NCBI GenBank assembly: GCA_900318445.1
Contig: ONKO01000006.1
Span: forward strand, 61,418 to 125,417
Direction of reading: 5' to 3'
From: an uncultured Bacteroidales bacterium
GTDB taxonomy: Bacteria > Bacteroidota > Bacteroidia > Bacteroidales > UBA932
Length of the DNA stretch: 64,000 nucleotides
Below, piece by piece: positions 1-64,000 of this stretch. Position numbers and translations under genes: made by a program. How positions within the stretch are numbered: the stretch's first letter is position 1; the number at the start of each line of letters is the position of its first letter. The notes below the pieces were generated by a model. The model was not told where the DNA came from. It did not search any database and was given only the letters and a program-made list of their open reading frames with translations.

Positions 1-304
1 GAATGGCCGTGTCGATGGACGTAGACATGGTAATGCCCACCAGGAACGTCACCTGCGGGCCGAACAGTCCCAGAAACGAAGCCAGTGCAATCTTCGGCAG
101 GTCCTTCCGGTCCACCTTCTCCTTGGGCAGAAACAGCGAGCCCAGCCAGAACAGGGCCGATGCCCCCAGCGCCCGCAGCGTAAACAGCACAATGGGCGCC
201 ACCGCCTGCGCATTGGCGATGTCCTTGCACAGCACCACATTGAGGCCGAAGATGAGATACGCCCCGGCAATGGAAAGATGTCCTTTTAACGCGTCGGAAG
301 CCAT
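1..304 (-). CDS. EamA/DMT-family transporter, N-terminal part (runs off the window)
   Basis: The start codon at 304-302 opens a reading frame with no stop before the window edge, so about 101 residues are visible. The protein begins [20 protein letters not shown] and shows three hydrophobic segments (about residues 10-30, 40-62 and 75-95). This matches the first half of the drug/metabolite transporter (EamA) fold, in which ten membrane helices export small metabolites across the inner membrane. Its ATG overlaps the queE stop (TAATG), so it is the last visible gene of the MATE-queD-queE operon. The substrate cannot be told from the sequence. Confidence 0.75.
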   Translation of the reverse strand, partial: MASDALKGHLSIAGAYLIFGLNVVLCKDIANAQAVAPIVLFTLRALGASALFWLGSLFLPKEKVDRKDLPKIALASFLGLFGPQVTFLVGITMSTSIDTAI

Positions 305-888
305 TACCTTATCCCCAGGAGTTTATGTGTCTGGAGCGACAGCCGCCAGGCAGGATGCGCCATCACATAGGCCGATACTTCGGCCGCATTGGTAACGCCA
401 CCCTCATCGCAGGGCTGCAGGAAGTGCCACGTGGCCGGGAAATCGGCCCAGGCCGATGGATCCACGCCGGGAGCCAGCACCAGTTTCACTTCATCGGCCC
501 GCTGCAGGACGACGGTTCCGTTGCCGCGCAGGCCACGCACTTGGTCCTTGGGGCTCAGCGTGACCCAGTCCAGCCCGGCAGGCAGCACACAGGTCCCATT
601 GGTCTCCACGTGCAGCGTATAACCGGCCTCATGGAAGAGCGCCACCAGCGCATCGTCCAGCTGCAGACCGGGTTCTCCGCCGGTGAAGCACACCCGTCGG
701 CACGCACCGCCACAGGCCCGGACGGCAGCGAGGATATCGGCCCCGGACATCTCCGAAAAGCCCTTGTGATCCGTGTCGCAGAACGGGCACTGCAGGTTGC
801 AGCCGCTAAAGCGCACGAACACGATGGGCGTCCCCGTCCAGAAGCCCTCCCCCTGCAGGGAGGAAAATATTTCGTTGACTCTGTACAT
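304..888 (-). CDS. queE: 7-carboxy-7-deazaguanine synthase QueE (radical SAM)
   Basis: QueE converts 6-carboxy-5,6,7,8-tetrahydropterin to 7-carboxy-7-deazaguanine in the queuosine/preQ1 pathway. The 194-residue product carries the radical-SAM cluster motif CNLQCPFC, with Cys30, Cys34 and Cys37 in CX3CX2C spacing typical of QueE, followed by the glycine-rich FTGGEP SAM-binding motif. The N-terminal [11 protein letters not shown] stretch is also a family hallmark. It lies directly after queD with overlapping stop/start (TAATG), so the two consecutive pathway steps are translationally coupled. queC and queF are not in the window. Confidence 0.95.
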
Positions 889-1220
889 TAGTCACGCTCG
901 TAAGCGGCCATGTTCATCTCGCTCTCCCACACCTCCACCTTGTAGGCGTTGTCCACGTGGTCGCAGATCCAGCGGGCGATGTTCTCGGCCGTGGGGTTGA
1001 AGTCGAACACCTCGTTGAGGTTCTTGTGGTCCAGGGCCGTAGTGATGTCCTTCTTGATGTGGGTGAAGTCCGTCACCATGCCGTCTGCATTGAGCGTCTC
1101 GCTCTTGCAGTAGATTTTCACAATCCAGTTGTGGCCATGCAGGGACTCGCACTTGCTCTCATAGGAGAGGTGCAGCGCATGGGCCGACGATATTTCCAGT
1201 CGTTTGCAAACGTAATACAT
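888..1220 (-). CDS. queD: 6-carboxytetrahydropterin synthase QueD
   Basis: QueD makes 6-carboxy-5,6,7,8-tetrahydropterin from 7,8-dihydroneopterin triphosphate, the step before QueE. The 110-residue protein shows the zinc ligands His14 (SSAHAL), His28 and His30 (LHGHNW) and the catalytic Cys24, as expected of the PTPS/QueD fold. Length is normal for bacterial QueD. It starts six bases after the MATE gene ends and shares a TAATG junction with queE, so all three genes and the downstream EamA gene probably lie on one transcript. Confidence 0.95.
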
Positions 1221-1226
1221 ATATCA

Positions 1227-2594
1227 TTAAACATTTTTAAGCCAGGAGCCCCGGTAGAGGCGGATGAGAAACAGCATGCCCCGGAACGTGAGTTCCACGG
1301 CCATGCACACCCAGAAACCCACCAGGCCGTACATGCGGGTAATAAAGATAGCCGGAAGGATGCGCACCACCCACATGGACCCGAAGTTCATCACGCTGGG
1401 CCAGCGGGTATCCCCCGCTCCCACGAAAGCGCCGTAGATAACCAGCGAGGCCGCATAACCTACCTCGGCAAAAGCCTCGATCCGGAGCACCCGCGCACCC
1501 AGTTCGATAACCGGAACATCCGGCGACATGACGCCCATCATCTGAGGGGCGAAGAAATACATAAGAACGGCCAGGAAGCCCATGACGGACATGCCCATAA
1601 AGGCCGTAATCCAGGCAAAGCGCGTAGCCAGCTCCTTGCGGCGGGCGCCGACGGACTGGCCGACGAGCGTAGTGGCGGCATCGGCAATACCCACACCCGG
1701 CATGTAGCACAAGCTCTCGGCCGTGATGGCGAAGGAATTGGCTGCGATGGCGATAGTGCCGAGAGGTGCCACAATGACGGTGGCGCAGATGTAGCCGCCC
1801 CTGAGAAGAATGTTCTGCAGCGCCATGGGAGCGCTGATATTCAGCGCCTTTTTCACAGTGGTTTCCTCGGGGTGGAAACTTCCCTTCTCCTGCGTAAGGC
1901 TGAGCTCTTTGGAACGGAAAGCCAGGAAGGAGAACATGAGAAGGCCGGTGATCACCTCGGCCAGGCCGCTTCCCAGCGCTGCACCGGCAACGCCCATCTC
2001 CAGTTTATATATAAAGAGGTAGTTGAAGACAACGTCCATCAGGCACATGCCAATGCTCAGAAGACTGGGCACCTTCATGTTGCCGCTCGCCTGCAGCATG
2101 GCCGCGCACATCCAGTCCAGGAACATGGCCGGCATAAAGAGCGAGAGGATGAGGAAGTAGCGGGAGGCATCGGCCACAATGTCCTCTCCGCCACCCAGCC
2201 AGACGGGCAGCTGCTGCGACACGGCAGCACCCAGCAGGCCGATGACCAGGCCGAAGCCCAGCACACATACCAGCGCCTGCCTCAGCACGGCCCGGGCTCC
2301 CTTGAAGTCGTTGCCGCCGATGCGGTGCGCCACTTGCACGGAGAAACCGCTGGTAGCCGCCATGCCAAACCCGCCCATGAGCCACATGCACGTGGATACC
2401 AGGCCGATGGAAGCACCGGCGGCAGCTCCCAGGTGGCCCACCATGGCGGAATCGATGTACTGCATCATCACCGAGGACAGCTGCGCCAGAATGGCCGGAT
2501 AGCTGAGCATCAGGCACAGTTTTACCTGCTGCCCGGTGGTCAGCACACCTCCGCTGCGGATTTGTCCCAGCAGTATGTCCTTGGTCGCGCTCAT
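1227..2594 (-). CDS. MATE-family efflux transporter
   Basis: This 455-residue membrane protein has the roughly 12 hydrophobic segments and length of MATE (DinF/NorM type) exporters, which use Na+ or H+ gradients to expel cationic drugs and metabolites. The chosen start gives MSATKDILLGQIRSGGVL; the open frame continues upstream, but that part is the antisense shadow of ybaK. A TATCTTTG -7 box on the minus strand ends 9 bases before this ATG. It is the first gene of an operon with queD, queE and an EamA transporter. Substrate unknown; the two transporters flanking deazaguanine genes may simply be operon companions. Confidence 0.9.
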   Translation of the reverse strand: MSATKDILLGQIRSGGVLTTGQQVKLCLMLSYPAILAQLSSVMMQYIDSAMVGHLGAAAGASIGLVSTCMWLMGGFGMAATSGFSVQVAHRIGGNDFKGARAVLRQALVCVLGFGLVIGLLGAAVSQQLPVWLGGGEDIVADASRYFLILSLFMPAMFLDWMCAAMLQASGNMKVPSLLSIGMCLMDVVFNYLFIYKLEMGVAGAALGSGLAEVITGLLMFSFLAFRSKELSLTQEKGSFHPEETTVKKALNISAPMALQNILLRGGYICATVIVAPLGTIAIAANSFAITAESLCYMPGVGIADAATTLVGQSVGARRKELATRFAWITAFMGMSVMGFLAVLMYFFAPQMMGVMSPDVPVIELGARVLRIEAFAEVGYAASLVIYGAFVGAGDTRWPSVMNFGSMWVVRILPAIFITRMYGLVGFWVCMAVELTFRGMLFLIRLYRGSWLKNV

Positions 2595-2603
2595 AAAGAA
2601 GTG

Positions 2604-2611
2604 CAAAGATA
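2604..2611 (-). promoter_or_regulatory. -7 box TATCTTTG of the MATE-queDE operon
   Basis: CAAAGATA on the plus strand is TATCTTTG on the minus strand, an exact match to the Bacteroidota consensus TAnnTTTG. It sits 9 bases from the MATE start codon and back-to-back with the ybaK promoter in a 51-base divergent spacer. Confidence 0.7.
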
Positions 2612-2634
2612 CGGAATTTGTACGCGATTTTTCG

Positions 2635-2642
2635 TATTTTTG
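2635..2642 (+). promoter_or_regulatory. -7 box TATTTTTG of ybaK
   Basis: The sequence TATTTTTG fits TAnnTTTG and ends only three bases before the ybaK ATG at 2646. With a transcription start about 5-8 bases past the box, the mRNA would begin at or inside the start codon, suggesting a leaderless transcript. Confidence 0.65.
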
Positions 2643-2645
2643 TGC

Positions 2646-3116
2646 ATGCAAATCCAAAAAACCAACGCAGCACGGCTCCTGGATGCCGCCGGAATCCCCT
2701 ACACCCTGGTTCCTTACGAGGTAGATGAAGAACATCTGGAGGCCTCCCATGTAGCCGAGCAGCTGGGGGAAGACCTGGACCGCGTGTTCAAGACCCTGGT
2801 CCTCCGGGGAGACCGTAACGGCCTTTTCGTGTGCGTCGTGCCCGGATCGATGGAAGTAGACCTCAAGGTAGCGGCCAGAATCTCTGGCAACAAGAGCTGC
2901 GCCATGATCCACGTGAAGGAGCTGCTGCCCCTTACCGGATACATCCGGGGCGGGTGCAGTCCCATCGGCATGAAAAAGCCCTACCCCACCTTCATCCACG
3001 AGAGCGCCCTCCTCTGGGACACCATCTACATAAGCGCCGGCGTGCGCGGTCTGCAAATCGGCATCGAGCCGCAGGCCCTCATCGGCTTCGTGGGTGCCGG
3101 CATCTATCCCCTCTAA
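2646..3116 (+). CDS. ybaK: YbaK/EbsC-family Cys-tRNA(Pro) deacylase
   Basis: The family hydrolyses mischarged Cys-tRNA(Pro), a translation quality-control step. The 156-residue protein begins MQIQKTNAARLLDAAGI and has the family features: YEVDEEHLEA near residue 26, the DRVFKTLV segment and the lysine-containing KVAARISG segment, then GGCSPIGMKK, where the family usually has a GG.SPxG motif. The ATG at 2646 fits the usual N-terminus (KTNAxRLL); there is no later Met nearby. The gene stands alone, diverging from the MATE operon. It is followed by one of the two inverted repeats that bracket recQ. Confidence 0.92.
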   Translation: MQIQKTNAARLLDAAGIPYTLVPYEVDEEHLEASHVAEQLGEDLDRVFKTLVLRGDRNGLFVCVVPGSMEVDLKVAARISGNKSCAMIHVKELLPLTGYIRGGCSPIGMKKPYPTFIHESALLWDTIYISAGVRGLQIGIEPQALIGFVGAGIYPL

Positions 3117-3122
3117 GCGGCA

Positions 3123-3229
3123 TGCACATCTAGCTATCCGTCAGCTACTTACGCAACCACGGGTGCACCTACGCGTGCACCCGACAATCAGCAACTTGCT
3201 GTCATAGAGTGACTTACGCATCACCCGGC
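3123..3229. repeat. Left copy of the recQ-bracketing inverted repeat
   Basis: This 107-base element recurs in inverted orientation at 5178-5282 with about 90% identity by hand alignment (roughly eight substitutions and one 2-base indel). Internally it contains the hairpin GGGTGCAC/GTGCACCC and a second small palindrome, CAGCAA/TTGCTG, plus two direct copies of ACTTACGCA. It lies in the tandem spacer between ybaK and recQ. No U-tract follows, so it does not look like an ordinary intrinsic terminator. Confidence 0.85.
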
Positions 3230-3304
3230 AATCGGCCTGTTTTGCGAAAATACGCAGACCGCGAAGAGGGAAATTTGCGAAAAAAGCGCTAACTTAGCGT
3301 GGTT

Positions 3305-5170
3305 ATGACACCGCAGGAGGTACTTCAGAAATACTGGGGCTACGAAGCTTTCCGGCCGATGCAGGAGGAAATCATCCATCAGGCATTGGACGGGAAGGAC
3401 GTGCTGGCCATCCTCCCCACCGGCGGCGGAAAGAGCATCTGCTTCCAGGTGCCGGCGCTCCTGAGGGACGGCATCGCCCTGGTGGTTACACCGCTCATCG
3501 CCCTCATGAAAGACCAGGTGCAGAACCTGCAGGCGCGGGGCATCCGGGCCATGGCCGTCCATGCGGGGATGGGCCGACGGGAAGTGGACCTGGCCCTCAA
3601 CAATGCCGCCTATGGAGACTATAAGTTCCTGTACCTGAGCCCGGAGCGTCTGAGAACGCAGCTCTTTCAGTCCTACCTCAGCGTTCTCAATGTGTCTTTC
3701 ATCGTAGTGGACGAGGCGCACTGTATCTCCCAGTGGGGCTATGACTTCCGTCCCAACTACCTCCAGATTGGAGAGCTCCGGAGCCGGGTCGACGCACCCG
3801 TCATCGCCCTCACCGCCACCGCCACGCCGCTGGTGGCCAAGGATATCATGGCCCGGCTCAAATTTCAGGAGCCCAACATGCTGGTTTCGGGATTCGAGCG
3901 GCCCAACCTCAGCTATGTGGTGCGCAAGACGCAGGACAAACTGGGCCAGATCCGCAGCATCTGCGAGGGCGTCCCCGGCACCGGCATCGTGTACGTCCGC
4001 AGCCGGGCGAGAACGCAGGAGATGGCCGATGCCCTCAAGGCCGCAGGTATATCGGCCTCCTTCTACCACGCCGGCCTGGGCCCCGAGACCCGCTCCCTGC
4101 GGCAGGAAGAATGGAAAAGCGGCCGTACCCGCGTGATGGTGTGCACCAACGCTTTTGGCATGGGCATCGACAAGCCCGACGTCCGTTTTGTGGTACATGC
4201 CGATGTCCCCGACAGCCCGGAGGCCTACTTCCAGGAAGCGGGCCGCGCCGGCCGTGACGGCCTGGAATCCTACGCCGTGCTCCTGTGGAACGGCACCGAC
4301 AAAACCCGCCTGGCCCAGTTGGAGCAGGTTTCCTTCCCCACACTTGAGTTCATCGAGGACATCTACCATAAGGTGCACATCTTCTTTGAGATTCCGTACG
4401 ATGCCGGGATGGGCCGAATGCTCAAGTTCGACCTGGCCGCCTTCTGCCGGCAGTACAAGCTGCAGCAGGCGCCCACCTACTATGCCATCAAATACCTGGA
4501 GCGGGAAGGGCACTGGACCCTGGCCGAGGACATGGACATCCAGACCCGTATCCACATCAACGTAGACCGACAGTCACTCTACTCCGTAGAGCTTCCCGAT
4601 CCCGCCATGCCCGCCGTGCTGGAAGCCCTCATGCGCATGTACACGGGCATTTTCTCCTTTGCCACGCCCATCGACGAAGATGCCGTGGCCGCCCGCTGCG
4701 GCGTAACGGTCCCCATGCTGCGGCAGCTGCTGTATCAGCTCAGCGTGAACCACGTGGTGCGCTACATCCCCGCCGATCACGCCACCGTGCTCCTCATTCA
4801 GCACGACCGCCTGCGCCCCGGCAACGTACAGCTGAGCCCGGACCGCTACAAAATGCTCCGGAGCACCTACCGCGAAAGAGTTCAGACCATGCTGGATTAT
4901 GTGGAAGAAGAGGACGAATGCCGCTCGCAGTTCCTCCTCCGTTACTTCGGGCAGGAAGAGTCCAAGCCCTGCGGCAAGTGCGACCTGTGCCGCTCCGGAG
5001 CTGCCCGGCCCATGGAACTCGCCGCCCGGCTCAAAGCCTGGATCGAAGCCCGCGGCGGCTCCTACACGCTGCTGGAACTGCGCGCCGCCTTCGGTACCGC
5101 CGAGGACAGCTACCTGGGCGTCCTCCGCGAACTCATCGACCGCCACGAAGTCCCGTCCTACACCGAATAG
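3305..5170 (+). CDS. recQ: RecQ-family ATP-dependent DNA helicase
   Basis: RecQ unwinds DNA 3'-5' in recombination and fork repair. In the 621-residue product, Walker A is at 38-44 (PTGGGKS), DEAH at 137-140 within DEAHCISQWG, and the helicase C lobe contains MGIDKPDVRFVVH and the arginine-finger region EAGRAGRDG. The RecQ zinc cluster is present (Cys539, 556, 559, 562). A C-terminal HRDC domain is not evident; the tail after the zinc cluster is only about 59 residues. I took the ATG at 3305 rather than the GTG at 3299. The gene is a single-gene unit enclosed by inverted 105-bp repeats. Confidence 0.93.
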   Translation: MTPQEVLQKYWGYEAFRPMQEEIIHQALDGKDVLAILPTGGGKSICFQVPALLRDGIALVVTPLIALMKDQVQNLQARGIRAMAVHAGMGRREVDLALNNAAYGDYKFLYLSPERLRTQLFQSYLSVLNVSFIVVDEAHCISQWGYDFRPNYLQIGELRSRVDAPVIALTATATPLVAKDIMARLKFQEPNMLVSGFERPNLSYVVRKTQDKLGQIRSICEGVPGTGIVYVRSRARTQEMADALKAAGISASFYHAGLGPETRSLRQEEWKSGRTRVMVCTNAFGMGIDKPDVRFVVHADVPDSPEAYFQEAGRAGRDGLESYAVLLWNGTDKTRLAQLEQVSFPTLEFIEDIYHKVHIFFEIPYDAGMGRMLKFDLAAFCRQYKLQQAPTYYAIKYLEREGHWTLAEDMDIQTRIHINVDRQSLYSVELPDPAMPAVLEALMRMYTGIFSFATPIDEDAVAARCGVTVPMLRQLLYQLSVNHVVRYIPADHATVLLIQHDRLRPGNVQLSPDRYKMLRSTYRERVQTMLDYVEEEDECRSQFLLRYFGQEESKPCGKCDLCRSGAARPMELAARLKAWIEARGGSYTLLELRAAFGTAEDSYLGVLRELIDRHEVPSYTE

Positions 5171-5177
5171 CCCCTCC

Positions 5178-5282
5178 GCCGGGTGATGCGTAAGTTGCTC
5201 TATGGCAGCGAGTTGCTGATTGTCGGGTGCACGCGCAGGTGCACCCGTGGTTGCGTAAGTCGCTGACGGACAGCTAGATGCA
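5178..5282. repeat. Right copy of the recQ-bracketing inverted repeat
   Basis: Reverse-complement partner of the element at 3123-3229. It occupies almost all of the convergent spacer between the recQ stop and the M28-like gene, and keeps the GGTGCAC/GTGCACC hairpin. Confidence 0.85.
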
Positions 5283-5300
5283 TATCCGCCAGGAAACGCC

Positions 5301-6287
5301 CTACATAACCCGGTCCAGAAAGCGGAAGATAAGGCGGATGCGCTCGGTGAGAATGTCGTAGTTCAAAGACGAAGGGGTATCCTCCGGTTTGTTGTTCAAA
5401 AAAGTAATACCGCTAGTGAACATGACGGCAGGAACGCCGTGCTCCAGAAAGATGCGCTGATCGGAGATGCGGCGGAAAAACAGGCGGGTAAAGTCTTTGG
5501 AGCCGTAATAATCGTAGCCGATCTCCAGGCCGAAGCCCTTATCCCTGTTGGCACTGGCAAGGGAATTCCGGCGGCTGTCGCCCTCATTCGAAAGCATCAT
5601 GAGGTACCGCGGATGACCCTCGGTCAGCGGTGCCAGCGTGCCGCCCAGCTGGTCCAGGTTCACCACCAGGGAAATCTGGGAAGGCGTAACGACCGAACCG
5701 GAAACGGGATCCAGGAGCTTTCCGGAAGAGATGAGTCTCCACAGTTCCGCAGCCCCGCCCTGGTTCTTTTCCTTGGCATCCAGCGCCACCACAATGAGGC
5801 TGTTTCGGTAAATCTTGTGGCAGGTATTCATGCGGGTGACCATGCCGGCAATCTCCAGAAGAGCCGCAACGCCCGAAGCATTGCTGTCGGCCCCGGGATA
5901 AAAAGCCCCGTTGAGATAGCCCAGGTTGTCATAGTGCGCCATGAGAATCACATAGCGGGCAGGTGTAGCGCTGCCGGGGATAAGGCCGATGACATTCCGC
6001 GCCAGCCCTTCTGCGGTATTGAACCCGTGGAGCCACGCCCCGCCCAGGGGCTGAAGGCCCAGCACGCGGAAATTCCCCTCCAGCCAGGAAGCCGCAGCGC
6101 GACCGCCGGGGGTGCCGGTAGCGCGACCGCCGAGCTCGGGCGAGCACAGGTACTCCACGTTGGAGCGGATGTTCTCCGTCTTCAGGACGGCGTCGGCATT
6201 GATGGGAGAAATGGTATACCCCTGCCCCCAGGCGGGAATTGCGGCGGCAAGGAAGCTTATGATAAATAATTTTAGTATCTTTGTCAT
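5301..6287 (-). CDS. Secreted M28-family peptidase homologue with degenerate active site
   Basis: The 328-residue protein starts with a signal peptide (MTKILKLFIISFLAAAIPAW, then GQ) and follows the M28 zinc aminopeptidase fold: AHYDN (first His ligand) near residue 118, GADSNASGV (bridging Asp), and VNLDQLGG (Asp ligand). Two functional positions are altered. The Glu-Glu pair that supplies the general base and a ligand reads DAKEKN (Lys-Glu), and the C-terminal His-containing motif (usually HTPxD) reads NKPEDT. Catalysis is therefore doubtful. It may be a binding or structural relative. It is convergent with recQ and divergent from the TPR gene. Confidence 0.8.
   Translation of the reverse strand: MTKILKLFIISFLAAAIPAWGQGYTISPINADAVLKTENIRSNVEYLCSPELGGRATGTPGGRAAASWLEGNFRVLGLQPLGGAWLHGFNTAEGLARNVIGLIPGSATPARYVILMAHYDNLGYLNGAFYPGADSNASGVAALLEIAGMVTRMNTCHKIYRNSLIVVALDAKEKNQGGAAELWRLISSGKLLDPVSGSVVTPSQISLVVNLDQLGGTLAPLTEGHPRYLMMLSNEGDSRRNSLASANRDKGFGLEIGYDYYGSKDFTRLFFRRISDQRIFLEHGVPAVMFTSGITFLNNKPEDTPSSLNYDILTERIRLIFRFLDRVM
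6276..6283 (+). promoter_or_regulatory. -7 box TATCTTTG of the TPR gene
   Basis: An exact TAnnTTTG box lying on the first codons of the divergent M28-like gene, about 35-50 bases upstream of the possible TPR start codons at 6319 and 6334. Confidence 0.6.
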
Positions 6288-6333
6288 TTGGCGCGAAATT
6301 AGTTATTTCGCTGCTGAAATGAAAATTTTTTTA

Positions 6334-8325
6334 ATGAAAAAACAGCTTCGTATCTTCCTCACCCTGCTGGCCGTCGCCATCCCCCTCTGCGCACGGGCCC
6401 AGTACGACAAAGACGTCTTCTCCTTCCGCGGCCGAACGGCCCTGCAGGACGGGCGCCTGGGAGAAGCCGTTTCCAACTTCAACATCCTGGCCCAGCTGGA
6501 CTCCACCGACTACTGGACCTTCTTCTACCGCGGCATTGCCAAGTACAACCTCGGAGACATCCGCGGCGCCCGGGCCGATTTTTCCACGGCCGTCCGCCTC
6601 AACCCCGTCTTCACCTCCGGCTACCACTACCGGGCCATCACCGAGAGCCGCAGCGGAGACTACGACGGTGCCCTGAAGGACCTCCAGCGCGCCATTGAGC
6701 TGCGCCCCGGATCCTCCGGCCTGTATTTCACCCGCGGCGTCACCTACTTCCTGAGCCGCCAGTTCGAGAGAGCCGTCCAGGACTTTGACAAATACATCCG
6801 CCAGGAGCCCAAGGACCCGTCGTCCTACCTCAACCGAGGCGCCTCCTACCTGTTCCTGCAGGACACCACCCGGGCCCTCTCCGACTACAACCATGCCATC
6901 AAGCTGGACCGCTTCGAGCCCGAAGGCTACATCCGCCGCGGCGGCCTCATGGCAGCCCGGAAGAATTACAGCGAAGCCCTCAAGGACCTGGACAAGGCTA
7001 TTGAGCTGGATTCCACCCTTACCCTCGCCTACTTTAACCGTGCCCTGGTTCGCAGCGAAACCGGAGACCTCAACGCCGCCATGAAAGACCTCAACAAGGT
7101 GCTGAAGTACGAGCCCGGCAACGCCCTTACGCTCTACAACCGAAGCCTCCTCAGCGCCCAGGTAGGAGACTACGAAGGCGCCCTCTCCGACATGGACCGC
7201 GTCATCGCCATCAACCCCGGCAACGTGCTGGCCTACTTCAACCGCGCGGGCTTTTTCATCGAGATGCAGCGCTGGGACGACGCCCTGGCCGACTACAACA
7301 AGGCCATCGAGCTGTACCCGGACTTTGCCAAGGCCTACATGAACCGGGCCTACGTAGAACTGCAGCTGGGCATGAACCGCGCTTCCAAGGAAGACTACCG
7401 CACCGCGCGCGCCAAAGTGGCCGATTACGAGAAGGCCACGGCGGGCGGGGCCGATTTCTCCGACACCACCCGCAAATACAGCAGCCTCCTGGCCCTGGAT
7501 GCCGACTTCGCCCGCAGCGGCGGCTTCGAGGACGAGATGCTGCGCCACCGGGACGTTGACATCAACCTCAAGCCGCTCTACCGCTTTGCCGTGGTGGAAA
7601 GCGTCGCACCCATCGGCTCGTATGCGCTGGAGCATCGCTACGAGAACCGCCTCCTGGACGCCTTCCTCGCAGCGGCCCCCGTACCGGTGACGGTGACGGC
7701 CGATGCTGCCTCCGTCCCCGTGACATCGGCCCTCCTTGCGGAAAAGACCGACGACGCCTTCATAAAAGGCCTGCAGGAAGTGGGTCTGAAGCAGTACACG
7801 CAGGCGTTGCAGCACTATACGGAGGCCGTGGAGTCGCCCGAAGAAGGGGCCTACGCCGCCTACCACAAGGCTTTTTACCTGATGAACCGCGGCGCCCTCA
7901 GGGCCGAGATGATCGAGTTCATCGCCTCGTTCGAATCCAACGTCCAGACGCTCACGATGGACGACAAAGGCAACACCCGCGCCCGCGTCCGCGAGCAGGT
8001 GAGCCGCGAATACGACTACTCGGAGGCCCTGTCCGACATGGAAGCGGCAGCGGCCATCCTGCCGTCCTTCCCCTACATCCAGTTCAATCTGGGAAACCTG
8101 TACTGCCTCAGTTCCCGCTTTGTGCAGGCTATCGAAAGCTATGACAAGGCCATCAAGCTGTACCCCTGGATGGGCAGCGCCTACTTCAACAGGGGCCTCG
8201 TGCTCATTTATCTCAAGGACAAGGAAAAAGGTTGCATAGACCTTTCCCGTGCCGGAGAGCTGGGCGTAGATGGCGCATACGGTGTCATTTCCCGCTACTG
8301 CGACAAGGAGGAGGGCGAGCTATGA
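6334..8325 (+). CDS. Secreted tetratricopeptide-repeat protein
   Basis: The product (663 residues from this start) has a classical signal peptide (MKKQLRIFLTLLAVAIPLCA, then RAQ) and a long run of TPR motifs. About ten repeats fill residues 25-400, with repeated blocks such as AIELRPGSSGLYFTRG and AIELYPDFAKAYMNRA. A linker of roughly 100 residues follows, then another TPR block to the C-terminus. TPR arrays act as protein-protein scaffolds, here presumably in the periplasm. An in-frame ATG at 6319 would add five residues; I prefer 6334 because it gives the cleaner signal peptide. The stop overlaps the next gene's start (ATGA), so the two are co-expressed. No specific function can be assigned. 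Confidence 0.88.
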   Translation: MKKQLRIFLTLLAVAIPLCARAQYDKDVFSFRGRTALQDGRLGEAVSNFNILAQLDSTDYWTFFYRGIAKYNLGDIRGARADFSTAVRLNPVFTSGYHYRAITESRSGDYDGALKDLQRAIELRPGSSGLYFTRGVTYFLSRQFERAVQDFDKYIRQEPKDPSSYLNRGASYLFLQDTTRALSDYNHAIKLDRFEPEGYIRRGGLMAARKNYSEALKDLDKAIELDSTLTLAYFNRALVRSETGDLNAAMKDLNKVLKYEPGNALTLYNRSLLSAQVGDYEGALSDMDRVIAINPGNVLAYFNRAGFFIEMQRWDDALADYNKAIELYPDFAKAYMNRAYVELQLGMNRASKEDYRTARAKVADYEKATAGGADFSDTTRKYSSLLALDADFARSGGFEDEMLRHRDVDINLKPLYRFAVVESVAPIGSYALEHRYENRLLDAFLAAAPVPVTVTADAASVPVTSALLAEKTDDAFIKGLQEVGLKQYTQALQHYTEAVESPEEGAYAAYHKAFYLMNRGALRAEMIEFIASFESNVQTLTMDDKGNTRARVREQVSREYDYSEALSDMEAAAAILPSFPYIQFNLGNLYCLSSRFVQAIESYDKAIKLYPWMGSAYFNRGLVLIYLKDKEKGCIDLSRAGELGVDGAYGVISRYCDKEEGEL

Positions 8326-9122
8326 GCCTTCGCTTCATCAGTTTTTCCAGCGGCAGCTGTGGCAACTGTTCCCTGCTCCTGGGCCCGCATTCAGGCATCA
8401 TGATTGACGCCGGCGTGGGCATCCGCCGCATCAAGAAAGAGCTGGAAGCGCTGCACCTGAGCTATGCCGACATATCGGCCATCCTCGTCACGCACGACCA
8501 CGGGGACCACATCCGTTCCCTGGGCTCGTTCTGCAAGCGCGTGCAGGCGCCGGTCTGGACCACCGAAACCATCCACAACGCCCTGCTGTGGCATCCGTTC
8601 ACGCGGGATTTCATCGGCCCGTGCCGGCAGGACCTGCAGGCCGGCGTCTGGAACCCCGTTACCGAAGACTTTGACGTGCAATACTTTGTGGTTCCGCACG
8701 ACGCCACGCAGTGCGTAGGCTACGCCATCCGCTGCGGCGAGGAACTCTTCGTGCTCATGACCGATATGGGCCACACTACGCCCGAAGCCCTGGACTGGGC
8801 CTCCCGTGCCACCACCGTTGTAGTGGAATCCAATTACGATGTGGACATGCTCCTCGGCGGTGACTACCCTCAGTACCTGAAAGACCGAATCACGCACGGA
8901 ATCGGGCATCTTTCCAACGACGCCTGTGCCGAGGCCATCGGCCAGTTTCTGCATCCCGGCCTCCGGAACATCTTCCTGTGCCACCTCAGCGGCAACAACA
9001 ACACCCCCGAACTCGCCTACGACAGCGCCCGCGCCGCCCTTGCCGCCGCCGGCGTGGAGCCCGGCACCATCTCCCTCCGCGTCCTCAAGCGCGGCATCGC
9101 CTCTCCCCTGCTGGTGCTGTAG
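8322..9122 (+). CDS. Metallo-beta-lactamase-fold hydrolase (YycJ/WalJ-like)
   Basis: The 266-residue protein begins MSLRFISFSSGSCGNCSLL and has the metal-binding signature THDHGDH (His58, His60, Asp62, His63), then VVPHDA, MTDMGH and the late CHLSGNNNT motif. The SSGSxGN opening and overall length match YycJ/WalJ-type proteins, thought to be cytosolic phosphodiesterases or nucleases linked to cell-wall signalling in Firmicutes; the Bacteroidota role is not established. Translation is coupled to the TPR gene through ATGA. Confidence 0.85.
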   Translation: MSLRFISFSSGSCGNCSLLLGPHSGIMIDAGVGIRRIKKELEALHLSYADISAILVTHDHGDHIRSLGSFCKRVQAPVWTTETIHNALLWHPFTRDFIGPCRQDLQAGVWNPVTEDFDVQYFVVPHDATQCVGYAIRCGEELFVLMTDMGHTTPEALDWASRATTVVVESNYDVDMLLGGDYPQYLKDRITHGIGHLSNDACAEAIGQFLHPGLRNIFLCHLSGNNNTPELAYDSARAALAAAGVEPGTISLRVLKRGIASPLLVL

Positions 9123-9156
9123 CCCCCCTCGTTGGACCTGGTCCACCGCCTCTCCC

Positions 9157-9252
9157 CGACGTATAACACGTTTTTGCCGCAAAAGTGCGTTACAGGTCCC
9201 ACTCAAGGGTACCCTGTAACGCACTTTTCGGCGTTTTTCGCGTTACACGTCG
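9157..9252. repeat. Palindromic intergenic element, copy A
   Basis: A 96-base element with a perfect 16-bp inner stem (AAAAGTGCGTTACAGG and its complement) and weaker outer arms (CGACGTATAACACGTTTTT against AAAAACGCGTGTAACGTCG-like sequence on the other side). Copy B at 14458-14553 is the same element in inverted orientation, and copy C at 35682-35773 is a diverged third member. It lies between the YycJ-like gene and the MsbA-like gene. Confidence 0.85.
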
Positions 9253-9279
9253 GCGGGTTAAAGTTTGCACGATTTTTCG

Positions 9280-9287
9280 TATCTTTG
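9280..9287 (+). promoter_or_regulatory. -7 box TATCTTTG of the MsbA-like operon
   Basis: Exact TAnnTTTG match ending six bases before the ATG at 9294, so the transcript would be leaderless or nearly so. It sits just inside the bracket formed by palindromic copies A and B. Confidence 0.65.
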
Positions 9288-9293
9288 CAATCT

Positions 9294-11147
9294 ATGATCA
9301 AAGATTTCATGAAACTCATGCGGCAGTATGCCGCTCCGTATAAAGGACATCTGGCAGGGGCTGTCGTCCTGAACATCCTCAGCGCCGTATTCAACATATT
9401 CTCCTTTGCCATCCTGGTGCCGCTGCTCCAGATTCTGTTCAAGGTGAATGACAAGGTTTACACGTTCATGCCCTGGGAGGCGGACGAGTCGTTCAAGGAC
9501 ATTGTCACCAACAACTTCTACTATTATGTGTCATCCTATGCCCAGGCGCATGGCGTAGTGCCGACCCTGGCCCTTCTGGCCGGCGTCATGATCCTGTTCA
9601 CCATCCTCAAGACCAGCTGCTACTTCGGCTCCAATGCGGTGATGATTCCCATCTCCACGGGAATTGTGAAGGAAATCCGCTGCCGTATCTACGACAAAAT
9701 CCTGCGCCTTCCCATCGGCTTTTTTACCGATGAGCGCAAGGGAGACATCGTGGCACGCATCACCGGAGACGTGTCAGAGGTAGAAAACTCCATCATCGCC
9801 AGTCTGTCCCTTCTGATTAAAGATCCCATCCTCATTGTCATCTACTTCGGTTTCCTCACCTGGTTAAGCCCGGAGATGATGATTTTCACCGTTGTGTTTG
9901 CTCCGGCTTTCATCTGGGTGATGGGGATTATCGGCAAACAGCTCAAGCGCAACTCGCTGGAGGCGCAGGCCCTGTGGTCCGATACCATGAGCCAGGTGGA
10001 CGAAACCCTGGGCGGGCTTCGTGTCATCAAGGCGTTCAACGCCGAGAAGACCATGCGTGGCCGTTTCCACGATATCACGGACCGCATGCGCCGCAAAATT
10101 GCCCGCGTGAGCACCCGTCAGGCACTGGCGCACCCCGTGAGCGAATTTCTGGGGACGGTGATGCTCATGATTGTGCTGTGCGTGGGCGGCGCCATGATTG
10201 TAGGTGGCAATAGCCTGCTGGGAAACGGCAAATTCATCGATGCTCCCACTTTTATCTTCTTCCTCGTCATCCTCTATTCTGTCATAGAGCCCATCAAGGA
10301 ACTCTCCCGCGCCACGTACGGCGTACGCAAAGGGCTGGCTTCCATGGAACGAATCAACAAGATCCTGGAGGCCGAGAACCCCATCAAGGACCCGGAGAAT
10401 CCCCAGCCGCTCGGCGCCTTCGAGCGCAGCATCAAGCTGGAAGACGTGTCTTTCTCCTATGACGGCAACCGCCAGATTCTGGATCATGTGAGCCTGGAGA
10501 TACCTCGCGGAAAAATGATTGCCATCGTGGGTGAGTCCGGAGCCGGCAAGTCCACCCTCGTGGATCTCATTCCCCGTTTCTGGGACGTTACCGGCGGACG
10601 CATCACCATAGACGGAAAGGACGTACGCGATGTCAGCGTCAAGGACCTCCGCGCCCTCATGGGCAATGTGAACCAGGAGCCCATCCTGTTCAACGACACC
10701 ATCTACAACAACATTGCCTTCGGCGTGGAAGGTGCCACCGAGGAACAGGTCATCGCCGCTGCCAAGATTGCCAACGCCCACGAGTTCATCATGGAGAAGG
10801 AGGAAGGGTACCAGACCAATATCGGAGACCGCGGCAGCAAGCTCTCCGGCGGCCAGCGCCAGCGCCTCTCCATTGCCCGCGCCATCCTCAAGAACCCGCC
10901 CATCCTCATCCTGGACGAGGCCACCGCTTCCCTCGACACCGAGAGCGAACGCATGGTGCAGGACGCCCTGGACAAGCTCATGTCCAGCCGCACCACCATC
11001 GCCATCGCCCACCGCCTGTCCACCATCAAGAATGCCGATGAAATCATCGTGATGCACGAAGGGCACATCGTGGAGCGCGGCCGTCATGAGGAGCTCATCG
11101 CCCTGGGCGGCTACTACAAGAAACTTAACGACATGCAGGCGCTGTAA
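9294..11147 (+). CDS. MsbA-like ABC exporter (fused membrane and ATPase domains)
   Basis: A 617-residue half-transporter: six membrane helices in residues 20-340, then a nucleotide-binding domain with Walker A GESGAGKST near 413, signature LSGGQRQR near 517 and Walker B ILILDEA near 537. Such homodimers flip lipids or export hydrophobic compounds; lipid A core (MsbA) is the likely cargo in a Gram-negative, but this is by family only. The ATG at 9294 directly follows a -7 box; ATG 9309 is an alternative. Its stop overlaps the VanZ-like start (TAATG), and the third gene is an envelope protein, which supports a cell-envelope role. Confidence 0.9.
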   Translation: MIKDFMKLMRQYAAPYKGHLAGAVVLNILSAVFNIFSFAILVPLLQILFKVNDKVYTFMPWEADESFKDIVTNNFYYYVSSYAQAHGVVPTLALLAGVMILFTILKTSCYFGSNAVMIPISTGIVKEIRCRIYDKILRLPIGFFTDERKGDIVARITGDVSEVENSIIASLSLLIKDPILIVIYFGFLTWLSPEMMIFTVVFAPAFIWVMGIIGKQLKRNSLEAQALWSDTMSQVDETLGGLRVIKAFNAEKTMRGRFHDITDRMRRKIARVSTRQALAHPVSEFLGTVMLMIVLCVGGAMIVGGNSLLGNGKFIDAPTFIFFLVILYSVIEPIKELSRATYGVRKGLASMERINKILEAENPIKDPENPQPLGAFERSIKLEDVSFSYDGNRQILDHVSLEIPRGKMIAIVGESGAGKSTLVDLIPRFWDVTGGRITIDGKDVRDVSVKDLRALMGNVNQEPILFNDTIYNNIAFGVEGATEEQVIAAAKIANAHEFIMEKEEGYQTNIGDRGSKLSGGQRQRLSIARAILKNPPILILDEATASLDTESERMVQDALDKLMSSRTTIAIAHRLSTIKNADEIIVMHEGHIVERGRHEELIALGGYYKKLNDMQAL

Positions 11148-11548
11148 TGATCCGTGGACAGAAAATAGCCTTCCGCCTCCTCTTCTTCCTGTACATAGCG
11201 GGAGTGTTGTATCTGTGCTTCGGCCATTTTGACAACACGCCGTCCGTACCGCTTACCCTCTGGGGCATCCCCACCGACAAGCTGGTGCATTTTGCCATGT
11301 TCTTCCCTTTTCCCATTCTTGCCTTCCTGGCCTTTGACACCTTCACCCAAACCGTCCGTGAGACGCTTCTGTTCGTGGGTGTCACCCTCCTTGTCGGCAT
11401 ACTCATCGCCGTGGGGACCGAAATGGGCCAGGCCAACCTGACCGACTACCGCAGCGGTGACCCGCTGGACCTTGTGGCCGACACCATCGGCCTGTCCGTG
11501 AGTTCCCTCATCACCGCCGTCTGGGATATCCGCAAACAGAAAAAATGA
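11147..11548 (+). CDS. VanZ-like membrane protein
   Basis: A 133-residue protein with about four hydrophobic helices. It carries the VanZ-family pattern in which TDKLVHFAMFFPF follows a first helix, and TEMGQ...YRSGDPLDLVADTIG precedes the last helix. The family is named after a low-level teicoplanin-resistance gene, but most members have no known function. It is the middle gene of a tightly coupled operon, with one-base overlap upstream and four-base overlap downstream, between an ABC exporter and a secreted amidase-like protein. Confidence 0.85.
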   Translation: MIRGQKIAFRLLFFLYIAGVLYLCFGHFDNTPSVPLTLWGIPTDKLVHFAMFFPFPILAFLAFDTFTQTVRETLLFVGVTLLVGILIAVGTEMGQANLTDYRSGDPLDLVADTIGLSVSSLITAVWDIRKQKK

Positions 11549-14442
11549 AGCGACTTTTCCTTGCTGTTCTCGTGGCTGCGGCCACCCTTCCGCTACAGGC
11601 GCAGAAACCTCGTGCCAAAGACTTTACCGAAACCTGTGACTCCCTGTCGCAGCGCTGGCTGCGCCGAAGCGGTGTCTTAAGCTACTTCAAGGTGGACAAG
11701 GCGCTGGTCCGCGGCAATACCGTAGACCTGTATTTCTCACAGAACGTCACCGCCTTCCCCTGGCGCGCCGGAGACCCCGAGTGGTTCCGCGCACAGGTGG
11801 AATCCCTCTCCCGGAGCGCTCGCCGCGGCTACAAACTGGGAAAGATTTACGCCGGCAAGCAGCCTTTCTCCGCGCTTCCCATGCCGGAGCTCAAGGCCGA
11901 TGGCCAGTCCCTCCCTACGTCCTTCCGCGTGAAGGACCCGCGCGGCAGTACACCCGCCCTCGTGAGCGGCAGCGACCGGTGGCCTCTGGGCCTGAGCGGC
12001 CGACACATCGCCCTCTGGCAGAGCCACGGCTACTACTACGAGGCGGAGAACGACCGCTGGGAATGGCAGCGCTCGCCCAATCACCGCACGCTGGAAGACA
12101 TCTTCACGCAGAGTTACGTGGTCCCGTTTCTCATGCCCATGCTGGAGAACGCCGGCGCCGTGGTCCTGTGCCCGCGGGAGCGCGACATCCAGACCCGCGA
12201 GGTGGTGTGCGACAATGACGAGCCCTTCAGCGGTCCCCGCGGGGAGATCGTCCGCTGGAAGGGCCGCTACAGCGAGACAGGCCGATGGTCCGATGCCGGC
12301 ACCGGATTCGCCGATGCCAAGGAGGTGTACGCCTTCGGAGACAATCCCTTCACGATGGGATCGGCCCGAAAGACCGACGCTGTCACCTCCGACAAGGCCG
12401 ATGCCCCCCGCGCCGTCTGGCGCCCCGACATTCCAGAGAAGGGCGAATATGCCGTCTACGTCTCCTACAAAAGCCTGCCTGCCAGCACCACCGATGCCCG
12501 CTATACCGTCCACCATCTGGGCGGGGAGAAGCTTCTGCACGTGAACCAGCAGATGAGCGGCGGCACCTGGGTGTACCTGGGTACCTACCTCTTTGACAAG
12601 GGGACGGACGGGTACGTGGAACTGAGCGCGCGCAGCTCATCGGCCGGGATTGTATCGGCCGATGCTGTCCGCTTCGGCGGCGGAATGGGCAAGATGGAGC
12701 GTGGCGGCCATATTTCCGGCATGCCTTCCTTCGTGGAGGGGGCGCTGTACCAGCTGCAGTACGCCGGAATTGACAGCACCCTGTTTGACGACTGGGACGA
12801 CGACTATACCAAAGATTATGCTGGCCGCGGCGCCTGGGTGCAGGAAATGGTATCCCGGAAGGTGCCCGTGGACCTTTCGCTGGCCTGGCATACCGACGCC
12901 GGAGTAACCCCGAACGACTCCATCATCGGCACGCTGGCTATCTATACCCGCACCAACAAAGGCCTCTCGCAGTTCCCGGACGGGGAAGACCGCATGAACA
13001 GCCGGCTGTATTCCGACCTTGTGCAGACGCAGGTTGTGAATGACATCCGGGCGCTGTATGAGCCGGCCTGGACGCGCCGGCAGCTGTGGGACCGCTCCTA
13101 CAGCGAGAGCCGCACGCCCAATGTGCCGGCGCTTCTGCTGGAACTGCTGTCCCATTTGAATTTTGCCGATATGCGCTACGGCCTGGATCCCTCGTTCCGC
13201 TTTACGGCCGCCCGCGCCGTGTACAAGGGCATGCTCAAGTATCTGAGCGCGCGCTACGGCTGCGAATATGCCGTGCAGCCGCTTCCGGTGCATGCCTTCA
13301 AGGTGGACTTGGTCCAGGGCAAAGCGGTTTTGAGTTGGAAGGCTACTGAGGATGCTTTGGAGCCTACCGCCGTGCCCAAATACTACCGGGTATACACCCG
13401 CGTGGGAGACGGTGGCTTCGATGCCGGCTATGAGGTGAACGGTACGTCGGTTACGCTTCCCATGGAGGCGGGAAAACTCTATTCCTATAAGATTACAGCC
13501 TGTAACGACGGCGGCGAGAGCTTTCCCTCGGAAATCCTCTGCGCCGGCTATTCGTCCCTGCATGCACGCCGGGTGCAGGTGGTGAACGACTTCACGCGCG
13601 TGGCTGCTCCCGTGTGGTTTGATACGCCGCAGTATGCAGGCTTCCTGGACGATACCGACAGCGGCGTTCCGTGGGGCCGGGACATTCACTTTGCCGGCTC
13701 CGTGAACGAGTTCGACCGCGGCCGGGCCTGGACCGACGACGACAATCCCGGCTTCGGGGCCAGTTACATGGATCAGGCCGGAAAACCGGTGGCCGGTAAC
13801 ACGTTTGACTTTGCCGCCGCGCACGGTGCGGCCATCCTGAAGGCGGGCTATTCCGTGGAGTCTTCTTCGGCCGAAGCCTTTGACGGGCTCAGCGGTGCCT
13901 TTGCCATAGATATGGTCTGTGGAAAGCAGCTCACGACACGGGTGGGTCGCGGTGCCGTCCCCGACCGCTATCCGGTGTTCTCCGATTCGCTGCAGACGGC
14001 CCTTCGGCGCTTTACCGCTTCCGGCGGGCATGTGCTCATTTCCGGGGCCTACATTGGCACCGATGCCTGGGACCATGTGTACCCGGGCGTTCCGGTGGCA
14101 CCCGAAGCGACACGCGAGTTTGTGCGCACGGTCCTGGGTTATGAGTGGGTAACCAATGCGGGGACTCGTGGAGATGCCGTTCAACCCGCCCGTGGCAGCG
14201 GCCTCCCCGCCGTGCATTACAACCGTTCCTGGAGCCCTTCCGTGTACCGGGTGGAGTGCCCGGACGGCATCAAGCCCGCCAGCGCAAAGGCATCCGTCCT
14301 CATGCGCTACGATGACAGCGCCCACATCGGCGCTGCCACCTGGTATGACGGTCCCGGCTACAAGGTGGCCGCTTTCGGCTTTCCGCTGGAGACCTCCCCG
14401 GAAATGGAGAGCGTGATCCGGGTGGTGCTGGAAAAGTTCTAG
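11545..14442 (+). CDS. Secreted amidase_3-like protein with golvesin-like and fibronectin III domains
   Basis: This 965-residue protein begins with a signal peptide (MKRLFLAVLVAAATLPLQAQ). I read an amidase_3-like fold split by an insertion. LSGRHIALWQSHGYYYE (residues 150-167) resembles the first zinc-His motif, WHTDAGV (about 449-455) the second, and VPALLLELLSHLNF (about 528) the conserved Glu segment. The insert at roughly 230-390 resembles a golvesin C-terminal-like domain. A fibronectin III-like domain follows near 600-680, and the rest is a large unassigned C-terminal region. Members are often labelled xanthan lyase-like or N-acetylmuramoyl-L-alanine amidase-like. Cell-wall cleavage is inferred, not shown. 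Confidence 0.72.
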   Translation: MKRLFLAVLVAAATLPLQAQKPRAKDFTETCDSLSQRWLRRSGVLSYFKVDKALVRGNTVDLYFSQNVTAFPWRAGDPEWFRAQVESLSRSARRGYKLGKIYAGKQPFSALPMPELKADGQSLPTSFRVKDPRGSTPALVSGSDRWPLGLSGRHIALWQSHGYYYEAENDRWEWQRSPNHRTLEDIFTQSYVVPFLMPMLENAGAVVLCPRERDIQTREVVCDNDEPFSGPRGEIVRWKGRYSETGRWSDAGTGFADAKEVYAFGDNPFTMGSARKTDAVTSDKADAPRAVWRPDIPEKGEYAVYVSYKSLPASTTDARYTVHHLGGEKLLHVNQQMSGGTWVYLGTYLFDKGTDGYVELSARSSSAGIVSADAVRFGGGMGKMERGGHISGMPSFVEGALYQLQYAGIDSTLFDDWDDDYTKDYAGRGAWVQEMVSRKVPVDLSLAWHTDAGVTPNDSIIGTLAIYTRTNKGLSQFPDGEDRMNSRLYSDLVQTQVVNDIRALYEPAWTRRQLWDRSYSESRTPNVPALLLELLSHLNFADMRYGLDPSFRFTAARAVYKGMLKYLSARYGCEYAVQPLPVHAFKVDLVQGKAVLSWKATEDALEPTAVPKYYRVYTRVGDGGFDAGYEVNGTSVTLPMEAGKLYSYKITACNDGGESFPSEILCAGYSSLHARRVQVVNDFTRVAAPVWFDTPQYAGFLDDTDSGVPWGRDIHFAGSVNEFDRGRAWTDDDNPGFGASYMDQAGKPVAGNTFDFAAAHGAAILKAGYSVESSSAEAFDGLSGAFAIDMVCGKQLTTRVGRGAVPDRYPVFSDSLQTALRRFTASGGHVLISGAYIGTDAWDHVYPGVPVAPEATREFVRTVLGYEWVTNAGTRGDAVQPARGSGLPAVHYNRSWSPSVYRVECPDGIKPASAKASVLMRYDDSAHIGAATWYDGPGYKVAAFGFPLETSPEMESVIRVVLEKF

Positions 14443-14457
14443 CCGGCGCGTTCTAAG

Positions 14458-14553
14458 CGACGTGTAACGCGAAAAACGCCGAAAAGTGCGTTATAGGTTA
14501 TCCCTCAGTGGGACCTATAACGCACTTTTGCGGCAAAAACGTGTTATACGTTA
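14458..14553. repeat. Palindromic intergenic element, copy B (inverted relative to copy A)
   Basis: The reverse complement of this segment aligns almost base for base with 9157-9252. The 17-bp inner stem AAAAGTGCGTTATAGGT is perfect, with compensating C/T and G/A changes relative to copy A, so the stem is preserved. It fills the convergent gap between the amidase-like gene and argS. Confidence 0.85.
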
Positions 14554-16281
14554 TTACATTCTCTCCGGAAGCTCGATACCCAGGAGGGCCATGGCGCTTC
14601 TGAGGACGCGGGCCATGAGGGCGATGAGGGCGAGGCGGTATTTGAGGACAGCCTCGTCGGATTCCTTGAGGATGGGAGTGTCGTGATAGTACTGGTTGAA
14701 TTCCTTGGCCAGGTCGTAGGCGTAGTTGGCGATGACGGCGGGGCTCAGGGCGGCACCGGCCTCGGCCACCTTGGCGGGATAGAGGCCCAGGAGCTTCACC
14801 AGGCGCACTTCCTTGGCCGAGGGCTCAACGCCCAGGACATCGGCCGCGCCGAAGGACACGGTAGCCTTGCGCAGGATGCTGCAGATACGGGCGTGCGTGT
14901 ACTGGATGAACGGACCGGTATTGCCGTTGAAGTCGATGGACTCCTTGGGGTTGAAGAGCATGGTCTTCTTGGGGTCTACCTTGATGATGAAGTACTTAAG
15001 GGCGCCCAGCCCGATCATGTGATAGAGCTTCTCACGCTCCTGAACGGAGACATCGGCCAGCTTGCCGCTTTCCTCGGAGGTTTTCTTCGCCTCTTCGTAC
15101 ATGCTCTGGATGAGGTCGTCGGCGTCTACCACCGTTCCCTCGCGGGATTTCATCTTGCCTTCCGGGAGCTCCACCATGCCGTAGGACAGGTGGTAGATCT
15201 GGCTGGCCCAGGCATAGCCCAGCTTTCCGAGGATGAGCTTGAGCACCTGGAAGTGATAGTCCTGCTCGTTACCCACCACATATACATGGGAGTCCAGGTT
15301 GTAGTTGGCAAAGCGGCGCTCGGCGGTGCCCAGGTCCTGCGTAATGTACACGGAAGTTCCGTCTCCACGGAGAACTAGTTTGCGGTCCAGGCCGTCGGCG
15401 GTGAGGTCGCACCACACGGAGCCGTCGGGGTCTTTCACGAAGACGCCCATATCCAGGCCCTTCTGGACCAGTTCCTTACCCAGAAGGTAGGTATCGTGCT
15501 CATAGTCCACCTTGTCAAAGGAGATGCCGAGGGCCTTGTAGGTCTCATCAAATCCCTTGAACACCCAGCCGTTCATCATGCTCCAGAGCTCCCGCACATG
15601 CGGGTCTCCGGCTTCCCAGTCCACCAGCATCTTGTGCACCTCGTCGATGATCTCCGGGTGCTCCTTCTCCATTTTGGCATAGGCCACATAGCAGTCTCCC
15701 ACCAGGTGGTCTCCTTTTTTGCCGGTGCTCTCCGGGGTGGCGCCGTTAAAGAGTTTCTCCCAGGCATACATGCTCTTGCAGATATGTACGCCGCGGTCAT
15801 TCACCAGCGTAGCCTTGATGACCTCGTTGCCGCAGGCCTTGAGGATGCGCGACACGCTGTCTCCCAGAAGGTTGTTGCGGATATGGCCCAGGTGGAGGGG
15901 CTTGTTGGTATTGGGGCTGGAGAATTCCACCATGATGCGCTTGCCGGTGGAGGGCAGCTGCCCGAAGGACTCTTCGGAAACCATGGCCTGCAGGCTCTCG
16001 TTCCAGTATACCGGCGAGAACGACAGGTTCAGGAAACCCTTCACGCTGTTGAAGGCCGATATCTCCGGCACGTTGGCCACCAGCCACTCGCCGATGGCAT
16101 TACCGGTAGCATCCGGTGCCTGACGGGTAATCTTCAGAAGCGGGAAGGTTACGAGGGTGTAATCTCCCTCAAACTCCTTGCGGGTAACAGAAACCTGAAG
16201 TGACGTTTCCGCCACTTCAGTTCCATAGATAGCCAGAATGGCCGCTGCGGCCTTCTGCTGAATAAACTGTTCTGCGCTCAT
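14554..16281 (-). CDS. argS: Arginyl-tRNA synthetase
   Basis: ArgS charges tRNA(Arg) with arginine. The 575-residue class I synthetase has an N-terminal Add-1 domain, the HIGH-type motif HLGH in NKPLHLGHIRNN near residue 131, the KMSKS-equivalent GKMKSREG near 378, and a C-terminal DALR anticodon-binding domain (YAYDLAKEFNQYYH). The start codon overlaps the rpoD stop (TAATG), which is an unusual partnership: a housekeeping sigma factor translationally coupled to a tRNA synthetase, with degP upstream. Confidence 0.97.
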   Translation of the reverse strand: MSAEQFIQQKAAAAILAIYGTEVAETSLQVSVTRKEFEGDYTLVTFPLLKITRQAPDATGNAIGEWLVANVPEISAFNSVKGFLNLSFSPVYWNESLQAMVSEESFGQLPSTGKRIMVEFSSPNTNKPLHLGHIRNNLLGDSVSRILKACGNEVIKATLVNDRGVHICKSMYAWEKLFNGATPESTGKKGDHLVGDCYVAYAKMEKEHPEIIDEVHKMLVDWEAGDPHVRELWSMMNGWVFKGFDETYKALGISFDKVDYEHDTYLLGKELVQKGLDMGVFVKDPDGSVWCDLTADGLDRKLVLRGDGTSVYITQDLGTAERRFANYNLDSHVYVVGNEQDYHFQVLKLILGKLGYAWASQIYHLSYGMVELPEGKMKSREGTVVDADDLIQSMYEEAKKTSEESGKLADVSVQEREKLYHMIGLGALKYFIIKVDPKKTMLFNPKESIDFNGNTGPFIQYTHARICSILRKATVSFGAADVLGVEPSAKEVRLVKLLGLYPAKVAEAGAALSPAVIANYAYDLAKEFNQYYHDTPILKESDEAVLKYRLALIALMARVLRSAMALLGIELPERM

Positions 16282-17141
16282 TATCCCAGGTAGCTCTTAA
16301 GAAGTTTGCTGCGGGACGGGCTCTTGAGACGGCGGATAGCCTTCTCCTTGATCTGGCGCACACGCTCACGGGTGAGGCCGAAACGCTCTCCAATCTCTTC
16401 CAGGGTCATTTCCTGGCAGCCAATTCCGAAGAAGCTCTTGATAATCTCGCGCTCGCGGTCCGTGAGGGTGCTCAGGGCGCGCTCAATCTCGGTATTGAGG
16501 CTTTCATTTACCAGGCCACGGTCTGCGGACGGGGAGTCATCGTTGGGGATGACATCCAGCAGGCTGTTGTCCTCTCCTTCCACGAAGGGAGCGTCCACAC
16601 TGACGTGGCGGCTGCCCACCCGCAGGGTATCGGAGATCTTGTCCTTGGGAACGTCGATCATCTCGGAGAGTTCCTCGTTCGTGGGCTGGCGCTCATTCTC
16701 CTGCTCAAAACGGGTAAGGGCCTTGTTGATCTTGTTCAGGGAACCTACCTGGTTCAGGGGCAGACGGACAATGCGGCTTTGCTCTGCGAGTGCCTGCAGA
16801 ATGCTCTGGCGAATCCACCACACGGCGTAGGAGATGAACTTGAAACCACGGGTTTCATCGAACTTCTCGGCGGCCTTGATCAGACCCAGGTTGCCTTCGT
16901 TGATAAGGTCGGGGAGGCTGAGGCCCTGGTTCTGGTACTGCTTGGCCACGGACACCACAAAGCGAAGGTTGGCGCGGGTAAGTTTCTCAAGGGCTTCCTG
17001 GTCTCCTTTACGGATTCTCTGAGCCAGTTCCACTTCTTCGTCCGGGGTGACCAGCTCTTCGCGGCCGATCTCCTGCAGGTACTTGTCCAGCGACGCGCTT
17101 TCGCGGTTGGTGATGGACTTGGTAATTTTTAATTGCCTCAT
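16281..17141 (-). CDS. rpoD: Primary RNA polymerase sigma factor RpoD (sigma-70)
   Basis: The 286-residue protein is the short Bacteroidota-type primary sigma. Region 1.2 is at the N-terminus ([15 protein letters not shown]). Region 2 follows ([20 protein letters not shown], then the -10-recognition helix with [13 protein letters not shown]). Region 3 contains [16 protein letters not shown], and region 4 has the helix-turn-helix [18 protein letters not shown]. It lacks region 1.1, as usual in this phylum. Its expected promoter, TAnnTTTG, is found before many genes here. The gene starts 28 bases after degP ends and overlaps argS by one base. Confidence 0.97.
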
Positions 17142-17169
17142 TCGTTTAACGGTTACGGTTTCTTTCTAC

Positions 17170-18615
17170 TTACTTGCCGAAGCCGAAGTAGAAAGACCGT
17201 CCGTTCTGGTCCACACCCTCCACATAGATGGCGCGGGATGCTTTCTTTGCCTTGGCAACGACATCTTCGGGCTTTGAGACAGGCTCACCGTTCACGTACT
17301 GGATAATGCCACCTTCCTGGGCACCGGCCTCCATCATCTTGCCGGTAGCAAGGGAGACAATCTCTACGCCGCCTTTGAGACCTTTGGTCTTGGCTGCCTC
17401 GGGGCTCAGGGCCTTGAGACGGGCGCCGTAGAAGGCAATGGTGCCATCTACATCCGTTTCGCCGTTCTGCAGTGCGCTGCTCTGGAATTCCACCGTAGCC
17501 TCATGCTGCTTTCCGTCACGGATGAAGGTAATGGTTGCCTTGTCGCCGGGGTGATAACTGCCGACCTTGGCCTGGACCGAAGAAGCGTCCGTAATCTTCT
17601 GACCATCAATGGCAATGATGACGTCGTTCTTCTTAAGACCCGCCTTTTCTGCGGCACTTCCCTTCAAAACCTCGTTAATATATACGCCGGAGACGGCGGA
17701 AAGTTTCATTTCGTCGGCAAACTTTTTATCAACCGAGCCCATGGAAATGCCCAGGACAGCGCGCTTTACGCTGCCAAAGTCCATGAGGTCCTCGGCCACG
17801 CGCTTCACGATATTCACGGGAACGGCGAAGGAATAACCGGTATAGGAGCCGGTCTGGGAAACGATGGCGGTATTGATGCCCACCAGTTCTCCCTTCTTGT
17901 TCACCAGGGCGCCGCCCGAGTTGCCGGGGTTCACGGCCGCATCGGTCTGGATGAAGGACTCGATCTTGAACTCACCGGAGTAGTCCGGCATGCTGCGGCC
18001 CTTGGCGCTCACGATACCGGCGGTGATGGTGGAACGCAGCTGTGCGCCGAGGGGCGAGCCGATGGCCAGCACCCACTCTCCCAGGCGCAGTTTGTCGGAG
18101 TCTCCCATGGGGATGGTGGGAAGACCCGTAGCGTCTACCTTAATAATAGCGACATCGGTCACGGGGTCGGTTCCCACGATGGTAGCGTCGTACTGCTGGT
18201 TGTTGTTCAGCGTCACGGTGATGCTGGTAGCGCCGGCCACCACGTGGTTGTTGGTCACGATATAACCGTCGGGGCGGATGATGACGCCGGAGCCGCTGCC
18301 CTTCTGCTCACGGGACTGGGGCTTCGCGTATTCATCGCCGAAGAAGAAACGGAAGAAGGGGTCGTTGAGCTGGTACTGCTGGCGCACCGTCACCTCTACA
18401 TAGACAACGGCCTCCACGGCGCTTTCTGCAGCATAGGTGAAGTCCGGGTAGTCGGTTTCTGCCAAATTGACAGTACGGTATTCGACGGCGTTGCCGGCGG
18501 CATCGGTAGCCACCACCGGGGTAGAAGTTTCAGGTACGGTTGCCTTCACAACGGCATAAGCGGTTACGCCACCAGCCAGGATGGAAAGCACAGCAGTCAT
18601 TAATCCTTTTCTCAT
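17170..18615 (-). CDS. degP: DegP/HtrA-family periplasmic serine protease
   Basis: HtrA proteases degrade misfolded envelope proteins. The 481-residue protein has an N-terminal signal/anchor segment (residues 5-24) and a trypsin-like domain with the intact triad His124 (TNNHVV), Asp154 (TDVAII) and Ser233 (GNSGGAL). Two PDZ domains follow at roughly 280-370 and 390-480. It is the first gene of a probable degP-rpoD-argS transcript on the minus strand. Upstream (18616-18735) is an AT-rich spacer with only an imperfect -7 match (TAGCTTTT). Confidence 0.95.
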   Translation of the reverse strand: MRKGLMTAVLSILAGGVTAYAVVKATVPETSTPVVATDAAGNAVEYRTVNLAETDYPDFTYAAESAVEAVVYVEVTVRQQYQLNDPFFRFFFGDEYAKPQSREQKGSGSGVIIRPDGYIVTNNHVVAGATSITVTLNNNQQYDATIVGTDPVTDVAIIKVDATGLPTIPMGDSDKLRLGEWVLAIGSPLGAQLRSTITAGIVSAKGRSMPDYSGEFKIESFIQTDAAVNPGNSGGALVNKKGELVGINTAIVSQTGSYTGYSFAVPVNIVKRVAEDLMDFGSVKRAVLGISMGSVDKKFADEMKLSAVSGVYINEVLKGSAAEKAGLKKNDVIIAIDGQKITDASSVQAKVGSYHPGDKATITFIRDGKQHEATVEFQSSALQNGETDVDGTIAFYGARLKALSPEAAKTKGLKGGVEIVSLATGKMMEAGAQEGGIIQYVNGEPVSKPEDVVAKAKKASRAIYVEGVDQNGRSFYFGFGK

Positions 18616-18689
18616 GATATCTAAGTTTTAGTTTATTTTCCGACGGGGGTATTTTTCAAAAGCTATGCCGATGGAAACAAAAAATTTAT

Positions 18690-18781
18690 TTGCATTCTAA
18701 AATATTCTTAATGACTTTGCGTCCACAATGTTTTGCATGAACGCATACCACCATCACCACCGTACCCCACAGGTCCGGTAG
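18690..18781 (+). promoter_or_regulatory. Orphan histidine leader unit: promoter plus His4 leader peptide
   Basis: An ATG at 18737 opens a 14-codon frame encoding MNAYHHHHRTPQVR and ending at 18781. It is a clear paralogue of the his-operon leader at 23102 (MNSAHHHHHRSPKGR). The promoters also match: TTG at 18690 and TGACTTTG at 18712-18719 have exactly the same 27-base spacing as TTG and TACCTTTG before the true leader. No his gene follows on this strand; the next genes are on the minus strand. I see no convincing terminator hairpin after it. It could be a remnant, or an independent small RNA/peptide sensing charged tRNA(His). Confidence 0.7.
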
Positions 18782-18854
18782 GTTTTTCGTATGCATACAC
18801 CAACCCTAAAAACATGAACGCTTGGCGCATTTATGCATGAGAACAGGCACGTAG

Positions 18855-19187
18855 CTAAAAACTGAATTCAGAGAAAAAGAAGCTAGTACTCAGTTGCCAA
18901 TTAATTCTCTCTACCAGAATAGCGGACTGTTGGGAAACAGAATCTCTCACTGGCTGGAATACTACCACCCCAATATCATCAATCTGATACGCATTCTCAC
19001 CCCATCGGCTATCAACTAAAGGATCCAGATTTGACAGATTCTGCAAGCCTTTGATAAGCCTAGATAGAAATAAAGCAACTTGCCGGGTATGATTCTCAAC
19101 ATTCTTTTCGATGAGATCATCAACTTGTTGCAGGAAGGCCCTCGAAAGAAGTAAGGGATATCCCGTGTTAACAACAGGGATTTCCAT
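18855..19187 (-). CDS. Unrecognised 110-residue protein, second gene of an AT-rich two-gene cassette
   Basis: The protein begins MEIPVVNTGYPLLLSRAFLQ and is mostly soluble and helical in its first half, with QQVDDLIEKNVENHTRQVAL around residues 20-40. I do not recognise the family. Its start lies three bases after the stop of a 55-residue gene, and the pair is more AT-rich than its surroundings and contains none of the GGCCGATG octamers common elsewhere, which suggests recent acquisition. The arrangement (small gene first, about 100-residue partner second, palindrome upstream) resembles toxin-antitoxin modules, but no catalytic motif supports that. Confidence 0.55.
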   Translation of the reverse strand: MEIPVVNTGYPLLLSRAFLQQVDDLIEKNVENHTRQVALFLSRLIKGLQNLSNLDPLVDSRWGENAYQIDDIGVVVFQPVRDSVSQQSAILVERINWQLSTSFFFSEFSF

Positions 19188-19190
19188 AGA

Positions 19191-19358
19191 CTACATAAAT
19201 TTGGAGACCTTAGAGATAAATTCATCTAAAGAGACATAACCCTGAGAACGAAGGGTCTCCATCATGTTATCCATGGGCTTGAACTGAAGTTCGCTAACGT
19301 GGACTTTCCGACCGTAGTTAACGGCAGGCTCATTGAGAGTATTCTTATTCTTGTCCAT
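19191..19358 (-). CDS. Unrecognised 55-residue protein, first gene of the two-gene cassette
   Basis: This small frame starts at the ATG on 19358-19356 (MDKNKNTLNEPAVNYGRKVH) and ends with SLDEFISKVSKFM. It is charged and soluble with a probable C-terminal helix. It has its own promoter: TAAGTTTG on the minus strand 16 bases upstream. A perfect 8+8 palindrome lies further upstream. By position and size it would be the antitoxin-like partner of the 110-residue gene, but this is inference from layout only. Confidence 0.5.
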   Translation of the reverse strand: MDKNKNTLNEPAVNYGRKVHVSELQFKPMDNMMETLRSQGYVSLDEFISKVSKFM

Positions 19359-19374
19359 AAACAATCATTTTGTG

Positions 19375-19382
19375 CAAACTTA
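19375..19382 (-). promoter_or_regulatory. -7 box TAAGTTTG of the two-gene cassette
   Basis: CAAACTTA on the plus strand reads TAAGTTTG on the minus strand, an exact TAnnTTTG match 16 bases before the 55-residue gene. Confidence 0.55.
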
Positions 19383-19415
19383 CACAAAATCAGAGAAATA
19401 TACAAGTGTCACCAA

Positions 19416-19434
19416 CGTCCCAATATTTGGGACG
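19416..19434. promoter_or_regulatory. Perfect palindrome CGTCCCAA-TAT-TTGGGACG, possible operator
   Basis: Eight-base arms separated by three bases, centred about 57 bases upstream of the predicted transcription start of the two-gene cassette. Its symmetry suits a dimeric DNA-binding protein. A second palindrome, CCCGGA-AA-TCCGGG, lies at 19459-19472. Confidence 0.5.
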
Positions 19435-19487
19435 TAAGGAGCACCTTGGAAAGGAAATCCCGGAAATCCGGGCTTCACCGCGTGCTA

Positions 19488-19539
19488 AAGCATTCCGCCA
19501 GGACGGGAATCGGGAGAATCCTGTCCTGGCGGAGTGCTT
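19488..19539. terminator. Strong 17-bp hairpin downstream of the PEGA gene
   Basis: Arms at 19488-19504 and 19523-19539 (AAGCATTCCGCCAGGAC and its near-complement, one mismatch) form a GC-rich stem 14 bases past the PEGA gene's stop. There is no long U-run, so it may be a terminator, an RNA 3'-end stabiliser or part of a repeat. Confidence 0.5.
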
Positions 19540-19553
19540 AAAACGTGAACGTA

Positions 19554-21890
19554 CTAGAAAATACGCCAGATGGAGTTGCCCTTGCCACCGAGGGAGACTT
19601 CAATGCCCACGACGAACATGTTGGGAATGGTCAGCGGGCAGGAGAGGTACTTCTGCTCTGTGTTCGTGGAGGTATTGCCAGAGTCATACAGGTTAGCAAC
19701 CAGGTTGAAGTACATCTGCATACCGGCGCGGAAACTGACGTTGAAGTACGGCAGGCGGGAAGAGATTTCACCGCCGACAAAAAGGTCATGGCCCGCCACA
19801 TGGGAGAAGCCAAAAACCTTCTTGATGAAATCCGGATACCACGCATAGGAAGTCAGGAAATCCACGTCCATGTAATCAAAGATGGCACCGCCCATACGAA
19901 GGTCACCGTTCAGGAACAGGCAGGTGACAGCCGGCAGCACCACTTTATTGGCAATGGTCGGCTCATGGTTAAGGGCGGAAGTCGCCGACTTCGCAAACGA
20001 AGCCTTGGGATCCGTGGGCATGAAGGCAGTACCCTTCACGACTGAGGTCGAGAGTCCGTGGAACAACCTGAACCGGAGCAGGTTCACCGTTCCCAGAATC
20101 TTGTAGTCCACCGGCGTGAGGTCCGCGTGCGAAACCGTCATCGGCCCGGGACCCACCAGATGCATGGACGCAGCCAGCGGGACAAACTCCGAAGCAGACC
20201 AGGACTGGATATGATGCTTCTCCTTTTTCTCGTTGTCGAAGCGTAACTTTCCGCGATAGGCGGGATACCGCTTTCCCACACGATGCAGTTCTACATAATA
20301 AGGTTTCTTACGCAACGGGATGGCGATATCTGCGGGAAGCTTCATTCCGTCAACGAAAGTACTGTCTCCATGGCGGCTGTTCTTGACGATGAGCTGCAGG
20401 TCGGCTTCGTCGGTGGTCACCCGCAGGGGACGCGTCGGTTTCATGGCCACATTCATCGTCGTGACCAGCGTATCCTTATATCCCGGCGTGAGGACGCTCT
20501 TCACAGGAAGGAAACCATCTTTTTCGATTTCCACCTCAAAGGACTTGCCCGCCTCGGTTTCCCTGAGCAGGAAGACCTTCGTGGGCGTATTGCCGATATA
20601 CACACCGTCCACACTCACCTTGGCATCGGCCGGGGCGGAGTCAAAGACATAGGGGGCATAACGTGTCATGGACACATTGATCGTCACGTCCTCATTCTCA
20701 TGGACCGTGAAAGGATAAGCAGTCTCAACCGACACGTATCCCGGTTTCTTCAAGGTGATGCTGTGGTCTCCCATGCTCACATGATACGCCGTAATATCCT
20801 GGACGGCGCCGACGGGCTTCCCGTCTATATAGGCAACGGCATTGCGTGCCTGACCGGCATCGATAAGGTTCAGGCGGCCGTACTTTGCCTTGAGGACCAG
20901 GGTGATGGGAAGGACCTCTCCGGCCTTGACCTGCACGTCCTGCCGTTCCTGTTCAAAGGAGGAAGCGGTGGCAGCCACCGTAACCAGGCCCACAGGGACA
21001 GGAATCGTACCGTCTTCGTATAAGCTGTAACGCATGATGTCACGGTCGTCGTCGTAGGAGTAATTGTCATTCTCCACGGTGCGGCCGTTGACGATAAGGT
21101 CATAAGGACGAAGGTCGTTAAAGCTGAAACCCTCCTGAGGGAGCACAGACACCTTAAGCTTACCGAAGGTGGGGACCAGTTTCAGTTCCAGGTTCATATC
21201 CTGGTCTACGCGCATGTCGTCCATGACATTGATCACCGTATCCCGGCCGAAGTAACCGGACTTCTCTATATGAATCCGGTGCGGACCGGAATCCAGTTTT
21301 CCTTCCCAGATACCGGTAATGGGCAGGCTGCCGTCTACGATAAGGCGGGCACGGTCCGGGACCGTACGGATGGTCACCTGTTTCACTGTCTCCGGACGGG
21401 CATCCTGGGTAACGGTGAACTTACGGGTCTTGATCTTCCCCATCGTTACCGTCACCACGGCACGGCGCCCCATCTTCTTGTCCGGGTTCATCTGCGCCTG
21501 CACCTTTACCTGATTGTCTACGACCTTCACTTCGCACCAGGACGCAGAGGAGACAGCCTTCACCAGCTGCGGTTTCGCCGCCACAAAGGCCACGCTATCC
21601 TGCGAGCTGCCAAAAGGAAGTTCCACGCTTTCCCGGAGCAGGTCCAGACGGTCACGGTTGATGATAGCCTGGTCGCACTGGGCCGACAGGCTGTTTCCCT
21701 TCTGGATCTGTGCGGACGAAAGGGAAGGAAGGTTCTTCAGCGTATTCTTGATAGCCGTACGTGCCTTCTCATACTGACCCTTGTTAAAGAGGTCCTGGGC
21801 CACCTGATATTTTCGGTCGAAATCCGGGTTCTGGGCCAAAAGCTGAGTGGTCAGCACCAGCAGACCAATCAGGGAAAGAAGCTTCTTCAT
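19554..21890 (-). CDS. PEGA-domain protein with BACON-like domain and C-terminal outer-membrane beta-barrel
   Basis: The 778-residue protein has a signal peptide (MKKLLSLIGLLVLTTQLLAQ), a TPR-like N-terminal helix region (about 22-90), and a BACON-like beta domain (about 90-165, ending KTRKFTVTQDA). Several PEGA-like repeats follow between 170 and 480, each with a VDG or IDGKPVG turn and a GxHxIxxxKxGY strand. From about 560 the chain has alternating amphipathic strands, ending in SIWRIF with a terminal Phe, as in outer-membrane barrels. It starts one base after the TIR gene ends, so the two are an operon. Peptidoglycan or polysaccharide contact is a common guess for PEGA domains, not demonstrated here. 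Confidence 0.75.
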   Translation of the reverse strand: MKKLLSLIGLLVLTTQLLAQNPDFDRKYQVAQDLFNKGQYEKARTAIKNTLKNLPSLSSAQIQKGNSLSAQCDQAIINRDRLDLLRESVELPFGSSQDSVAFVAAKPQLVKAVSSASWCEVKVVDNQVKVQAQMNPDKKMGRRAVVTVTMGKIKTRKFTVTQDARPETVKQVTIRTVPDRARLIVDGSLPITGIWEGKLDSGPHRIHIEKSGYFGRDTVINVMDDMRVDQDMNLELKLVPTFGKLKVSVLPQEGFSFNDLRPYDLIVNGRTVENDNYSYDDDRDIMRYSLYEDGTIPVPVGLVTVAATASSFEQERQDVQVKAGEVLPITLVLKAKYGRLNLIDAGQARNAVAYIDGKPVGAVQDITAYHVSMGDHSITLKKPGYVSVETAYPFTVHENEDVTINVSMTRYAPYVFDSAPADAKVSVDGVYIGNTPTKVFLLRETEAGKSFEVEIEKDGFLPVKSVLTPGYKDTLVTTMNVAMKPTRPLRVTTDEADLQLIVKNSRHGDSTFVDGMKLPADIAIPLRKKPYYVELHRVGKRYPAYRGKLRFDNEKKEKHHIQSWSASEFVPLAASMHLVGPGPMTVSHADLTPVDYKILGTVNLLRFRLFHGLSTSVVKGTAFMPTDPKASFAKSATSALNHEPTIANKVVLPAVTCLFLNGDLRMGGAIFDYMDVDFLTSYAWYPDFIKKVFGFSHVAGHDLFVGGEISSRLPYFNVSFRAGMQMYFNLVANLYDSGNTSTNTEQKYLSCPLTIPNMFVVGIEVSLGGKGNSIWRIF

Positions 21891-21891
21891 A

Positions 21892-22869
21892 TTATTGGGT
21901 TAGTTTGGTTTTCATTTCCTGGAGCATAAAATCACCCGGATGCAGGATCAGGGCCTTCTCCACATAGCCCAATGCGATACCCCGGCTGGTTTCATCCTCG
22001 AAGAGTTCGTAGTCTTCGTAGTTCGCAATCGCATACTTGTTCCACTCCACGAACATGGAATCCCGCCGCTCGGCAATCCCTCTTCGGGCCGATGCCGTGG
22101 AAAACTGCGTGAACTGATATGCGTGCGCCGAATCATTCATGTAACTCTCCCGGAGAGAATCCACGCGGGAAAGGATACCCTCGGCCGCTTCAAGGGAAGC
22201 AATCTCTTCCTCGAACGTCTCCAGAATATTGCTGCGGTTGTAGCGCAGCGTATCGGCCTTGTAGACCATGCCCGAAGCCGCCTTTATCCAGGTGGAGCAG
22301 AGCTGCCTGTCTGCCTGCGCCTTCTCCTCGGCCGTATTGTTCAGCCAGTACATATATCCCAGGGCGGCAAGTCCCAGGCCGATGATGGAGAAGATGATGA
22401 TCATCATCACCTTCACGGTATTCTTCTCACGCTGCTTGATGGTCATGCCGGCCTGCGGATCGGCCACTTTCTTCTTGACATCGGCCACCAGCTCTTTCTC
22501 GATCCGATAACGGAGAGACAAGGTGCGCCAGTTGATGTTACTGAGCAGGAACTCCAGGTTCTTCGGGAGTTCACTGTTGTCCACAATCACGGGGAAAATG
22601 AAGCGGCTGCCCTTGTTGCTCACCGCAAAGGTCAGTTCCTTCTGCGTGAATTCAGAGGCATAGGAATTCTCACTGGCCACCAGCAGCAGCACCTTTGCGC
22701 CCATGATGGCTTCGGAAAGGACCGTGGGGAAATCGGCCCCGCCGGATATTCCTTCCCGGTCGATGAAACAAGTCACTCCTTCGGCCACCAGCGCATCATA
22801 TATACGGTTGGCTATCTCCGAGTCTTTACGGGAATAGCTGATGAAAACGTCGAATTGATTCTCGGTCAT
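21892..22869 (-). CDS. Membrane-anchored TIR-domain protein
   Basis: The 325-residue protein begins with a complete TIR domain (about 5-135): FDVFISYSRKDSEIA (beta-A and box 1), CFIDREGISGGADF (BB-loop region) and SENSYASEFTQKEL. Glu78 in the last segment occupies the position of the catalytic Glu of NAD+-cleaving TIRs. A single membrane helix follows at 152-176, then a 150-residue, probably periplasmic, helical domain. In an N-in orientation, the TIR domain lies in the cytosol. TIR domains act as NADases in several bacterial defence systems; membrane-anchored Bacteroidota versions paired with PEGA genes are not functionally defined to my knowledge. No clear promoter box is visible upstream. 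Confidence 0.88.
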   Translation of the reverse strand: MTENQFDVFISYSRKDSEIANRIYDALVAEGVTCFIDREGISGGADFPTVLSEAIMGAKVLLLVASENSYASEFTQKELTFAVSNKGSRFIFPVIVDNSELPKNLEFLLSNINWRTLSLRYRIEKELVADVKKKVADPQAGMTIKQREKNTVKVMMIIIFSIIGLGLAALGYMYWLNNTAEEKAQADRQLCSTWIKAASGMVYKADTLRYNRSNILETFEEEIASLEAAEGILSRVDSLRESYMNDSAHAYQFTQFSTASARRGIAERRDSMFVEWNKYAIANYEDYELFEDETSRGIALGYVEKALILHPGDFMLQEMKTKLTQ

Positions 22870-23056
22870 GCGATTACTTCAATTATGTGGATTTTATGCG
22901 AATATAAGTGATATTTTTAGCATTCCAATAAAATAATTTACTTTTTTTGACACCCATTCCACTTTCATTGAATCAATTAGCCATTTTCACCCACTAAAAC
23001 GTATCAATTCCCCCTATCCAAAGTCGACCAGTCAGAACCAAAACCGCACAAATGCC
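22870..23056. other. AT-rich spacer between the TIR gene and the his leader
   Basis: No reading frame, RNA gene or repeat is recognisable here. It must hold the TIR-PEGA promoter on the minus strand, but I find no exact TAnnTTTG match. Confidence 0.4.
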
Positions 23057-23086
23057 TTGCATTATTAAAAAATATTAATACCTTTG
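23057..23086 (+). promoter_or_regulatory. his operon promoter (TTG / TACCTTTG)
   Basis: A TTG at 23057-23059 and TACCTTTG at 23079-23086 match the Bacteroidota -33 and -7 elements. The transcription start would fall near 23093, just before the leader-peptide start codons at 23096 and 23102. Confidence 0.7.
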
Positions 23087-23101
23087 CATCCAGATATGTT
23101 T

Positions 23102-23149
23102 ATGAACAGCGCACACCATCATCATCACCGTTCTCCCAAGGGCCGGTAG
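23102..23149 (+). CDS. hisL: Histidine operon leader peptide
   Basis: The 15-codon frame encodes MNSAHHHHHRSPKGR with five consecutive His codons; an in-frame ATG at 23096 could add two residues. Ribosome stalling at the His run when tRNA(His) is uncharged is the classical sensor for attenuation. A hairpin with a U-run follows 28 bases after the stop, and hisG begins after that. The GGGCCGG at the end of the leader can pair with part of the terminator stem (GCTTGCCGG), giving a plausible antiterminator. Confidence 0.85.
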   Translation: MNSAHHHHHRSPKGR

Positions 23150-23176
23150 GTGATTCGTGTACAAGAATAATACATG

Positions 23177-23209
23177 AAAAGGGCTTGCCGGAACGGTGAG
23201 CCCTTTTTT
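23177..23209 (+). terminator. his attenuator terminator hairpin
   Basis: AAAGGGCT and AGCCCTTT form the stem, closed by an inner CCG/CGG pairing and followed by a run of six T. It lies between the leader peptide and hisG, as expected for transcription attenuation. Confidence 0.8.
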
Positions 23210-23254
23210 CGTGCGCCGTCCGGCAGGAACCTAAAGAATTTAACAATAATACAC

Positions 23255-24106
23255 ATGCTTAGATTAGCTATTCAATCCAAAGGAAGACTGAGTGACGAGA
23301 CCACCGAGCTCTTGAACGAAATCGGCATCGGCCTGGACGACTCTCACCGGAAATTCCTCCTCCAGGCGCCCAATTTCCCTCTGGAGCTGCTTTACATGCG
23401 AGACGACGACATTCCCCAGGTCGTCTCCGACGGCACCGCCGCCCTGGGTATCGTGGGACTGAACGAAGTGGTGGAACGCGGGCTCCCCGTACAGCTTGTG
23501 AAGCGGCTCGGCTTCAGCACCTGCCGCCTGTCCCTGGCCGTTCCCAAGAATGCAGGCTACAACGGACCCGACTGGTTCCGCGGCAAGCGCATCGCCACCT
23601 CCTACCCCCGCATCCTGGGTGACTGGCTCACGGAAAAAGGCATTGACGCTAAAGTGCAGGTCATCACCGGCTCGGTGGAAGTAGCCCCCGCGGCAGGCAT
23701 TGCCGATGCCATCTTTGACATCGTCTCCTCCGGCGGCACCCTCGTGGCCAACGGACTGGTGGAAGTGGAGAAGGTGTTCTACTCGGAAGCCGTGCTCATC
23801 TCTTCCGGTAACCTGGACAAAGCCGGACAGGCCGTCCTGGACGAGATGCTCTTCCGCATTGACTCCGCCATGGTGAGCCGCAGCAAGAAGTACCTCCTCA
23901 TGAACGTTCCCAAGGATGCCGTGGACGAAGCCATCAAGATTATCCCCGCCATGCGAAGCCCTACCATCATGCCCCTTGCCGCCGAAGGCTGGTGCTCCAT
24001 GCACTCGGTGGTGGAGGAAGCCGACCTCTGGGACAAAATCAAAAAGCTCAAGGCCCTGGGCGCCGAGGGCATCCTGGTACTCAACATCGACAAGATTATC
24101 CCCTAA
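23255..24106 (+). CDS. hisG: ATP phosphoribosyltransferase HisG, long form
   Basis: HisG joins ATP and PRPP in the first committed step of histidine synthesis. The start at 23255 (MLRLAIQSKGRLSDET) is the family N-terminus; the frame is open further upstream but runs through the attenuator. At 283 residues it is the long HisG type with a C-terminal regulatory domain (about 210-283, containing MRSPTIMPLA) that normally binds histidine for feedback inhibition, so no HisZ is needed. The PRPP-binding segment EVAPAAGIADAIFDIVSSGG is intact. Its stop overlaps the hisD start (TAATG). Confidence 0.97.
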   Translation: MLRLAIQSKGRLSDETTELLNEIGIGLDDSHRKFLLQAPNFPLELLYMRDDDIPQVVSDGTAALGIVGLNEVVERGLPVQLVKRLGFSTCRLSLAVPKNAGYNGPDWFRGKRIATSYPRILGDWLTEKGIDAKVQVITGSVEVAPAAGIADAIFDIVSSGGTLVANGLVEVEKVFYSEAVLISSGNLDKAGQAVLDEMLFRIDSAMVSRSKKYLLMNVPKDAVDEAIKIIPAMRSPTIMPLAAEGWCSMHSVVEEADLWDKIKKLKALGAEGILVLNIDKIIP

Positions 24107-25362
24107 TGGAAACACTCATTAACCCCTCCCGCAGCACCTGGGACGCCCTTTCCGAGCGCCCGCTCGCAGACGACCCCGTGGTAAAAAGCCGCGTGGAGAC
24201 CATCCTCGCCCGCGTAAAGGAAAAAGGCGATGAGGCCCTCCGGGAACTCTCCCTGGAAATTGATGGCCGCCCCCTCGAGAACATCGAAATCTCCCAAAAC
24301 GAACTAAACGCCGTCCGGGTATCCCCGGAGATTGAAAAAGCCATCGGGGAGGCTGCCATCCACATTACCGCCTTTCACGCTGCGCAGAAACCCCGCGAGG
24401 TGCGCGTAGAAACCGCGCCCGGGGTAACGTGCATCCAGCGGCCGGTTTCCATCGGCAAGGTGGGCCTCTACATCCCCGGCGGCAGCGCTCCCCTCTTTTC
24501 CACCGTGCTCATGCTGGCCCTCCCCGCCCGCCTGGCCGGTTGCCGGGAAATCATCCTCTGCACCCCCGCGCAGAGCCCCGAAGTGCTGTACGCCGCCCGC
24601 GTGTGCGGGGTGAGCCGCATCTTCCGCGTAGGCGGGGCGCAGGCCATCGCCGCCATGGCGTACGGCACGGAGAGCATCCCCCGCGTAGACAAGATCTTCG
24701 GGCCGGGCAACCGCTACGTCACCACCGCCAAGCAGCTGCTCAGCGCCGGGACGGTGGCCATCGACATGCCGGCCGGGCCGTCGGAAGTGATGGTACTGGC
24801 CGATGACACCACCCCCGCCGCCTTCGCCGCCGCCGACCTCCTCTCCCAGGCCGAGCACGGCCCCGACAGCCAGGTGATGCTGGTGGCCGATACCCTCCGG
24901 ACGGCCGAGACCATCCTCGCCGAAGTAGAGCGCCAGAAGGCCCTCCTCCCCCGCTGCGGCATTGCCGAAAAAGCGCTCGAAAAGAGCCGCACCGTAGTGC
25001 TGGAGGCCCTGGAGGACCGGATTGACTTTGCCAACACCTACGCCCCCGAGCACCTTATCATCGAAGGCCGGGAGCCCTGGAAGGTGGCCGATGCCATCAC
25101 CGCCGCCGGCAGCGTGTTCATCGGCCCCTATACTCCCGAGAGCGCCGGAGACTACGCCTCGGGCACCAACCACACCCTCCCCACCAGCGGCTGGGCCCGC
25201 GCTTTCAGCGGTGTGAACCTGGACAGCTACTACCGCAAGATGACCTTGCAGGAAATTACCCGGGAAGGCCTTGCGGGCATTAGGAATACCATCGTGAACA
25301 TGGCCGTGGCCGAGGGCCTGGACGCCCACGCCAACGCTGTAAAAGTAAGAACGGATGAATAG
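24106..25362 (+). CDS. hisD: Histidinol dehydrogenase HisD
   Basis: HisD performs the last two NAD+-dependent oxidations, from L-histidinol to L-histidine. The 418-residue protein has the conserved VGLYIPGGSAPLFSTV segment, FGPGNRYVTTAKQ, the IDMPAGPSE loop, LLSQAEHGPDSQ with the zinc/catalytic His, and the C-terminal PEHL and SGTNHTLPTSGWAR motifs. It shares one base with hisG and eight bases with hisC, in the order hisG-hisD-hisC typical of bacteria. Confidence 0.97.
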   Translation: METLINPSRSTWDALSERPLADDPVVKSRVETILARVKEKGDEALRELSLEIDGRPLENIEISQNELNAVRVSPEIEKAIGEAAIHITAFHAAQKPREVRVETAPGVTCIQRPVSIGKVGLYIPGGSAPLFSTVLMLALPARLAGCREIILCTPAQSPEVLYAARVCGVSRIFRVGGAQAIAAMAYGTESIPRVDKIFGPGNRYVTTAKQLLSAGTVAIDMPAGPSEVMVLADDTTPAAFAAADLLSQAEHGPDSQVMLVADTLRTAETILAEVERQKALLPRCGIAEKALEKSRTVVLEALEDRIDFANTYAPEHLIIEGREPWKVADAITAAGSVFIGPYTPESAGDYASGTNHTLPTSGWARAFSGVNLDSYYRKMTLQEITREGLAGIRNTIVNMAVAEGLDAHANAVKVRTDE

Positions 25363-26389
25363 CATCGAAGCCCTGGTGCGGCCGAATATCCGCACCCTTT
25401 CCCCCTACTCAACGGCCCGCGACGAGGCCAAGGGCACCCCGGACATCTTCCTGGATGCCAACGAGAGCCCTTACCCCGGCCTCCTGGGCTACAACCGCTA
25501 CCCGGATCCCCGGCAGAAGGTGCTGAAGGCACGGGTATCGGCTCTTAAAGGCCTTCCTACGGAGAATATCTTCCTCGGGAACGGCAGCGACGAAGCCATC
25601 GACCTTGTGTACCGCATCTTCTGCACGCCGGGCCGCGACAACGCCCTTGCCATCGAGCCCAGCTACGGCATGTACTCCGTGGCGGCCGACATCAACGACG
25701 TCGAACTGCGTCCGGTGCCGCTGGGAGCCGGTTTCTCCCTCCCGGTGGAGGAGATTTTTGCGAAGGCCGATGACCGCACGAAGCTCCTTTTCCTGTGCTC
25801 TCCCAACAACCCCAGCGGCAACGCCTTCGAGCCGTCGCAGATTCTGGAGCTGGTGCGGCGCTTCCCCGGCATCGTGGTGCTGGACGAGGCTTATGCCGAT
25901 TTCAGCGCGAGGGGCAGCCTACGCGCTGCGGTGCTGGAGCAGCCCAATCTGGTAGTGCTCCAGACCTTCTCCAAAGCCTACGGCATGGCCGGTCTTAGAG
26001 TGGGTCTGGCCTTTGCCAGCGCCTATATTATCGACCTGATGAATCGGGTAAAGTATCCGTATAATTTGTCGCAGGCCACGCAGGAACTGGCCCTGAAGGC
26101 CCTGGAGACCACCCCTGAAGCCAACATCCGGGAGATTGTATTCCAGCGGGAGCGGCTTTTCAAGGCGCTTTCCTCCTTTTCCTTCGTCCGGAAGGTGTAC
26201 CCGAGCGACGCCAACTTCCTGCTGGTGAAAGTGGACAAGGCCGATGACCTCTACGAGGTATTGCTCCAGGGCGGCATCATCGTCCGCAACCGCTCCCGCG
26301 TGCCGGGCTGCAGCGGCTGCCTCCGCATTACGGTAGGAACTCCTGCCGAGAACGACCGGCTCCTTCAAATCCTCCAAAGCTATGCGTAA
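25355..26389 (+). CDS. hisC: Histidinol-phosphate aminotransferase HisC
   Basis: HisC converts imidazole-acetol phosphate to histidinol phosphate with PLP and glutamate. The 344-residue fold-type I enzyme has the substrate segment DANESPYPG, the FLGNGSDEAIDLV cofactor loop, CSPNNPSGN, LDEAYADF and the PLP lysine near residue 207 in TFSKAYGMAG. An Arg in CLRITVGT near the C-terminus binds the substrate carboxylate in the family. It overlaps hisD by eight bases and hisB by eight. Confidence 0.97.
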   Translation: MNSIEALVRPNIRTLSPYSTARDEAKGTPDIFLDANESPYPGLLGYNRYPDPRQKVLKARVSALKGLPTENIFLGNGSDEAIDLVYRIFCTPGRDNALAIEPSYGMYSVAADINDVELRPVPLGAGFSLPVEEIFAKADDRTKLLFLCSPNNPSGNAFEPSQILELVRRFPGIVVLDEAYADFSARGSLRAAVLEQPNLVVLQTFSKAYGMAGLRVGLAFASAYIIDLMNRVKYPYNLSQATQELALKALETTPEANIREIVFQRERLFKALSSFSFVRKVYPSDANFLLVKVDKADDLYEVLLQGGIIVRNRSRVPGCSGCLRITVGTPAENDRLLQILQSYA

Positions 26390-27440
26390 AGTCATTTTCA
26401 TAGACCGCGACGGAACGCTCCTCCGGGAGCCCGCCGACGAGCAGATCGACGCCCTTGAGAAAGTGGCCTTTGTTCCCGGAGCCATCTCCGGCCTTAAGGC
26501 GCTCACCGGCCTCGGATATGAGCTGGTGATGGCCTCCAACCAGGACGGCCTGGGGACATCGGCCTTCCCCGAAGATACGTTCTGGCCCGCCCAGAACTTC
26601 CTCCTGGACACCCTGAAAGGGGAAGGCGTAGAGTTCGACGACATCCTCATTGACCGGCACTTCCCCGCCGACAATTCCCCCTGCCGCAAGCCCGGAACGG
26701 GGATGTTCGGGAAGTACCTGGACGGGAGCTATGACCTGGGGGCGTCCTGGGTCATCGGAGACCGGGAGACCGACCTTCAGCTGGCCGCCAACCTGGGTTG
26801 CAAGGGACTGCAGGTGGGGCCGCTCAGCTGGGAAGAGATTGTGGAGACCATCCGCAGCACTGAGCGCAGCGCCGTGGTGGCCCGCAAGACCCGCGAGACG
26901 GATATTTACGTCCGGGTAGACCTGGACGGGAAAGGGACATCGGCCATCGACACCGGCCTTAAGTTCCTGGACCACATGCTGCAGCAGCTGGTGACGCACG
27001 GCGGCCTGGCCCTGGAAATCCGCTGCAAGGGAGACCTGGAGGTGGATGAGCACCACACCATGGAGGATGTGGCCATCGCCCTGGGTGAGGCCATCCGGCA
27101 GGCGCTGGGAGATAAAAGGGGTATTGGCCGATACGGCTTTGCCCTCCCCATGGACGAGAGCCGGGCCATCGTGCTGCTGGACCTTGGCGGCCGCAGCGAG
27201 CTGGTGTGGGACGTGGCGTTCACGCGCGAGTACGTGGGAGACGTTCCCACGGAGATGTTCAAGCACTTTTTCAAGTCGCTGTCTTCCTCCCTGCAGGCCA
27301 ACCTCTACGTGCAGGCGCGCGGAGAGAACAACCACCACCTGGCCGAGGGCATCTACAAGGCTTTTGCCAGGACGTTGAAGCAGGCGGCTGCCCGCAATGT
27401 TTTCTCTTATGACTTACCTTCTTCCAAAGGACTGTTATGA
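26382..27440 (+). CDS. hisB: Bifunctional histidinol-phosphatase / imidazoleglycerol-phosphate dehydratase HisB
   Basis: The 352-residue fusion carries an N-terminal HAD phosphatase (IDRDGTLL at residues 7-14, VMASNQDG, and GDRETDLQ) for histidinol phosphate. Its C-terminal IGPD domain starts near residue 165 (RETDIYVRVDLDG), with the metal-binding motifs DEHHTMED and the later NNHHLAEG. The length matches the E. coli-type fusion. Upstream and downstream frames overlap slightly, keeping the operon tightly coupled. Confidence 0.97.
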   Translation: MRKVIFIDRDGTLLREPADEQIDALEKVAFVPGAISGLKALTGLGYELVMASNQDGLGTSAFPEDTFWPAQNFLLDTLKGEGVEFDDILIDRHFPADNSPCRKPGTGMFGKYLDGSYDLGASWVIGDRETDLQLAANLGCKGLQVGPLSWEEIVETIRSTERSAVVARKTRETDIYVRVDLDGKGTSAIDTGLKFLDHMLQQLVTHGGLALEIRCKGDLEVDEHHTMEDVAIALGEAIRQALGDKRGIGRYGFALPMDESRAIVLLDLGGRSELVWDVAFTREYVGDVPTEMFKHFFKSLSSSLQANLYVQARGENNHHLAEGIYKAFARTLKQAAARNVFSYDLPSSKGLL

Positions 27441-28024
27441 TAGCGATCATAGATTATGAAGCGGGCAATATCTGCTCGGTAGAGAATGCCCTTTCGCGGC
27501 TGGGGGCGACGTATGAACTGACGGCATCGCCGGAAGTGATCCGGGAGGCCGACAAAGTGATTCTTCCTGGTGTGGGCAATGCCGCAAAAGCCATGGAGAG
27601 CCTCCGGCAAAGCGGCCTCAACGAGGTAATTGCCCGGCTGCGCCAGCCGGTTCTGGGCATCTGCGTGGGCATGCAGCTCATGTGCCGCGGCTCCGAGGAA
27701 GGGCCGGTGGAATGCATGGGGCTGTTTGACACGCGGGTGCGTCGGTTTACGGAAATGCCCGACGCCAAGGTGCCGCACATGGGCTGGAACAGTATCGGCA
27801 ATCTGGAGAGCAAACTCTTCAAGGGACTTTCCGAGGGCAGTTTCGTGTACTTTGTGCACTCCTACTTCCCGGGCCTTTGCACCGACACCATCGCCACCTG
27901 CCGGCACGGGTCCACGCTCTTCAGCGCAGCCCTTCGCTGGGAGAACTTCTATGGCACGCAGTTTCACCCGGAGAAAAGCGGTTCCGTGGGTTCCGCCATT
28001 CTCCAGAACTTCCTGGCCTTATGA
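27437..28024 (+). CDS. hisH: Imidazole glycerol phosphate synthase glutaminase subunit HisH
   Basis: HisH is the class I glutamine amidotransferase that supplies ammonia to HisF. In the 195-residue protein the triad is Cys76 (GICVGMQLM), His177 and Glu179 (QFHPEKSG), and the oxyanion segment LPGVGNAAKAM is present. It overlaps hisB (ATGATAG junction) and hisA by four bases. Partner HisF lies two genes downstream. Confidence 0.97.
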   Translation: MIAIIDYEAGNICSVENALSRLGATYELTASPEVIREADKVILPGVGNAAKAMESLRQSGLNEVIARLRQPVLGICVGMQLMCRGSEEGPVECMGLFDTRVRRFTEMPDAKVPHMGWNSIGNLESKLFKGLSEGSFVYFVHSYFPGLCTDTIATCRHGSTLFSAALRWENFYGTQFHPEKSGSVGSAILQNFLAL

Positions 28025-28758
28025 TCAAGATTATTCCTGCCATCGATCTCATAGAGGGCCGATGCGTGCGCCTGACAAAGGGCGATTACGGCCAGAAGAA
28101 AGTGTACGACGGTTCTCCTCTGGAGGTAGCCCGCCAGTTTGCCGATGCCGGCGTTTCCCGCATCCACCTCGTGGACCTGGACGGGGCCAAGGCGGGGTCT
28201 CCTCAAAATTTGAAAGTGCTGGAAGGCATTGCTTCGGCCGTTTCCTGCGAGCTGGAGTGGGGCGGTGGCATCGGCTCGTCCGAGGCACTGCAGGCCGTCT
28301 TTGACGCCGGCGCCACGCATGCCATCGCGGGAAGCGTGGCGGCCCTGAAGCCCGCGCTCTTCGAGGAGTGGCTGTCCCGCTTTGGCGGCCGCGTCATCCT
28401 GGGGGCCGATGTCCGGGACGGCCGCATTGCCGTCAAGGGCTGGCTGGAAGAGGCACCCTACACCATTGAGAACCTGGTGGAGCGGTTCCTGCCGCTGGGA
28501 CTTCGGGAGTGCATCGTCACGGATATCTCCCGCGACGGCATGCTTTCCGGGCCTTCGACGGAGCTCTACGCGCGGCTGCAATCGGCCTTCCCGTCCCTTT
28601 CCTTCACGGTCTCCGGAGGGGTTTCCTCCATAGAGGATGTCCGGGCGCTGGATGAAATGGGCCTTGGGAAAGTGATTGTGGGAAAGGCATTTTATGAAGG
28701 ACGTATTACCTTAAGCGACATTGCATTATGGTCACAAAACGCATCATCCCCTGCTTAG
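28021..28758 (+). CDS. hisA: Phosphoribosylformimino-5-aminoimidazole carboxamide ribotide isomerase HisA
   Basis: HisA performs the Amadori isomerisation before the HisFH step. The 245-residue TIM barrel starts MIKIIPAIDLIEGRCVRL with the catalytic Asp in AIDL and the second catalytic Asp in VTDISRDGML. Phosphate-binding half-barrel motifs (WGGGIGS, VSGGVSS) are conserved. The open frame extends upstream inside hisH but the family start is clearly at 28021. Its last 31 bases also encode the beginning of hisF in another frame, an unusually long overlap. Confidence 0.96.
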   Translation: MIKIIPAIDLIEGRCVRLTKGDYGQKKVYDGSPLEVARQFADAGVSRIHLVDLDGAKAGSPQNLKVLEGIASAVSCELEWGGGIGSSEALQAVFDAGATHAIAGSVAALKPALFEEWLSRFGGRVILGADVRDGRIAVKGWLEEAPYTIENLVERFLPLGLRECIVTDISRDGMLSGPSTELYARLQSAFPSLSFTVSGGVSSIEDVRALDEMGLGKVIVGKAFYEGRITLSDIALWSQNASSPA

Positions 28759-29483
28759 ACGTCAAGGACGGCGTGGTGGTGAAAGGCATTAACTTCGAGG
28801 GCCTTAAGGAAGTGGGAGACGCCGTCGAGATGGGCGTCCGCTACTCCCGCGAAGGGGCCGACGAGCTGGTGTACCTGGACATCAGCGCCACCCGGGAAGG
28901 GCGTCGCACCTTTGCGGACCTCGTGAAGCGCATTGCCCTCGGGATTGACATTCCGTTTACCGTGGGCGGGGGCATCGGCTCGGTGGATGACGCCGCCCGC
29001 CTCCTGGATGCCGGTGCCGACAAGGTGACGGTGAACAGCGCCGCGCTGGCGAATCCTTCGCTCATCGGCGAGATTGCGTCCCGGTACGGCAGCCAGTTCG
29101 TAGTGGTGGCCATCGACGCCAAGTGTGTGAAAGGCCGATGGATGTGCACCACCCATGGCGGCAGTAAGTTTACAGACCGGGAACTCTTTAGCTGGGCCCG
29201 GGAGGCGCAGGAACGCGGTGCCGGAGAGATTCTGTTCACGTCCATGGACCATGACGGAACCAGGGCCGGCTATGCCTGCGACGTGTATGCCCGCCTGGCT
29301 TCGGAGTTGTCCGTGCCGGTGATTGCTTCCGGCGGTGCGGGGTCGGTGCAGGACATCGTAGACGTTTTAACGGTTGGCCGGGCCGATGCCGCCCTCGCCG
29401 CCAGCATCTTCCATTACGGAGAAATTCCCATTCCCGCCTTGAAAAAGGCTTTGTATGACGCTTCCATTCCTGTAAGAATATGA
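28728..29483 (+). CDS. hisF: Imidazole glycerol phosphate synthase cyclase subunit HisF
   Basis: HisF uses ammonia from HisH to form imidazole glycerol phosphate and AICAR. The 251-residue TIM barrel begins MVTKRIIPCLDVKDG, with catalytic Asp in CLDVKDG and a second Asp in TSMDHDGTRAGY. The GGGIGS and SGGAGS phosphate loops are intact. It overlaps hisA by 31 bases and hisIE by four, so expression is coupled at both ends. Confidence 0.97.
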   Translation: MVTKRIIPCLDVKDGVVVKGINFEGLKEVGDAVEMGVRYSREGADELVYLDISATREGRRTFADLVKRIALGIDIPFTVGGGIGSVDDAARLLDAGADKVTVNSAALANPSLIGEIASRYGSQFVVVAIDAKCVKGRWMCTTHGGSKFTDRELFSWAREAQERGAGEILFTSMDHDGTRAGYACDVYARLASELSVPVIASGGAGSVQDIVDVLTVGRADAALAASIFHYGEIPIPALKKALYDASIPVRI

Positions 29484-30079
29484 TTTTCGAAGATTTTGAT
29501 TTGAGTAAGAACGCCGACGGACTTCTGCCGGTAATCGTCCAGGACGACACCACCCTCAAGGTGCTCATGCTGGGCTATATGAACAAGGAGGCTTTTGAAA
29601 AGACGGCTTCTTCCGGCCTGGTAACGTTCTGGTCCCGCGGCCGGCAGTGCCTCTGGACCAAGGGCGAGACCAGCGGGAACTACCTGCACGTGGTGTCCAT
29701 GCTTAAGGACTGCGATGCCGACACGCTGCTGGTGCGCGCCCGTCCCGACGGTCCCACCTGCCACCGCGGCACGCCCTCCTGTTTTGACACCGATGTGGAT
29801 GAGGGCTTTGTCCGCACCCTGGCTTCTGTGATACGCGGCCGCCACGAGGCCATGCCCGAAGGCTCCTACACCACCAAGCTCTTTATCAAAGGCCCCAAGG
29901 CCATTGGCAAGAAGGTAGTGGAAGAAGCCGGCGAGGCGGTGATCGAGGCCGTGGACGGCAACCGTTCCCGCTTCATCTACGAGGCCTCCGACCTCATCTA
30001 CCACCTCCTGGTCCTCATCGAAAGCCAGGGCGTAACCGTCCCCGAGCTCGAGCGCGAGCTCGCCGCAAGGCACCGGTAG
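29480..30079 (+). CDS. hisI: Bifunctional phosphoribosyl-AMP cyclohydrolase / phosphoribosyl-ATP pyrophosphatase HisIE
   Basis: The 199-residue fusion covers steps two and three of the pathway. The N-terminal HisI domain has GYMNKEAF, FWSRGRQCLWTKGETSGN and the metal/Cys motif DCDADTLL followed by CHRGTPSCF. The C-terminal HisE domain (about 110-199) has KKVVEEAGEAV and the acidic helices of the MazG-like pyrophosphatase family. It completes the operon; every dedicated histidine step from PRPP is encoded between 23.2 and 30.1 kb. Confidence 0.97.
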   Translation: MIFEDFDLSKNADGLLPVIVQDDTTLKVLMLGYMNKEAFEKTASSGLVTFWSRGRQCLWTKGETSGNYLHVVSMLKDCDADTLLVRARPDGPTCHRGTPSCFDTDVDEGFVRTLASVIRGRHEAMPEGSYTTKLFIKGPKAIGKKVVEEAGEAVIEAVDGNRSRFIYEASDLIYHLLVLIESQGVTVPELERELAARHR

Positions 30080-30090
30080 CGCCGGGGCTG

Positions 30091-30164
30091 TTCCGGGCTC
30101 ATCGGCGCAGGTTCCGGGCTCAACGGCGCAGGTTCCAGCCTCATCGGCGCAGGTTCCGCATCGG
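30091..30164 (+). repeat. 21-bp tandem repeats after hisIE (3.5 units)
   Basis: Units TTCCGGGCTCATCGGCGCAGG at 30091, 30112 and 30133, then a partial unit at 30154. Two to three changes separate the units. The same GGTTCCGGGCT...GGCGCAGG text reappears inverted at 32812-32840 beyond the second palindromic element, so these repeats are the outer part of the bracket around dnaN-dnaQ. Confidence 0.8.
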
Positions 30165-30166
30165 CC

Positions 30167-30273
30167 GTGGCGCTTAAAACGCTTATTATCAATACATTAG
30201 GGTAACTGACGGGTATGAAAAACACACCCGTCAGTTACACTAACATACTATCATTCAACGCGTTAAGCGCCAC
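30167..30273. repeat. Palindromic element D, left bracket of dnaN-dnaQ
   Basis: The 107-base element has outer arms GTGGCGCTTAA/TTAAGCGCCAC and a perfect 13-bp inner stem GTAACTGACGGGT/ACCCGTCAGTTAC around an 11-base loop. Its partner E at 32693-32799 is exactly as long, carries the same arms and is inverted relative to it (the CTTATTAT motif lies in the left arm here and in the right arm, complemented, there). Confidence 0.85.
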
Positions 30274-30327
30274 AGGAAAGAATGCGGAATCTTGCGGCAG
30301 GAAGGCTGTTGTTTCCGAGAAAATGAT

Positions 30328-30335
30328 TATATTTG
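30328..30335 (+). promoter_or_regulatory. -7 box TATATTTG of dnaN
   Basis: Exact TAnnTTTG match 30 bases before the dnaN ATG at 30366, with a TTG at 30309 as a possible -33 element. Confidence 0.65.
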
Positions 30336-30365
30336 TATGCTTGTAGAACAAAAGAAAAACGCTAT

Positions 30366-31487
30366 ATGAATCTGACCATTTCGAGCACCAATCTCCTGAA
30401 GGCCCTCATGGATGTATCCAAGGCCATTCCGTCCAAGTCTCCGCTTCCCATCCTGGAGAATTTCCTCTTCGTCCTCAAGGAGGGCAAGCTGGAAATCACC
30501 GCCTCGGACTCGGAGCTTACGCTGCGCACCAGCATCGAGGTGGAAGTGGCCGATGAAGACGGCTCCATCGCCGTTCCGGCCCGTCACATGATTGACCTGC
30601 TCAAGGAACTGCCAGACCAGCCCGTGGGCATCAAGACCGTGAGCGACAGCTCTTTCGAGTGCACCTGGGCCAGCGGTAACTCGGCCCTGCCGTATTTCCC
30701 GGCCGACGACTACCCGGACATCGCCACCACCGGAGCCGACGCCCTCAAGGTGGAATTCCCCGCAGAAAGCCTCGTGGAAGGCATCCAGAGCACCATTTAT
30801 GCCACCGCCGATGACGAAATTCGCCCGGCCATGAACGGTATCTTCTTCGACCTCGCTCCGGAGAGCACCACGCTGGTGGCTTCGGATTCCCACAAGCTCA
30901 TCTGCTATACCACCAAGGACGTGAAGGCCTCGGAGAAAGCTTCCTTCATCCTGCACAAGAAGCCGGCCGGCGTGCTGCGCTCCATCATCGGCAAGGATGT
31001 GGAGAACGTGGAGATTGCCTTTGACAGCTCCACCGCCCAGTTCACCTTCGGCTGCACCACCATGGTATGCCGTCTGGTCGTGGGCAAATACCCCAAGTAC
31101 CGCGACGTCATTCCCATGAACAACGCCAACGTACTGCAGATAGACCGTCAGCTGCTCCTGAACACCGTAAAGCGTGTGGCCGTGTGCGCCAACAAGGCCA
31201 GCAACCACATCAAGTTCACTCTCAAGGAAGGCCAGCTGGAAATCAGCGCCCAGGACCTTGGCTTTGCCCTGGCCGCCTACGAAAAGATCAACTGCAACTA
31301 CTCCGGAGAGGAACTCACCATTGGCTTCAAGAGCACTTTCCTCACGGAAATCCTTGCCAACATGAGCTGCAACACCCTGGTGATGAAGTTCGCCGATGCC
31401 CGTCGCGCCGCTCTCCTGCTTCCCGCCGAGGAAGAGTCCGAGACCGAGAAGGTCTGCGGAATTTTGATGCCTATCATGATCCAATAA
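30366..31487 (+). CDS. dnaN: DNA polymerase III beta subunit (sliding clamp)
   Basis: DnaN forms the ring that tethers replicative polymerase to DNA. The 373-residue product (start MNLTISSTNLLKALMDVSKA) has the three repeated clamp domains, each about 120 residues, and the C-terminal LLPAEEESE...ILMPIMIQ segment, where the protein-binding pocket normally ends in a PMR/PMx motif. The frame is open a little upstream, but the ATG at 30366 is the family start. In Bacteroidota dnaN commonly precedes an exonuclease gene, as here, rather than following dnaA. Confidence 0.96.
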   Translation: MNLTISSTNLLKALMDVSKAIPSKSPLPILENFLFVLKEGKLEITASDSELTLRTSIEVEVADEDGSIAVPARHMIDLLKELPDQPVGIKTVSDSSFECTWASGNSALPYFPADDYPDIATTGADALKVEFPAESLVEGIQSTIYATADDEIRPAMNGIFFDLAPESTTLVASDSHKLICYTTKDVKASEKASFILHKKPAGVLRSIIGKDVENVEIAFDSSTAQFTFGCTTMVCRLVVGKYPKYRDVIPMNNANVLQIDRQLLLNTVKRVAVCANKASNHIKFTLKEGQLEISAQDLGFALAAYEKINCNYSGEELTIGFKSTFLTEILANMSCNTLVMKFADARRAALLLPAEEESETEKVCGILMPIMIQ

Positions 31488-31493
31488 GAAAGT

Positions 31494-32456
31494 ATGGAAC
31501 TGAACCTCGAACGCCCCCTGCTCTTTTTTGATATTGAGAGCACGGGGCTTAATATTGCCACCGATGCAATCATCGAACTGAGCTTCGTAAAGGTGCTTCC
31601 TGGCGGTGAGACCCAGATCAAGACCTGGAAAATCAAGCCGTGGAACTATGAGAAGCACTGCCAGATTCCTATTAATCCGCAGGCATCGGAGGTCAATGGA
31701 GTCAAGGATGAAGACCTGGTTAACTGCCCCCGTTTTATCGAGGTTCTGCCGGAGATCATCTCCTGGCTGCAGAACAGTGACCTGGCCGGTTTCAACTCCC
31801 TCAAGTTCGACCTTCCCATGTTAAGTGAAGAAATCGAACGTGCCCGCGCCTACTCCGAGCAGCGGCTCTCCAGACCCGAATCCAGGGAGAAGGCACAGGA
31901 AATGATTGACTGTATTGACACCGTAGACCTGCATCAGTGCAAGATGGTGGATGTACAGAATATCTATCATCACTTTGAACCCCGTAATCTGCGGGCCGCC
32001 TACCGTTTTTACTGCGGTGGCAAGGACTTCGAGAACGCCCACACGGCCGAGGCCGACACCCTGGCAACCTATGAAGTCCTCAAAAGCCAGCTGGACCGTT
32101 ACGAGAATCCTACGGATTATCAGCAGGAAGTGCTTAAAAATGACGTCGATTCCATGTCCAAGATCGGCCCCCGCACGCGCAATATCGACTTTGCCGGCCG
32201 TCTTATCCTGAACGAGGCTGGAGAAGCCGTAGTGAGCTTTGGCAAACACCGCGGCAAAACCGCCCGTGAAGTGTGGAACACCGAGCCCGCTTACTTCGCC
32301 TGGATCGAAGGCGGAGACTTCACGCTGGACACCAAACGCCAGTTCGCCCGGCTCAAGGCCCAGTTCCAGAAGGAGCGCAAAGAGGCCCTGAACCGCCCCG
32401 CCACCACCGACGAACTCCAGGGCCTGGCCGACAAATTCAACGGGCGCCTGTTCTAA
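31494..32456 (+). CDS. DnaQ-like 3'-5' exonuclease (DEDDh)
   Basis: The 320-residue protein has an N-terminal DEDDh exonuclease domain: FFDIESTG (Asp13, Glu15), GFNSLKFDLPML and HTAEADT supplying the later His and Asp. The C-terminal 90 residues contain a SFGKHRGK motif followed by FAWIEGGDF, a small domain often found appended to these exonucleases in Bacteroidota. It starts six bases after dnaN, so clamp and proofreading-type nuclease are co-expressed. It could be the polymerase III epsilon-like subunit or a repair exonuclease. Confidence 0.9.
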   Translation: MELNLERPLLFFDIESTGLNIATDAIIELSFVKVLPGGETQIKTWKIKPWNYEKHCQIPINPQASEVNGVKDEDLVNCPRFIEVLPEIISWLQNSDLAGFNSLKFDLPMLSEEIERARAYSEQRLSRPESREKAQEMIDCIDTVDLHQCKMVDVQNIYHHFEPRNLRAAYRFYCGGKDFENAHTAEADTLATYEVLKSQLDRYENPTDYQQEVLKNDVDSMSKIGPRTRNIDFAGRLILNEAGEAVVSFGKHRGKTAREVWNTEPAYFAWIEGGDFTLDTKRQFARLKAQFQKERKEALNRPATTDELQGLADKFNGRLF

Positions 32457-32484
32457 AGCGCCGTCCTTCCAGCACTAGAATCAA

Positions 32485-32531
32485 GAGGCTGACCAAAAAG
32501 TCAAATTGACTTGGGTCAGCCCCTTTTTTTT
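32485..32531 (+). terminator. Intrinsic terminator of dnaN-dnaQ
   Basis: GGCTGACC/GGTCAGCC stem with inner AAGTCAA/TTGACTT pairing, then eight T. Outer arms AGCACTAG/CTAGTGCT (32471 and 32537) extend the pairing. Confidence 0.85.
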
Positions 32532-32644
32532 GTTTCCTAGTGCTCATAGGGGTCCATTCGAGTGGCCCGGTAGAGTCAAAAACGGCCATTTTTGCTCTTA
32601 CCCTGCCAAGTTAGTGGACCGCTAACCTCACATGTGTCGGAGGA

Positions 32645-32679
32645 AGAGGTTGACTCAAAAGTGAGTTGACCTCTTTTTT
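32645..32679 (+). terminator. Second intrinsic terminator downstream of dnaQ
   Basis: AGAGGT/ACCTCT stem with inner ACTC/GAGT pairing around AAAA, then seven T. The 110 bases between the two terminators hold no recognisable gene. Confidence 0.75.
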
Positions 32680-32692
32680 ATTAGCCTCCGCC

Positions 32693-32799
32693 GTGGCACT
32701 TAAGTAATTAACTACCAATAGATTAGAGTAACTGACGGGTATCAAAAACGCACCCGTCAGTTACTCTAACTCGTTAATAATAAGCATGTTAAGCGCCAC
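32693..32799. repeat. Palindromic element E, right bracket of dnaN-dnaQ
   Basis: Inverted partner of element D: outer arms GTGGCACTTAA/TTAAGCGCCAC and the same 13-bp inner stem GTAACTGACGGGT. It lies in the convergent space between dnaQ and the BtuC-like gene. The 45 bases after it repeat, inverted, the GGTTCCGGGCT text found before element D. Confidence 0.85.
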
Positions 32800-32847
32800 G
32801 GACAAAGTGAGACCTGCGCCAAATAGCCCGGAACCAGCGCCAAGCCC

Positions 32848-33645
32848 CTACGCTTCCTCGCCCTTTACAAAGATCATGGCCATGAGCGGCAGTGCCAGGA
32901 TGGCCATGGTAGCGCTGATGGGAAGGTAAATACCAAAGTTCACAAACTCCACCACCAGATAGGTCACGAGAAGGAGTCCCACGCCCATGGCACTGCTAAT
33001 CCAGTAGTGGGCACGGATGTCCTTTTTCTTGCAGATGAGCCGGCTCAGATTGGGAACGCCCAGGGAGATGAAGCCGATGGGCCCGCAGATGCTCACGGCA
33101 CTGGTCACCAGGCACATGATGGCGAGAAGGAGCCAGGCTTTGTCGGCATTCGGAATCTCGATTTCTTCCTGAAAATGCCGTGTCAGGCGCCCGGCCTGCC
33201 ACAGGGCTACGCCCAATCCTACCGCGAACAGTACCAGCGAGAAGATGATATCGCCCGTCGTGACGCCCTCCAGCCGGAAGTTGGCGGCACCCCAGAGATA
33301 GTACTGCTTGAGGTGGTCGCCGGTGGGCGCATTGGTCACCACGATGGTACCCAGCGAGCCGATGAACGTGCCGAACAGGATGCCGAAGGTAATGAGCTGC
33401 TGCGTGTTCACCTTCAGCGTGACGAAAAAGCAGATGATGGTGCAGATGAGCGTGCAGATAAAGCTTCCCACCGTAAGGGAGCACCAGCCGCTCATGGTAG
33501 CGGCGGCAGCGCCCAGGCAGGCAGCGCTGCCCAGCCCGAGGCTGTAAACGTCCCCGAGCTGGTTGCGCCATAGATACTGCATCTGGATGCCCCCGACAGG
33601 GAGGGCAATGCCAGAAATGAGAACATATAAAAGGCTCAGTAACAT
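32848..33645 (-). CDS. BtuC/FecCD-family ABC permease, N-terminally short
   Basis: The 265-residue membrane protein matches vitamin B12/siderophore permeases from their second helix onward: RNQLGDVYSLGLGSAACLGA corresponds to the RNPLADPxxLGxxxGA motif, and CGPIGFISLGVPNLSRLI to the GPIxFxGLxxPHxxR motif. The first 60 or so residues of normal BtuC (about 330 residues) are missing. No upstream start rescues them, because the TonB receptor gene ends two bases before this ATG. No BtuD ATPase or BtuF binding protein follows. Co-transcription with a cobalamin riboswitch and BtuB suggests corrinoid uptake. Confidence 0.8.
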   Translation of the reverse strand: MLLSLLYVLISGIALPVGGIQMQYLWRNQLGDVYSLGLGSAACLGAAAATMSGWCSLTVGSFICTLICTIICFFVTLKVNTQQLITFGILFGTFIGSLGTIVVTNAPTGDHLKQYYLWGAANFRLEGVTTGDIIFSLVLFAVGLGVALWQAGRLTRHFQEEIEIPNADKAWLLLAIMCLVTSAVSICGPIGFISLGVPNLSRLICKKKDIRAHYWISSAMGVGLLLVTYLVVEFVNFGIYLPISATMAILALPLMAMIFVKGEEA

Positions 33646-33647
33646 CT

Positions 33648-35420
33648 TTAGAACTTAAAGACAACACCGCCCATCAAGCTGCGTCCCGGCATGGGATAGG
33701 AGGAAATAACCTCATAGCGTTTGTCAAGAAGGTTTCGGCCGGTGAGGCGGAAACCCAGCGAGCAGTTTCCCAAGGCGAAGTCCTTGCCCAACTGAGCGTC
33801 GAGCGTGTTGAAATTGGGCATGTCTCCCATGGAGTCCTTACGACCAGCCTTCAGTGCCCAGGTCAGTCCCAACGTCCAGCCTTTGAAGCTGGCAATGGGA
33901 TTCAGCACAAAAGAATGGGCGGCGATGTACGGTAAAGCGGCGCCGGTAGCCTTGTCGGTCGCCTTCTGCCAGGAATAGCGTGCCATACAGGATAACATCC
34001 AGTCACCTGCCGAATATTTCACATCGGCCTGCACTTCGGCACCAAAGGTCTGCGCTTTTCCCACATTGTACGGAAGCCATACGGAAGGATCGGTTTCCGT
34101 GGGAGCCGACACAATCTTGTTGGTGAGGTAGGTATAGAAGCCATCCACCTTGGCGCCGAAATGCCACGCGCCGGCGTCACGGCCGAAATCCAGTCCGGCA
34201 TCGGCCAGCCAGGCATCTTCCGGCTTGAGTTCGGTGTTACCGTAGCCGGGATAATAGAGTTCATTAAAGGTAGGGGTACGGAAGGCGCGGCGGCCGAAAG
34301 CGACGAGGTCCAATCCCTCCGCAAGCGTCAGACGAAGATCGACCGAAGGGGAAAGGCTGTTCCAGGGGCTTGTTCCTTTATCAAAGGTTCCAGCATACTC
34401 CAGGGCGACATCGGCCTTAAAGCGTTCCCAGCGGAAGGCCGATGCTACGGCAGCCACCACTGCCCAGCGCTGATGATCATACAGCGTGGAATTCAGTTTA
34501 TCGAAGGCGACGTCGGCAGCCAGGGATACGTCCCACCAGGACTTAAGGTGGAACTTATGTGCGCTGTTGAGCTGGAACTCCGTCTGCTTGTAATCCGTAT
34601 CTCCCCACTCGCTCAGGTAAAGCAGCCTGTCATAGGCGCCCTTCGCCGACAGATGAAGTGTGTAGAGCGGAGAGAAATTCTTACGAAGCACCGCCTGTGC
34701 GCCGAAGTTGCGATCCTGCTGCCGGTCGTTTGAAGGCCAGCTGAGAGAACCGGGAGTACCGCGGTCAGAGCCGTTGTAGAAGATCTTGGCATGGAGGTCT
34801 CCGCCTTCGAAGGTACCAAAGAGGTCGGCCCCGGCCTGAAGTTGTTTAAAGTCGTTGTTAATTCGTTTATTACCATCGGCAAGCGGGAACTCGCCATTAG
34901 TGATGATTCCGCCCGCATGGCCAGAGAGGCTCCAGTCTTTATTCAGTTTTACAGCCACCTTTCCGTAAGGCTGCCAGGTGCCGAACGAGCCGAAGCCCAG
35001 TTTTGCGGTACCGGCAACGTTCTTGCCATGGAAGACAGGACGGGCCGTCCGGAAGGATAGACTGTTCTGGGCATAGTCCACCACCACCTGGGAAAGGTCG
35101 TTAAGATCCATCATGCCCAGGTCTGCCTGGCCGCTCTGGACATTGCCGACACGGACACCGTCCACGTAGATGGCCGTATGAGCGCTTCCCAGGCCGCGAA
35201 GGCTGGCCGATTTAAGACCGGCCGCACTGCCGTAATCGCCCACATAGAGGCTGGGCACAAAAAGAAGAACGGAACCTGCATCCTGAAAAGTGTGAACAGT
35301 AACGGTGTCTGTACGGGACACCACCAGACCGCGGTCTGCAACAATGGCAGAAGCCTGCAGCGTGTCAACGGGCGCGCCTGCGGAAAGCAGTGCGGCCGTC
35401 GCAAGAAAAGAAAACAGCAT
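33648..35420 (-). CDS. btuB: TonB-dependent outer-membrane receptor, BtuB-like (corrinoid uptake)
   Basis: The 590-residue protein has a short signal sequence, a plug domain (about 30-140: TVTVHTFQDAGSVL, LRGLGSAHTAIYVDGVRVGN) and a 22-strand-type barrel ending in GGVVFKF with the terminal Phe. A cobalamin riboswitch lies directly upstream, which makes corrinoid the likely ligand. The BtuC-like permease follows two bases after its stop. Length and sequence fit BtuB better than the much larger SusC receptors. Confidence 0.88.
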   Translation of the reverse strand: MLFSFLATAALLSAGAPVDTLQASAIVADRGLVVSRTDTVTVHTFQDAGSVLLFVPSLYVGDYGSAAGLKSASLRGLGSAHTAIYVDGVRVGNVQSGQADLGMMDLNDLSQVVVDYAQNSLSFRTARPVFHGKNVAGTAKLGFGSFGTWQPYGKVAVKLNKDWSLSGHAGGIITNGEFPLADGNKRINNDFKQLQAGADLFGTFEGGDLHAKIFYNGSDRGTPGSLSWPSNDRQQDRNFGAQAVLRKNFSPLYTLHLSAKGAYDRLLYLSEWGDTDYKQTEFQLNSAHKFHLKSWWDVSLAADVAFDKLNSTLYDHQRWAVVAAVASAFRWERFKADVALEYAGTFDKGTSPWNSLSPSVDLRLTLAEGLDLVAFGRRAFRTPTFNELYYPGYGNTELKPEDAWLADAGLDFGRDAGAWHFGAKVDGFYTYLTNKIVSAPTETDPSVWLPYNVGKAQTFGAEVQADVKYSAGDWMLSCMARYSWQKATDKATGAALPYIAAHSFVLNPIASFKGWTLGLTWALKAGRKDSMGDMPNFNTLDAQLGKDFALGNCSLGFRLTGRNLLDKRYEVISSYPMPGRSLMGGVVFKF

Positions 35421-35474
35421 TGTATTTTGCGTTTATACCGGCGCTTGTCCCCGAGCCCCTACGTTAAACTTGAC

Positions 35475-35655
35475 AAGGCAGGTCTTCTGACTGCTCCCGG
35501 CGCGGCGCCTTCTCGGACGTCATCCCCAAGCTTTTCGGGGGACCTGTCCAATGACATAACTGCCTGACCGTTAAGGAGTTCACAGCTGCGGGCACAGTTC
35601 CGGACTTTCACCGGCTTCCCTTTTGAGGCACCCCCGGCACGGGGCGTGCACACCT
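35475..35655 (-). ncRNA. Cobalamin riboswitch
   Basis: On the minus strand the sequence contains the core AAAAGGGAAGCCGGTGAAAG, then TCCGGAACTGTGCCCGCAGC, a B12-box-like GTCATTGGAC, and the closing CAGAAGACCTGCCTTG. These are in the order and spacing of the AdoCbl aptamer. The 3' edge lies about 55 bases before the btuB start codon, so it probably controls btuB-btuC translation or transcription in response to cobalamin. Confidence 0.93.
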
Positions 35656-35665
35656 TTGTCTGGCG

Positions 35666-35673
35666 CAAAGATA
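35666..35673 (-). promoter_or_regulatory. -7 box TATCTTTG of the riboswitch-btuBC transcript
   Basis: CAAAGATA on the plus strand, immediately upstream of the aptamer; transcription would start near 35659. Confidence 0.7.
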
Positions 35674-35681
35674 CAAAAAAA

Positions 35682-35773
35682 ACCAATAACGCGTTTTTCC
35701 CGCAAAAGTGCGTTATAGGTCCCACTCGAGCAGGACGTATAACGCGAAAAAGGGCCAAAAACGCGTTATTGGT
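35682..35773. repeat. Palindromic intergenic element, copy C
   Basis: Perfect 17-bp outer arms ACCAATAACGCGTTTTT (35682-35698) and its complement (35757-35773) enclose CGCAAAAGTGCGTTATAGGT, the core of copies A and B. The inner stem is degenerate here. No inverted partner was found nearby in the window. Confidence 0.75.
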
Positions 35774-35860
35774 GCGGGATGTCCCGCAACCTGCGCCGTT
35801 TACGCCGAGACCCAGGCCCCGAATCCTTGTAAATGCTTCATTTTCAACCACTTAATTTTA

Positions 35861-35887
35861 TTTCTTTAGGCTCATCAGCCGAAAGAA
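35861..35887 (-). terminator. Terminator-like hairpin after the mannan locus
   Basis: TTTCTTTAGGCT/AGCCGAAAGAAA arms around CATC, about 50 bases downstream of the last gene of the mannan operon and followed by AT-rich sequence on the minus strand. Confidence 0.6.
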
Positions 35888-35935
35888 AAATAATCAAGTG
35901 CTTGATTCACAGCGTGTTATGGTTAAAGCGAGAAG

Positions 35936-37381
35936 TTACCAATCTACGGAGCGGAAGGGGGGCAGGGGCAGGCCGTTGTCGGTGACGACGTTGGCGCCGG
36001 CGGGCCAGTTGTGCCAGGCATAGCGGACGGCGACGGGGGCGGGAACGGCCTCGGAGGTCACGAAGATGTCATTGGTGTTCCAGTCAATCCAGGCCGATGC
36101 CGGATGCCACACGTGGTCCTCGCCGGCAAGCTCGAAGCCGCGCAGGACCAGTTTCTCATGGGGGCCGTGGATGCGCCAGCAGTTGCCGGTGGTGGTAACG
36201 CCGTTAAAACTCACGCGGGCGGTGGCGCCGTCAAAGGCCACGCTCTTGTACGTGGGCGTTACGGGAAGGTCCCGGAAACCGTAATCGTTCGCAAGGGCCA
36301 GCCAGGCCAGGCGCTCCCCCACCTCCTTCTTATAGGGCGGATGGATGCAGTCCTTATGGCCGATGTCGGTAGTGGACGCAATGCCGCTGTGCGCGAGCAT
36401 GGAAGAAATGCGGTACTGGTTCTCCACCAGGACGGGAAGCTTGGTACCGTCCGGTTCATCGTAGGAATAGGGTGCAATCTGCACCAGATAGTACGGCATG
36501 TCGGGGTTTCCCCACAGCCTGCGCCATTCATTCACCATGGAAACGGTAATAAGAGGATAATCCTTCGGATTGTCCAGGTTGGCCTCTCCCTGATACCAGA
36601 TAAAGCCGCGGGCCGGGTAATGCCGCAGCGGATAGATCATGCCATTGAAAAGCTGCCCGGTAGTCACCTCTTCCCAGTGCAGCGTCTTGGAAAAAGCCAC
36701 GTCAATGCCCGGCGTCTTCTCCAGCGCATCCACGCTGAGCCATGCCTCGATGGGCGTCCCGCCCCAGTCCGTCACCAGAAGGCCCACGGGCACATCCGGC
36801 ATAAACTGCGACAGCGTCTTGCCAAAGTGGTAGGCCGTGGCGCTGAAGTGGCGCGCCGCCGCAGGCGTGGAGCACTGCCAGGAGCCCTCACAGTCCTCCG
36901 TAAGGACGTCGGCATTGTTCCGCTCCACGGTGTACATGCGCACGAGCGGCGTGGAGGCCGCGTCGCGGATGGTCTCATACGCATTGGCCACGCGCTGGTG
37001 GTCCCAGCCGCCCAGCGGCATCTGCATGTTGGACTGGCCGCTGCACACCCACACTTCGCCGACAAGGATGTCAGTGAGGACAATTTCCTCCTTGCCGGAG
37101 CGCACCACCAGCTGCTGGGGAACGCACGAAGCTTCCCGCGTAGGGACATCGGCCCGCCACGTTCCGTCGGGCAGCACCCGGGCCGTTACAGGCTTTTTTT
37201 GCCAGGAGGCCGATACCTGCACCGTAGCGCCGGGCTTCCCCCAGCCCGTAACCGGCACCACAGCCTCCTGCTGCAGCACCGCATGGCTGGTAAAAAGATG
37301 ATGGAGCCTGAGCTCCTGCGCATTCAAGGAAATAGTTGCCAGCAAAGCTGCCAGCAACAAACATAAACGTGTTATTCTCAT
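35936..37381 (-). CDS. Sialate O-acetylesterase-family carbohydrate esterase
   Basis: The 481-residue secreted protein (signal peptide to about residue 22, ending SLNAQ) has the SGNH esterase motifs: nucleophile Ser in CSGQSNMQ, DWGGTPIEAW, WYQGEAN, and the terminal Asp/His in DIGHKDCIHP. Members remove O-acetyl groups from sugars. In this locus the likely substrate is acetylated mannan or glucomannan rather than sialic acid, because all neighbours are mannan enzymes. It is the last gene of the nine-gene operon. Confidence 0.88.
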   Translation of the reverse strand: MRITRLCLLLAALLATISLNAQELRLHHLFTSHAVLQQEAVVPVTGWGKPGATVQVSASWQKKPVTARVLPDGTWRADVPTREASCVPQQLVVRSGKEEIVLTDILVGEVWVCSGQSNMQMPLGGWDHQRVANAYETIRDAASTPLVRMYTVERNNADVLTEDCEGSWQCSTPAAARHFSATAYHFGKTLSQFMPDVPVGLLVTDWGGTPIEAWLSVDALEKTPGIDVAFSKTLHWEEVTTGQLFNGMIYPLRHYPARGFIWYQGEANLDNPKDYPLITVSMVNEWRRLWGNPDMPYYLVQIAPYSYDEPDGTKLPVLVENQYRISSMLAHSGIASTTDIGHKDCIHPPYKKEVGERLAWLALANDYGFRDLPVTPTYKSVAFDGATARVSFNGVTTTGNCWRIHGPHEKLVLRGFELAGEDHVWHPASAWIDWNTNDIFVTSEAVPAPVAVRYAWHNWPAGANVVTDNGLPLPPFRSVDW

Positions 37382-37393
37382 ATAGGCAGTCGG

Positions 37394-38818
37394 TTATTCT
37401 TTTGCAAAGATAGCAAAAGATTGGGAAGGTAGCTCAAAACAGCTTCCCGAAACGGCCTGGCTTTCCAAAACAGCAGTACGGAAAGTCTGAAGCGTATACC
37501 CCTCCGCCTCCACGGGCAGGGTAAGCGCAACCGTATGGTCCCGCGACCCGAAGTTCACCAGCGCCACGCTGTAAGAGCCGTCCGGCAGCTGCGCCGCCAC
37601 GGCCGCCACACCGGACGGAAGCGCTCCGGAAAGCTTGAGGATGCGGCTCCCGCGCGGGAAATGCCGGCACATCAGGCTCCAGGTATAATACCAGGGCCGG
37701 ACGTCTTCCTGCGACGGATCCCCGAATACCTCGGCGCCCAGAATGTTCCACATGCCCCATAGCTTGATGTCCTCCGTCTTCCCCGAGTCTCCGCTACTGT
37801 GCATGGCGTCGTCCAGCATCCATGCGGCAGCGCCCGAGAAGCCCGCATTCATCACGCTCATCAGGAGAAGCGGCATGTCCAGGGCATAGAAATCGTCGTA
37901 CACCAGCATGTTGCAGTCCCCTCCCTTCGTGAAGGGATGCCCCTCCACGCGCTTCCAGTATTCCTTCGCCAGAGCCGCATCGGCCGGGTCGGAGAAATAC
38001 TTGTAGCCGGCCTCTCCCAGGATGATGGGCGCATCCCCGACAATGGCCTTGAGCCCCCGGAGCGTCTTTTCAAACTCCCCGCTCCGCACGAGGCGCTGTC
38101 CGGGATAGGCGTGCATGTCGTAGATGCCCACCTGGGGCACCGTCTCCACCGTCTCCCGCAGCCATCCTTCGGCATCGTAGGCCGATGCCCCGTTGCGGTA
38201 GCCGATCACCGCGTCGGGACCGGCAATGCGGACATCGGCGAGGGCGGGATAGAGGGACATCTCGGCCTGAAAATCCCCCACCATCCCCTTCCAGAAGGCG
38301 AAGTCCCCGTTCGGGGAAGCCCAGTCTCCGTCGGGCTCGTTGAAGATAACGAAGTACTTGATGCAGGTAAAGCCGTTCTCCCCCACCAGATAGTTCAGAT
38401 GCTGCACGGAAGCTTTCACCCACGCCGGAGAATCCTTCATCTCCCAGGTGGGCGGGTTGTACTCTCCGTACACCACCAGGATGTCGTTTTCCTGGCAATA
38501 ACCCAGCAGTTTTTTCAAATAAGCGACGTTGCGGTTGTCGTCAAAGCCTTCTCCGTCAAAGTACGTGAAGGGGCTGTTGATCATGCAGCGCACATACTGC
38601 GGCTTCATGTAATCCAGCCGTTCAAACAGCTTGTTCCAGTCCTCTTCGCTCACCCCGGAGCCCCAGGAAAGGGCCTCGTCGTAGGGGTCCCACTCCACGC
38701 CGTTTCCCAGGTAGCAGGGATTGATGACTTCGTCTGTAACAGTAAGGCTTACAGGACGGGAACAGCCTGCCGCGGTGAGCAGCAGGCTATAAAATGCAAG
38801 GGTGATGAGCTTTCTCAT
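37394..38818 (-). CDS. Clan GH-A glycoside hydrolase lipoprotein (family uncertain)
   Basis: The 474-residue protein has a lipobox (TAAGC, Cys19) and a TIM-barrel hydrolase core. Glu161 in FNEPDGDW fits the acid/base, preceded by Asn as in clan GH-A, and Glu269 in ILGEAGYK fits the nucleophile. A C-terminal beta-sandwich (about 390-474) follows, as in GH30/GH39/GH5-like enzymes. I cannot fix the family. Position after two GH26 mannanases suggests action on mannan-derived chains. It overlaps the preceding GH26 gene by four bases. Confidence 0.8.
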   Translation of the reverse strand: MRKLITLAFYSLLLTAAGCSRPVSLTVTDEVINPCYLGNGVEWDPYDEALSWGSGVSEEDWNKLFERLDYMKPQYVRCMINSPFTYFDGEGFDDNRNVAYLKKLLGYCQENDILVVYGEYNPPTWEMKDSPAWVKASVQHLNYLVGENGFTCIKYFVIFNEPDGDWASPNGDFAFWKGMVGDFQAEMSLYPALADVRIAGPDAVIGYRNGASAYDAEGWLRETVETVPQVGIYDMHAYPGQRLVRSGEFEKTLRGLKAIVGDAPIILGEAGYKYFSDPADAALAKEYWKRVEGHPFTKGGDCNMLVYDDFYALDMPLLLMSVMNAGFSGAAAWMLDDAMHSSGDSGKTEDIKLWGMWNILGAEVFGDPSQEDVRPWYYTWSLMCRHFPRGSRILKLSGALPSGVAAVAAQLPDGSYSVALVNFGSRDHTVALTLPVEAEGYTLQTFRTAVLESQAVSGSCFELPSQSFAIFAKE

Positions 38819-39981
38819 TGGACCGTTATGCCGTCTACAGGGTTATACATCTTGGGAAGGTCGTTGCAGAAGAACGTGTCGGAACGCTTGTACATTTCCT
38901 TGAAACTCTCTACGGAAACATGTCCGGGGAAAACGGAGAAATAGTGGTTGCCGCTTTCTGTAGGATCATACTTGTTGCGCCAGGTGACAAGGAGGCTCAT
39001 CTTGCGGCCCGCCATGGGAGCCGCAATGTTGGTAATCCAGTAATCGGCCACCTTGAAGCCCTCCACGCCGGTTTCGGTAACCCCGGCGGGCTTTTTCTTT
39101 TTGGCAGAAAGGGCCGACAGCACTTTAAGGTTATTCACAAATACGTTGTTGTTGATGCCCTGGTAGCAGTCCATCCCGATGAAATCCACATAATCGTCTC
39201 CGGGCCAGCGGAAGAGGAAGTCGCTCTCCACCTTCTGGCCGTCCATCTGGGGCGAGATGGCATAGATGAAATTGTGCACGCCGGCAGCTTTCATATAGTC
39301 CACGAAATACCGCCACAGGCCGATAAACTCCTGCTCTGTGGTGCAGGACTTGCCCCACCAGCTCCAGGTCTGGGTGTGCTCGTGGAAGGGGCGGATGATG
39401 ATGGGAATGAGCTTTCCGTCGGCTCCCTTCAGGCCCTTGGCAATGGCGGCCAGCTTGTCCAGCCAGCCGTTGAAAGTGGCCTGCGTGGCGCTGCCCTCCG
39501 TGAGAATCTCGGCCACCACCTGATTGTCCGAGTTGTCCCAGGCATCTCCTTTCCCGGCCTTGGGATTATTGAGGTGCATGCAGGCCGTTATGACCATGCC
39601 CCGGTTGTAGGCCTGCTTCATGAGCTTGATGCGGAGGGCGTTCTCCTCCACCTCCTTGGTAGAGCGCTGGTCCATCATGGAAGCAAAGTCCAGGGCATAC
39701 ACGCCCGGATAGTCCCCGCACACGGCCTTTGTATCCGAGCCGCCCTCATCTCCATACCACTTGCGGCCATACATGAGGTCGTCGTGGTGCCCGAACATCC
39801 AGCCCTTTTCGCGGATGTTCCACAGGTTGGCATAGAGGGCCTTTGTCTCGGCCGTGGCGGCAGCATCGGCCAGTGTCAATGTCACGGGATCGGGGCCCAC
39901 GGGTTCGGGATTCTGTTTGTTTCCGCCACAGTTCCAAAGGAGCGGAAGCGCCATAGCGGCGGCTAAAACGATACTTTTCAT
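38815..39981 (-). CDS. GH26 beta-mannanase lipoprotein (copy 2)
   Basis: The 388-residue protein has the GH26 acid/base Glu201 in IIRPFHEH, followed by WSWWG, and nucleophile Glu303 in VTETGVEG, with the usual roughly 100-residue separation. An N-terminal hydrophobic segment ending in a Cys at position 18 suggests a lipoprotein, though the lipobox (LWNC) is unusual. It is a close paralogue of the adjacent upstream gene, sharing EKGWMFGH, GGSDTKAVCGDYPG and CMHLNNP. The tandem pair may differ in endo/exo mode or chain length. Confidence 0.92.
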   Translation of the reverse strand: MKSIVLAAAMALPLLWNCGGNKQNPEPVGPDPVTLTLADAAATAETKALYANLWNIREKGWMFGHHDDLMYGRKWYGDEGGSDTKAVCGDYPGVYALDFASMMDQRSTKEVEENALRIKLMKQAYNRGMVITACMHLNNPKAGKGDAWDNSDNQVVAEILTEGSATQATFNGWLDKLAAIAKGLKGADGKLIPIIIRPFHEHTQTWSWWGKSCTTEQEFIGLWRYFVDYMKAAGVHNFIYAISPQMDGQKVESDFLFRWPGDDYVDFIGMDCYQGINNNVFVNNLKVLSALSAKKKKPAGVTETGVEGFKVADYWITNIAAPMAGRKMSLLVTWRNKYDPTESGNHYFSVFPGHVSVESFKEMYKRSDTFFCNDLPKMYNPVDGITVQ

Positions 39982-41166
39982 TTACTTTACAATTACGTTG
40001 TGGGCCATCTTGTACATATCCGGCAAATCCTCCGAAAAGAACGTGTCGGAACGCGCATAGAGGGTACGGAAACTTTCCTCGGAAGGGTGTCCGGGATACA
40101 CGGAATAATACACCTTTCCGCTTTCCGTAGGGTCGTACTTATTGCTCCAGGTAACCAGCATGCTCATCTTGCGGCCGGCCATGGGAGCGGCAATGTTCTG
40201 GGTCCAGTAGTCCGGGTTCTGGAAGCCTTCCACACCAATCTCGGTAACGCCGCAGGGTTTCACCTTGGCATCCGACACATTCTTAAGGAGCTTGAGGTTA
40301 TTCAGGAACACCGTATTGTTGATGCCAATATAGCAATCCATTCCCAGAAAATCAACATAATCATCTCCGGGCCAGCGGATGAGGAAGTCGCTTTCACCGG
40401 AGGCCTTCACGTTGATGGCGGGCGAAATGGCATAGAGGAAATTATGCACGCCGCGGGCCTTCATGCCATCTACGAGAAACTTCCACAGGGCCACATACTC
40501 GGCAGGCGTGGTGCAGGTACTGCCCCACCAGCTCCACTCGTGTCCGTGCTCATGGAAAGGACGCAGGATGACGGGAATCTGGACGCCGTCACTCCCCTTC
40601 AGGCTCTTTGCCAGCGAGGCCAGGTTGTCCAGCCAGCCGTTAAACTTGACGTTGGTGGCACTGCCCTCCTTGAGGATTTCGGCCGCCACCTGATTACTGG
40701 AATTGTCCCAGGAATCCCCGCCCGTGAGCGGGTTATTGAGGTGCATGCACGCCATTACCACCATGCCGCGGTCGTACGCTTCCCGGATGGTGCGCAGCTT
40801 GTGGGGGTTCTCCTCCAGCGTCTGGAGCGCCACGGTACGGCCATCCATGAAGGAAGCCACATCCACGGCATAGATGCCGGGATAATCCCCGCAAACAGCT
40901 TTTGTATCCGAGCCGCCCTCGGTGAACTGCCACTTGCGGCCGTTCAGGAGGTCGTTCTGATGGCCGAAGATCCAGCCTTTCTCCCGGATGGCCCAGAGGT
41001 TAGAGTAGAGGGCCTTCGTCTCGGGGGTAGCATCCTTGTCTACAATGGAAAGCACTGCCGGCTCTTCGTCCGGACTGACAGGCCCCGCAGGACCGTCCCC
41101 CTTGCAACCACTGCAAAGGGGAACGGCTGCGAGCGCCACAAGTAGCATGAAATAATAGCGACGCAT
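39982..41166 (-). CDS. GH26 beta-mannanase lipoprotein (copy 1)
   Basis: The 394-residue protein carries acid/base Glu206 in LRPFHEH with WSWWG following, nucleophile Glu309 in VTEIGVEG, and a lipobox-like CSGC (Cys21). It abuts the second GH26 gene with no spacer. Residue differences around the active site (GHEWSWWG here, TQTWSWWG in the neighbour) could change subsite preferences. Surface display as a lipoprotein would fit the SusD-linked model of mannan capture. Confidence 0.92.
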   Translation of the reverse strand: MRRYYFMLLVALAAVPLCSGCKGDGPAGPVSPDEEPAVLSIVDKDATPETKALYSNLWAIREKGWIFGHQNDLLNGRKWQFTEGGSDTKAVCGDYPGIYAVDVASFMDGRTVALQTLEENPHKLRTIREAYDRGMVVMACMHLNNPLTGGDSWDNSSNQVAAEILKEGSATNVKFNGWLDNLASLAKSLKGSDGVQIPVILRPFHEHGHEWSWWGSTCTTPAEYVALWKFLVDGMKARGVHNFLYAISPAINVKASGESDFLIRWPGDDYVDFLGMDCYIGINNTVFLNNLKLLKNVSDAKVKPCGVTEIGVEGFQNPDYWTQNIAAPMAGRKMSMLVTWSNKYDPTESGKVYYSVYPGHPSEESFRTLYARSDTFFSEDLPDMYKMAHNVIVK

Positions 41167-41173
41167 TGGCTGG

Positions 41174-42808
41174 CTATTCGTTAGGAGCCTGTTTGGCGAA
41201 AATCATCACATAGAGGAGCGGGCTGTTCACGAAGCGGTCGTAGTCGGACCACTGATAAGCCGTATTCGTGGAAGGAGCATCGGCCAGCTGCATTGCAAGG
41301 GCCATGCAGCCTTCGGGAACCACCAGCGCCGACTTTTCGAGGAACACATAGCTTCCAGGAAGGAGCAGCGGAACGGTATAGCTCACCGTCTTGCTCTTCT
41401 TGAAGGTTACGGTACCGCCTTCGGATTCGGCCGTGTCCTCGGGATTGTAGGTATAGGTGGTCTCGCTGTGCGGCAGCCAGCCATACCACTGTGAACAGTC
41501 AATGGGAGGATCTACGGCCACACCGGCTTTCTTACCCACATAGAGATAATCCCAGTAAGCGCCGTCGGCTCCGGGTCCATAGAACATGGTACCGCTCAGG
41601 GAGCCTTCGGCAGAGGGCGTGAAGGTGAGGATGTTGTCCTTCTCCCTGGCATAGTTTCCGTTCCAGCACCAGGACTTGGCGGTAGACTGGTCTTTGGTAA
41701 TAGCGCCTACGGCGCCGCCATAGACCCACTGCTCCTTCACCTTCCAGTCGCCGGCAAGGGCAAAGACCGGAGCGGGTGCCGGAGGTTCCACGGTGTTCTT
41801 TCCCTCGGTTCCCTCGGTCTTCGAAGCATCGGGAACCTCGGCTACGGGCTCAACTGCAATGATGAACAGGCGGGGGCGCTTGACAAACTTGTCGTAGTCG
41901 TTGTAGATGTTGGTCCAGTCGTCCACGCCGGAAAGCTTGAAGACAAACGCCATGTTGGGAACAGTAGCCTTCACGTCACGGGAGTCGTCCTTGTAGATCT
42001 GGTATTCACCGGCCGGATAGATCTCACCGGTGGTCACATTGCCGTTTGCATCCCGGAAAGAGATGGTACCGTTCACATAATCGCGCACCCAGGTGCTCTC
42101 GCCCACGGGAATCTGGCGATAGAACTTGTGAAGGTCAATGTCCGTGTCCCCTTCCTTGTTCTGGGCTGCCTTGAACAGGCAGTTCCAGTGCTTGCCGTTG
42201 GCGCCGCCGTAGTGGATGCACTTGCCGGTGGTATTGCCGTCGGCCATGATCTCATCCAGGGTGAACTCCAGGTAGTCGTCATACTCGGCCTCGGGACCGA
42301 AGCCTTCGTCGGAGTACCAGCACCAGCTCTTGGTGGAAGGATCCATGAGCGCACCGCCGCCCCATTCGGGACCGGTACCGCCCCAGATCCGGGTGGTCTG
42401 GAAGGCATAGGCGCCCAGGAGGGTCTCGGTGAACTCGGTCATCTCGATGGTATAGGCACGGGCCTTTCCGGTGGCCGATGTCACCGTAATCACCGGAGCC
42501 GCTCCCGTAAAGTCAATGGTGCTGCCGCGCTGGACGGAAGAAGTGGCCTTGTAGGAAAGCTCCAGGGTTTCCACGGCAACCTTGGACATGTCGCTCACCA
42601 GGTTGGTAGCCAGCTGGACGGTGACGGTACCGGTGGTAGCATCTACATCCTTCACCTTGGCCAGACCGGCCTGTCCGGCGAACTTGATGTCCAGGATGCG
42701 CCGGTCGTTGTTCCAGCTGCCCTCCTCAACATCGGCCCAGGGCTTCTTGGTGCAGGCGCTCAGTAACACAAGAGCGCCCATGGCGATGAAAAGTATATTG
42801 CGTTTCAT
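41174..42808 (-). CDS. Surface glycan-binding lipoprotein candidate with duplicated domain
   Basis: The 544-residue lipoprotein (lipobox LLSAC, Cys19) follows susD and precedes the mannanases, the usual place of a surface glycan-binding protein. I see two related modules: residues about 130-325 with WGGTGPEWGGG and STKSWCWYSDE, and about 350-540 with VYGGAVG and TAKSWCWNGN. Both are rich in exposed aromatic residues suited to sugar stacking. Each module ends with a related YDKFVKRPRLFII / YDRFVNSPLLYVM strand. No enzyme motif is visible. Confidence 0.75.
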   Translation of the reverse strand: MKRNILFIAMGALVLLSACTKKPWADVEEGSWNNDRRILDIKFAGQAGLAKVKDVDATTGTVTVQLATNLVSDMSKVAVETLELSYKATSSVQRGSTIDFTGAAPVITVTSATGKARAYTIEMTEFTETLLGAYAFQTTRIWGGTGPEWGGGALMDPSTKSWCWYSDEGFGPEAEYDDYLEFTLDEIMADGNTTGKCIHYGGANGKHWNCLFKAAQNKEGDTDIDLHKFYRQIPVGESTWVRDYVNGTISFRDANGNVTTGEIYPAGEYQIYKDDSRDVKATVPNMAFVFKLSGVDDWTNIYNDYDKFVKRPRLFIIAVEPVAEVPDASKTEGTEGKNTVEPPAPAPVFALAGDWKVKEQWVYGGAVGAITKDQSTAKSWCWNGNYAREKDNILTFTPSAEGSLSGTMFYGPGADGAYWDYLYVGKKAGVAVDPPIDCSQWYGWLPHSETTYTYNPEDTAESEGGTVTFKKSKTVSYTVPLLLPGSYVFLEKSALVVPEGCMALAMQLADAPSTNTAYQWSDYDRFVNSPLLYVMIFAKQAPNE

Positions 42809-42810
42809 GG

Positions 42811-44325
42811 TTACTTGATATTAGGGTTAAGGTCGGTCTCGATGGACGGGATGGGATAGAAGAGAACGTCCTCCTCACTGGTGATACCCTGACCCACCAG
42901 GGCCTGCACGGTGTGCAGCTGTCCGGTACGGCGCATGTCGTAGGTAATGTTGCCCTCGAAGGCAAGCTCGGTGATACGCTCCCGGATCACTGCCTGGCGG
43001 AAGGTGGCCTTGTCAAGGCCTGCGGGGAGATCTCCCAGACCGGCGCGGTTACGGATGGCGTTCACCAGCGCATAGGCCTTGTCGGTGGGGCCGGCGGCCT
43101 CGGCATAGGTGAGGGCGATGTCGGAGTAGCGCATGAGGAAAGGCTTGGTGGAAGTCTTGTCACCCACGAAATCAGGGTCGATGTACTTGCGGCAGAACGG
43201 ATAGGTGAGCTTCCCGGGATAGGAGGCCGATACGTTTCCGGCGGCATCGTACACTTCCTTGCAGATGAGCCAGTCCTTGCGGAGGTCTCCCGCCTCGTAC
43301 ATGGTGTCGTAGAAGCCGATGTTGGTCCGGTACTCGCTCCAGCCGTCGTGCGTGGGGATGAAGCTGTCGGCGTCTCCCTGCTTGAGGTACACGGTACCGC
43401 CGGCGATGTACGGGATGTACATCTTGGAAATCTTGGAATACTGGCCCTCGTTCTCACCGGTGCGGTCCATGCTCATGATGAAGATGTGCTCGGGGCCGTC
43501 GGGATAGCGGACGTCGTAGATGTGCATGAGGTCGGGATCCAGGCCATAGGTGGTCTGCTCGGGATTGTCCACCACGGCGGCAGCAGCCTCCACGGCCTTG
43601 GCATAATAGGAATCCACGTCAAAGCTCATGTCCTTGTACTGGGGCACCTGATATTCCTTGGCCGATGCCAGGTAGAGGTAGGCCTTGGCCAGCAGGCCCT
43701 CCGCGGCAGCCTTGTCCACGCGGCCGGGTTCGGGCTTGGCGTAGTAAGGAAGCAGGCGTTCGGCCTCCTTGAGGTCTGCAAAGATGTAACCCCACAGCTC
43801 ATCCAGGGATTCGGCCAGGCCGGCGGCGGTGTCGTCGATGGAGGAAACCACCTTCATGTGCACGGGCACGCGGCCGAAGTTACGGGCCAGGTTGAAGTAG
43901 GAATACGCGCGCATGAAGTAGGCTTCACCGGTGAAGCGGTTCTTCAGGCCCTCGTCAATCTTCATGGCGGGCACGTTCTCGATGACGGCGTTGGCGCGGT
44001 TGATGGTGATGTAGGAGAACTTGAAGAAGTTACCCAGCGTCACGTTGCTGCGGAAGTTGTTCTGGCTCCAGGAGTCCAGGTCCTTGGTGCTCTGAGTGGC
44101 GTCTCCCTTGGGATCCAGTTCATCGGTATTCATACCGCCCAGGAACACGATGGCGCGGGAATATTCGATGTAGTTGATGGCATCGTAGATGTACATGGTG
44201 GCCGCCTGTGCATCGGCCTCCGTCTTATAGAAACTGCCCTCGGAGTAGAAGCCATAGGGCTTCTCGTCCAGGTTGCAGGCAGCCAGGCAAAGTGCTGCGA
44301 GTATGAAAGCGAATTTGTTTTTCAT
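42811..44325 (-). CDS. SusD/RagB-family nutrient-binding lipoprotein
   Basis: The 504-residue lipoprotein (lipobox CLAAC, Cys17) shows the SusD helical TPR-like core with conserved AEAYFMRAYSYFNLARNFGRVPV-like text, here split as FTGEAYFMRAYSYFNLA and RNFGRVPVHM. The C-terminal segment has SDIALTYAEA and the closing EDVLFYPIPSIETDLNPNI. It would cap the SusC channel on the cell surface and bind mannan chains. It lies 12 bases after susC. Confidence 0.95.
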   Translation of the reverse strand: MKNKFAFILAALCLAACNLDEKPYGFYSEGSFYKTEADAQAATMYIYDAINYIEYSRAIVFLGGMNTDELDPKGDATQSTKDLDSWSQNNFRSNVTLGNFFKFSYITINRANAVIENVPAMKIDEGLKNRFTGEAYFMRAYSYFNLARNFGRVPVHMKVVSSIDDTAAGLAESLDELWGYIFADLKEAERLLPYYAKPEPGRVDKAAAEGLLAKAYLYLASAKEYQVPQYKDMSFDVDSYYAKAVEAAAAVVDNPEQTTYGLDPDLMHIYDVRYPDGPEHIFIMSMDRTGENEGQYSKISKMYIPYIAGGTVYLKQGDADSFIPTHDGWSEYRTNIGFYDTMYEAGDLRKDWLICKEVYDAAGNVSASYPGKLTYPFCRKYIDPDFVGDKTSTKPFLMRYSDIALTYAEAAGPTDKAYALVNAIRNRAGLGDLPAGLDKATFRQAVIRERITELAFEGNITYDMRRTGQLHTVQALVGQGITSEEDVLFYPIPSIETDLNPNIK

Positions 44326-44337
44326 GGCTGCAGGGAA

Positions 44338-47300
44338 TTAAAAGTTAAAGTCAATACCGAAGGTCCATCTTCTCAGGCGCGGGTATCCGCCGCTGTAGAT
44401 GCCGTTGGCACCCACTTCGGGGTCGTAACCCTTGAATTTGGTGAAGGTGAACGCATTGTCAACGTTCATGTAAAGGCGGATGCTCTCCAGGAACTTGGTG
44501 GCTTTCCGCAGCGGGAAAGTGTAGCCCACGGCGATGGTCTGGACACGCACGAAGGTGCCGTCCTCTACCCACCAGTCGCTGAACTTGGTCTGGCGGTCGT
44601 CGCGGAGCTTGGGATAGCGGTTGGAAGGATTGTCCACCGTCCAGCGCATGGGAATGTTGGAAGGCTGGCCGAAGGCCTGCGTGTTGATGACGTCGTTACC
44701 GAACACACCGTTGAAGAAGATGCTGGCGTCCAGGTTCTTCCACTTCACTTCCAGGTTCAGGGAAGCCAGGAAGTTGGGGTTGGGATCTCCGATGATGGTG
44801 CGGTCCTTTTCGTCCACGGTACCGCTGCCGTCCAGGTCTACATAGCGGAATTCACCGGGCTCGGCGTCGTTGCCGGTAAGGCCGGCGGTAAGGCCGTCTT
44901 CCAGGCTCTGGACAATGCCGTCCACCTTGTAGCCGTAGAACACGTTCATGGGCTGGCCGATGGCAAGGATATTGGTGTAGCCGCGGAACTGGCCCAGGCT
45001 GTTGCCGTAGTACTCATACTGCATGCCGGTATTGGGGTCTGTCATAAGGCCGGCCTCAACGGCGTTTCCAAGGCTCGCCACGCTGTTGCGGTTGCGGGTG
45101 AACATGAGGGTGGCGCCCACCTTCCAGTCACGGTCGCTGTACAGGATGCCGTCCAGGGTGAGCTCGATACCGGTATTGCGGATGGTACCGTCATTCACCC
45201 ACATGCGGTCGTAACCGGAGGACGGGGCGATGTTGCGCTCACGAAGCAGGTCGTTGGTGACCTTATTATACCAGTCCAGGGTCATGTTGAGGCGGTTGCC
45301 GAACAGGCTCACGTCCAAACCCACGTCTACCTGCGAGGTGGTCTCCCACTTGAGGTTGGTGTTGGCGATACCGCTCCAGACAGCGTAGATGCCGCCCTCA
45401 CCGGTATAACCGCTCTGGTAGCCGGGGCCGATGGCCATCTGCCAGGCTCCGTTATAATAGTACTTGTGCTGGCCAAAACGGCTCAGGGTCTGGTAAGGGT
45501 TGATTCCCTGGTTACCGGAGATACCGTAGGAAGCGCGCAGCTTGAGGACGTCCAGCCACTCCACATCCTTGAGGAAGCTCTCGTTGTGGACGTTCCAGCT
45601 CACAGCTCCCGACGGGAAGTAGGCCCACTTGTTACCGGCGCCGAACTTGGAGGAACCGTCGGCACGGAAGGTAAAGGTGGCCAGGTAGCGGTTGTCGTAA
45701 CCGTAATTGAGACGCATGAGACCGGAGACCAACTGGCTTTCCGACAGTCCGTTGGAGATGCGGTAGCGCTCGGGGTTACCGGCCTGCAGGTTCTCGTTGC
45801 CCAGGGTCTCGTTCACAAAGTCCACGCCCGTCATGCTGGAAGAACGTGCACGATAGTGCTCGTAGGAGTAACCGACCATGGCGGTCACGTGATGCTTCTT
45901 GGCAAAAGTCTTGTCATAAGTGCCGTACACATCCACCACAATGTTGTCGTCCTTACCGTTGCTGATCTGGCCGTAACCGTTGTTGAAGGCGCCGGTCTCG
46001 GAGTACTTGTTGGGGTTGTAGATGTCCTGGATGCTCTCGCCATGCTTGAGGTTGAACTGGCCGGTGAGCGTGAAACCGTCGAAGATCTTCCAGTCAATAC
46101 CGGCATTGGCGACGACGCTGGTGCCTTCGGTGGTATTCTTGGAGAGTTCCTTCAGGGCAATGGGATGATAGTAGTCGCTGGCGCTGTACAGCCAGTAGTT
46201 GCCTTCCTCGTCGTAGACCGGGAAAATGGGGTTGCGGCTGTAGGAACGGCCGGGATTGTAGTTGCGTTTGCTGTAGGTGATATTGGCACCGGCCTTGAGG
46301 ATGAAGTTCTTGAACAGCTTGTGGTCAATATTGAACTTGCCGCCGAACTTGCGGTACCAGTCGTTCACATAGACACCGTTGTTGTGGTAGTAGTTGGCGC
46401 TGGCCAGGAAGGAAGTCTTCTCGTTGGAGCTGCGCACCTGCACGGTGGTGTTGTTGGAGACGGGGAGCCTGCGGAGCACCAGGTCCTCCCAACGGGTGTT
46501 GGTGGTCCAGGTGGTCTGCAGTTCCTGGATGGAAGGATAGTAAACACCGTTGGCGTTCACGGCGCCCACATACTGGGGCGTGAGACCGGCGTTTACCTTG
46601 GCTTCGTTCTGGGTGATGGCCATGAGGACGGGATCTCTCCAGAGGTCCAGTTCGGAGGTCATCTGGGACAGGGTGGTCTGCTGGCGCACGCTGATGGTGG
46701 TCTTGCCGGCAGCTGCCTTGTTGGTGGTGATGAGGATGACGCCGTTGGCACCGCGGGATCCGTAGATGGCCGATGCCGATGCATCCTTGAGCACCTCCAT
46801 GGAAACAATGTCCTGCGGGTTAATCTGGGAGAGGTTTCCGGCATCGCCGAAGGGGAAACCGTCCACCACCAGGAGCGGGGCATTGGAACCGTTTACCGAA
46901 GAGTTACCACGTACGCGAACGACGGACGAAGCGCCCGGCTCCTGCGAGTTGTTGGTAATCTGCACACCGGCGATACGGCCCTGCATCAGGCTTTCAATGG
47001 AGTTGGCGGGAACGTTGGTGATGCCCTCGGTCTTGACGGAAGCAACACTTCCGGTGAGGTCGCTCTTTTTCATCTGACCGTAACCGACCACCACAATTTC
47101 TTCCAGGATTTCACTGTCCTCGGACAGGATGATGTTCACCACGGAGCGGCCGCTGACAGCCTCCTCCACAGAGGTGTAGCCGATGAACGATGCCGAGAGA
47201 ACGGCATCGGGTGCCACCTGGGTGAGCGTGAAGTTTCCGTCACCGTCGGCCGAAGTACCGTTGACGGTACCGACCACGATAACCGATGCGCCCGCGACGG

Positions 47301-47418
47301 GGGCCCCGGTGGGGTCCGTCACCTTACCGCGAACGGTAAGCTTCGTCTGAGCGAATCCGACGACGGACACTGCTGCCAGCAGCACCGCCGCAAAGAAGGA
47401 TTTAAGATGTAGGCTCAT
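44338..47418 (-). CDS. SusC/RagA-family TonB-linked outer-membrane transporter
   Basis: The 1026-residue protein has a signal peptide, a carboxypeptidase-regulatory-like domain (about 26-100: VRGKVTDPTGAPVAGASVIV), a TonB-box-like EEIVVVGYGQ, a plug domain (SIESLMQGRIAGVQI, VRGNSSVNGSNAPLLVVDG) and a large barrel ending RRWTFGIDFNF. Together with SusD it forms the outer-membrane import complex for mannan fragments. GH130 lies 43 bases upstream on the same strand. Confidence 0.96.
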   Translation of the reverse strand: MSLHLKSFFAAVLLAAVSVVGFAQTKLTVRGKVTDPTGAPVAGASVIVVGTVNGTSADGDGNFTLTQVAPDAVLSASFIGYTSVEEAVSGRSVVNIILSEDSEILEEIVVVGYGQMKKSDLTGSVASVKTEGITNVPANSIESLMQGRIAGVQITNNSQEPGASSVVRVRGNSSVNGSNAPLLVVDGFPFGDAGNLSQINPQDIVSMEVLKDASASAIYGSRGANGVILITTNKAAAGKTTISVRQQTTLSQMTSELDLWRDPVLMAITQNEAKVNAGLTPQYVGAVNANGVYYPSIQELQTTWTTNTRWEDLVLRRLPVSNNTTVQVRSSNEKTSFLASANYYHNNGVYVNDWYRKFGGKFNIDHKLFKNFILKAGANITYSKRNYNPGRSYSRNPIFPVYDEEGNYWLYSASDYYHPIALKELSKNTTEGTSVVANAGIDWKIFDGFTLTGQFNLKHGESIQDIYNPNKYSETGAFNNGYGQISNGKDDNIVVDVYGTYDKTFAKKHHVTAMVGYSYEHYRARSSSMTGVDFVNETLGNENLQAGNPERYRISNGLSESQLVSGLMRLNYGYDNRYLATFTFRADGSSKFGAGNKWAYFPSGAVSWNVHNESFLKDVEWLDVLKLRASYGISGNQGINPYQTLSRFGQHKYYYNGAWQMAIGPGYQSGYTGEGGIYAVWSGIANTNLKWETTSQVDVGLDVSLFGNRLNMTLDWYNKVTNDLLRERNIAPSSGYDRMWVNDGTIRNTGIELTLDGILYSDRDWKVGATLMFTRNRNSVASLGNAVEAGLMTDPNTGMQYEYYGNSLGQFRGYTNILAIGQPMNVFYGYKVDGIVQSLEDGLTAGLTGNDAEPGEFRYVDLDGSGTVDEKDRTIIGDPNPNFLASLNLEVKWKNLDASIFFNGVFGNDVINTQAFGQPSNIPMRWTVDNPSNRYPKLRDDRQTKFSDWWVEDGTFVRVQTIAVGYTFPLRKATKFLESIRLYMNVDNAFTFTKFKGYDPEVGANGIYSGGYPRLRRWTFGIDFNF

Positions 47419-47461
47419 AACGCGAATGATTGGTTATTAGTTGGAAAAATTTTTAACAGTG

Positions 47462-48487
47462 TTATACTTTTTTGAAATTATTAAGATACTTTAATAACTC
47501 ATCAAGCTTGCAGGTGGCCACGCCCACGTGCTTGTCGGCGGCCCCGTAATACACGTACAGCGTCCCATCCACCACCACGTTTCCGGTGGGGAACACGCAG
47601 CCGTTGTAGAACCCCTGCGTCTCATAGGGAAGCTCCGGCTCCAGGATGGGCTCCGGCGTGCGGGAGAGCACCACCGTAGGGTCATCGGCCTTCAGAAGGA
47701 GCGCGCCCACGCTGTACTGGGCCAGGCCGCCGTCGGCCACGCCATGGTAGAGCATGAGCCAGCCTTCGTCCGTGAGGATGGGAGGCGTGCTGCCGCCGAT
47801 TTTCTCCTCCCAGGAGTTCGGGCGGCCCGTCAGAAGGAGCGTGGAGGGCTTGTCCTCCCAGGCCAGGAGGTCGTCGGAGAACTTGATCCAGATGGAAGGC
47901 TCGGACACCCCGTAGGAAGCGCCCACCCAGTCTTTGGGCCGATGCAGCATCACAAACTTTCCGCCCACTTTCTCCGGGAACAGGATGACGTCGCGGTCGT
48001 CCAGGACGGGCGAGGTGAGGCGGCCCAGCCGGCGGAAGCTGCGGAAGTCTTTTGTCATGGCAAGGCCCGTGTTACCCAGGCTCTTAGCCCACGCCTTGGG
48101 GGCGAACCCGTCGCAGGCGGGAAGACGGACGACATCGTGCGGGAAAGTCCAGTAGCGGCCCGGCGCATACGGACGGTATGCATACGTAATATAGAAGGTA
48201 TCCCCCAGTTTCACGATGCGGGGATCTTCCACGCAGCCGCTGTCGGGGCCGTCCTCGCTGGGACCGAAGACCGGCTCCTTCGAAGCGCGGGTAAAATGGA
48301 AACCGTCCGTGCTCGTAGCCAGTCCGAAGCGGATTACGTGGTCTTCGTCGTCCCCGGCGGCGCGGTACAGCATGTAGAACGTCCCGCCATCATAGATGAC
48401 GCCGGGATTGCAGGTAACCAGATTCTCCCACGGGCTATCGTCCAGGGGAGACAGAATGGGATTTCCTTGATACTTATGAAGCTTCAT
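47462..48487 (-). CDS. GH130 glycoside phosphorylase (mannoside-specific)
   Basis: The 341-residue five-bladed propeller enzyme begins with KYQGNPILSP and has the GH130 catalytic Asp in CVEDPRIV and later motifs KIGGSTPPI and WLMLYHGV. GH130 enzymes phosphorolyse beta-mannosyl linkages, such as mannosyl-glucose or mannobiose, releasing mannose 1-phosphate; a few are hydrolases. No signal peptide is present, so it acts in the cytoplasm on imported oligosaccharides. No mannobiose 2-epimerase is seen in the locus, so direct action on mannooligosaccharides is more likely, but the subfamily is not resolved. Confidence 0.9.
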   Translation of the reverse strand: MKLHKYQGNPILSPLDDSPWENLVTCNPGVIYDGGTFYMLYRAAGDDEDHVIRFGLATSTDGFHFTRASKEPVFGPSEDGPDSGCVEDPRIVKLGDTFYITYAYRPYAPGRYWTFPHDVVRLPACDGFAPKAWAKSLGNTGLAMTKDFRSFRRLGRLTSPVLDDRDVILFPEKVGGKFVMLHRPKDWVGASYGVSEPSIWIKFSDDLLAWEDKPSTLLLTGRPNSWEEKIGGSTPPILTDEGWLMLYHGVADGGLAQYSVGALLLKADDPTVVLSRTPEPILEPELPYETQGFYNGCVFPTGNVVVDGTLYVYYGAADKHVGVATCKLDELLKYLNNFKKV

Positions 48488-48490
48488 AGG

Positions 48491-50071
48491 TTAAGAAAAC
48501 AGGACCAGGATAGCGGCGCAGCCTGCGAGGAGGCAGCCGCCCCAGAAACGGTAATTGCGGTACAGAGGCCCTTTCCGAAGGGCAGCTCCCTCTTCGCGGA
48601 ACGCCTTGAAGGAGAAGGTGGTATTGGTAAGTTTGTCGGGCTCCGGACGGGGGAACGCCAGGGACGACAGGTAGATGACCACCATGCTGAACACCAGAAG
48701 GAAAGGAATGATGAGAAGGAAGTGCATGTCCCCGAAGATCTGATGCAGCCACAGGAGCATCACAACGGCCATCGCAAGACCGCTGAGCAGGCCGATGAAA
48801 GCGCCGTTGCCGTTCACCCGCTTGGAGAAGATGCCCAGGAGGAAGGCGGCCACCACCGGCGGAGCAATGTAGGAGAGCATCTCCTGGTAGTACTTCAGGA
48901 GAGACCCGAATTTGCCGATGTTCGGAGCCCACAGGGCGGCGATGACAATGATGACGATGGAGGTGATCTTTCCAATCCACACCAGCTTACGGGAATCTGT
49001 TCCCGGCCGGGCCTGGGCATAGAAGTCCATGGTAAAGAGGGTGGAAGTGGAATTGAGGATGGCACTGAGGGTGGAGGTAAGAGCGGCCAGGAGGGCGCTC
49101 AGCATAATACCCAGAAGGCCCGTGGGCAGGAGCTTGAGGACCAGCGTGGGATAAATCATGTCGGGGCGTTCCATGCCCGGGAAAAGATGGCGGGCGATGA
49201 CGCCGGGGAACACGATGATAAACAGCGTAACAAGGGTAAGGAAACCGGTGAACATCACGCCCTTGCGGCCTTCGTCAACGCTGCGGGCGCTCAGGACGCG
49301 CTGCACCAGTGTCTGGTTGTTGGCCCAGAAGTAAATGCCGGAAACAGGCATGCCCACAATGAGGCCCAGCCAGGGCGTTGCGGGGTCTGACAGCGGCCGG
49401 ATGAGCTTCACCGACATGTCTCCGGAAGCGAAGAGGGACGAGAGGTAGTCCACGCCGCCGTTTGCAAAGCACGCGAAGGTAAGGATGACAGACCCCACGA
49501 TGAGGATGACTGCCTGGATGAGCTCTGCGTTGATGGCCGATGACAGGCCGCCGGGGATGGTGTAGGAGGCGGCGAGGAGGGCGAAGACAAGGATGATGAG
49601 CTGAAGGTCTGCCGCAGGGAACACCAGCTTGATGATGAGGGCGGCGGCATACAGGGCGCCTGCGGCGTCCAGGAAAATGTTGCCGATGATGCAGATGGCG
49701 CTGAAATAGTAGCGCGAGCGCTTGTCAAAACGCTTCTCAAGGAACTCGGGGATGGTGAAGATGCCCGACTTGATATACAGCGGAAGCAGGAAGGTGGCGA
49801 AGAAAACCATCACCACCACACCGGTGAGGTTGTAGTTGAAGACCGCCACTCCCGTGTCGTAGGCATCTCCGCACTGGCCGATGAGGGTGGTGGAGGAAAT
49901 GCTGGCGGCAAACAGGGACAGGCCCACAATCCACCAGGGCATGGAACGGCCGGCCAGGAAATACGAGCCCGCGTCTGAGCTCTTACCGTGGCGGAGGCCC
50001 CACCAGATAATAAATATAAGGTAAAGGACGACAATGGAAATATCGATCCATCCTATCGAAATAGTTCCCAT
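48491..50071 (-). CDS. SSS-family sodium/solute symporter
   Basis: The 526-residue protein has about 13-14 membrane helices and the sodium/glucose-symporter-type pattern: WWGLRHGKSSDAGSYFLAGR at the N-terminus and the LLAASYTIPGGLSSAINAEL helix pair. It is the first gene of the mannan operon and probably imports the final mono- or disaccharide products across the inner membrane. Its promoter faces away from the AraC gene. Confidence 0.9.
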   Translation of the reverse strand: MGTISIGWIDISIVVLYLIFIIWWGLRHGKSSDAGSYFLAGRSMPWWIVGLSLFAASISSTTLIGQCGDAYDTGVAVFNYNLTGVVVMVFFATFLLPLYIKSGIFTIPEFLEKRFDKRSRYYFSAICIIGNIFLDAAGALYAAALIIKLVFPAADLQLIILVFALLAASYTIPGGLSSAINAELIQAVILIVGSVILTFACFANGGVDYLSSLFASGDMSVKLIRPLSDPATPWLGLIVGMPVSGIYFWANNQTLVQRVLSARSVDEGRKGVMFTGFLTLVTLFIIVFPGVIARHLFPGMERPDMIYPTLVLKLLPTGLLGIMLSALLAALTSTLSAILNSTSTLFTMDFYAQARPGTDSRKLVWIGKITSIVIIVIAALWAPNIGKFGSLLKYYQEMLSYIAPPVVAAFLLGIFSKRVNGNGAFIGLLSGLAMAVVMLLWLHQIFGDMHFLLIIPFLLVFSMVVIYLSSLAFPRPEPDKLTNTTFSFKAFREEGAALRKGPLYRNYRFWGGCLLAGCAAILVLFS

Positions 50072-50099
50072 AAAGTCAATTGGTTATAGTTTTACGATA

Positions 50100-50107
50100 C
50101 AAAGATA
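50100..50107 (-). promoter_or_regulatory. -7 box TATCTTTG of the mannan utilisation operon
   Basis: CAAAGATA on the plus strand, 28 bases before the SSS start codon. A palindrome AACAATTGTT at 50121-50130 covers the expected -33 position and could be the regulator's operator. The nine genes downstream are spaced by at most 43 bases. Confidence 0.65.
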
Positions 50108-50205
50108 GAGGAGATTAGGGAACAATTGTTATATATCGCGGTCAATTAAGTATATTTTTTTGAAATCATGATTTTCATTTTAAAAAAGTTTTGCATCTTT
50201 GTGCC

Positions 50206-51057
50206 ATGCAACAGGAGATTGTACCTATCCATAAGGAGGATCTCTTCATCATCCTCAACCACCCGAACGCCAAGTTCGACTACCCGGTGCATTACCACCC
50301 GGAGTATGAGATTAACCTGGTGATGGGCTGCACCGGCACCCGGGTGGTGGGAGACTCGGAGGAAGCCTTCGGCCCCACGGACCTTGTGATGGTGGGTCCT
50401 TCCCTGCCGCATGCCTGGAAATCGAAGGACGTCACCAACCACGTCATCACCATCCAGTTCTCCCAGGAGCTGTCGCAGTATCCCATGCTCTCGAAGCGCA
50501 TCTTCGCGCCCATCCGCCAGCTGCTGCAGGATGCCGAGAACGGGCTCAGTTTCGAGGGCCCCGAGCAGGAATCCATCAAGGAACAGATCATCTCCCTCAC
50601 CCGCATGCAGGGCTTCCAGTCGGTGACGGCTTTCCTGAACATCCTCAGCACCATGGCCAACGCCAACCGCAAGCGCCTGGTGTCGGGCCTTTTTGAGAGC
50701 GACCTGGGGTCCAGCACCAAGAGCCGCCGTATCGCCAAGGTGTGCGAGTACATAGACCAGAACCTGGACAAGGACCTCTCCCTCGCCGAGGTCGCAGCCC
50801 TCGTGAACATGTCGGAATCGGCCTTCTCCCATTTCTTCAAAAAGCGCACTGGGCTCTCCTATATTAATTATGTAAACAACCAGCGCATCGCCAGGGCCTG
50901 CACGCTTCTGTCCGACACCACCCTCAGCGCTTCCGAAATCTGCTACGACTGCGGATTCAACAACAAATCCAACTTCATCCGCATCTTCCGCAAGAAAAAG
51001 AACATGACGCCCATCGAATACCGTAAGTACATCGGGCAGATGCTCATCAAATACTAA
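50206..51057 (+). CDS. AraC-family transcriptional regulator of the mannan locus
   Basis: The 283-residue protein has an N-terminal cupin-like sugar-sensing domain (about 10-100, HYHPEYEINLVM) and a C-terminal double helix-turn-helix (about 180-283) with DLSLAEVAALVNMSESAFSH and SEICYDCGFNNKSNFIRIF. It diverges from the SSS gene across 134 bases, the classic layout for a pathway activator. Most Bacteroidota mannan loci use hybrid two-component or ECF regulators, so an AraC type is worth noting. A CATCTTTG box ends four bases before its ATG. Confidence 0.9.
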   Translation: MQQEIVPIHKEDLFIILNHPNAKFDYPVHYHPEYEINLVMGCTGTRVVGDSEEAFGPTDLVMVGPSLPHAWKSKDVTNHVITIQFSQELSQYPMLSKRIFAPIRQLLQDAENGLSFEGPEQESIKEQIISLTRMQGFQSVTAFLNILSTMANANRKRLVSGLFESDLGSSTKSRRIAKVCEYIDQNLDKDLSLAEVAALVNMSESAFSHFFKKRTGLSYINYVNNQRIARACTLLSDTTLSASEICYDCGFNNKSNFIRIFRKKKNMTPIEYRKYIGQMLIKY

Positions 51058-51070
51058 CCCTTTGCAGGTC

Positions 51071-51628
51071 ATGAAGATTGCAGTATACAGCGGAACGTTC
51101 AATCCCCTGCACAAAGGGCACCTTGCCATTATGCGGCACCTCACTGAGGAGGCCGGGTTCGATGCGGTGTATCTCATTGTCACGCCCACGAACCCGTTCA
51201 AGGAAGGTAAGAAACAGCCTTCCGGGGAGGAGCGGTACCAGGCGGCGCAAAAAGCCGTGGAAAGGCACCCCGAGCTCAAAGTGAAAGTGCTGGACATAGA
51301 GCTCAGAATGCCTCCGCCCCAGTACACGGTCAAAACGCTGGATGCCCTGCAAGAAAAAGAGCCGCAGAATGAGTTCACGCTTGTCATCGGGGCCGATAAT
51401 CTGGCTGCCTTCCAGCGCTGGAAAGACTATGACCGCATTCTCAAAGACTACGGTGTAGCCGTCTTTCCCCGAAAAGGCTACCACCGGGGCCATGACAAAG
51501 CCCGCCTCCTCAGGGAAGACCCCACCTTCCGCATCGGCCTTCTAAAAGCCCCCCTTGTCACCATCTCCTCTACCCGCATCCGGGAAGGGATGGCGGCCGG
51601 AAAAGACATGAGCTATTGGTTCATGTAG
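51071..51628 (+). CDS. nadD: Nicotinate-nucleotide adenylyltransferase NadD
   Basis: NadD adenylates nicotinate mononucleotide in NAD synthesis. The 185-residue nucleotidyltransferase begins MKIAVYSGTFNPLHKGHLAI with the GTFNPxHxGH signature and ends with the ISSTRIREGM motif. It starts 13 bases after the AraC gene. gmk follows with its own promoter; these two genes are often neighbours in Bacteroidota. Confidence 0.95.
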   Translation: MKIAVYSGTFNPLHKGHLAIMRHLTEEAGFDAVYLIVTPTNPFKEGKKQPSGEERYQAAQKAVERHPELKVKVLDIELRMPPPQYTVKTLDALQEKEPQNEFTLVIGADNLAAFQRWKDYDRILKDYGVAVFPRKGYHRGHDKARLLREDPTFRIGLLKAPLVTISSTRIREGMAAGKDMSYWFM

Positions 51629-51638
51629 GAATATTTCG

Positions 51639-51646
51639 TACATTTG
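51639..51646 (+). promoter_or_regulatory. -7 box TACATTTG of gmk
   Basis: TAnnTTTG match ending six bases before the gmk ATG at 51653, suggesting a leaderless or near-leaderless transcript. Confidence 0.6.
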
Positions 51647-51652
51647 TAGACT

Positions 51653-52219
51653 ATGTCTGGAAAAGTTCTCATATTCTCGGCCCCGTCCGGTTCCGGTAAA
51701 AGCACCATCGTCAATCATATCCTGTCCCTCCACCCGGAGATTGAGTTCTCCGTCAGCGCCACCTCGCGCCCGCCGCGCGGCGCCGAGCAGGATGGTGTGG
51801 AATATCTCTTCTACCCGGCCGATGTCTTCCGCGCCCTGGTCGCCGCAGACAAATTCGTAGAATATGAGGAAGTGTACCCGGACCGCTTCTACGGCACCCT
51901 CAAGAGCGAAGTCAACCGCATCTGGGCCAAAGGCCACGTCATCATCTTCGACGTAGACGTCAAGGGAGGCGTGTCGCTCAAGAAGTACTTCGGGGACGCG
52001 GCCCTTTCCGTCTTCATCCAGGCCCCTTCGGTGGAAGAGCTCCGCAAACGGCTCATCGGCCGGGCTACCGACTCCATGGAAGCTATCGAAACGCGCGTAG
52101 CCAAGGCCGCCGAGGAAATGACCTACGCCCCCAAGTTTGACAAAGTCCTTGTCAACGACGACCTCACCACCGCCTACCGCGAGGCCGAGAATCTGGTAGA
52201 TACATTCTTAAACAGTTAA
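51653..52219 (+). CDS. gmk: Guanylate kinase
   Basis: Gmk phosphorylates GMP to GDP. The 188-residue protein has the P-loop APSGSGKST (residues 9-17), the GMP-binding SATSRPPRGAEQDGVEY segment, FYGT, and DVDVKGG. Length is normal. It ends one base before the tricorn-like protease start, so the two may be co-transcribed. Confidence 0.96.
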   Translation: MSGKVLIFSAPSGSGKSTIVNHILSLHPEIEFSVSATSRPPRGAEQDGVEYLFYPADVFRALVAADKFVEYEEVYPDRFYGTLKSEVNRIWAKGHVIIFDVDVKGGVSLKKYFGDAALSVFIQAPSVEELRKRLIGRATDSMEAIETRVAKAAEEMTYAPKFDKVLVNDDLTTAYREAENLVDTFLNS

Positions 52220-52220
52220 T

Positions 52221-55200
52221 ATGAAACGAATCCTTCTTGCAACTGCGCTGCTGGCCCTTACGGCCGGCGGTGCATCGGCTACGTCTGCCCGTGAGGAAGC
52301 GCGCCTCCTGCGCTTCCCTGCCACCAATGGCAAGGACGTAGTCTTCTCCTACGCCGGAGACCTCTGGACCGTGCCCGTAACGGGCGGCGAGGCTCATCGG
52401 CTCACTTCCCACATCGGTTTTGAAGGTTTTGCCCACTATTCCCCCGACGGCAAGACCATCGCCTTCACCGCCGAATATGACGGCAACCGCGAGGTGTACC
52501 GCATCCCCGCCACCGGCGGCGAGCCCGTGCGCCTCACCTACACCGCCACCAATCCGCGTGACGACATGGGAGACCGCATGGGCCCCAACAACATGGTCAT
52601 GGCCTGGAAGCCCGACGGCAGCGGCATCGTGTACCGCAACCGCACCGAGGACGGCTTCAGCGGCCTTCTCTGGACCATATCGGCCGATGGCGGCATGCCC
52701 GCACGCATTCCTCTGCCGGAAGGCGGCTTCTGCTCATACTCCCCCGACGGAAGCCTCCTCGCCTACAACCGCGTGATGCGCGAGTTCCGCACCTGGAAAT
52801 ACTACCGCGGCGGAATGGCCGACGACATCTGGATTTACGACGCCAAGGCCGGAAAGGTTGAGAATGTCTCGAACAATGACGCCCAGGACGTCTTCCCCAT
52901 GTGGGTGGGCAAGGAGATCTTCTATGCCTCCGACCGCGACATGATCATGAACCTGTTCGCCTACAATACGGAGACCGGCGCCACCCGAAAGGTCACGAAT
53001 TTCACCGAGTACGACGTCAAGTTCCCCTCCACCGACGGCCGCACCATCGTCTTCGAAAACGGCGGCTGGCTCTATCGGCTGGAGCCCGCCACGGGCGTCT
53101 GCGGCAAGATTCCCGTCTATATCGGGGCCGATGACATCTACGGCCGCACTACCCGCCGCCACCTCACCTCCGACGACGTCACCAGCTTCAGCGCCGCTCC
53201 CGACGGCTCCCGCATGGCCGTCACCGCCCGCGGCGAGGTCTTCGACGTGCCCGTCGGTAAGGGCGTCACCCGGAACCTTACCCGCAGCTCCGGCTCCAAC
53301 GACCGCGACGCCGAATGGAGCCCGAATGGCCAGTGGATTGCCTGGATCGGAGACGCCACCGGCGAGACCGAAATCTACCTCTACAATGTAAAGGACGGCA
53401 GCGTAAAGCAGCTCACCAGCGGGGCCGATACCTATATCCGCGGCATCCAGTGGGCCCCCGACAGCAAGCACATCTACTATACGGACCGCAAGAACCGCTT
53501 CGTGGAAGTGGATCCCGTGAGCGGCGCAACGAAAGTGATCATGCAGAACCCGGACGGAGAGTTCTTCGACGTGGAAATCTCCCCGGACAGCGAGTGGATC
53601 ACCTACACCCGCATGGCCGCCAACGAATTTGACATTGTGTATCTGCGAAACCTGGCAACCGGCACAGAGTATCCCGTGACAGACCGCTGGTACAACAGCG
53701 ACAGCCCCACTTTCAGCGCCGACGGCAAATACCTCATCTTCTCCAGCGACCGGGACCTGTCCCCCGTTTACAGCCGCATTGAGTGGAACTACGCCTATCA
53801 GGACATGCGGGGAACCTACCTGGCCCTTCTGAAAAAAGACACGCCTTCCCCGCTCATCGCTTCCGACAAGGTGGTGAAACTGGAAGAAGAAACGGCACCC
53901 GCCGGGAAGCCCTCCGGCAAGAAGAAGGCCTCCCCGAAGCCGGCCCCGAAGGTATCCTCCGTGGATCCCGAGGGCATCGGCGAACGCATCATCAAGATTC
54001 CCGGCGTAAAGGGATACAGCTTCTACTGCCATGAGGGTAAGCTCTGGCATGTGGGCCGCGGCGGCACCCGCGTATTCGACTTCGCTACCGGCGAGGACAG
54101 CGACTGCTCCGACGCCTCCATGTACCCTGTCACCGGCACCAAGACGGCCGTCTGGTACAAGGGGGAGGATCTCTTCGTCGCTCCCATCGGCCCTAAAGCC
54201 AGCCTCAGCGACAAGGCAGACCTGGCCCACATGGCTACCACCATCGACTACTCCGGGGAATGGGCCCAGCTCTACGACGAAGTGTGGCGCGCCTTCCGCG
54301 ACGGATATTACCTCGAGAACATGCACGGCCGCGACTGGAAGGCCGTCAAGGCCAAATACGAAGTGCTCATCCCCTACGCCAAGACGCGGCTGGATGTGAA
54401 CTACATCATCGGCGAGATGATCGGCGAGGTGGCGAGCGGCCACTGCTATGTGTCGCCCGGCGAGTATCCCAAGCCCGAGAAAGTGGACATGGGCCTTCTG
54501 GGCGCCGAGTTCTCCAAAGTGGAGGGCGGCTTCCGGATTGACCGGATCCTGGAGGGCGCCACGTATCGGCCCGAACTCCGTTCCCCGCTCACCGAGCCCG
54601 GCCTGGGCGTGAAGGAGGGAGACGTTGTCACCGCCATCGACGGGGTTTCCCTGGCCGATGTCGACAACCTCTACAAACTGCTCATCGGCAAGGCCGACGT
54701 CCTCACGGAGCTCACGGTGGGCGGCCGCAAGGTGGTGGTGAAGCCCATCGCCGATGAAGGACCGCTGCAGCACTATGCATGGGTGCAGAAGAACATCCGC
54801 ACGGTGGAGAAGCTCTCCGGCGGCCGCGTGGGCTACATCTACATCCCCGACATGGGCCCCGAAGGCCTCAACGAATGGGCCCGCTACTACTATCCCCAGC
54901 TGGACAAGGAGGCGCTCATCATCGACGACCGTGCCAACGGCGGCGGAAACATTTCGCCGATGATCATCGAGCGGCTGCAGCGCAAGGTGTACCGCATGAC
55001 CATGCGCCGGGGCTCCTCGCATGTGGGGGCCATCCCGGAAGGGACGCACACCGGTCCCAAGGTGCTCCTCATCAACAAGTACTCGGCCTCCGACGGAGAC
55101 CTCTTCCCCTGGAGCTTCAAGGCCAACAAACTGGGCACGGTGATCGGCACCCGCACATGGGGCGGCATCGTGGGCATCAGCGGTTCCCTGCCCTATGTGG

Positions 55201-55451
55201 ACGGCACCGACGTACGCGTTCCGTTCTTCACCAACTACGACGCCGCCACCGGCCAGTGGATTGTGGAGAACCACGGCGTAGACCCCGACATTCTCCTGGA
55301 CAACGACCCCATCCTGGAGGAAGCCGGCATTGACCAGCAGCTGGAAAAGGCTGTGGAAGTTGCCCTTGAACAGCTCAAGGACCGCAAGCCGCTTCCGGGT
55401 GTTCCCGCACCCCGTACCTTCAAGGATTTGGGACTGCCGGAAGTATTTTAA
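52221..55451 (+). CDS. Tricorn-like S41 protease, secreted
   Basis: The 1076-residue protein has a signal peptide (MKRILLATALLALTAGGASA) and TolB/tricorn-like beta-propeller repeats across about residues 30-560 (recurring YSPDGK, WSPNGQW, FSADGKY). A Pro/Lys-rich linker of about 30 residues follows, then a tricorn core domain, a PDZ domain near 760-850, and an S41 C-terminal domain. The catalytic positions fit tricorn: Ser-Gly-His (SGHCYVS) near 739 and nucleophile Ser in SASDGDLFPW near 956, close to 745/746 and 965 of the archaeal enzyme. It would degrade peptides in the periplasm. It starts one base after gmk. Confidence 0.92.
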   Translation: MKRILLATALLALTAGGASATSAREEARLLRFPATNGKDVVFSYAGDLWTVPVTGGEAHRLTSHIGFEGFAHYSPDGKTIAFTAEYDGNREVYRIPATGGEPVRLTYTATNPRDDMGDRMGPNNMVMAWKPDGSGIVYRNRTEDGFSGLLWTISADGGMPARIPLPEGGFCSYSPDGSLLAYNRVMREFRTWKYYRGGMADDIWIYDAKAGKVENVSNNDAQDVFPMWVGKEIFYASDRDMIMNLFAYNTETGATRKVTNFTEYDVKFPSTDGRTIVFENGGWLYRLEPATGVCGKIPVYIGADDIYGRTTRRHLTSDDVTSFSAAPDGSRMAVTARGEVFDVPVGKGVTRNLTRSSGSNDRDAEWSPNGQWIAWIGDATGETEIYLYNVKDGSVKQLTSGADTYIRGIQWAPDSKHIYYTDRKNRFVEVDPVSGATKVIMQNPDGEFFDVEISPDSEWITYTRMAANEFDIVYLRNLATGTEYPVTDRWYNSDSPTFSADGKYLIFSSDRDLSPVYSRIEWNYAYQDMRGTYLALLKKDTPSPLIASDKVVKLEEETAPAGKPSGKKKASPKPAPKVSSVDPEGIGERIIKIPGVKGYSFYCHEGKLWHVGRGGTRVFDFATGEDSDCSDASMYPVTGTKTAVWYKGEDLFVAPIGPKASLSDKADLAHMATTIDYSGEWAQLYDEVWRAFRDGYYLENMHGRDWKAVKAKYEVLIPYAKTRLDVNYIIGEMIGEVASGHCYVSPGEYPKPEKVDMGLLGAEFSKVEGGFRIDRILEGATYRPELRSPLTEPGLGVKEGDVVTAIDGVSLADVDNLYKLLIGKADVLTELTVGGRKVVVKPIADEGPLQHYAWVQKNIRTVEKLSGGRVGYIYIPDMGPEGLNEWARYYYPQLDKEALIIDDRANGGGNISPMIIERLQRKVYRMTMRRGSSHVGAIPEGTHTGPKVLLINKYSASDGDLFPWSFKANKLGTVIGTRTWGGIVGISGSLPYVDGTDVRVPFFTNYDAATGQWIVENHGVDPDILLDNDPILEEAGIDQQLEKAVEVALEQLKDRKPLPGVPAPRTFKDLGLPEVF

Positions 55452-55477
55452 AACTTTTAGTTTTGCATGATTTTTGC

Positions 55478-55485
55478 TATCTTTG
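55478..55485 (+). promoter_or_regulatory. -7 box TATCTTTG of fba
   Basis: Exact TAnnTTTG match, followed by an AT-rich leader of about 30 bases before the fba ATG at 55520. Confidence 0.7.
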
Positions 55486-55519
55486 CATCCGGAAAATTCA
55501 TTATTTTATTCTATAAATT

Positions 55520-56521
55520 ATGGTTTCTTATAAAGAATTAGGTCTTGTGAACACCCGCGAGATGTTCAAGAAGGCCGTTGCCGGCGGTTACGCCATCCCT
55601 GCTTTCAACTTCAACAACATGGAACAGCTCCAGGCTATCATCCAGGCCTCTGCAGAGACCAAGAGCCCGGTGATCCTCCAGGTTTCCAAGGGTGCCCGTA
55701 ACTACGCCAACCAGACCCTCCTCCGTTACATGGCAGAGGGCGCTGTAGAGTATGCAAAGGAACTGGGCTGGAAGAACCCCCAGATTGTCCTTCACCTGGA
55801 CCACGGCGACAGCTTCGAGCTGTGCAAGAGCTGCGTTGACATGGGCTTCAGCTCCGTGATGATCGACGCTTCCTCCCTGCCTTACGAGGAGAACATCGCC
55901 CTCACCAAGAAGGTGGTTGACTACGCTCACCAGTACGACGTAACCGTAGAGGCCGAGCTCGGCGTCCTGGCCGGTGTGGAAGATGAGGTTTCCGCCGAGG
56001 AATCCCACTACACCCGTCCCGAGGAAGTGATCGACTTCGCCACCCGTACCGGCTGCGACTCCCTCGCTATCTCCATCGGCACTTCCCACGGTGCTTACAA
56101 GTTCAAGCCCGAGCAGTGCACCCGTGACCCCAAGACCGGCCGTCTGGTTCCCCCGCCGCTGGCTTTCGACGTGCTGCATGAGATTGAGAAGAAGCTCCCC
56201 GGCTTCCCCATCGTTCTCCACGGCTCCAGCTCCGTTCCTCAGGAGTACGTTGACATCATCAACGCCAATGGTGGCAAACTGCCCGACGCTGTAGGTATCC
56301 CCGAGGAGCAGCTCCGTGAGGCTGCCAAGAGCGCTGTCTGCAAGATCAACATCGACTCCGACTCCCGTCTGGCCATGACCGCTGCCATCCGCAAGGTCTT
56401 CAACGAGAAGCCCGGCGAGTTCGACCCCCGCAAGTACCTGGGTCCCGCCCGTGACGAGATGAAGAAGCTCTACATGCACAAGATCATCAACGTGCTGGGC
56501 TCCAACGGCAAGGCCGAGTAA
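55520..56521 (+). CDS. fba: Class II fructose-bisphosphate aldolase
   Basis: The enzyme cleaves fructose 1,6-bisphosphate in glycolysis. The 333-residue protein carries the class II zinc and catalytic motifs: HLDHGDS, EAELGVLAGVEDEV, SIGTSHGAYK and VLHGSSSVP. Codon use differs from neighbours, with many GCT, GTT and CGT codons, as expected for a highly expressed gene. It is monocistronic, with its own promoter and a strong terminator. Confidence 0.96.
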   Translation: MVSYKELGLVNTREMFKKAVAGGYAIPAFNFNNMEQLQAIIQASAETKSPVILQVSKGARNYANQTLLRYMAEGAVEYAKELGWKNPQIVLHLDHGDSFELCKSCVDMGFSSVMIDASSLPYEENIALTKKVVDYAHQYDVTVEAELGVLAGVEDEVSAEESHYTRPEEVIDFATRTGCDSLAISIGTSHGAYKFKPEQCTRDPKTGRLVPPPLAFDVLHEIEKKLPGFPIVLHGSSSVPQEYVDIINANGGKLPDAVGIPEEQLREAAKSAVCKINIDSDSRLAMTAAIRKVFNEKPGEFDPRKYLGPARDEMKKLYMHKIINVLGSNGKAE

Positions 56522-56542
56522 GCTTTAGCCTTATTATCACTG

Positions 56543-56577
56543 AAACGCTCCGTGAGTTTTGCCCACGGAGCGTTTTT
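56543..56577. terminator. Terminator between fba and trpS
   Basis: AACGCTCCGTG/CACGGAGCGTT stem with a nine-base loop and a run of five T; it can serve both convergent genes. Confidence 0.88.
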
Positions 56578-56597
56578 ATAGCTTAAAGCGGCGGAAA

Positions 56598-57737
<1,140 letters not shown>

Positions 57738-57748
57738 CAATTTTTCCG

Positions 57749-57756
57749 TATATTTG
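57749..57756 (+). promoter_or_regulatory. -7 box TATATTTG of the FNT-like gene
   Basis: Exact TAnnTTTG match 18 bases before the ATG at 57775; the alternative TTG start at 57754 lies inside this box and is therefore unlikely. Confidence 0.65.
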
Positions 57757-57774
57757 AAAAACCAAAACACACTC

Positions 57775-58359
57775 ATGAACCTCACAGACAGACAATCCAT
57801 CATGGCCGGCATCCTCATCGGCCTGGGCGCATGCGGTTTCCTGGCCCTCGGGGGCCTTACCGGTGCCATCATCTTTGCGTTCGGCCTCATCGGCGTAGTC
57901 CTCACGGGTATTCCGCTTTACACCGGCCGGGCTGGCGTCATGACCAGCATCCCGGGCATTACCAAGGTTTGGTTCTGGAACGTCGTGGGTGCCATGGCCG
58001 TGGGCCTTGTGGTAGCAGCCATAGGTGGCAGTATGGCCGAAAGTGCCTATAACACTGTCGCGGCCCATGTGGCGCAAGGCCCCTGGCGCGGTTTCCTCCG
58101 TGCCGTCGGCTGCGGCCTGGTCATTGATCTTTCCGTCTGGTTCTATCGCAGCAGCAAGTCGCTGGTTCCCGTTCTCTTCGGCATCCCGCTGTTCATCGTC
58201 TGCGGCTTCTACCACTCCATCGCCGATGTCGTTTACATCTTCGGCGCCTGGAAGTGGGATATCGATCTCCTCTGGTTCTACCCCATCATCGTCATCGGTA
58301 ACTACGTCGGCTGCAACGTCCGCCGCCTTCTCCTTCCCGAAACCAATCCTTCCGCATAA
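57775..58359 (+). CDS. Compact formate/nitrite transporter-like membrane protein
   Basis: The 194-residue protein is nearly all membrane, with six predicted helices and very short loops. The segment GFYHSIADVVYIF matches the FNT signature GFEHSIANM, which contains the conserved central His, and IGNYVGCNV matches the last helix. FNT channels move formate, nitrite or hydrosulfide; classical members have about 270-280 residues, so this one is compact. Start 57775 is preferred because the upstream TTG overlaps the promoter. Function is inferred from the signature only. Confidence 0.7.
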   Translation: MNLTDRQSIMAGILIGLGACGFLALGGLTGAIIFAFGLIGVVLTGIPLYTGRAGVMTSIPGITKVWFWNVVGAMAVGLVVAAIGGSMAESAYNTVAAHVAQGPWRGFLRAVGCGLVIDLSVWFYRSSKSLVPVLFGIPLFIVCGFYHSIADVVYIFGAWKWDIDLLWFYPIIVIGNYVGCNVRRLLLPETNPSA

Positions 58360-58400
58360 TCTCGCTCGAAGCTAACTCGCTGAAGCATAGCATATTATAA

Positions 58401-58434
58401 AAGTCTCTTTAGGCCGATGAGCCTAAAGAGACTT
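58401..58434. terminator. Bidirectional terminator hairpin between the FNT-like gene and the MFS gene
   Basis: AAGTCTCTTTAGGC and its complement form a 14-bp stem; T-rich sequence lies on both sides. The loop and stem tip read GGCCGATG, the octamer over-represented across the window. Confidence 0.85.
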
Positions 58435-58455
58435 TCTTATTACTTTGATAATCAA

Positions 58456-59718
58456 CTACTTGCGCCGCACCGAGAGCGTCCAGACTAAGAGTGTAAAAAG
58501 CACGGAGAGGATGGCCGCGCCCAACCAGAACCATGAGACTACGGAAAAGTCATAACCGACTCCTTCGGTCTTCCCTGCCTGAATGGTCATTCCGCTAACC
58601 AGATCCTGAAGGGCGGCGCCAACGTAACTGGCGATACCAACCACGCCCAAGGCGGCACCGGAAGCCTTCTTCGATGCAATATCCACGGCCATCAAGCCAC
58701 CAAGATAACAGATCAGCGCGCCGATAGCCAGGCCAAACACCACCATGGAGATAATCATACAGACATGAGTTGCCGGGCCGAAAAGGAAGAGGCCCAGGCC
58801 GATGACGTTCATCACGCCGAAAATCACGGCAGGAGCATTGCGGCTGCCTTTGAAGAACCAGTCGGACACAAAGCCTGATACAATGGTCCCGATGATACCG
58901 CAGATGGAACTGATAGAAATGATGGAACTGGCTTCGAGCGTCGTGTAATCCCTTTGGGCTTCCAAATAGAAAACGCCCCAACTGTTTACAGCATAACGGG
59001 AAATATACATAAAAGCGCTGGCGAAGGCAAGCATCCAGATGGCGGGATTACGCAGCACCTCTTTTTGATGCTCCCAGACAGATTTTTCTTCTTCTTTGGC
59101 GTGTTGTGCAGCATCAGGAGCGGGAAGGCCGCAACTTTGAGGGGAATCTCTCAGGAGCAATGCCAGCATGGCAGCACCTGCCAGGCCAAGCAGACCGGCA
59201 GCGCGAAAACCCCATTGCCACCCCGCAGCAGAAACGACCGCCGCGACAAGAATAAATGTGAGCGCCTCGCCGATATTATGGCTCGCCGACCAAACTCCGT
59301 AAAAACGGCCTCGCTGCTTGTCCGGAATCCACCGGGATTGGGCAACCACACCTGCCGGGGCCCCCATGGACTGAACCCAGCCGTTAATGGCCCACAGGGC
59401 AATGAATACTCCGGACGGCACACTGAATCCAAGGATCAGATTCACCAGTGCGGCGGCCAGCAGGCCCAGCGACATGAAACGTCTGACATTCACCCGATCA
59501 GCCAGGAAACCGTTTACAAACTTGCCCACTGCATAAGTGATGAACAAGGCCGATCCAATGATTCCAAGCTCTGTCTCGGTAAGTGTTCCCGAGTCCACGA
59601 TAGGCTTTTTAACCACATTCAGGCTAAGCCGGCATACATAGTATATTCCATAGCCTACGGTGGCAGAGAGGAACACCTGCCACCGAAGCCGGGTATATCT
59701 TTTATCTTCTGATGTCAT
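58456..59718 (-). CDS. MFS transporter, organophosphate/glycerol-3-phosphate (OPA)-like
   Basis: The 420-residue protein has 12 membrane helices and the MFS motif GFLADRVNVRRFM between helices 2 and 3. The early YYVCRLSLNVVKKPIV segment resembles the OPA group (GlpT/UhpT), which exchange sugar phosphates for phosphate; related family members carry sugar acids or oligosaccharides. It is the last gene of the NHL-SGNH-GH3 operon, seven bases after GH3, and probably imports the released sugar. Confidence 0.85.
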   Translation of the reverse strand: MTSEDKRYTRLRWQVFLSATVGYGIYYVCRLSLNVVKKPIVDSGTLTETELGIIGSALFITYAVGKFVNGFLADRVNVRRFMSLGLLAAALVNLILGFSVPSGVFIALWAINGWVQSMGAPAGVVAQSRWIPDKQRGRFYGVWSASHNIGEALTFILVAAVVSAAGWQWGFRAAGLLGLAGAAMLALLLRDSPQSCGLPAPDAAQHAKEEEKSVWEHQKEVLRNPAIWMLAFASAFMYISRYAVNSWGVFYLEAQRDYTTLEASSIISISSICGIIGTIVSGFVSDWFFKGSRNAPAVIFGVMNVIGLGLFLFGPATHVCMIISMVVFGLAIGALICYLGGLMAVDIASKKASGAALGVVGIASYVGAALQDLVSGMTIQAGKTEGVGYDFSVVSWFWLGAAILSVLFTLLVWTLSVRRK

Positions 59719-59724
59719 CGATCT

Positions 59725-61713
59725 TTATTCTGTTATTGTCACAATTACACTGCCACGAATGTCCGTGGCCGATGCTCCCGCTTCCAGCGTAAAGGTTCCG
59801 GGCACCACCCGCCAGCCGTGGAGAGAGCTGTCGTACCAGGCGAAAGCCTCCCGAGGCAGGTGAAGGACCACTTTCTGTGTCTGGCCCTTTCCTATGAATA
59901 CTTTCCGGAAAGCCTTGAGTTCGCGTTCCGGACGAGGCACAAGCGGATGGTCCTCGTGAACAAAAAGCTGTACGGTTTCCGCTCCATCCATTTTTCCTGT
60001 GTTTCGAATCTCCAACGTCACATCAAAACCGTCGCCGGAAGGCTGGACCGTCAGCGGTCCGTACGAGAACTCCGTATAGGAGAGCCCATAACCGAAAGGA
60101 TACAGCGGAAGCACACTCTTGTATCCTCTATATCCCACGAAAACGCCTTCTGCATATACGGAAGGTTTCACGGAATGTCCGCGTTTGGAAACGGGGTCGG
60201 CCGGCAGGTAGTATGGCTGGGAAGGATTATCTTCCAGGGCGCGGGGAAAAGACATAGGCAAACGGCCGGATGGATTGATACGGCCATACAGGATCTCTGC
60301 CAAAGCTTTTCCGCCTTCCTGCCCGGGATACCAAGCCCATAGGATGGCATTAGCCTTGCTCTCCAGGCGCGAGAGATCGGCCGCGCCACCGGCATTCACC
60401 ACCAGAACCACTTTATGGCCCTTTGCCAGGGCTTCATCCACCAGTGCCTCCTGTCCATCCGGAAGGGAGAAGCTGCGGTCACTGTTCTCTTTCTCTGTAT
60501 TACTGTCAAAGCCCAGTGCCAGGATCTCCACCGGAGCATCCTCCTGAATCCTGGCCCCAATTTGATTCAGGCCATCCCTGAGAGAGACAGCATAAAGAGG
60601 ATCCACGGCACCACTTCCTCCACCACAAGGGATACTGTCGGCCCGCGGACCGGAAAGAGCAATCTTCTGACGTCGGTCCAAAGGAAGGATACCATCGTTT
60701 TTCAGAAGGACGATGCTCTCTCCCGCCAACTGATAGGCCACTTCGCGGGAGTAGGGGTTGTCTTCCGGGATAGAGGAATCCAGCTGATCACGATCCAGGA
60801 AACCAAAAGCCAGATAGGTTTGCAGGATACGCTGCACCTTGGCATCCAATTGCGCCTCGGTCACCACTCCCCTTTCCAGCAGGGGCGACAAAGTCTCTTC
60901 GTTGAAGCAAAAGCCACGGGGCATCTCAAGGTCTACACCGTCCTGCATAAGGAGCACGGGAGAATAAGTCGACGTCCAGTCACTCATCGTAAAGCCCTGG
61001 AAATTCCATTTTCCCCGGAGAGTTTCGCCGATAAGATAGGGATTCTCTGCACTGTGAACGCCGTTCACCAGGTTGTAACTGGTCATCACAGAAGCCACAT
61101 GGCCGCGCTCCACGGCAGCCTTGAAGGCAGGGAAATAGATTTCGTTTATGGTGCGTTCGTCTGCAATGGAATTGGTATGATGACGGTCGTACTCCAGATT
61201 ATTGAGGGCGAAGTGCTTGACAGTTGCCATCACGCCCTGTGACTGAACTCCCTGAATATAGGCGACAGCCGTCTCGGCAGCCAGGAAAGGATCCTCGCCA
61301 AAATACTCGAAGTTTCTGCCGCAGAGCGGGCTGCGATATATATTAACTCCAGGGCCCAATAATACATGGACTCCGCGGGCGCGGGCATCCTGGCCCAGGG
61401 CAATGCCCATCTTATTTACCAGTTCCGGGTTCCAAGAAGCAGCCGCAGCAACACCGCAGGCAAAGAGTGTACTGCGCGTATTGTTTCGTACGCCCTGGGG
61501 GCCGTCGGCCAGACGGACTTCGGGAATGCCCAGCCGCTCGATGGGAGCTATATGGAAGCCATCCCGGAAACCTGCAACGAAGGTGATTTTTTCCTGAAGG
61601 GTCATCTGTGCCGTCAAGGCCGCGGCGCGTTCACGATGGGCCGGAGTAATCTCCTGGGCAAAGACAGGAAGCACCGCTGCTGTGAACAGTGCGAAAAGAA
61701 TCCATTTTTTCAT
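59725..61713 (-). CDS. GH3-family beta-glycosidase
   Basis: The 662-residue secreted enzyme (signal peptide MKKWILFALFTAAVLPVFAQ) has the GH3 N-terminal barrel with nucleophile Asp in GFTMSDW near residue 243, the second alpha/beta domain (ALSGPRADSIPCGGGSGAVD), and a C-terminal fibronectin-III-like domain (about 560-660). GH3 enzymes remove terminal beta-glucosyl or related residues. Its start overlaps the SGNH gene's stop (ATGA). Confidence 0.92.
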   Translation of the reverse strand: MKKWILFALFTAAVLPVFAQEITPAHRERAAALTAQMTLQEKITFVAGFRDGFHIAPIERLGIPEVRLADGPQGVRNNTRSTLFACGVAAAASWNPELVNKMGIALGQDARARGVHVLLGPGVNIYRSPLCGRNFEYFGEDPFLAAETAVAYIQGVQSQGVMATVKHFALNNLEYDRHHTNSIADERTINEIYFPAFKAAVERGHVASVMTSYNLVNGVHSAENPYLIGETLRGKWNFQGFTMSDWTSTYSPVLLMQDGVDLEMPRGFCFNEETLSPLLERGVVTEAQLDAKVQRILQTYLAFGFLDRDQLDSSIPEDNPYSREVAYQLAGESIVLLKNDGILPLDRRQKIALSGPRADSIPCGGGSGAVDPLYAVSLRDGLNQIGARIQEDAPVEILALGFDSNTEKENSDRSFSLPDGQEALVDEALAKGHKVVLVVNAGGAADLSRLESKANAILWAWYPGQEGGKALAEILYGRINPSGRLPMSFPRALEDNPSQPYYLPADPVSKRGHSVKPSVYAEGVFVGYRGYKSVLPLYPFGYGLSYTEFSYGPLTVQPSGDGFDVTLEIRNTGKMDGAETVQLFVHEDHPLVPRPERELKAFRKVFIGKGQTQKVVLHLPREAFAWYDSSLHGWRVVPGTFTLEAGASATDIRGSVIVTITE

Positions 61714-62842
61714 CGGATACCGTATTTTTTCAGAATCTTGAGAACGGGCTTACGGACACTCCGTGCCCAGAGGGTATAGCCATAGTCGCCGGGATGCGTA
61801 CCGTCCACGGACGTGTAGTGATCGGGCGAAGTGGCATTGGTGGTAGTGATATAGTATACGTCCTTGTATTTCCGGCAGGCTTCTTTCATCAGTTTAGACG
61901 CCAGCTCCATACGCTCACGCTCGTATGCATCGGCCTTTTTATTGAAGTTGCGGCGCTCCCGATAGATGGTTTGCTGGAAAATCAGCGGTTTGCCAGGATG
62001 GGCAGCCTGCATGGCTTCAATGAAAGGAAACAGACGTTCACGGATCTCGTCAGGAGTAGGGTTGGAAAAGGTGTCGAAGAGGAAAGCGTCCACATCGGGG
62101 GCATCGGCCAAAGCTGCAGCAAAATAGTCCTGCAGTCCACATCGGGGGCATCGGCCAAAGCTGCAGCAAAATAGTCCTGCAACCGGCACCGGCCGCTTAC
62201 GCCCAGATTCAGGAACTGGATGCCCGTTTCGCGGGTCAGGATGGACGGATAGGCCATACCAGCCTTGGAGGTAGAGGCGCCATGGGTAAAACTGGAGCCA
62301 AAAACGACCACCCGGTGACGGAAAGGCTGCGGAAGGGCCTCCAGTGTACGCCCCGCCTCTACGCCAATTTTTACTGAGGAGAGCTCGCTGCGTACAGGAA
62401 GATACAGCAAGCATTCCTTGGATGTGGTATCCATATCCTGGATGAGTTTGACGGGCTTATCCAAGGAATTGTCGCTTTGCAGGCCCGATGCCGCCCAAAG
62501 CCACACACCATCCTTTTTGATATACAGGTCAAAACCCCGGCCCGCAAAACCCGTTGTTCCTCCGCCAAAATAGGGGCGCACATAAACGGGCAAAACGCGG
62601 ATAGAAGGAGAATCGGTCCGGAAGGCAACGGCCGTTCCCGCCGTCTCCAGAAGAAGCCGGACCTCCTCATCGGTAAATCCCTTATAACGGGCCGTATCCA
62701 TCCGGTGATAGGGGTTGGGGGTATCCGGAAACACCTGTCCCGTAAGCGTCAATTCAGAAGCTTCCACATAACGGTACCCCTCCTGGGCCGATGCTGCTGC
62801 ACCGGCCAGAAGGAGCGCCATCATCATAAACAGTTTTCTCAT
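61710..62842 (-). pseudogene. SGNH/GDSL hydrolase broken by a 47-bp tandem duplication
   Basis: The frame from 62842 encodes a signal peptide (MRKLFMMMALLLAGAAASAQ), a beta-rich N-terminal domain and the SGNH block I motif VVFGSSFTHGAST, then reads DYFAAALADAPDVD and shifts frame. The rest of the protein continues in another frame from the same words (DAPDVDAFLFDTF) to TSVDGTHPGDYGY, the block V Asp/His motif. Removing one copy of the 47-bp duplication restores a continuous 361-residue esterase. It lies between the NHL protein and GH3 genes with ATGA overlaps at both ends, so the original gene was an intact operon member. Confidence 0.85.
62088..62181. repeat. Exact 47-bp tandem duplication inside the SGNH gene
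   Basis: 62088-62134 and 62135-62181 are identical, base for base. Because 47 is not a multiple of three, the duplication shifts the reading frame. Confidence 0.95.
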
Positions 62843-64000
62843 TCAATCGTAATTTTCCGAACTGTTCCACGGCTCGCGTCAGACACATACAAGGTAGAAT
62901 AGTCGGCACTGAAAACGATATCCTGCAGCGAATAGAATCCGCCCAGCAGGGTTGTCACGACAGCTCCTTCGTAAACGCCGGGCGCCGTCACGGTAATCTT
63001 GCGAACAGCGACATCGTCGGTCACATACACATTACCAGAGCCATCCAGCGTCATTCCCTGCAGGTTGGAGGTAAACTTCGCACTCAAGGCCGCGCCATCC
63101 ACAATACTACCAAAGCCGTTGGCTTTCTCTCCAGTTCCAGCAATGCAATCCACCTGTCCTGCAGTGTCTACTTTATAGATCTTATATCCATTGGTATTCT
63201 CCGCAGTGTCAGCGCTCGTTCCGACCAGCAGATTGCCAGCCGGATCAAAGGCCATGCTCAGTAACCTCACGCCTTTTCCGCCGAACGCCGACAGAGGAGC
63301 ATATACGCTCTGCGTCCCGTTAAAACTGCCCTCATACTTGTAAATACCGGTATCTCTCAGGAGGACATAGGCATTGCCGCTAGCATCGAACTTCACGTCC
63401 ATAGCATTGGACAAGCCGGATTTCACTTCCGCGACAGAGCGTGTCTGCGCCGTGAGATCCATGGAGAACACTTTTCCTTTGGATTTATCGCTAAAATAGA
63501 GATAGTTTCCTTCAATAGCGCCATGCCAGGGATCGCCCAACTTGGAATTATCCCGGAACGTTGTGAAGGTTCCATTTGAAACATCAATGAAGCGAAGGCT
63601 CCTCGTATTCGATCCGGCACTTTCCATCAGGATCAGGTTGCCGTCCGGCTGCCTCACAAGTCCTCTTACATTATTGAGTTTACCCTCGGCATTGGCAGCC
63701 TTCTGTCCGTCCACGCCGGCCAGTACTTCTGACGTATACTTCGGCAGTACAATTTCCCTCATCGGCGTCATGTGAGCACGTTCCATCACTACGTTCTCCA
63801 CGTATCGGCCCGCACCGGGGATGGCCGTACCATCGGCAGTAGCCAGACGAACCTCTATGCGGGGATACACATGCTTGCCGCCCTGTTCCACTGGTCCTAC
63901 AGGAAGCGGGACGTATACAACGAGACCGTCATCGGAAGCACGCTGGGCAGCGGTTGCAGAAGCGATATTCTCAGTAATGGAATATTCATCCGTATGAGCA
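62839..64000 (-). CDS. NHL-repeat surface protein, C-terminal part (runs off the window)
   Basis: About 387 residues are visible, open to the window end. The N-terminal visible part (IASATAAQRASDDGLVVYVP) resembles the end of an IPT/TIG-type immunoglobulin-like domain. It is followed by six-bladed propeller repeats of NHL type, such as MDVKFDASGNAYVLLRD, MAFDPAGNLLVGTS and MTLDGSGNVYVTDD. Such IPT/NHL lipoproteins in Bacteroidota sugar loci usually bind glycans on the cell surface. The stop overlaps the SGNH start (ATGA). The apparent start at 63891 is only a GTG inside the gene. Confidence 0.8.
   Translation of the reverse strand, partial: AHTDEYSITENIASATAAQRASDDGLVVYVPLPVGPVEQGGKHVYPRIEVRLATADGTAIPGAGRYVENVVMERAHMTPMREIVLPKYTSEVLAGVDGQKAANAEGKLNNVRGLVRQPDGNLILMESAGSNTRSLRFIDVSNGTFTTFRDNSKLGDPWHGAIEGNYLYFSDKSKGKVFSMDLTAQTRSVAEVKSGLSNAMDVKFDASGNAYVLLRDTGIYKYEGSFNGTQSVYAPLSAFGGKGVRLLSMAFDPAGNLLVGTSADTAENTNGYKIYKVDTAGQVDCIAGTGEKANGFGSIVDGAALSAKFTSNLQGMTLDGSGNVYVTDDVAVRKITVTAPGVYEGAVVTTLLGGFYSLQDIVFSADYSTLYVSDASRGTVRKITIE

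Follow-up and report, generated by a model that had tools for sequence, protein, structure and literature searches.

For hairpin repeats in the genome of this uncultured Bacteroidales bacterium, the closest relative tends to lie one gene block away, which leaves ordinary operons framed by matching copies. We examined this in a window of 64,000 nucleotides (the whole stretch of DNA that was analysed) and in a larger sample of the same genome. The repeats are probably REPIN/TIR-like non-autonomous mobile elements of ~95-115 bp that are copied locally, operon framing being a by-product. Their identity as REPIN/TIR-like elements is the surer half of this explanation, and we hold it with considerable confidence; we are less sure of the other half, local copying in preference to local homogenisation.

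Three repeat families, A, B and C, frame plus-strand genes in the window (see the table). The A pair consists of inverted arms of 103 nt that are 93% complementary, and the B pair of inverted arms of 94 nt that are 94% complementary. The C copies, each 107 nt long, give a 75-78% alignment; because the sequence is a palindrome, they align about equally well in direct (77%) and inverted (75-78%) orientation. From Pfam (the source of the labels tRNA_edit, M28, MatE and LacB) and the list of open reading frames, the gene order is tRNA_edit(+), A, RecQ(+), A', M28(-) at family A; LacB(+), B, ABC transporter and following genes (+), B' and a minus-strand gene at family B; and a plus-strand gene, C, dnaN with a second ORF (+), C' and FecCD(-) at family C. 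The left junction is tandem and the right junction convergent in all three cases, exactly as an earlier note on this DNA had stated. That note also proposed one common rule for the three families. Placement and hairpin fold are indeed common to them, but only A and B are private inverted pairs, in which the nearest relative of each copy is its partner by a wide margin. In the 845-kb sample the A partner scored 155 bits against 53/51 for the next best matches, and the B partner 143 bits against 64/69. The C copies share the placement of A and B, yet are closer to copies elsewhere: in the same sample, the left copy scored 105, 99 and 96 bits with such copies and the right copy 99, 95 and 90 bits, its own partner ranking fourth (88.7 bits). 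Two exceptions to the layout lie within the window itself, a solitary B copy and a direct pair.

Features of the window (positions in nucleotides; ".", no strand assigned)
Feature	Position	Strand	Context
Family A element, left copy	3127..3229	+	tRNA_edit(+)/RecQ(+) junction; top match 5178-5280, 93%
Family A element, right copy	5178..5280	-	convergent junction RecQ(+)/M28(-)
RecQ-type helicase within A pair	3305..5170	+	Pfam DEAD, Helicase_C, RecQ_Zn_bind
Family B element, left copy	9159..9252	+	LacB(+)/ABC transporter(+) junction
Family B element, right copy	14458..14551	-	convergent junction; 94% to left copy
B-framed operon: ABC transporter, short ORF, Golvesin_C-domain protein	9294..14442	+	ORF list, Pfam
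Direct 75% pair, one arm	18690..18790	+	partner 23057-23158; not assigned to a family
Direct 75% pair, other arm	23057..23158	+	partner 18690-18790
Family C element, left copy	30167..30273	.	upstream of dnaN; ambiguous orientation (palindrome); not private
dnaN and second ORF between C copies	30366..32456	+	ORF list; dnaN domains by Pfam
Family C element, right copy	32693..32799	.	convergent junction before FecCD(-); not private
Solitary family B copy	35682..35773	.	adjoins cobalamin riboswitch; no same-family neighbour

Measured against simple shuffles, six full elements folded with z-scores of -3.9 to -8.6 (A left, -3.9; B left, -8.6; C right, -7.8). The folds of half-elements were weak, with the exception of one D half (z -4.2).

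Local kinship among the repeats is beyond chance. The assembly (2.31 Mb, 32 contigs) is 88% complete, and the sample comprised contigs C8, C16, C27, C21 and C15 or parts of them, 845,417 bases or 37% of the genome; the contigs were picked after family hits on them were known, so the sample is not blind. Genes outside the window were called with a simple custom codon-usage finder. Of the intergenic regions of 60 bp or more (227 in all), 97 have a repeat in common with another region, and in 43 of these the best match lies at most 6 kb away, compared with 1.6 on average and never more than 10 in 2000 permutations. Score thresholds of 40 to 80 bits gave 37/75 to 44/105, while the permutations reached maxima between 7 and 10. 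When the seeded families A-G were considered (66 regions), 28 of 38 neighbouring regions at most 8 kb apart had a family in common (mean 6.5, maximum 15 over 5000 permutations). The claim that the arrangement is more than a scatter of intergenic repeats is thereby upheld. Within several families, likeness is greater between near copies than between distant ones. The families are not exclusively local: family C occupies 17 sample sites and many more sites across the genome, and B, D and F have 14, 10 and 13 sample sites, A and G only 5 and 3. In the relative G019 (657 kb) 19 of 54 best matches were local (permutation mean 0.9, maximum 7). A 300-kb stretch of E. coli K-12 gave 4 of 21-26, a weaker effect in the same direction, which indicates that local kinship of this kind may not be special to the present genome.

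The fixed geometry, inverted copies at a tandem and then a convergent junction, is not supported as a general rule. Same-family neighbour pairs were inverted in 17 cases and direct in 9 (binomial p 0.17). The tandem-left/convergent-right layout was found in 10 of 28 such pairs versus 1 of 10 neighbours without a common family (Fisher p 0.23); the gene finder misread both A-pair junctions, which brings the true count to 11 or more. The genome-scale comparison that the earlier note had suggested, run here on 845 kb, bears out the kinship of neighbours but not their inverted orientation or layout. The elements do prefer certain junctions. They are present at 13 of 54 divergent junctions compared with 83 of 170 others (p 0.0015), and at 27 of 36 convergent junctions (p 3e-5). 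For REPs in other bacteria, PMC3733652 describes the same preference for unidirectional and convergent junctions, near 3' ends. The layout seen in the window is one likely outcome of two close insertions under this junction preference.

For most families the genome contains, at another locus, a cognate transposase gene of TnpA-REP-like (RAYT/TIRYT) type, framed by copies of the family. A search for Y1 transposases yielded hits inside or beside framed segments, and wider searches yielded more. Each of the eight transposase genes in the sample lies between repeats of a single family (A, B, C, D, F, G and two unassigned pairs), five with inverted and three with direct flanks; none was found for family E. 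A wider survey of 40 transposase loci (39 in congeners and one from this genome) found a same-family repeat on both sides at 19, 14 of them with direct flanks. In an alignment of six of the eight proteins, H-x-H, Y and N are invariant; the HuH motif, the catalytic tyrosine and a predicted Y1 fold are features shared with RAYT/TnpA-REP. The model of the family A transposase, obtained from a six-sequence alignment, had a mean pLDDT of 82.5, and its best match was 4er8, a REP-associated tyrosine transposase with bound REP hairpin. When four of the proteins were scanned with the NCBIfam model REP_Tyr_transpos (cut-off 80 bits), the scores were 27.2, 23.4 and 40.4 bits, and the G transposase did not match the model. 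Matches above this cut-off occurred in 3 of the 31 genomes searched, none of them of the same genus. The weak scores mark the transposases as divergent relatives. The assignment of transposases to families is putative, being based on flanking repeats and modelled fold. A transposase lies inside 6 of the 28 same-family (A-G) neighbour pairs, and none was seen in the other 22.

Comparison with relatives shows that the elements at RecQ, at the left B junction and at a C-family pair on contig C27 were gained while the gene order that could be compared stayed the same. An inverted pair with arms of at least 40 nt framed RecQ in none of 22 same-genus loci, some of whose contigs end close by. At the closest RecQ loci in a named set of MAGs, mostly rumen Bacteroidales (L204, L205 and L240; 85-90%), the A element is absent (best matches at most 22 bits), and the readable RecQ junctions contain other hairpins or nothing; the order is the same on the left in L204 and on the right in L205. 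The LacB-ABC junction of L205 is shorter than 30 bp and empty. G019 lacks both copies of the C-family pair at C27:148661-152696 and keeps the gene order there. Since elements are absent in relatives with the order kept, framing is recent and rearrangement is not needed. In G019, dnaN is also without both C copies, and its neighbours differ. The G019 segment orthologous to C15:65565-69256 is framed as well, by an unrelated family, so sites are reused; a change of family at the same site between species does occur. Other framings were seen around RecQ: G028, a genome of the same order only, has its own 36-nt inverted pair, and pairs of 41 nt (inverted) and 62 nt (direct) lie around tRNA_edit-RecQ-MatE in L206 and L210.

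Our proposal starts from the findings on family identity, cognate transposase-like genes, local kinship, junction preference and recent gain. The transposase would copy the element from single-stranded DNA, usually to a site within ~1-8 kb of the parent. With divergent junctions under-represented and convergent ones over-represented, the nearest free sites would be those at either edge of the adjacent transcription unit, and a hop over a short distance would leave that unit between two near-identical copies. Framing would then be a by-product, and a benefit to the operon would not be needed. Single-stranded DNA is the substrate of transposases in this superfamily, and some of them act on the lagging-strand template (PMC6006769); we propose that this would suit hops of a few kilobases. 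Tentatively, and with somewhat more doubt than belief, we suggest that at least eight RAYT/TIRYT-like transposases drive a short-range copy-out spread with hops of about one transcription unit (1-8 kb), perhaps set by single-stranded DNA at one replication fork. If so, each framed operon would trace one hop, and the spacing of private partners would gauge how far the transposase reaches in vivo.

We infer copying itself from kinship, and local gene conversion would give the same difference between near and far copies. It is conceivable, if rather unlikely, that elements insert anywhere and that neighbours are then homogenised by gene conversion or hairpin template switching until pairs look private. 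The greater likeness of near copies fits such concerted evolution, as does the occurrence of private pairs in both orientations. Conversion alone, however, leaves the excess of same-family neighbours unexplained unless whole elements are swapped; the family change at one site noted above is compatible with such swapping. Mere closeness of scattered repeats fits the C pair taken alone, but it is contradicted for A and B, and the permutation tests (845-kb sample, G019 and families A-G) leave it practically no credence. Among the possible roles that the earlier note listed were operon insulators, bidirectional terminators and anchor sites for a nucleoid protein. That bidirectional terminators or insulators have been selected at transcription-unit borders agrees with the strong hairpins, with convergent enrichment and divergent depletion, and with the left C27 junction, where G019 has a terminator-like hairpin in place of the C element of this genome, which drew no terminator-like call. 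Yet a T5 or A5 run within 12 nt, as expected of intrinsic terminators, accompanied only 1 of 46 near-full elements, and no terminator-like call overlapped an A or B element. Two T-run hairpins were seen by eye upstream of the right C copy (~32485-32530 and 32643-32682; absent from the consensus scan list), which also speaks against the element as terminator. A need for termination would not explain why the same family occupies both ends, and the lack of conserved framing, notably at the 22 RecQ loci, counts against insulators and anchors alike. Selection for terminators or insulators is very improbable.

The note's last suggestion was a system that mobilises cassettes and copies its end element to both sides. 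Here the inverted copies would be ends, and a transposase or recombination would move or flip the operon between them. Many blocks are indeed flipped or moved with respect to G019, and junctions of at least 100 bp were synteny breakpoints more often when they carried elements (22/34 versus 7/22, p 0.028). RecQ, the B operon, block M and C21:204703-208560, framed in one or the other of G000 and G019, are flipped or moved between these two, and the corresponding site of G019 lacks one framed transposase gene. Against this, RecQ, the left B junction and the C27 pair became framed with the compared order unchanged relative to element-free relatives; block M flips among congeners (8 plus, 12 minus) with no pair detected round it; the C27 gene is flipped in G005 without an inverted pair of its own; and 14 of 26 tight junctions (<100 bp) are broken, 13 of these without an element. 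Inversion as the cause of framing is weakened accordingly, and we give the cassette system only a slim chance; what survives of the suggestion is local copying, probably of the element alone. A further idea, that the B operon and block M flipped in different lineages, was not borne out by wider comparison. We take frequent local inversion to be a separate feature of the lineage, which has its boundaries, the edges of transcription units, in common with the elements.

How REP elements spread within genomes is described as poorly understood (PMC8266576). If nearest kin lie one gene block apart, individual copying events can be read from the distance and divergence of a pair, and layouts that look designed to frame operons can arise without function. 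This advises caution in reading paired inverted repeats around operons as insulators or cassettes.

Our searches of open-licence papers listed no account of nearest-kin pairing of REPs around operons. The elements resemble the REPINs and REPtrons with RAYT/TnpA-REP described from Pseudomonas and E. coli (PMC3116915, PMC6006769): they are palindromic, intergenic, multi-copy hairpins of similar size that favour tandem and convergent over divergent junctions, with several families per genome, each tied to one copy-flanked HuH tyrosine transposase gene. A GTAG-tagged REP pair as in REPINs did not emerge here, and unlike RAYTs, the transposases, at ~300 aa, stay under the NCBIfam REP cut-off. TIRtrons with TIRYT (PMC3733652), which PMC6006769 links to TnpA-Y1 subclass 2.1, are similar in their longer Y1 transposases and in flanking repeats whose copies make up moderately abundant, sometimes self-complementary families. 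Terminal inverted repeats and a C-terminal helix-turn-helix domain characterise TIRYTs; inverted flanks occurred at five of our eight sample genes, but most flanked loci in our wider survey (14/19) were direct. Subclass 2.6 of TnpA-Y1 likewise occurs in Bacteroidetes and is flanked by atypical secondary structures with genomic copies elsewhere, although its proteins are given as ~179 aa (PMC6006769) compared with ~300 aa here. Families B, D and G show CGTC/GACG near their ends, as read by eye, and have the junction preference of CGTC-tagged REPs; none of the latter was found to flank a transposase (PMC3733652), whereas B, D and G flank transposase-like genes. Finally, the SBW25 study, as far as its clustering analysis is described, tests within 400 bp (PMC3116915), whereas in the present genome close kinship links neighbouring copies that lie one to several genes apart.

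The same gene segment is framed by an inverted repeat pair in both the genome under study (contig C15:65565-69256) and the relative G019 (C3:7245-11614). The framing copies are 96% and 94% identical within the two species, respectively, and no similarity was found between the two families across species. On another contig of the genome under study (C21:204703-208560), a transposase gene lies together with other genes inside an inverted 76% pair. These other genes are reversed in place in G019, and no transposase was seen at the matching G019 junctions that we inspected.

Comparison of the genome under study with G019 C3 also revealed two operon-size blocks changed in order or orientation (C15:102596-106179 and C15:110807-113824). 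Repeats were absent from the junctions of these blocks, which measured 6-54 bp, apart from one edge of 138 bp. Among congener loci of the named MAG set (L204-L245) with block M to the right of RecQ, this block was in plus orientation in 8 of 20 and in minus orientation in 12; no repeat pair was detected around it in these loci. In L204 and L205, less than 30 bp separates block M from the ABC gene.

Features in the window
Feature	Position	Strand	Description
Block M	5301-9122		M28, TPR, LacB
Cobalamin riboswitch	35460-35673	minus	Rfam RF00174, 81.6 bits

Visual inspection showed two hairpins accompanied by T runs (window 32485-32682) ahead of the right family C element; they were not among the calls of the consensus scan. 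The solitary family B copy adjoins the cobalamin riboswitch. Elsewhere in the genome, family E units form a tandem array with a spacing of ≈ 52 nt (C16:131889-132585).
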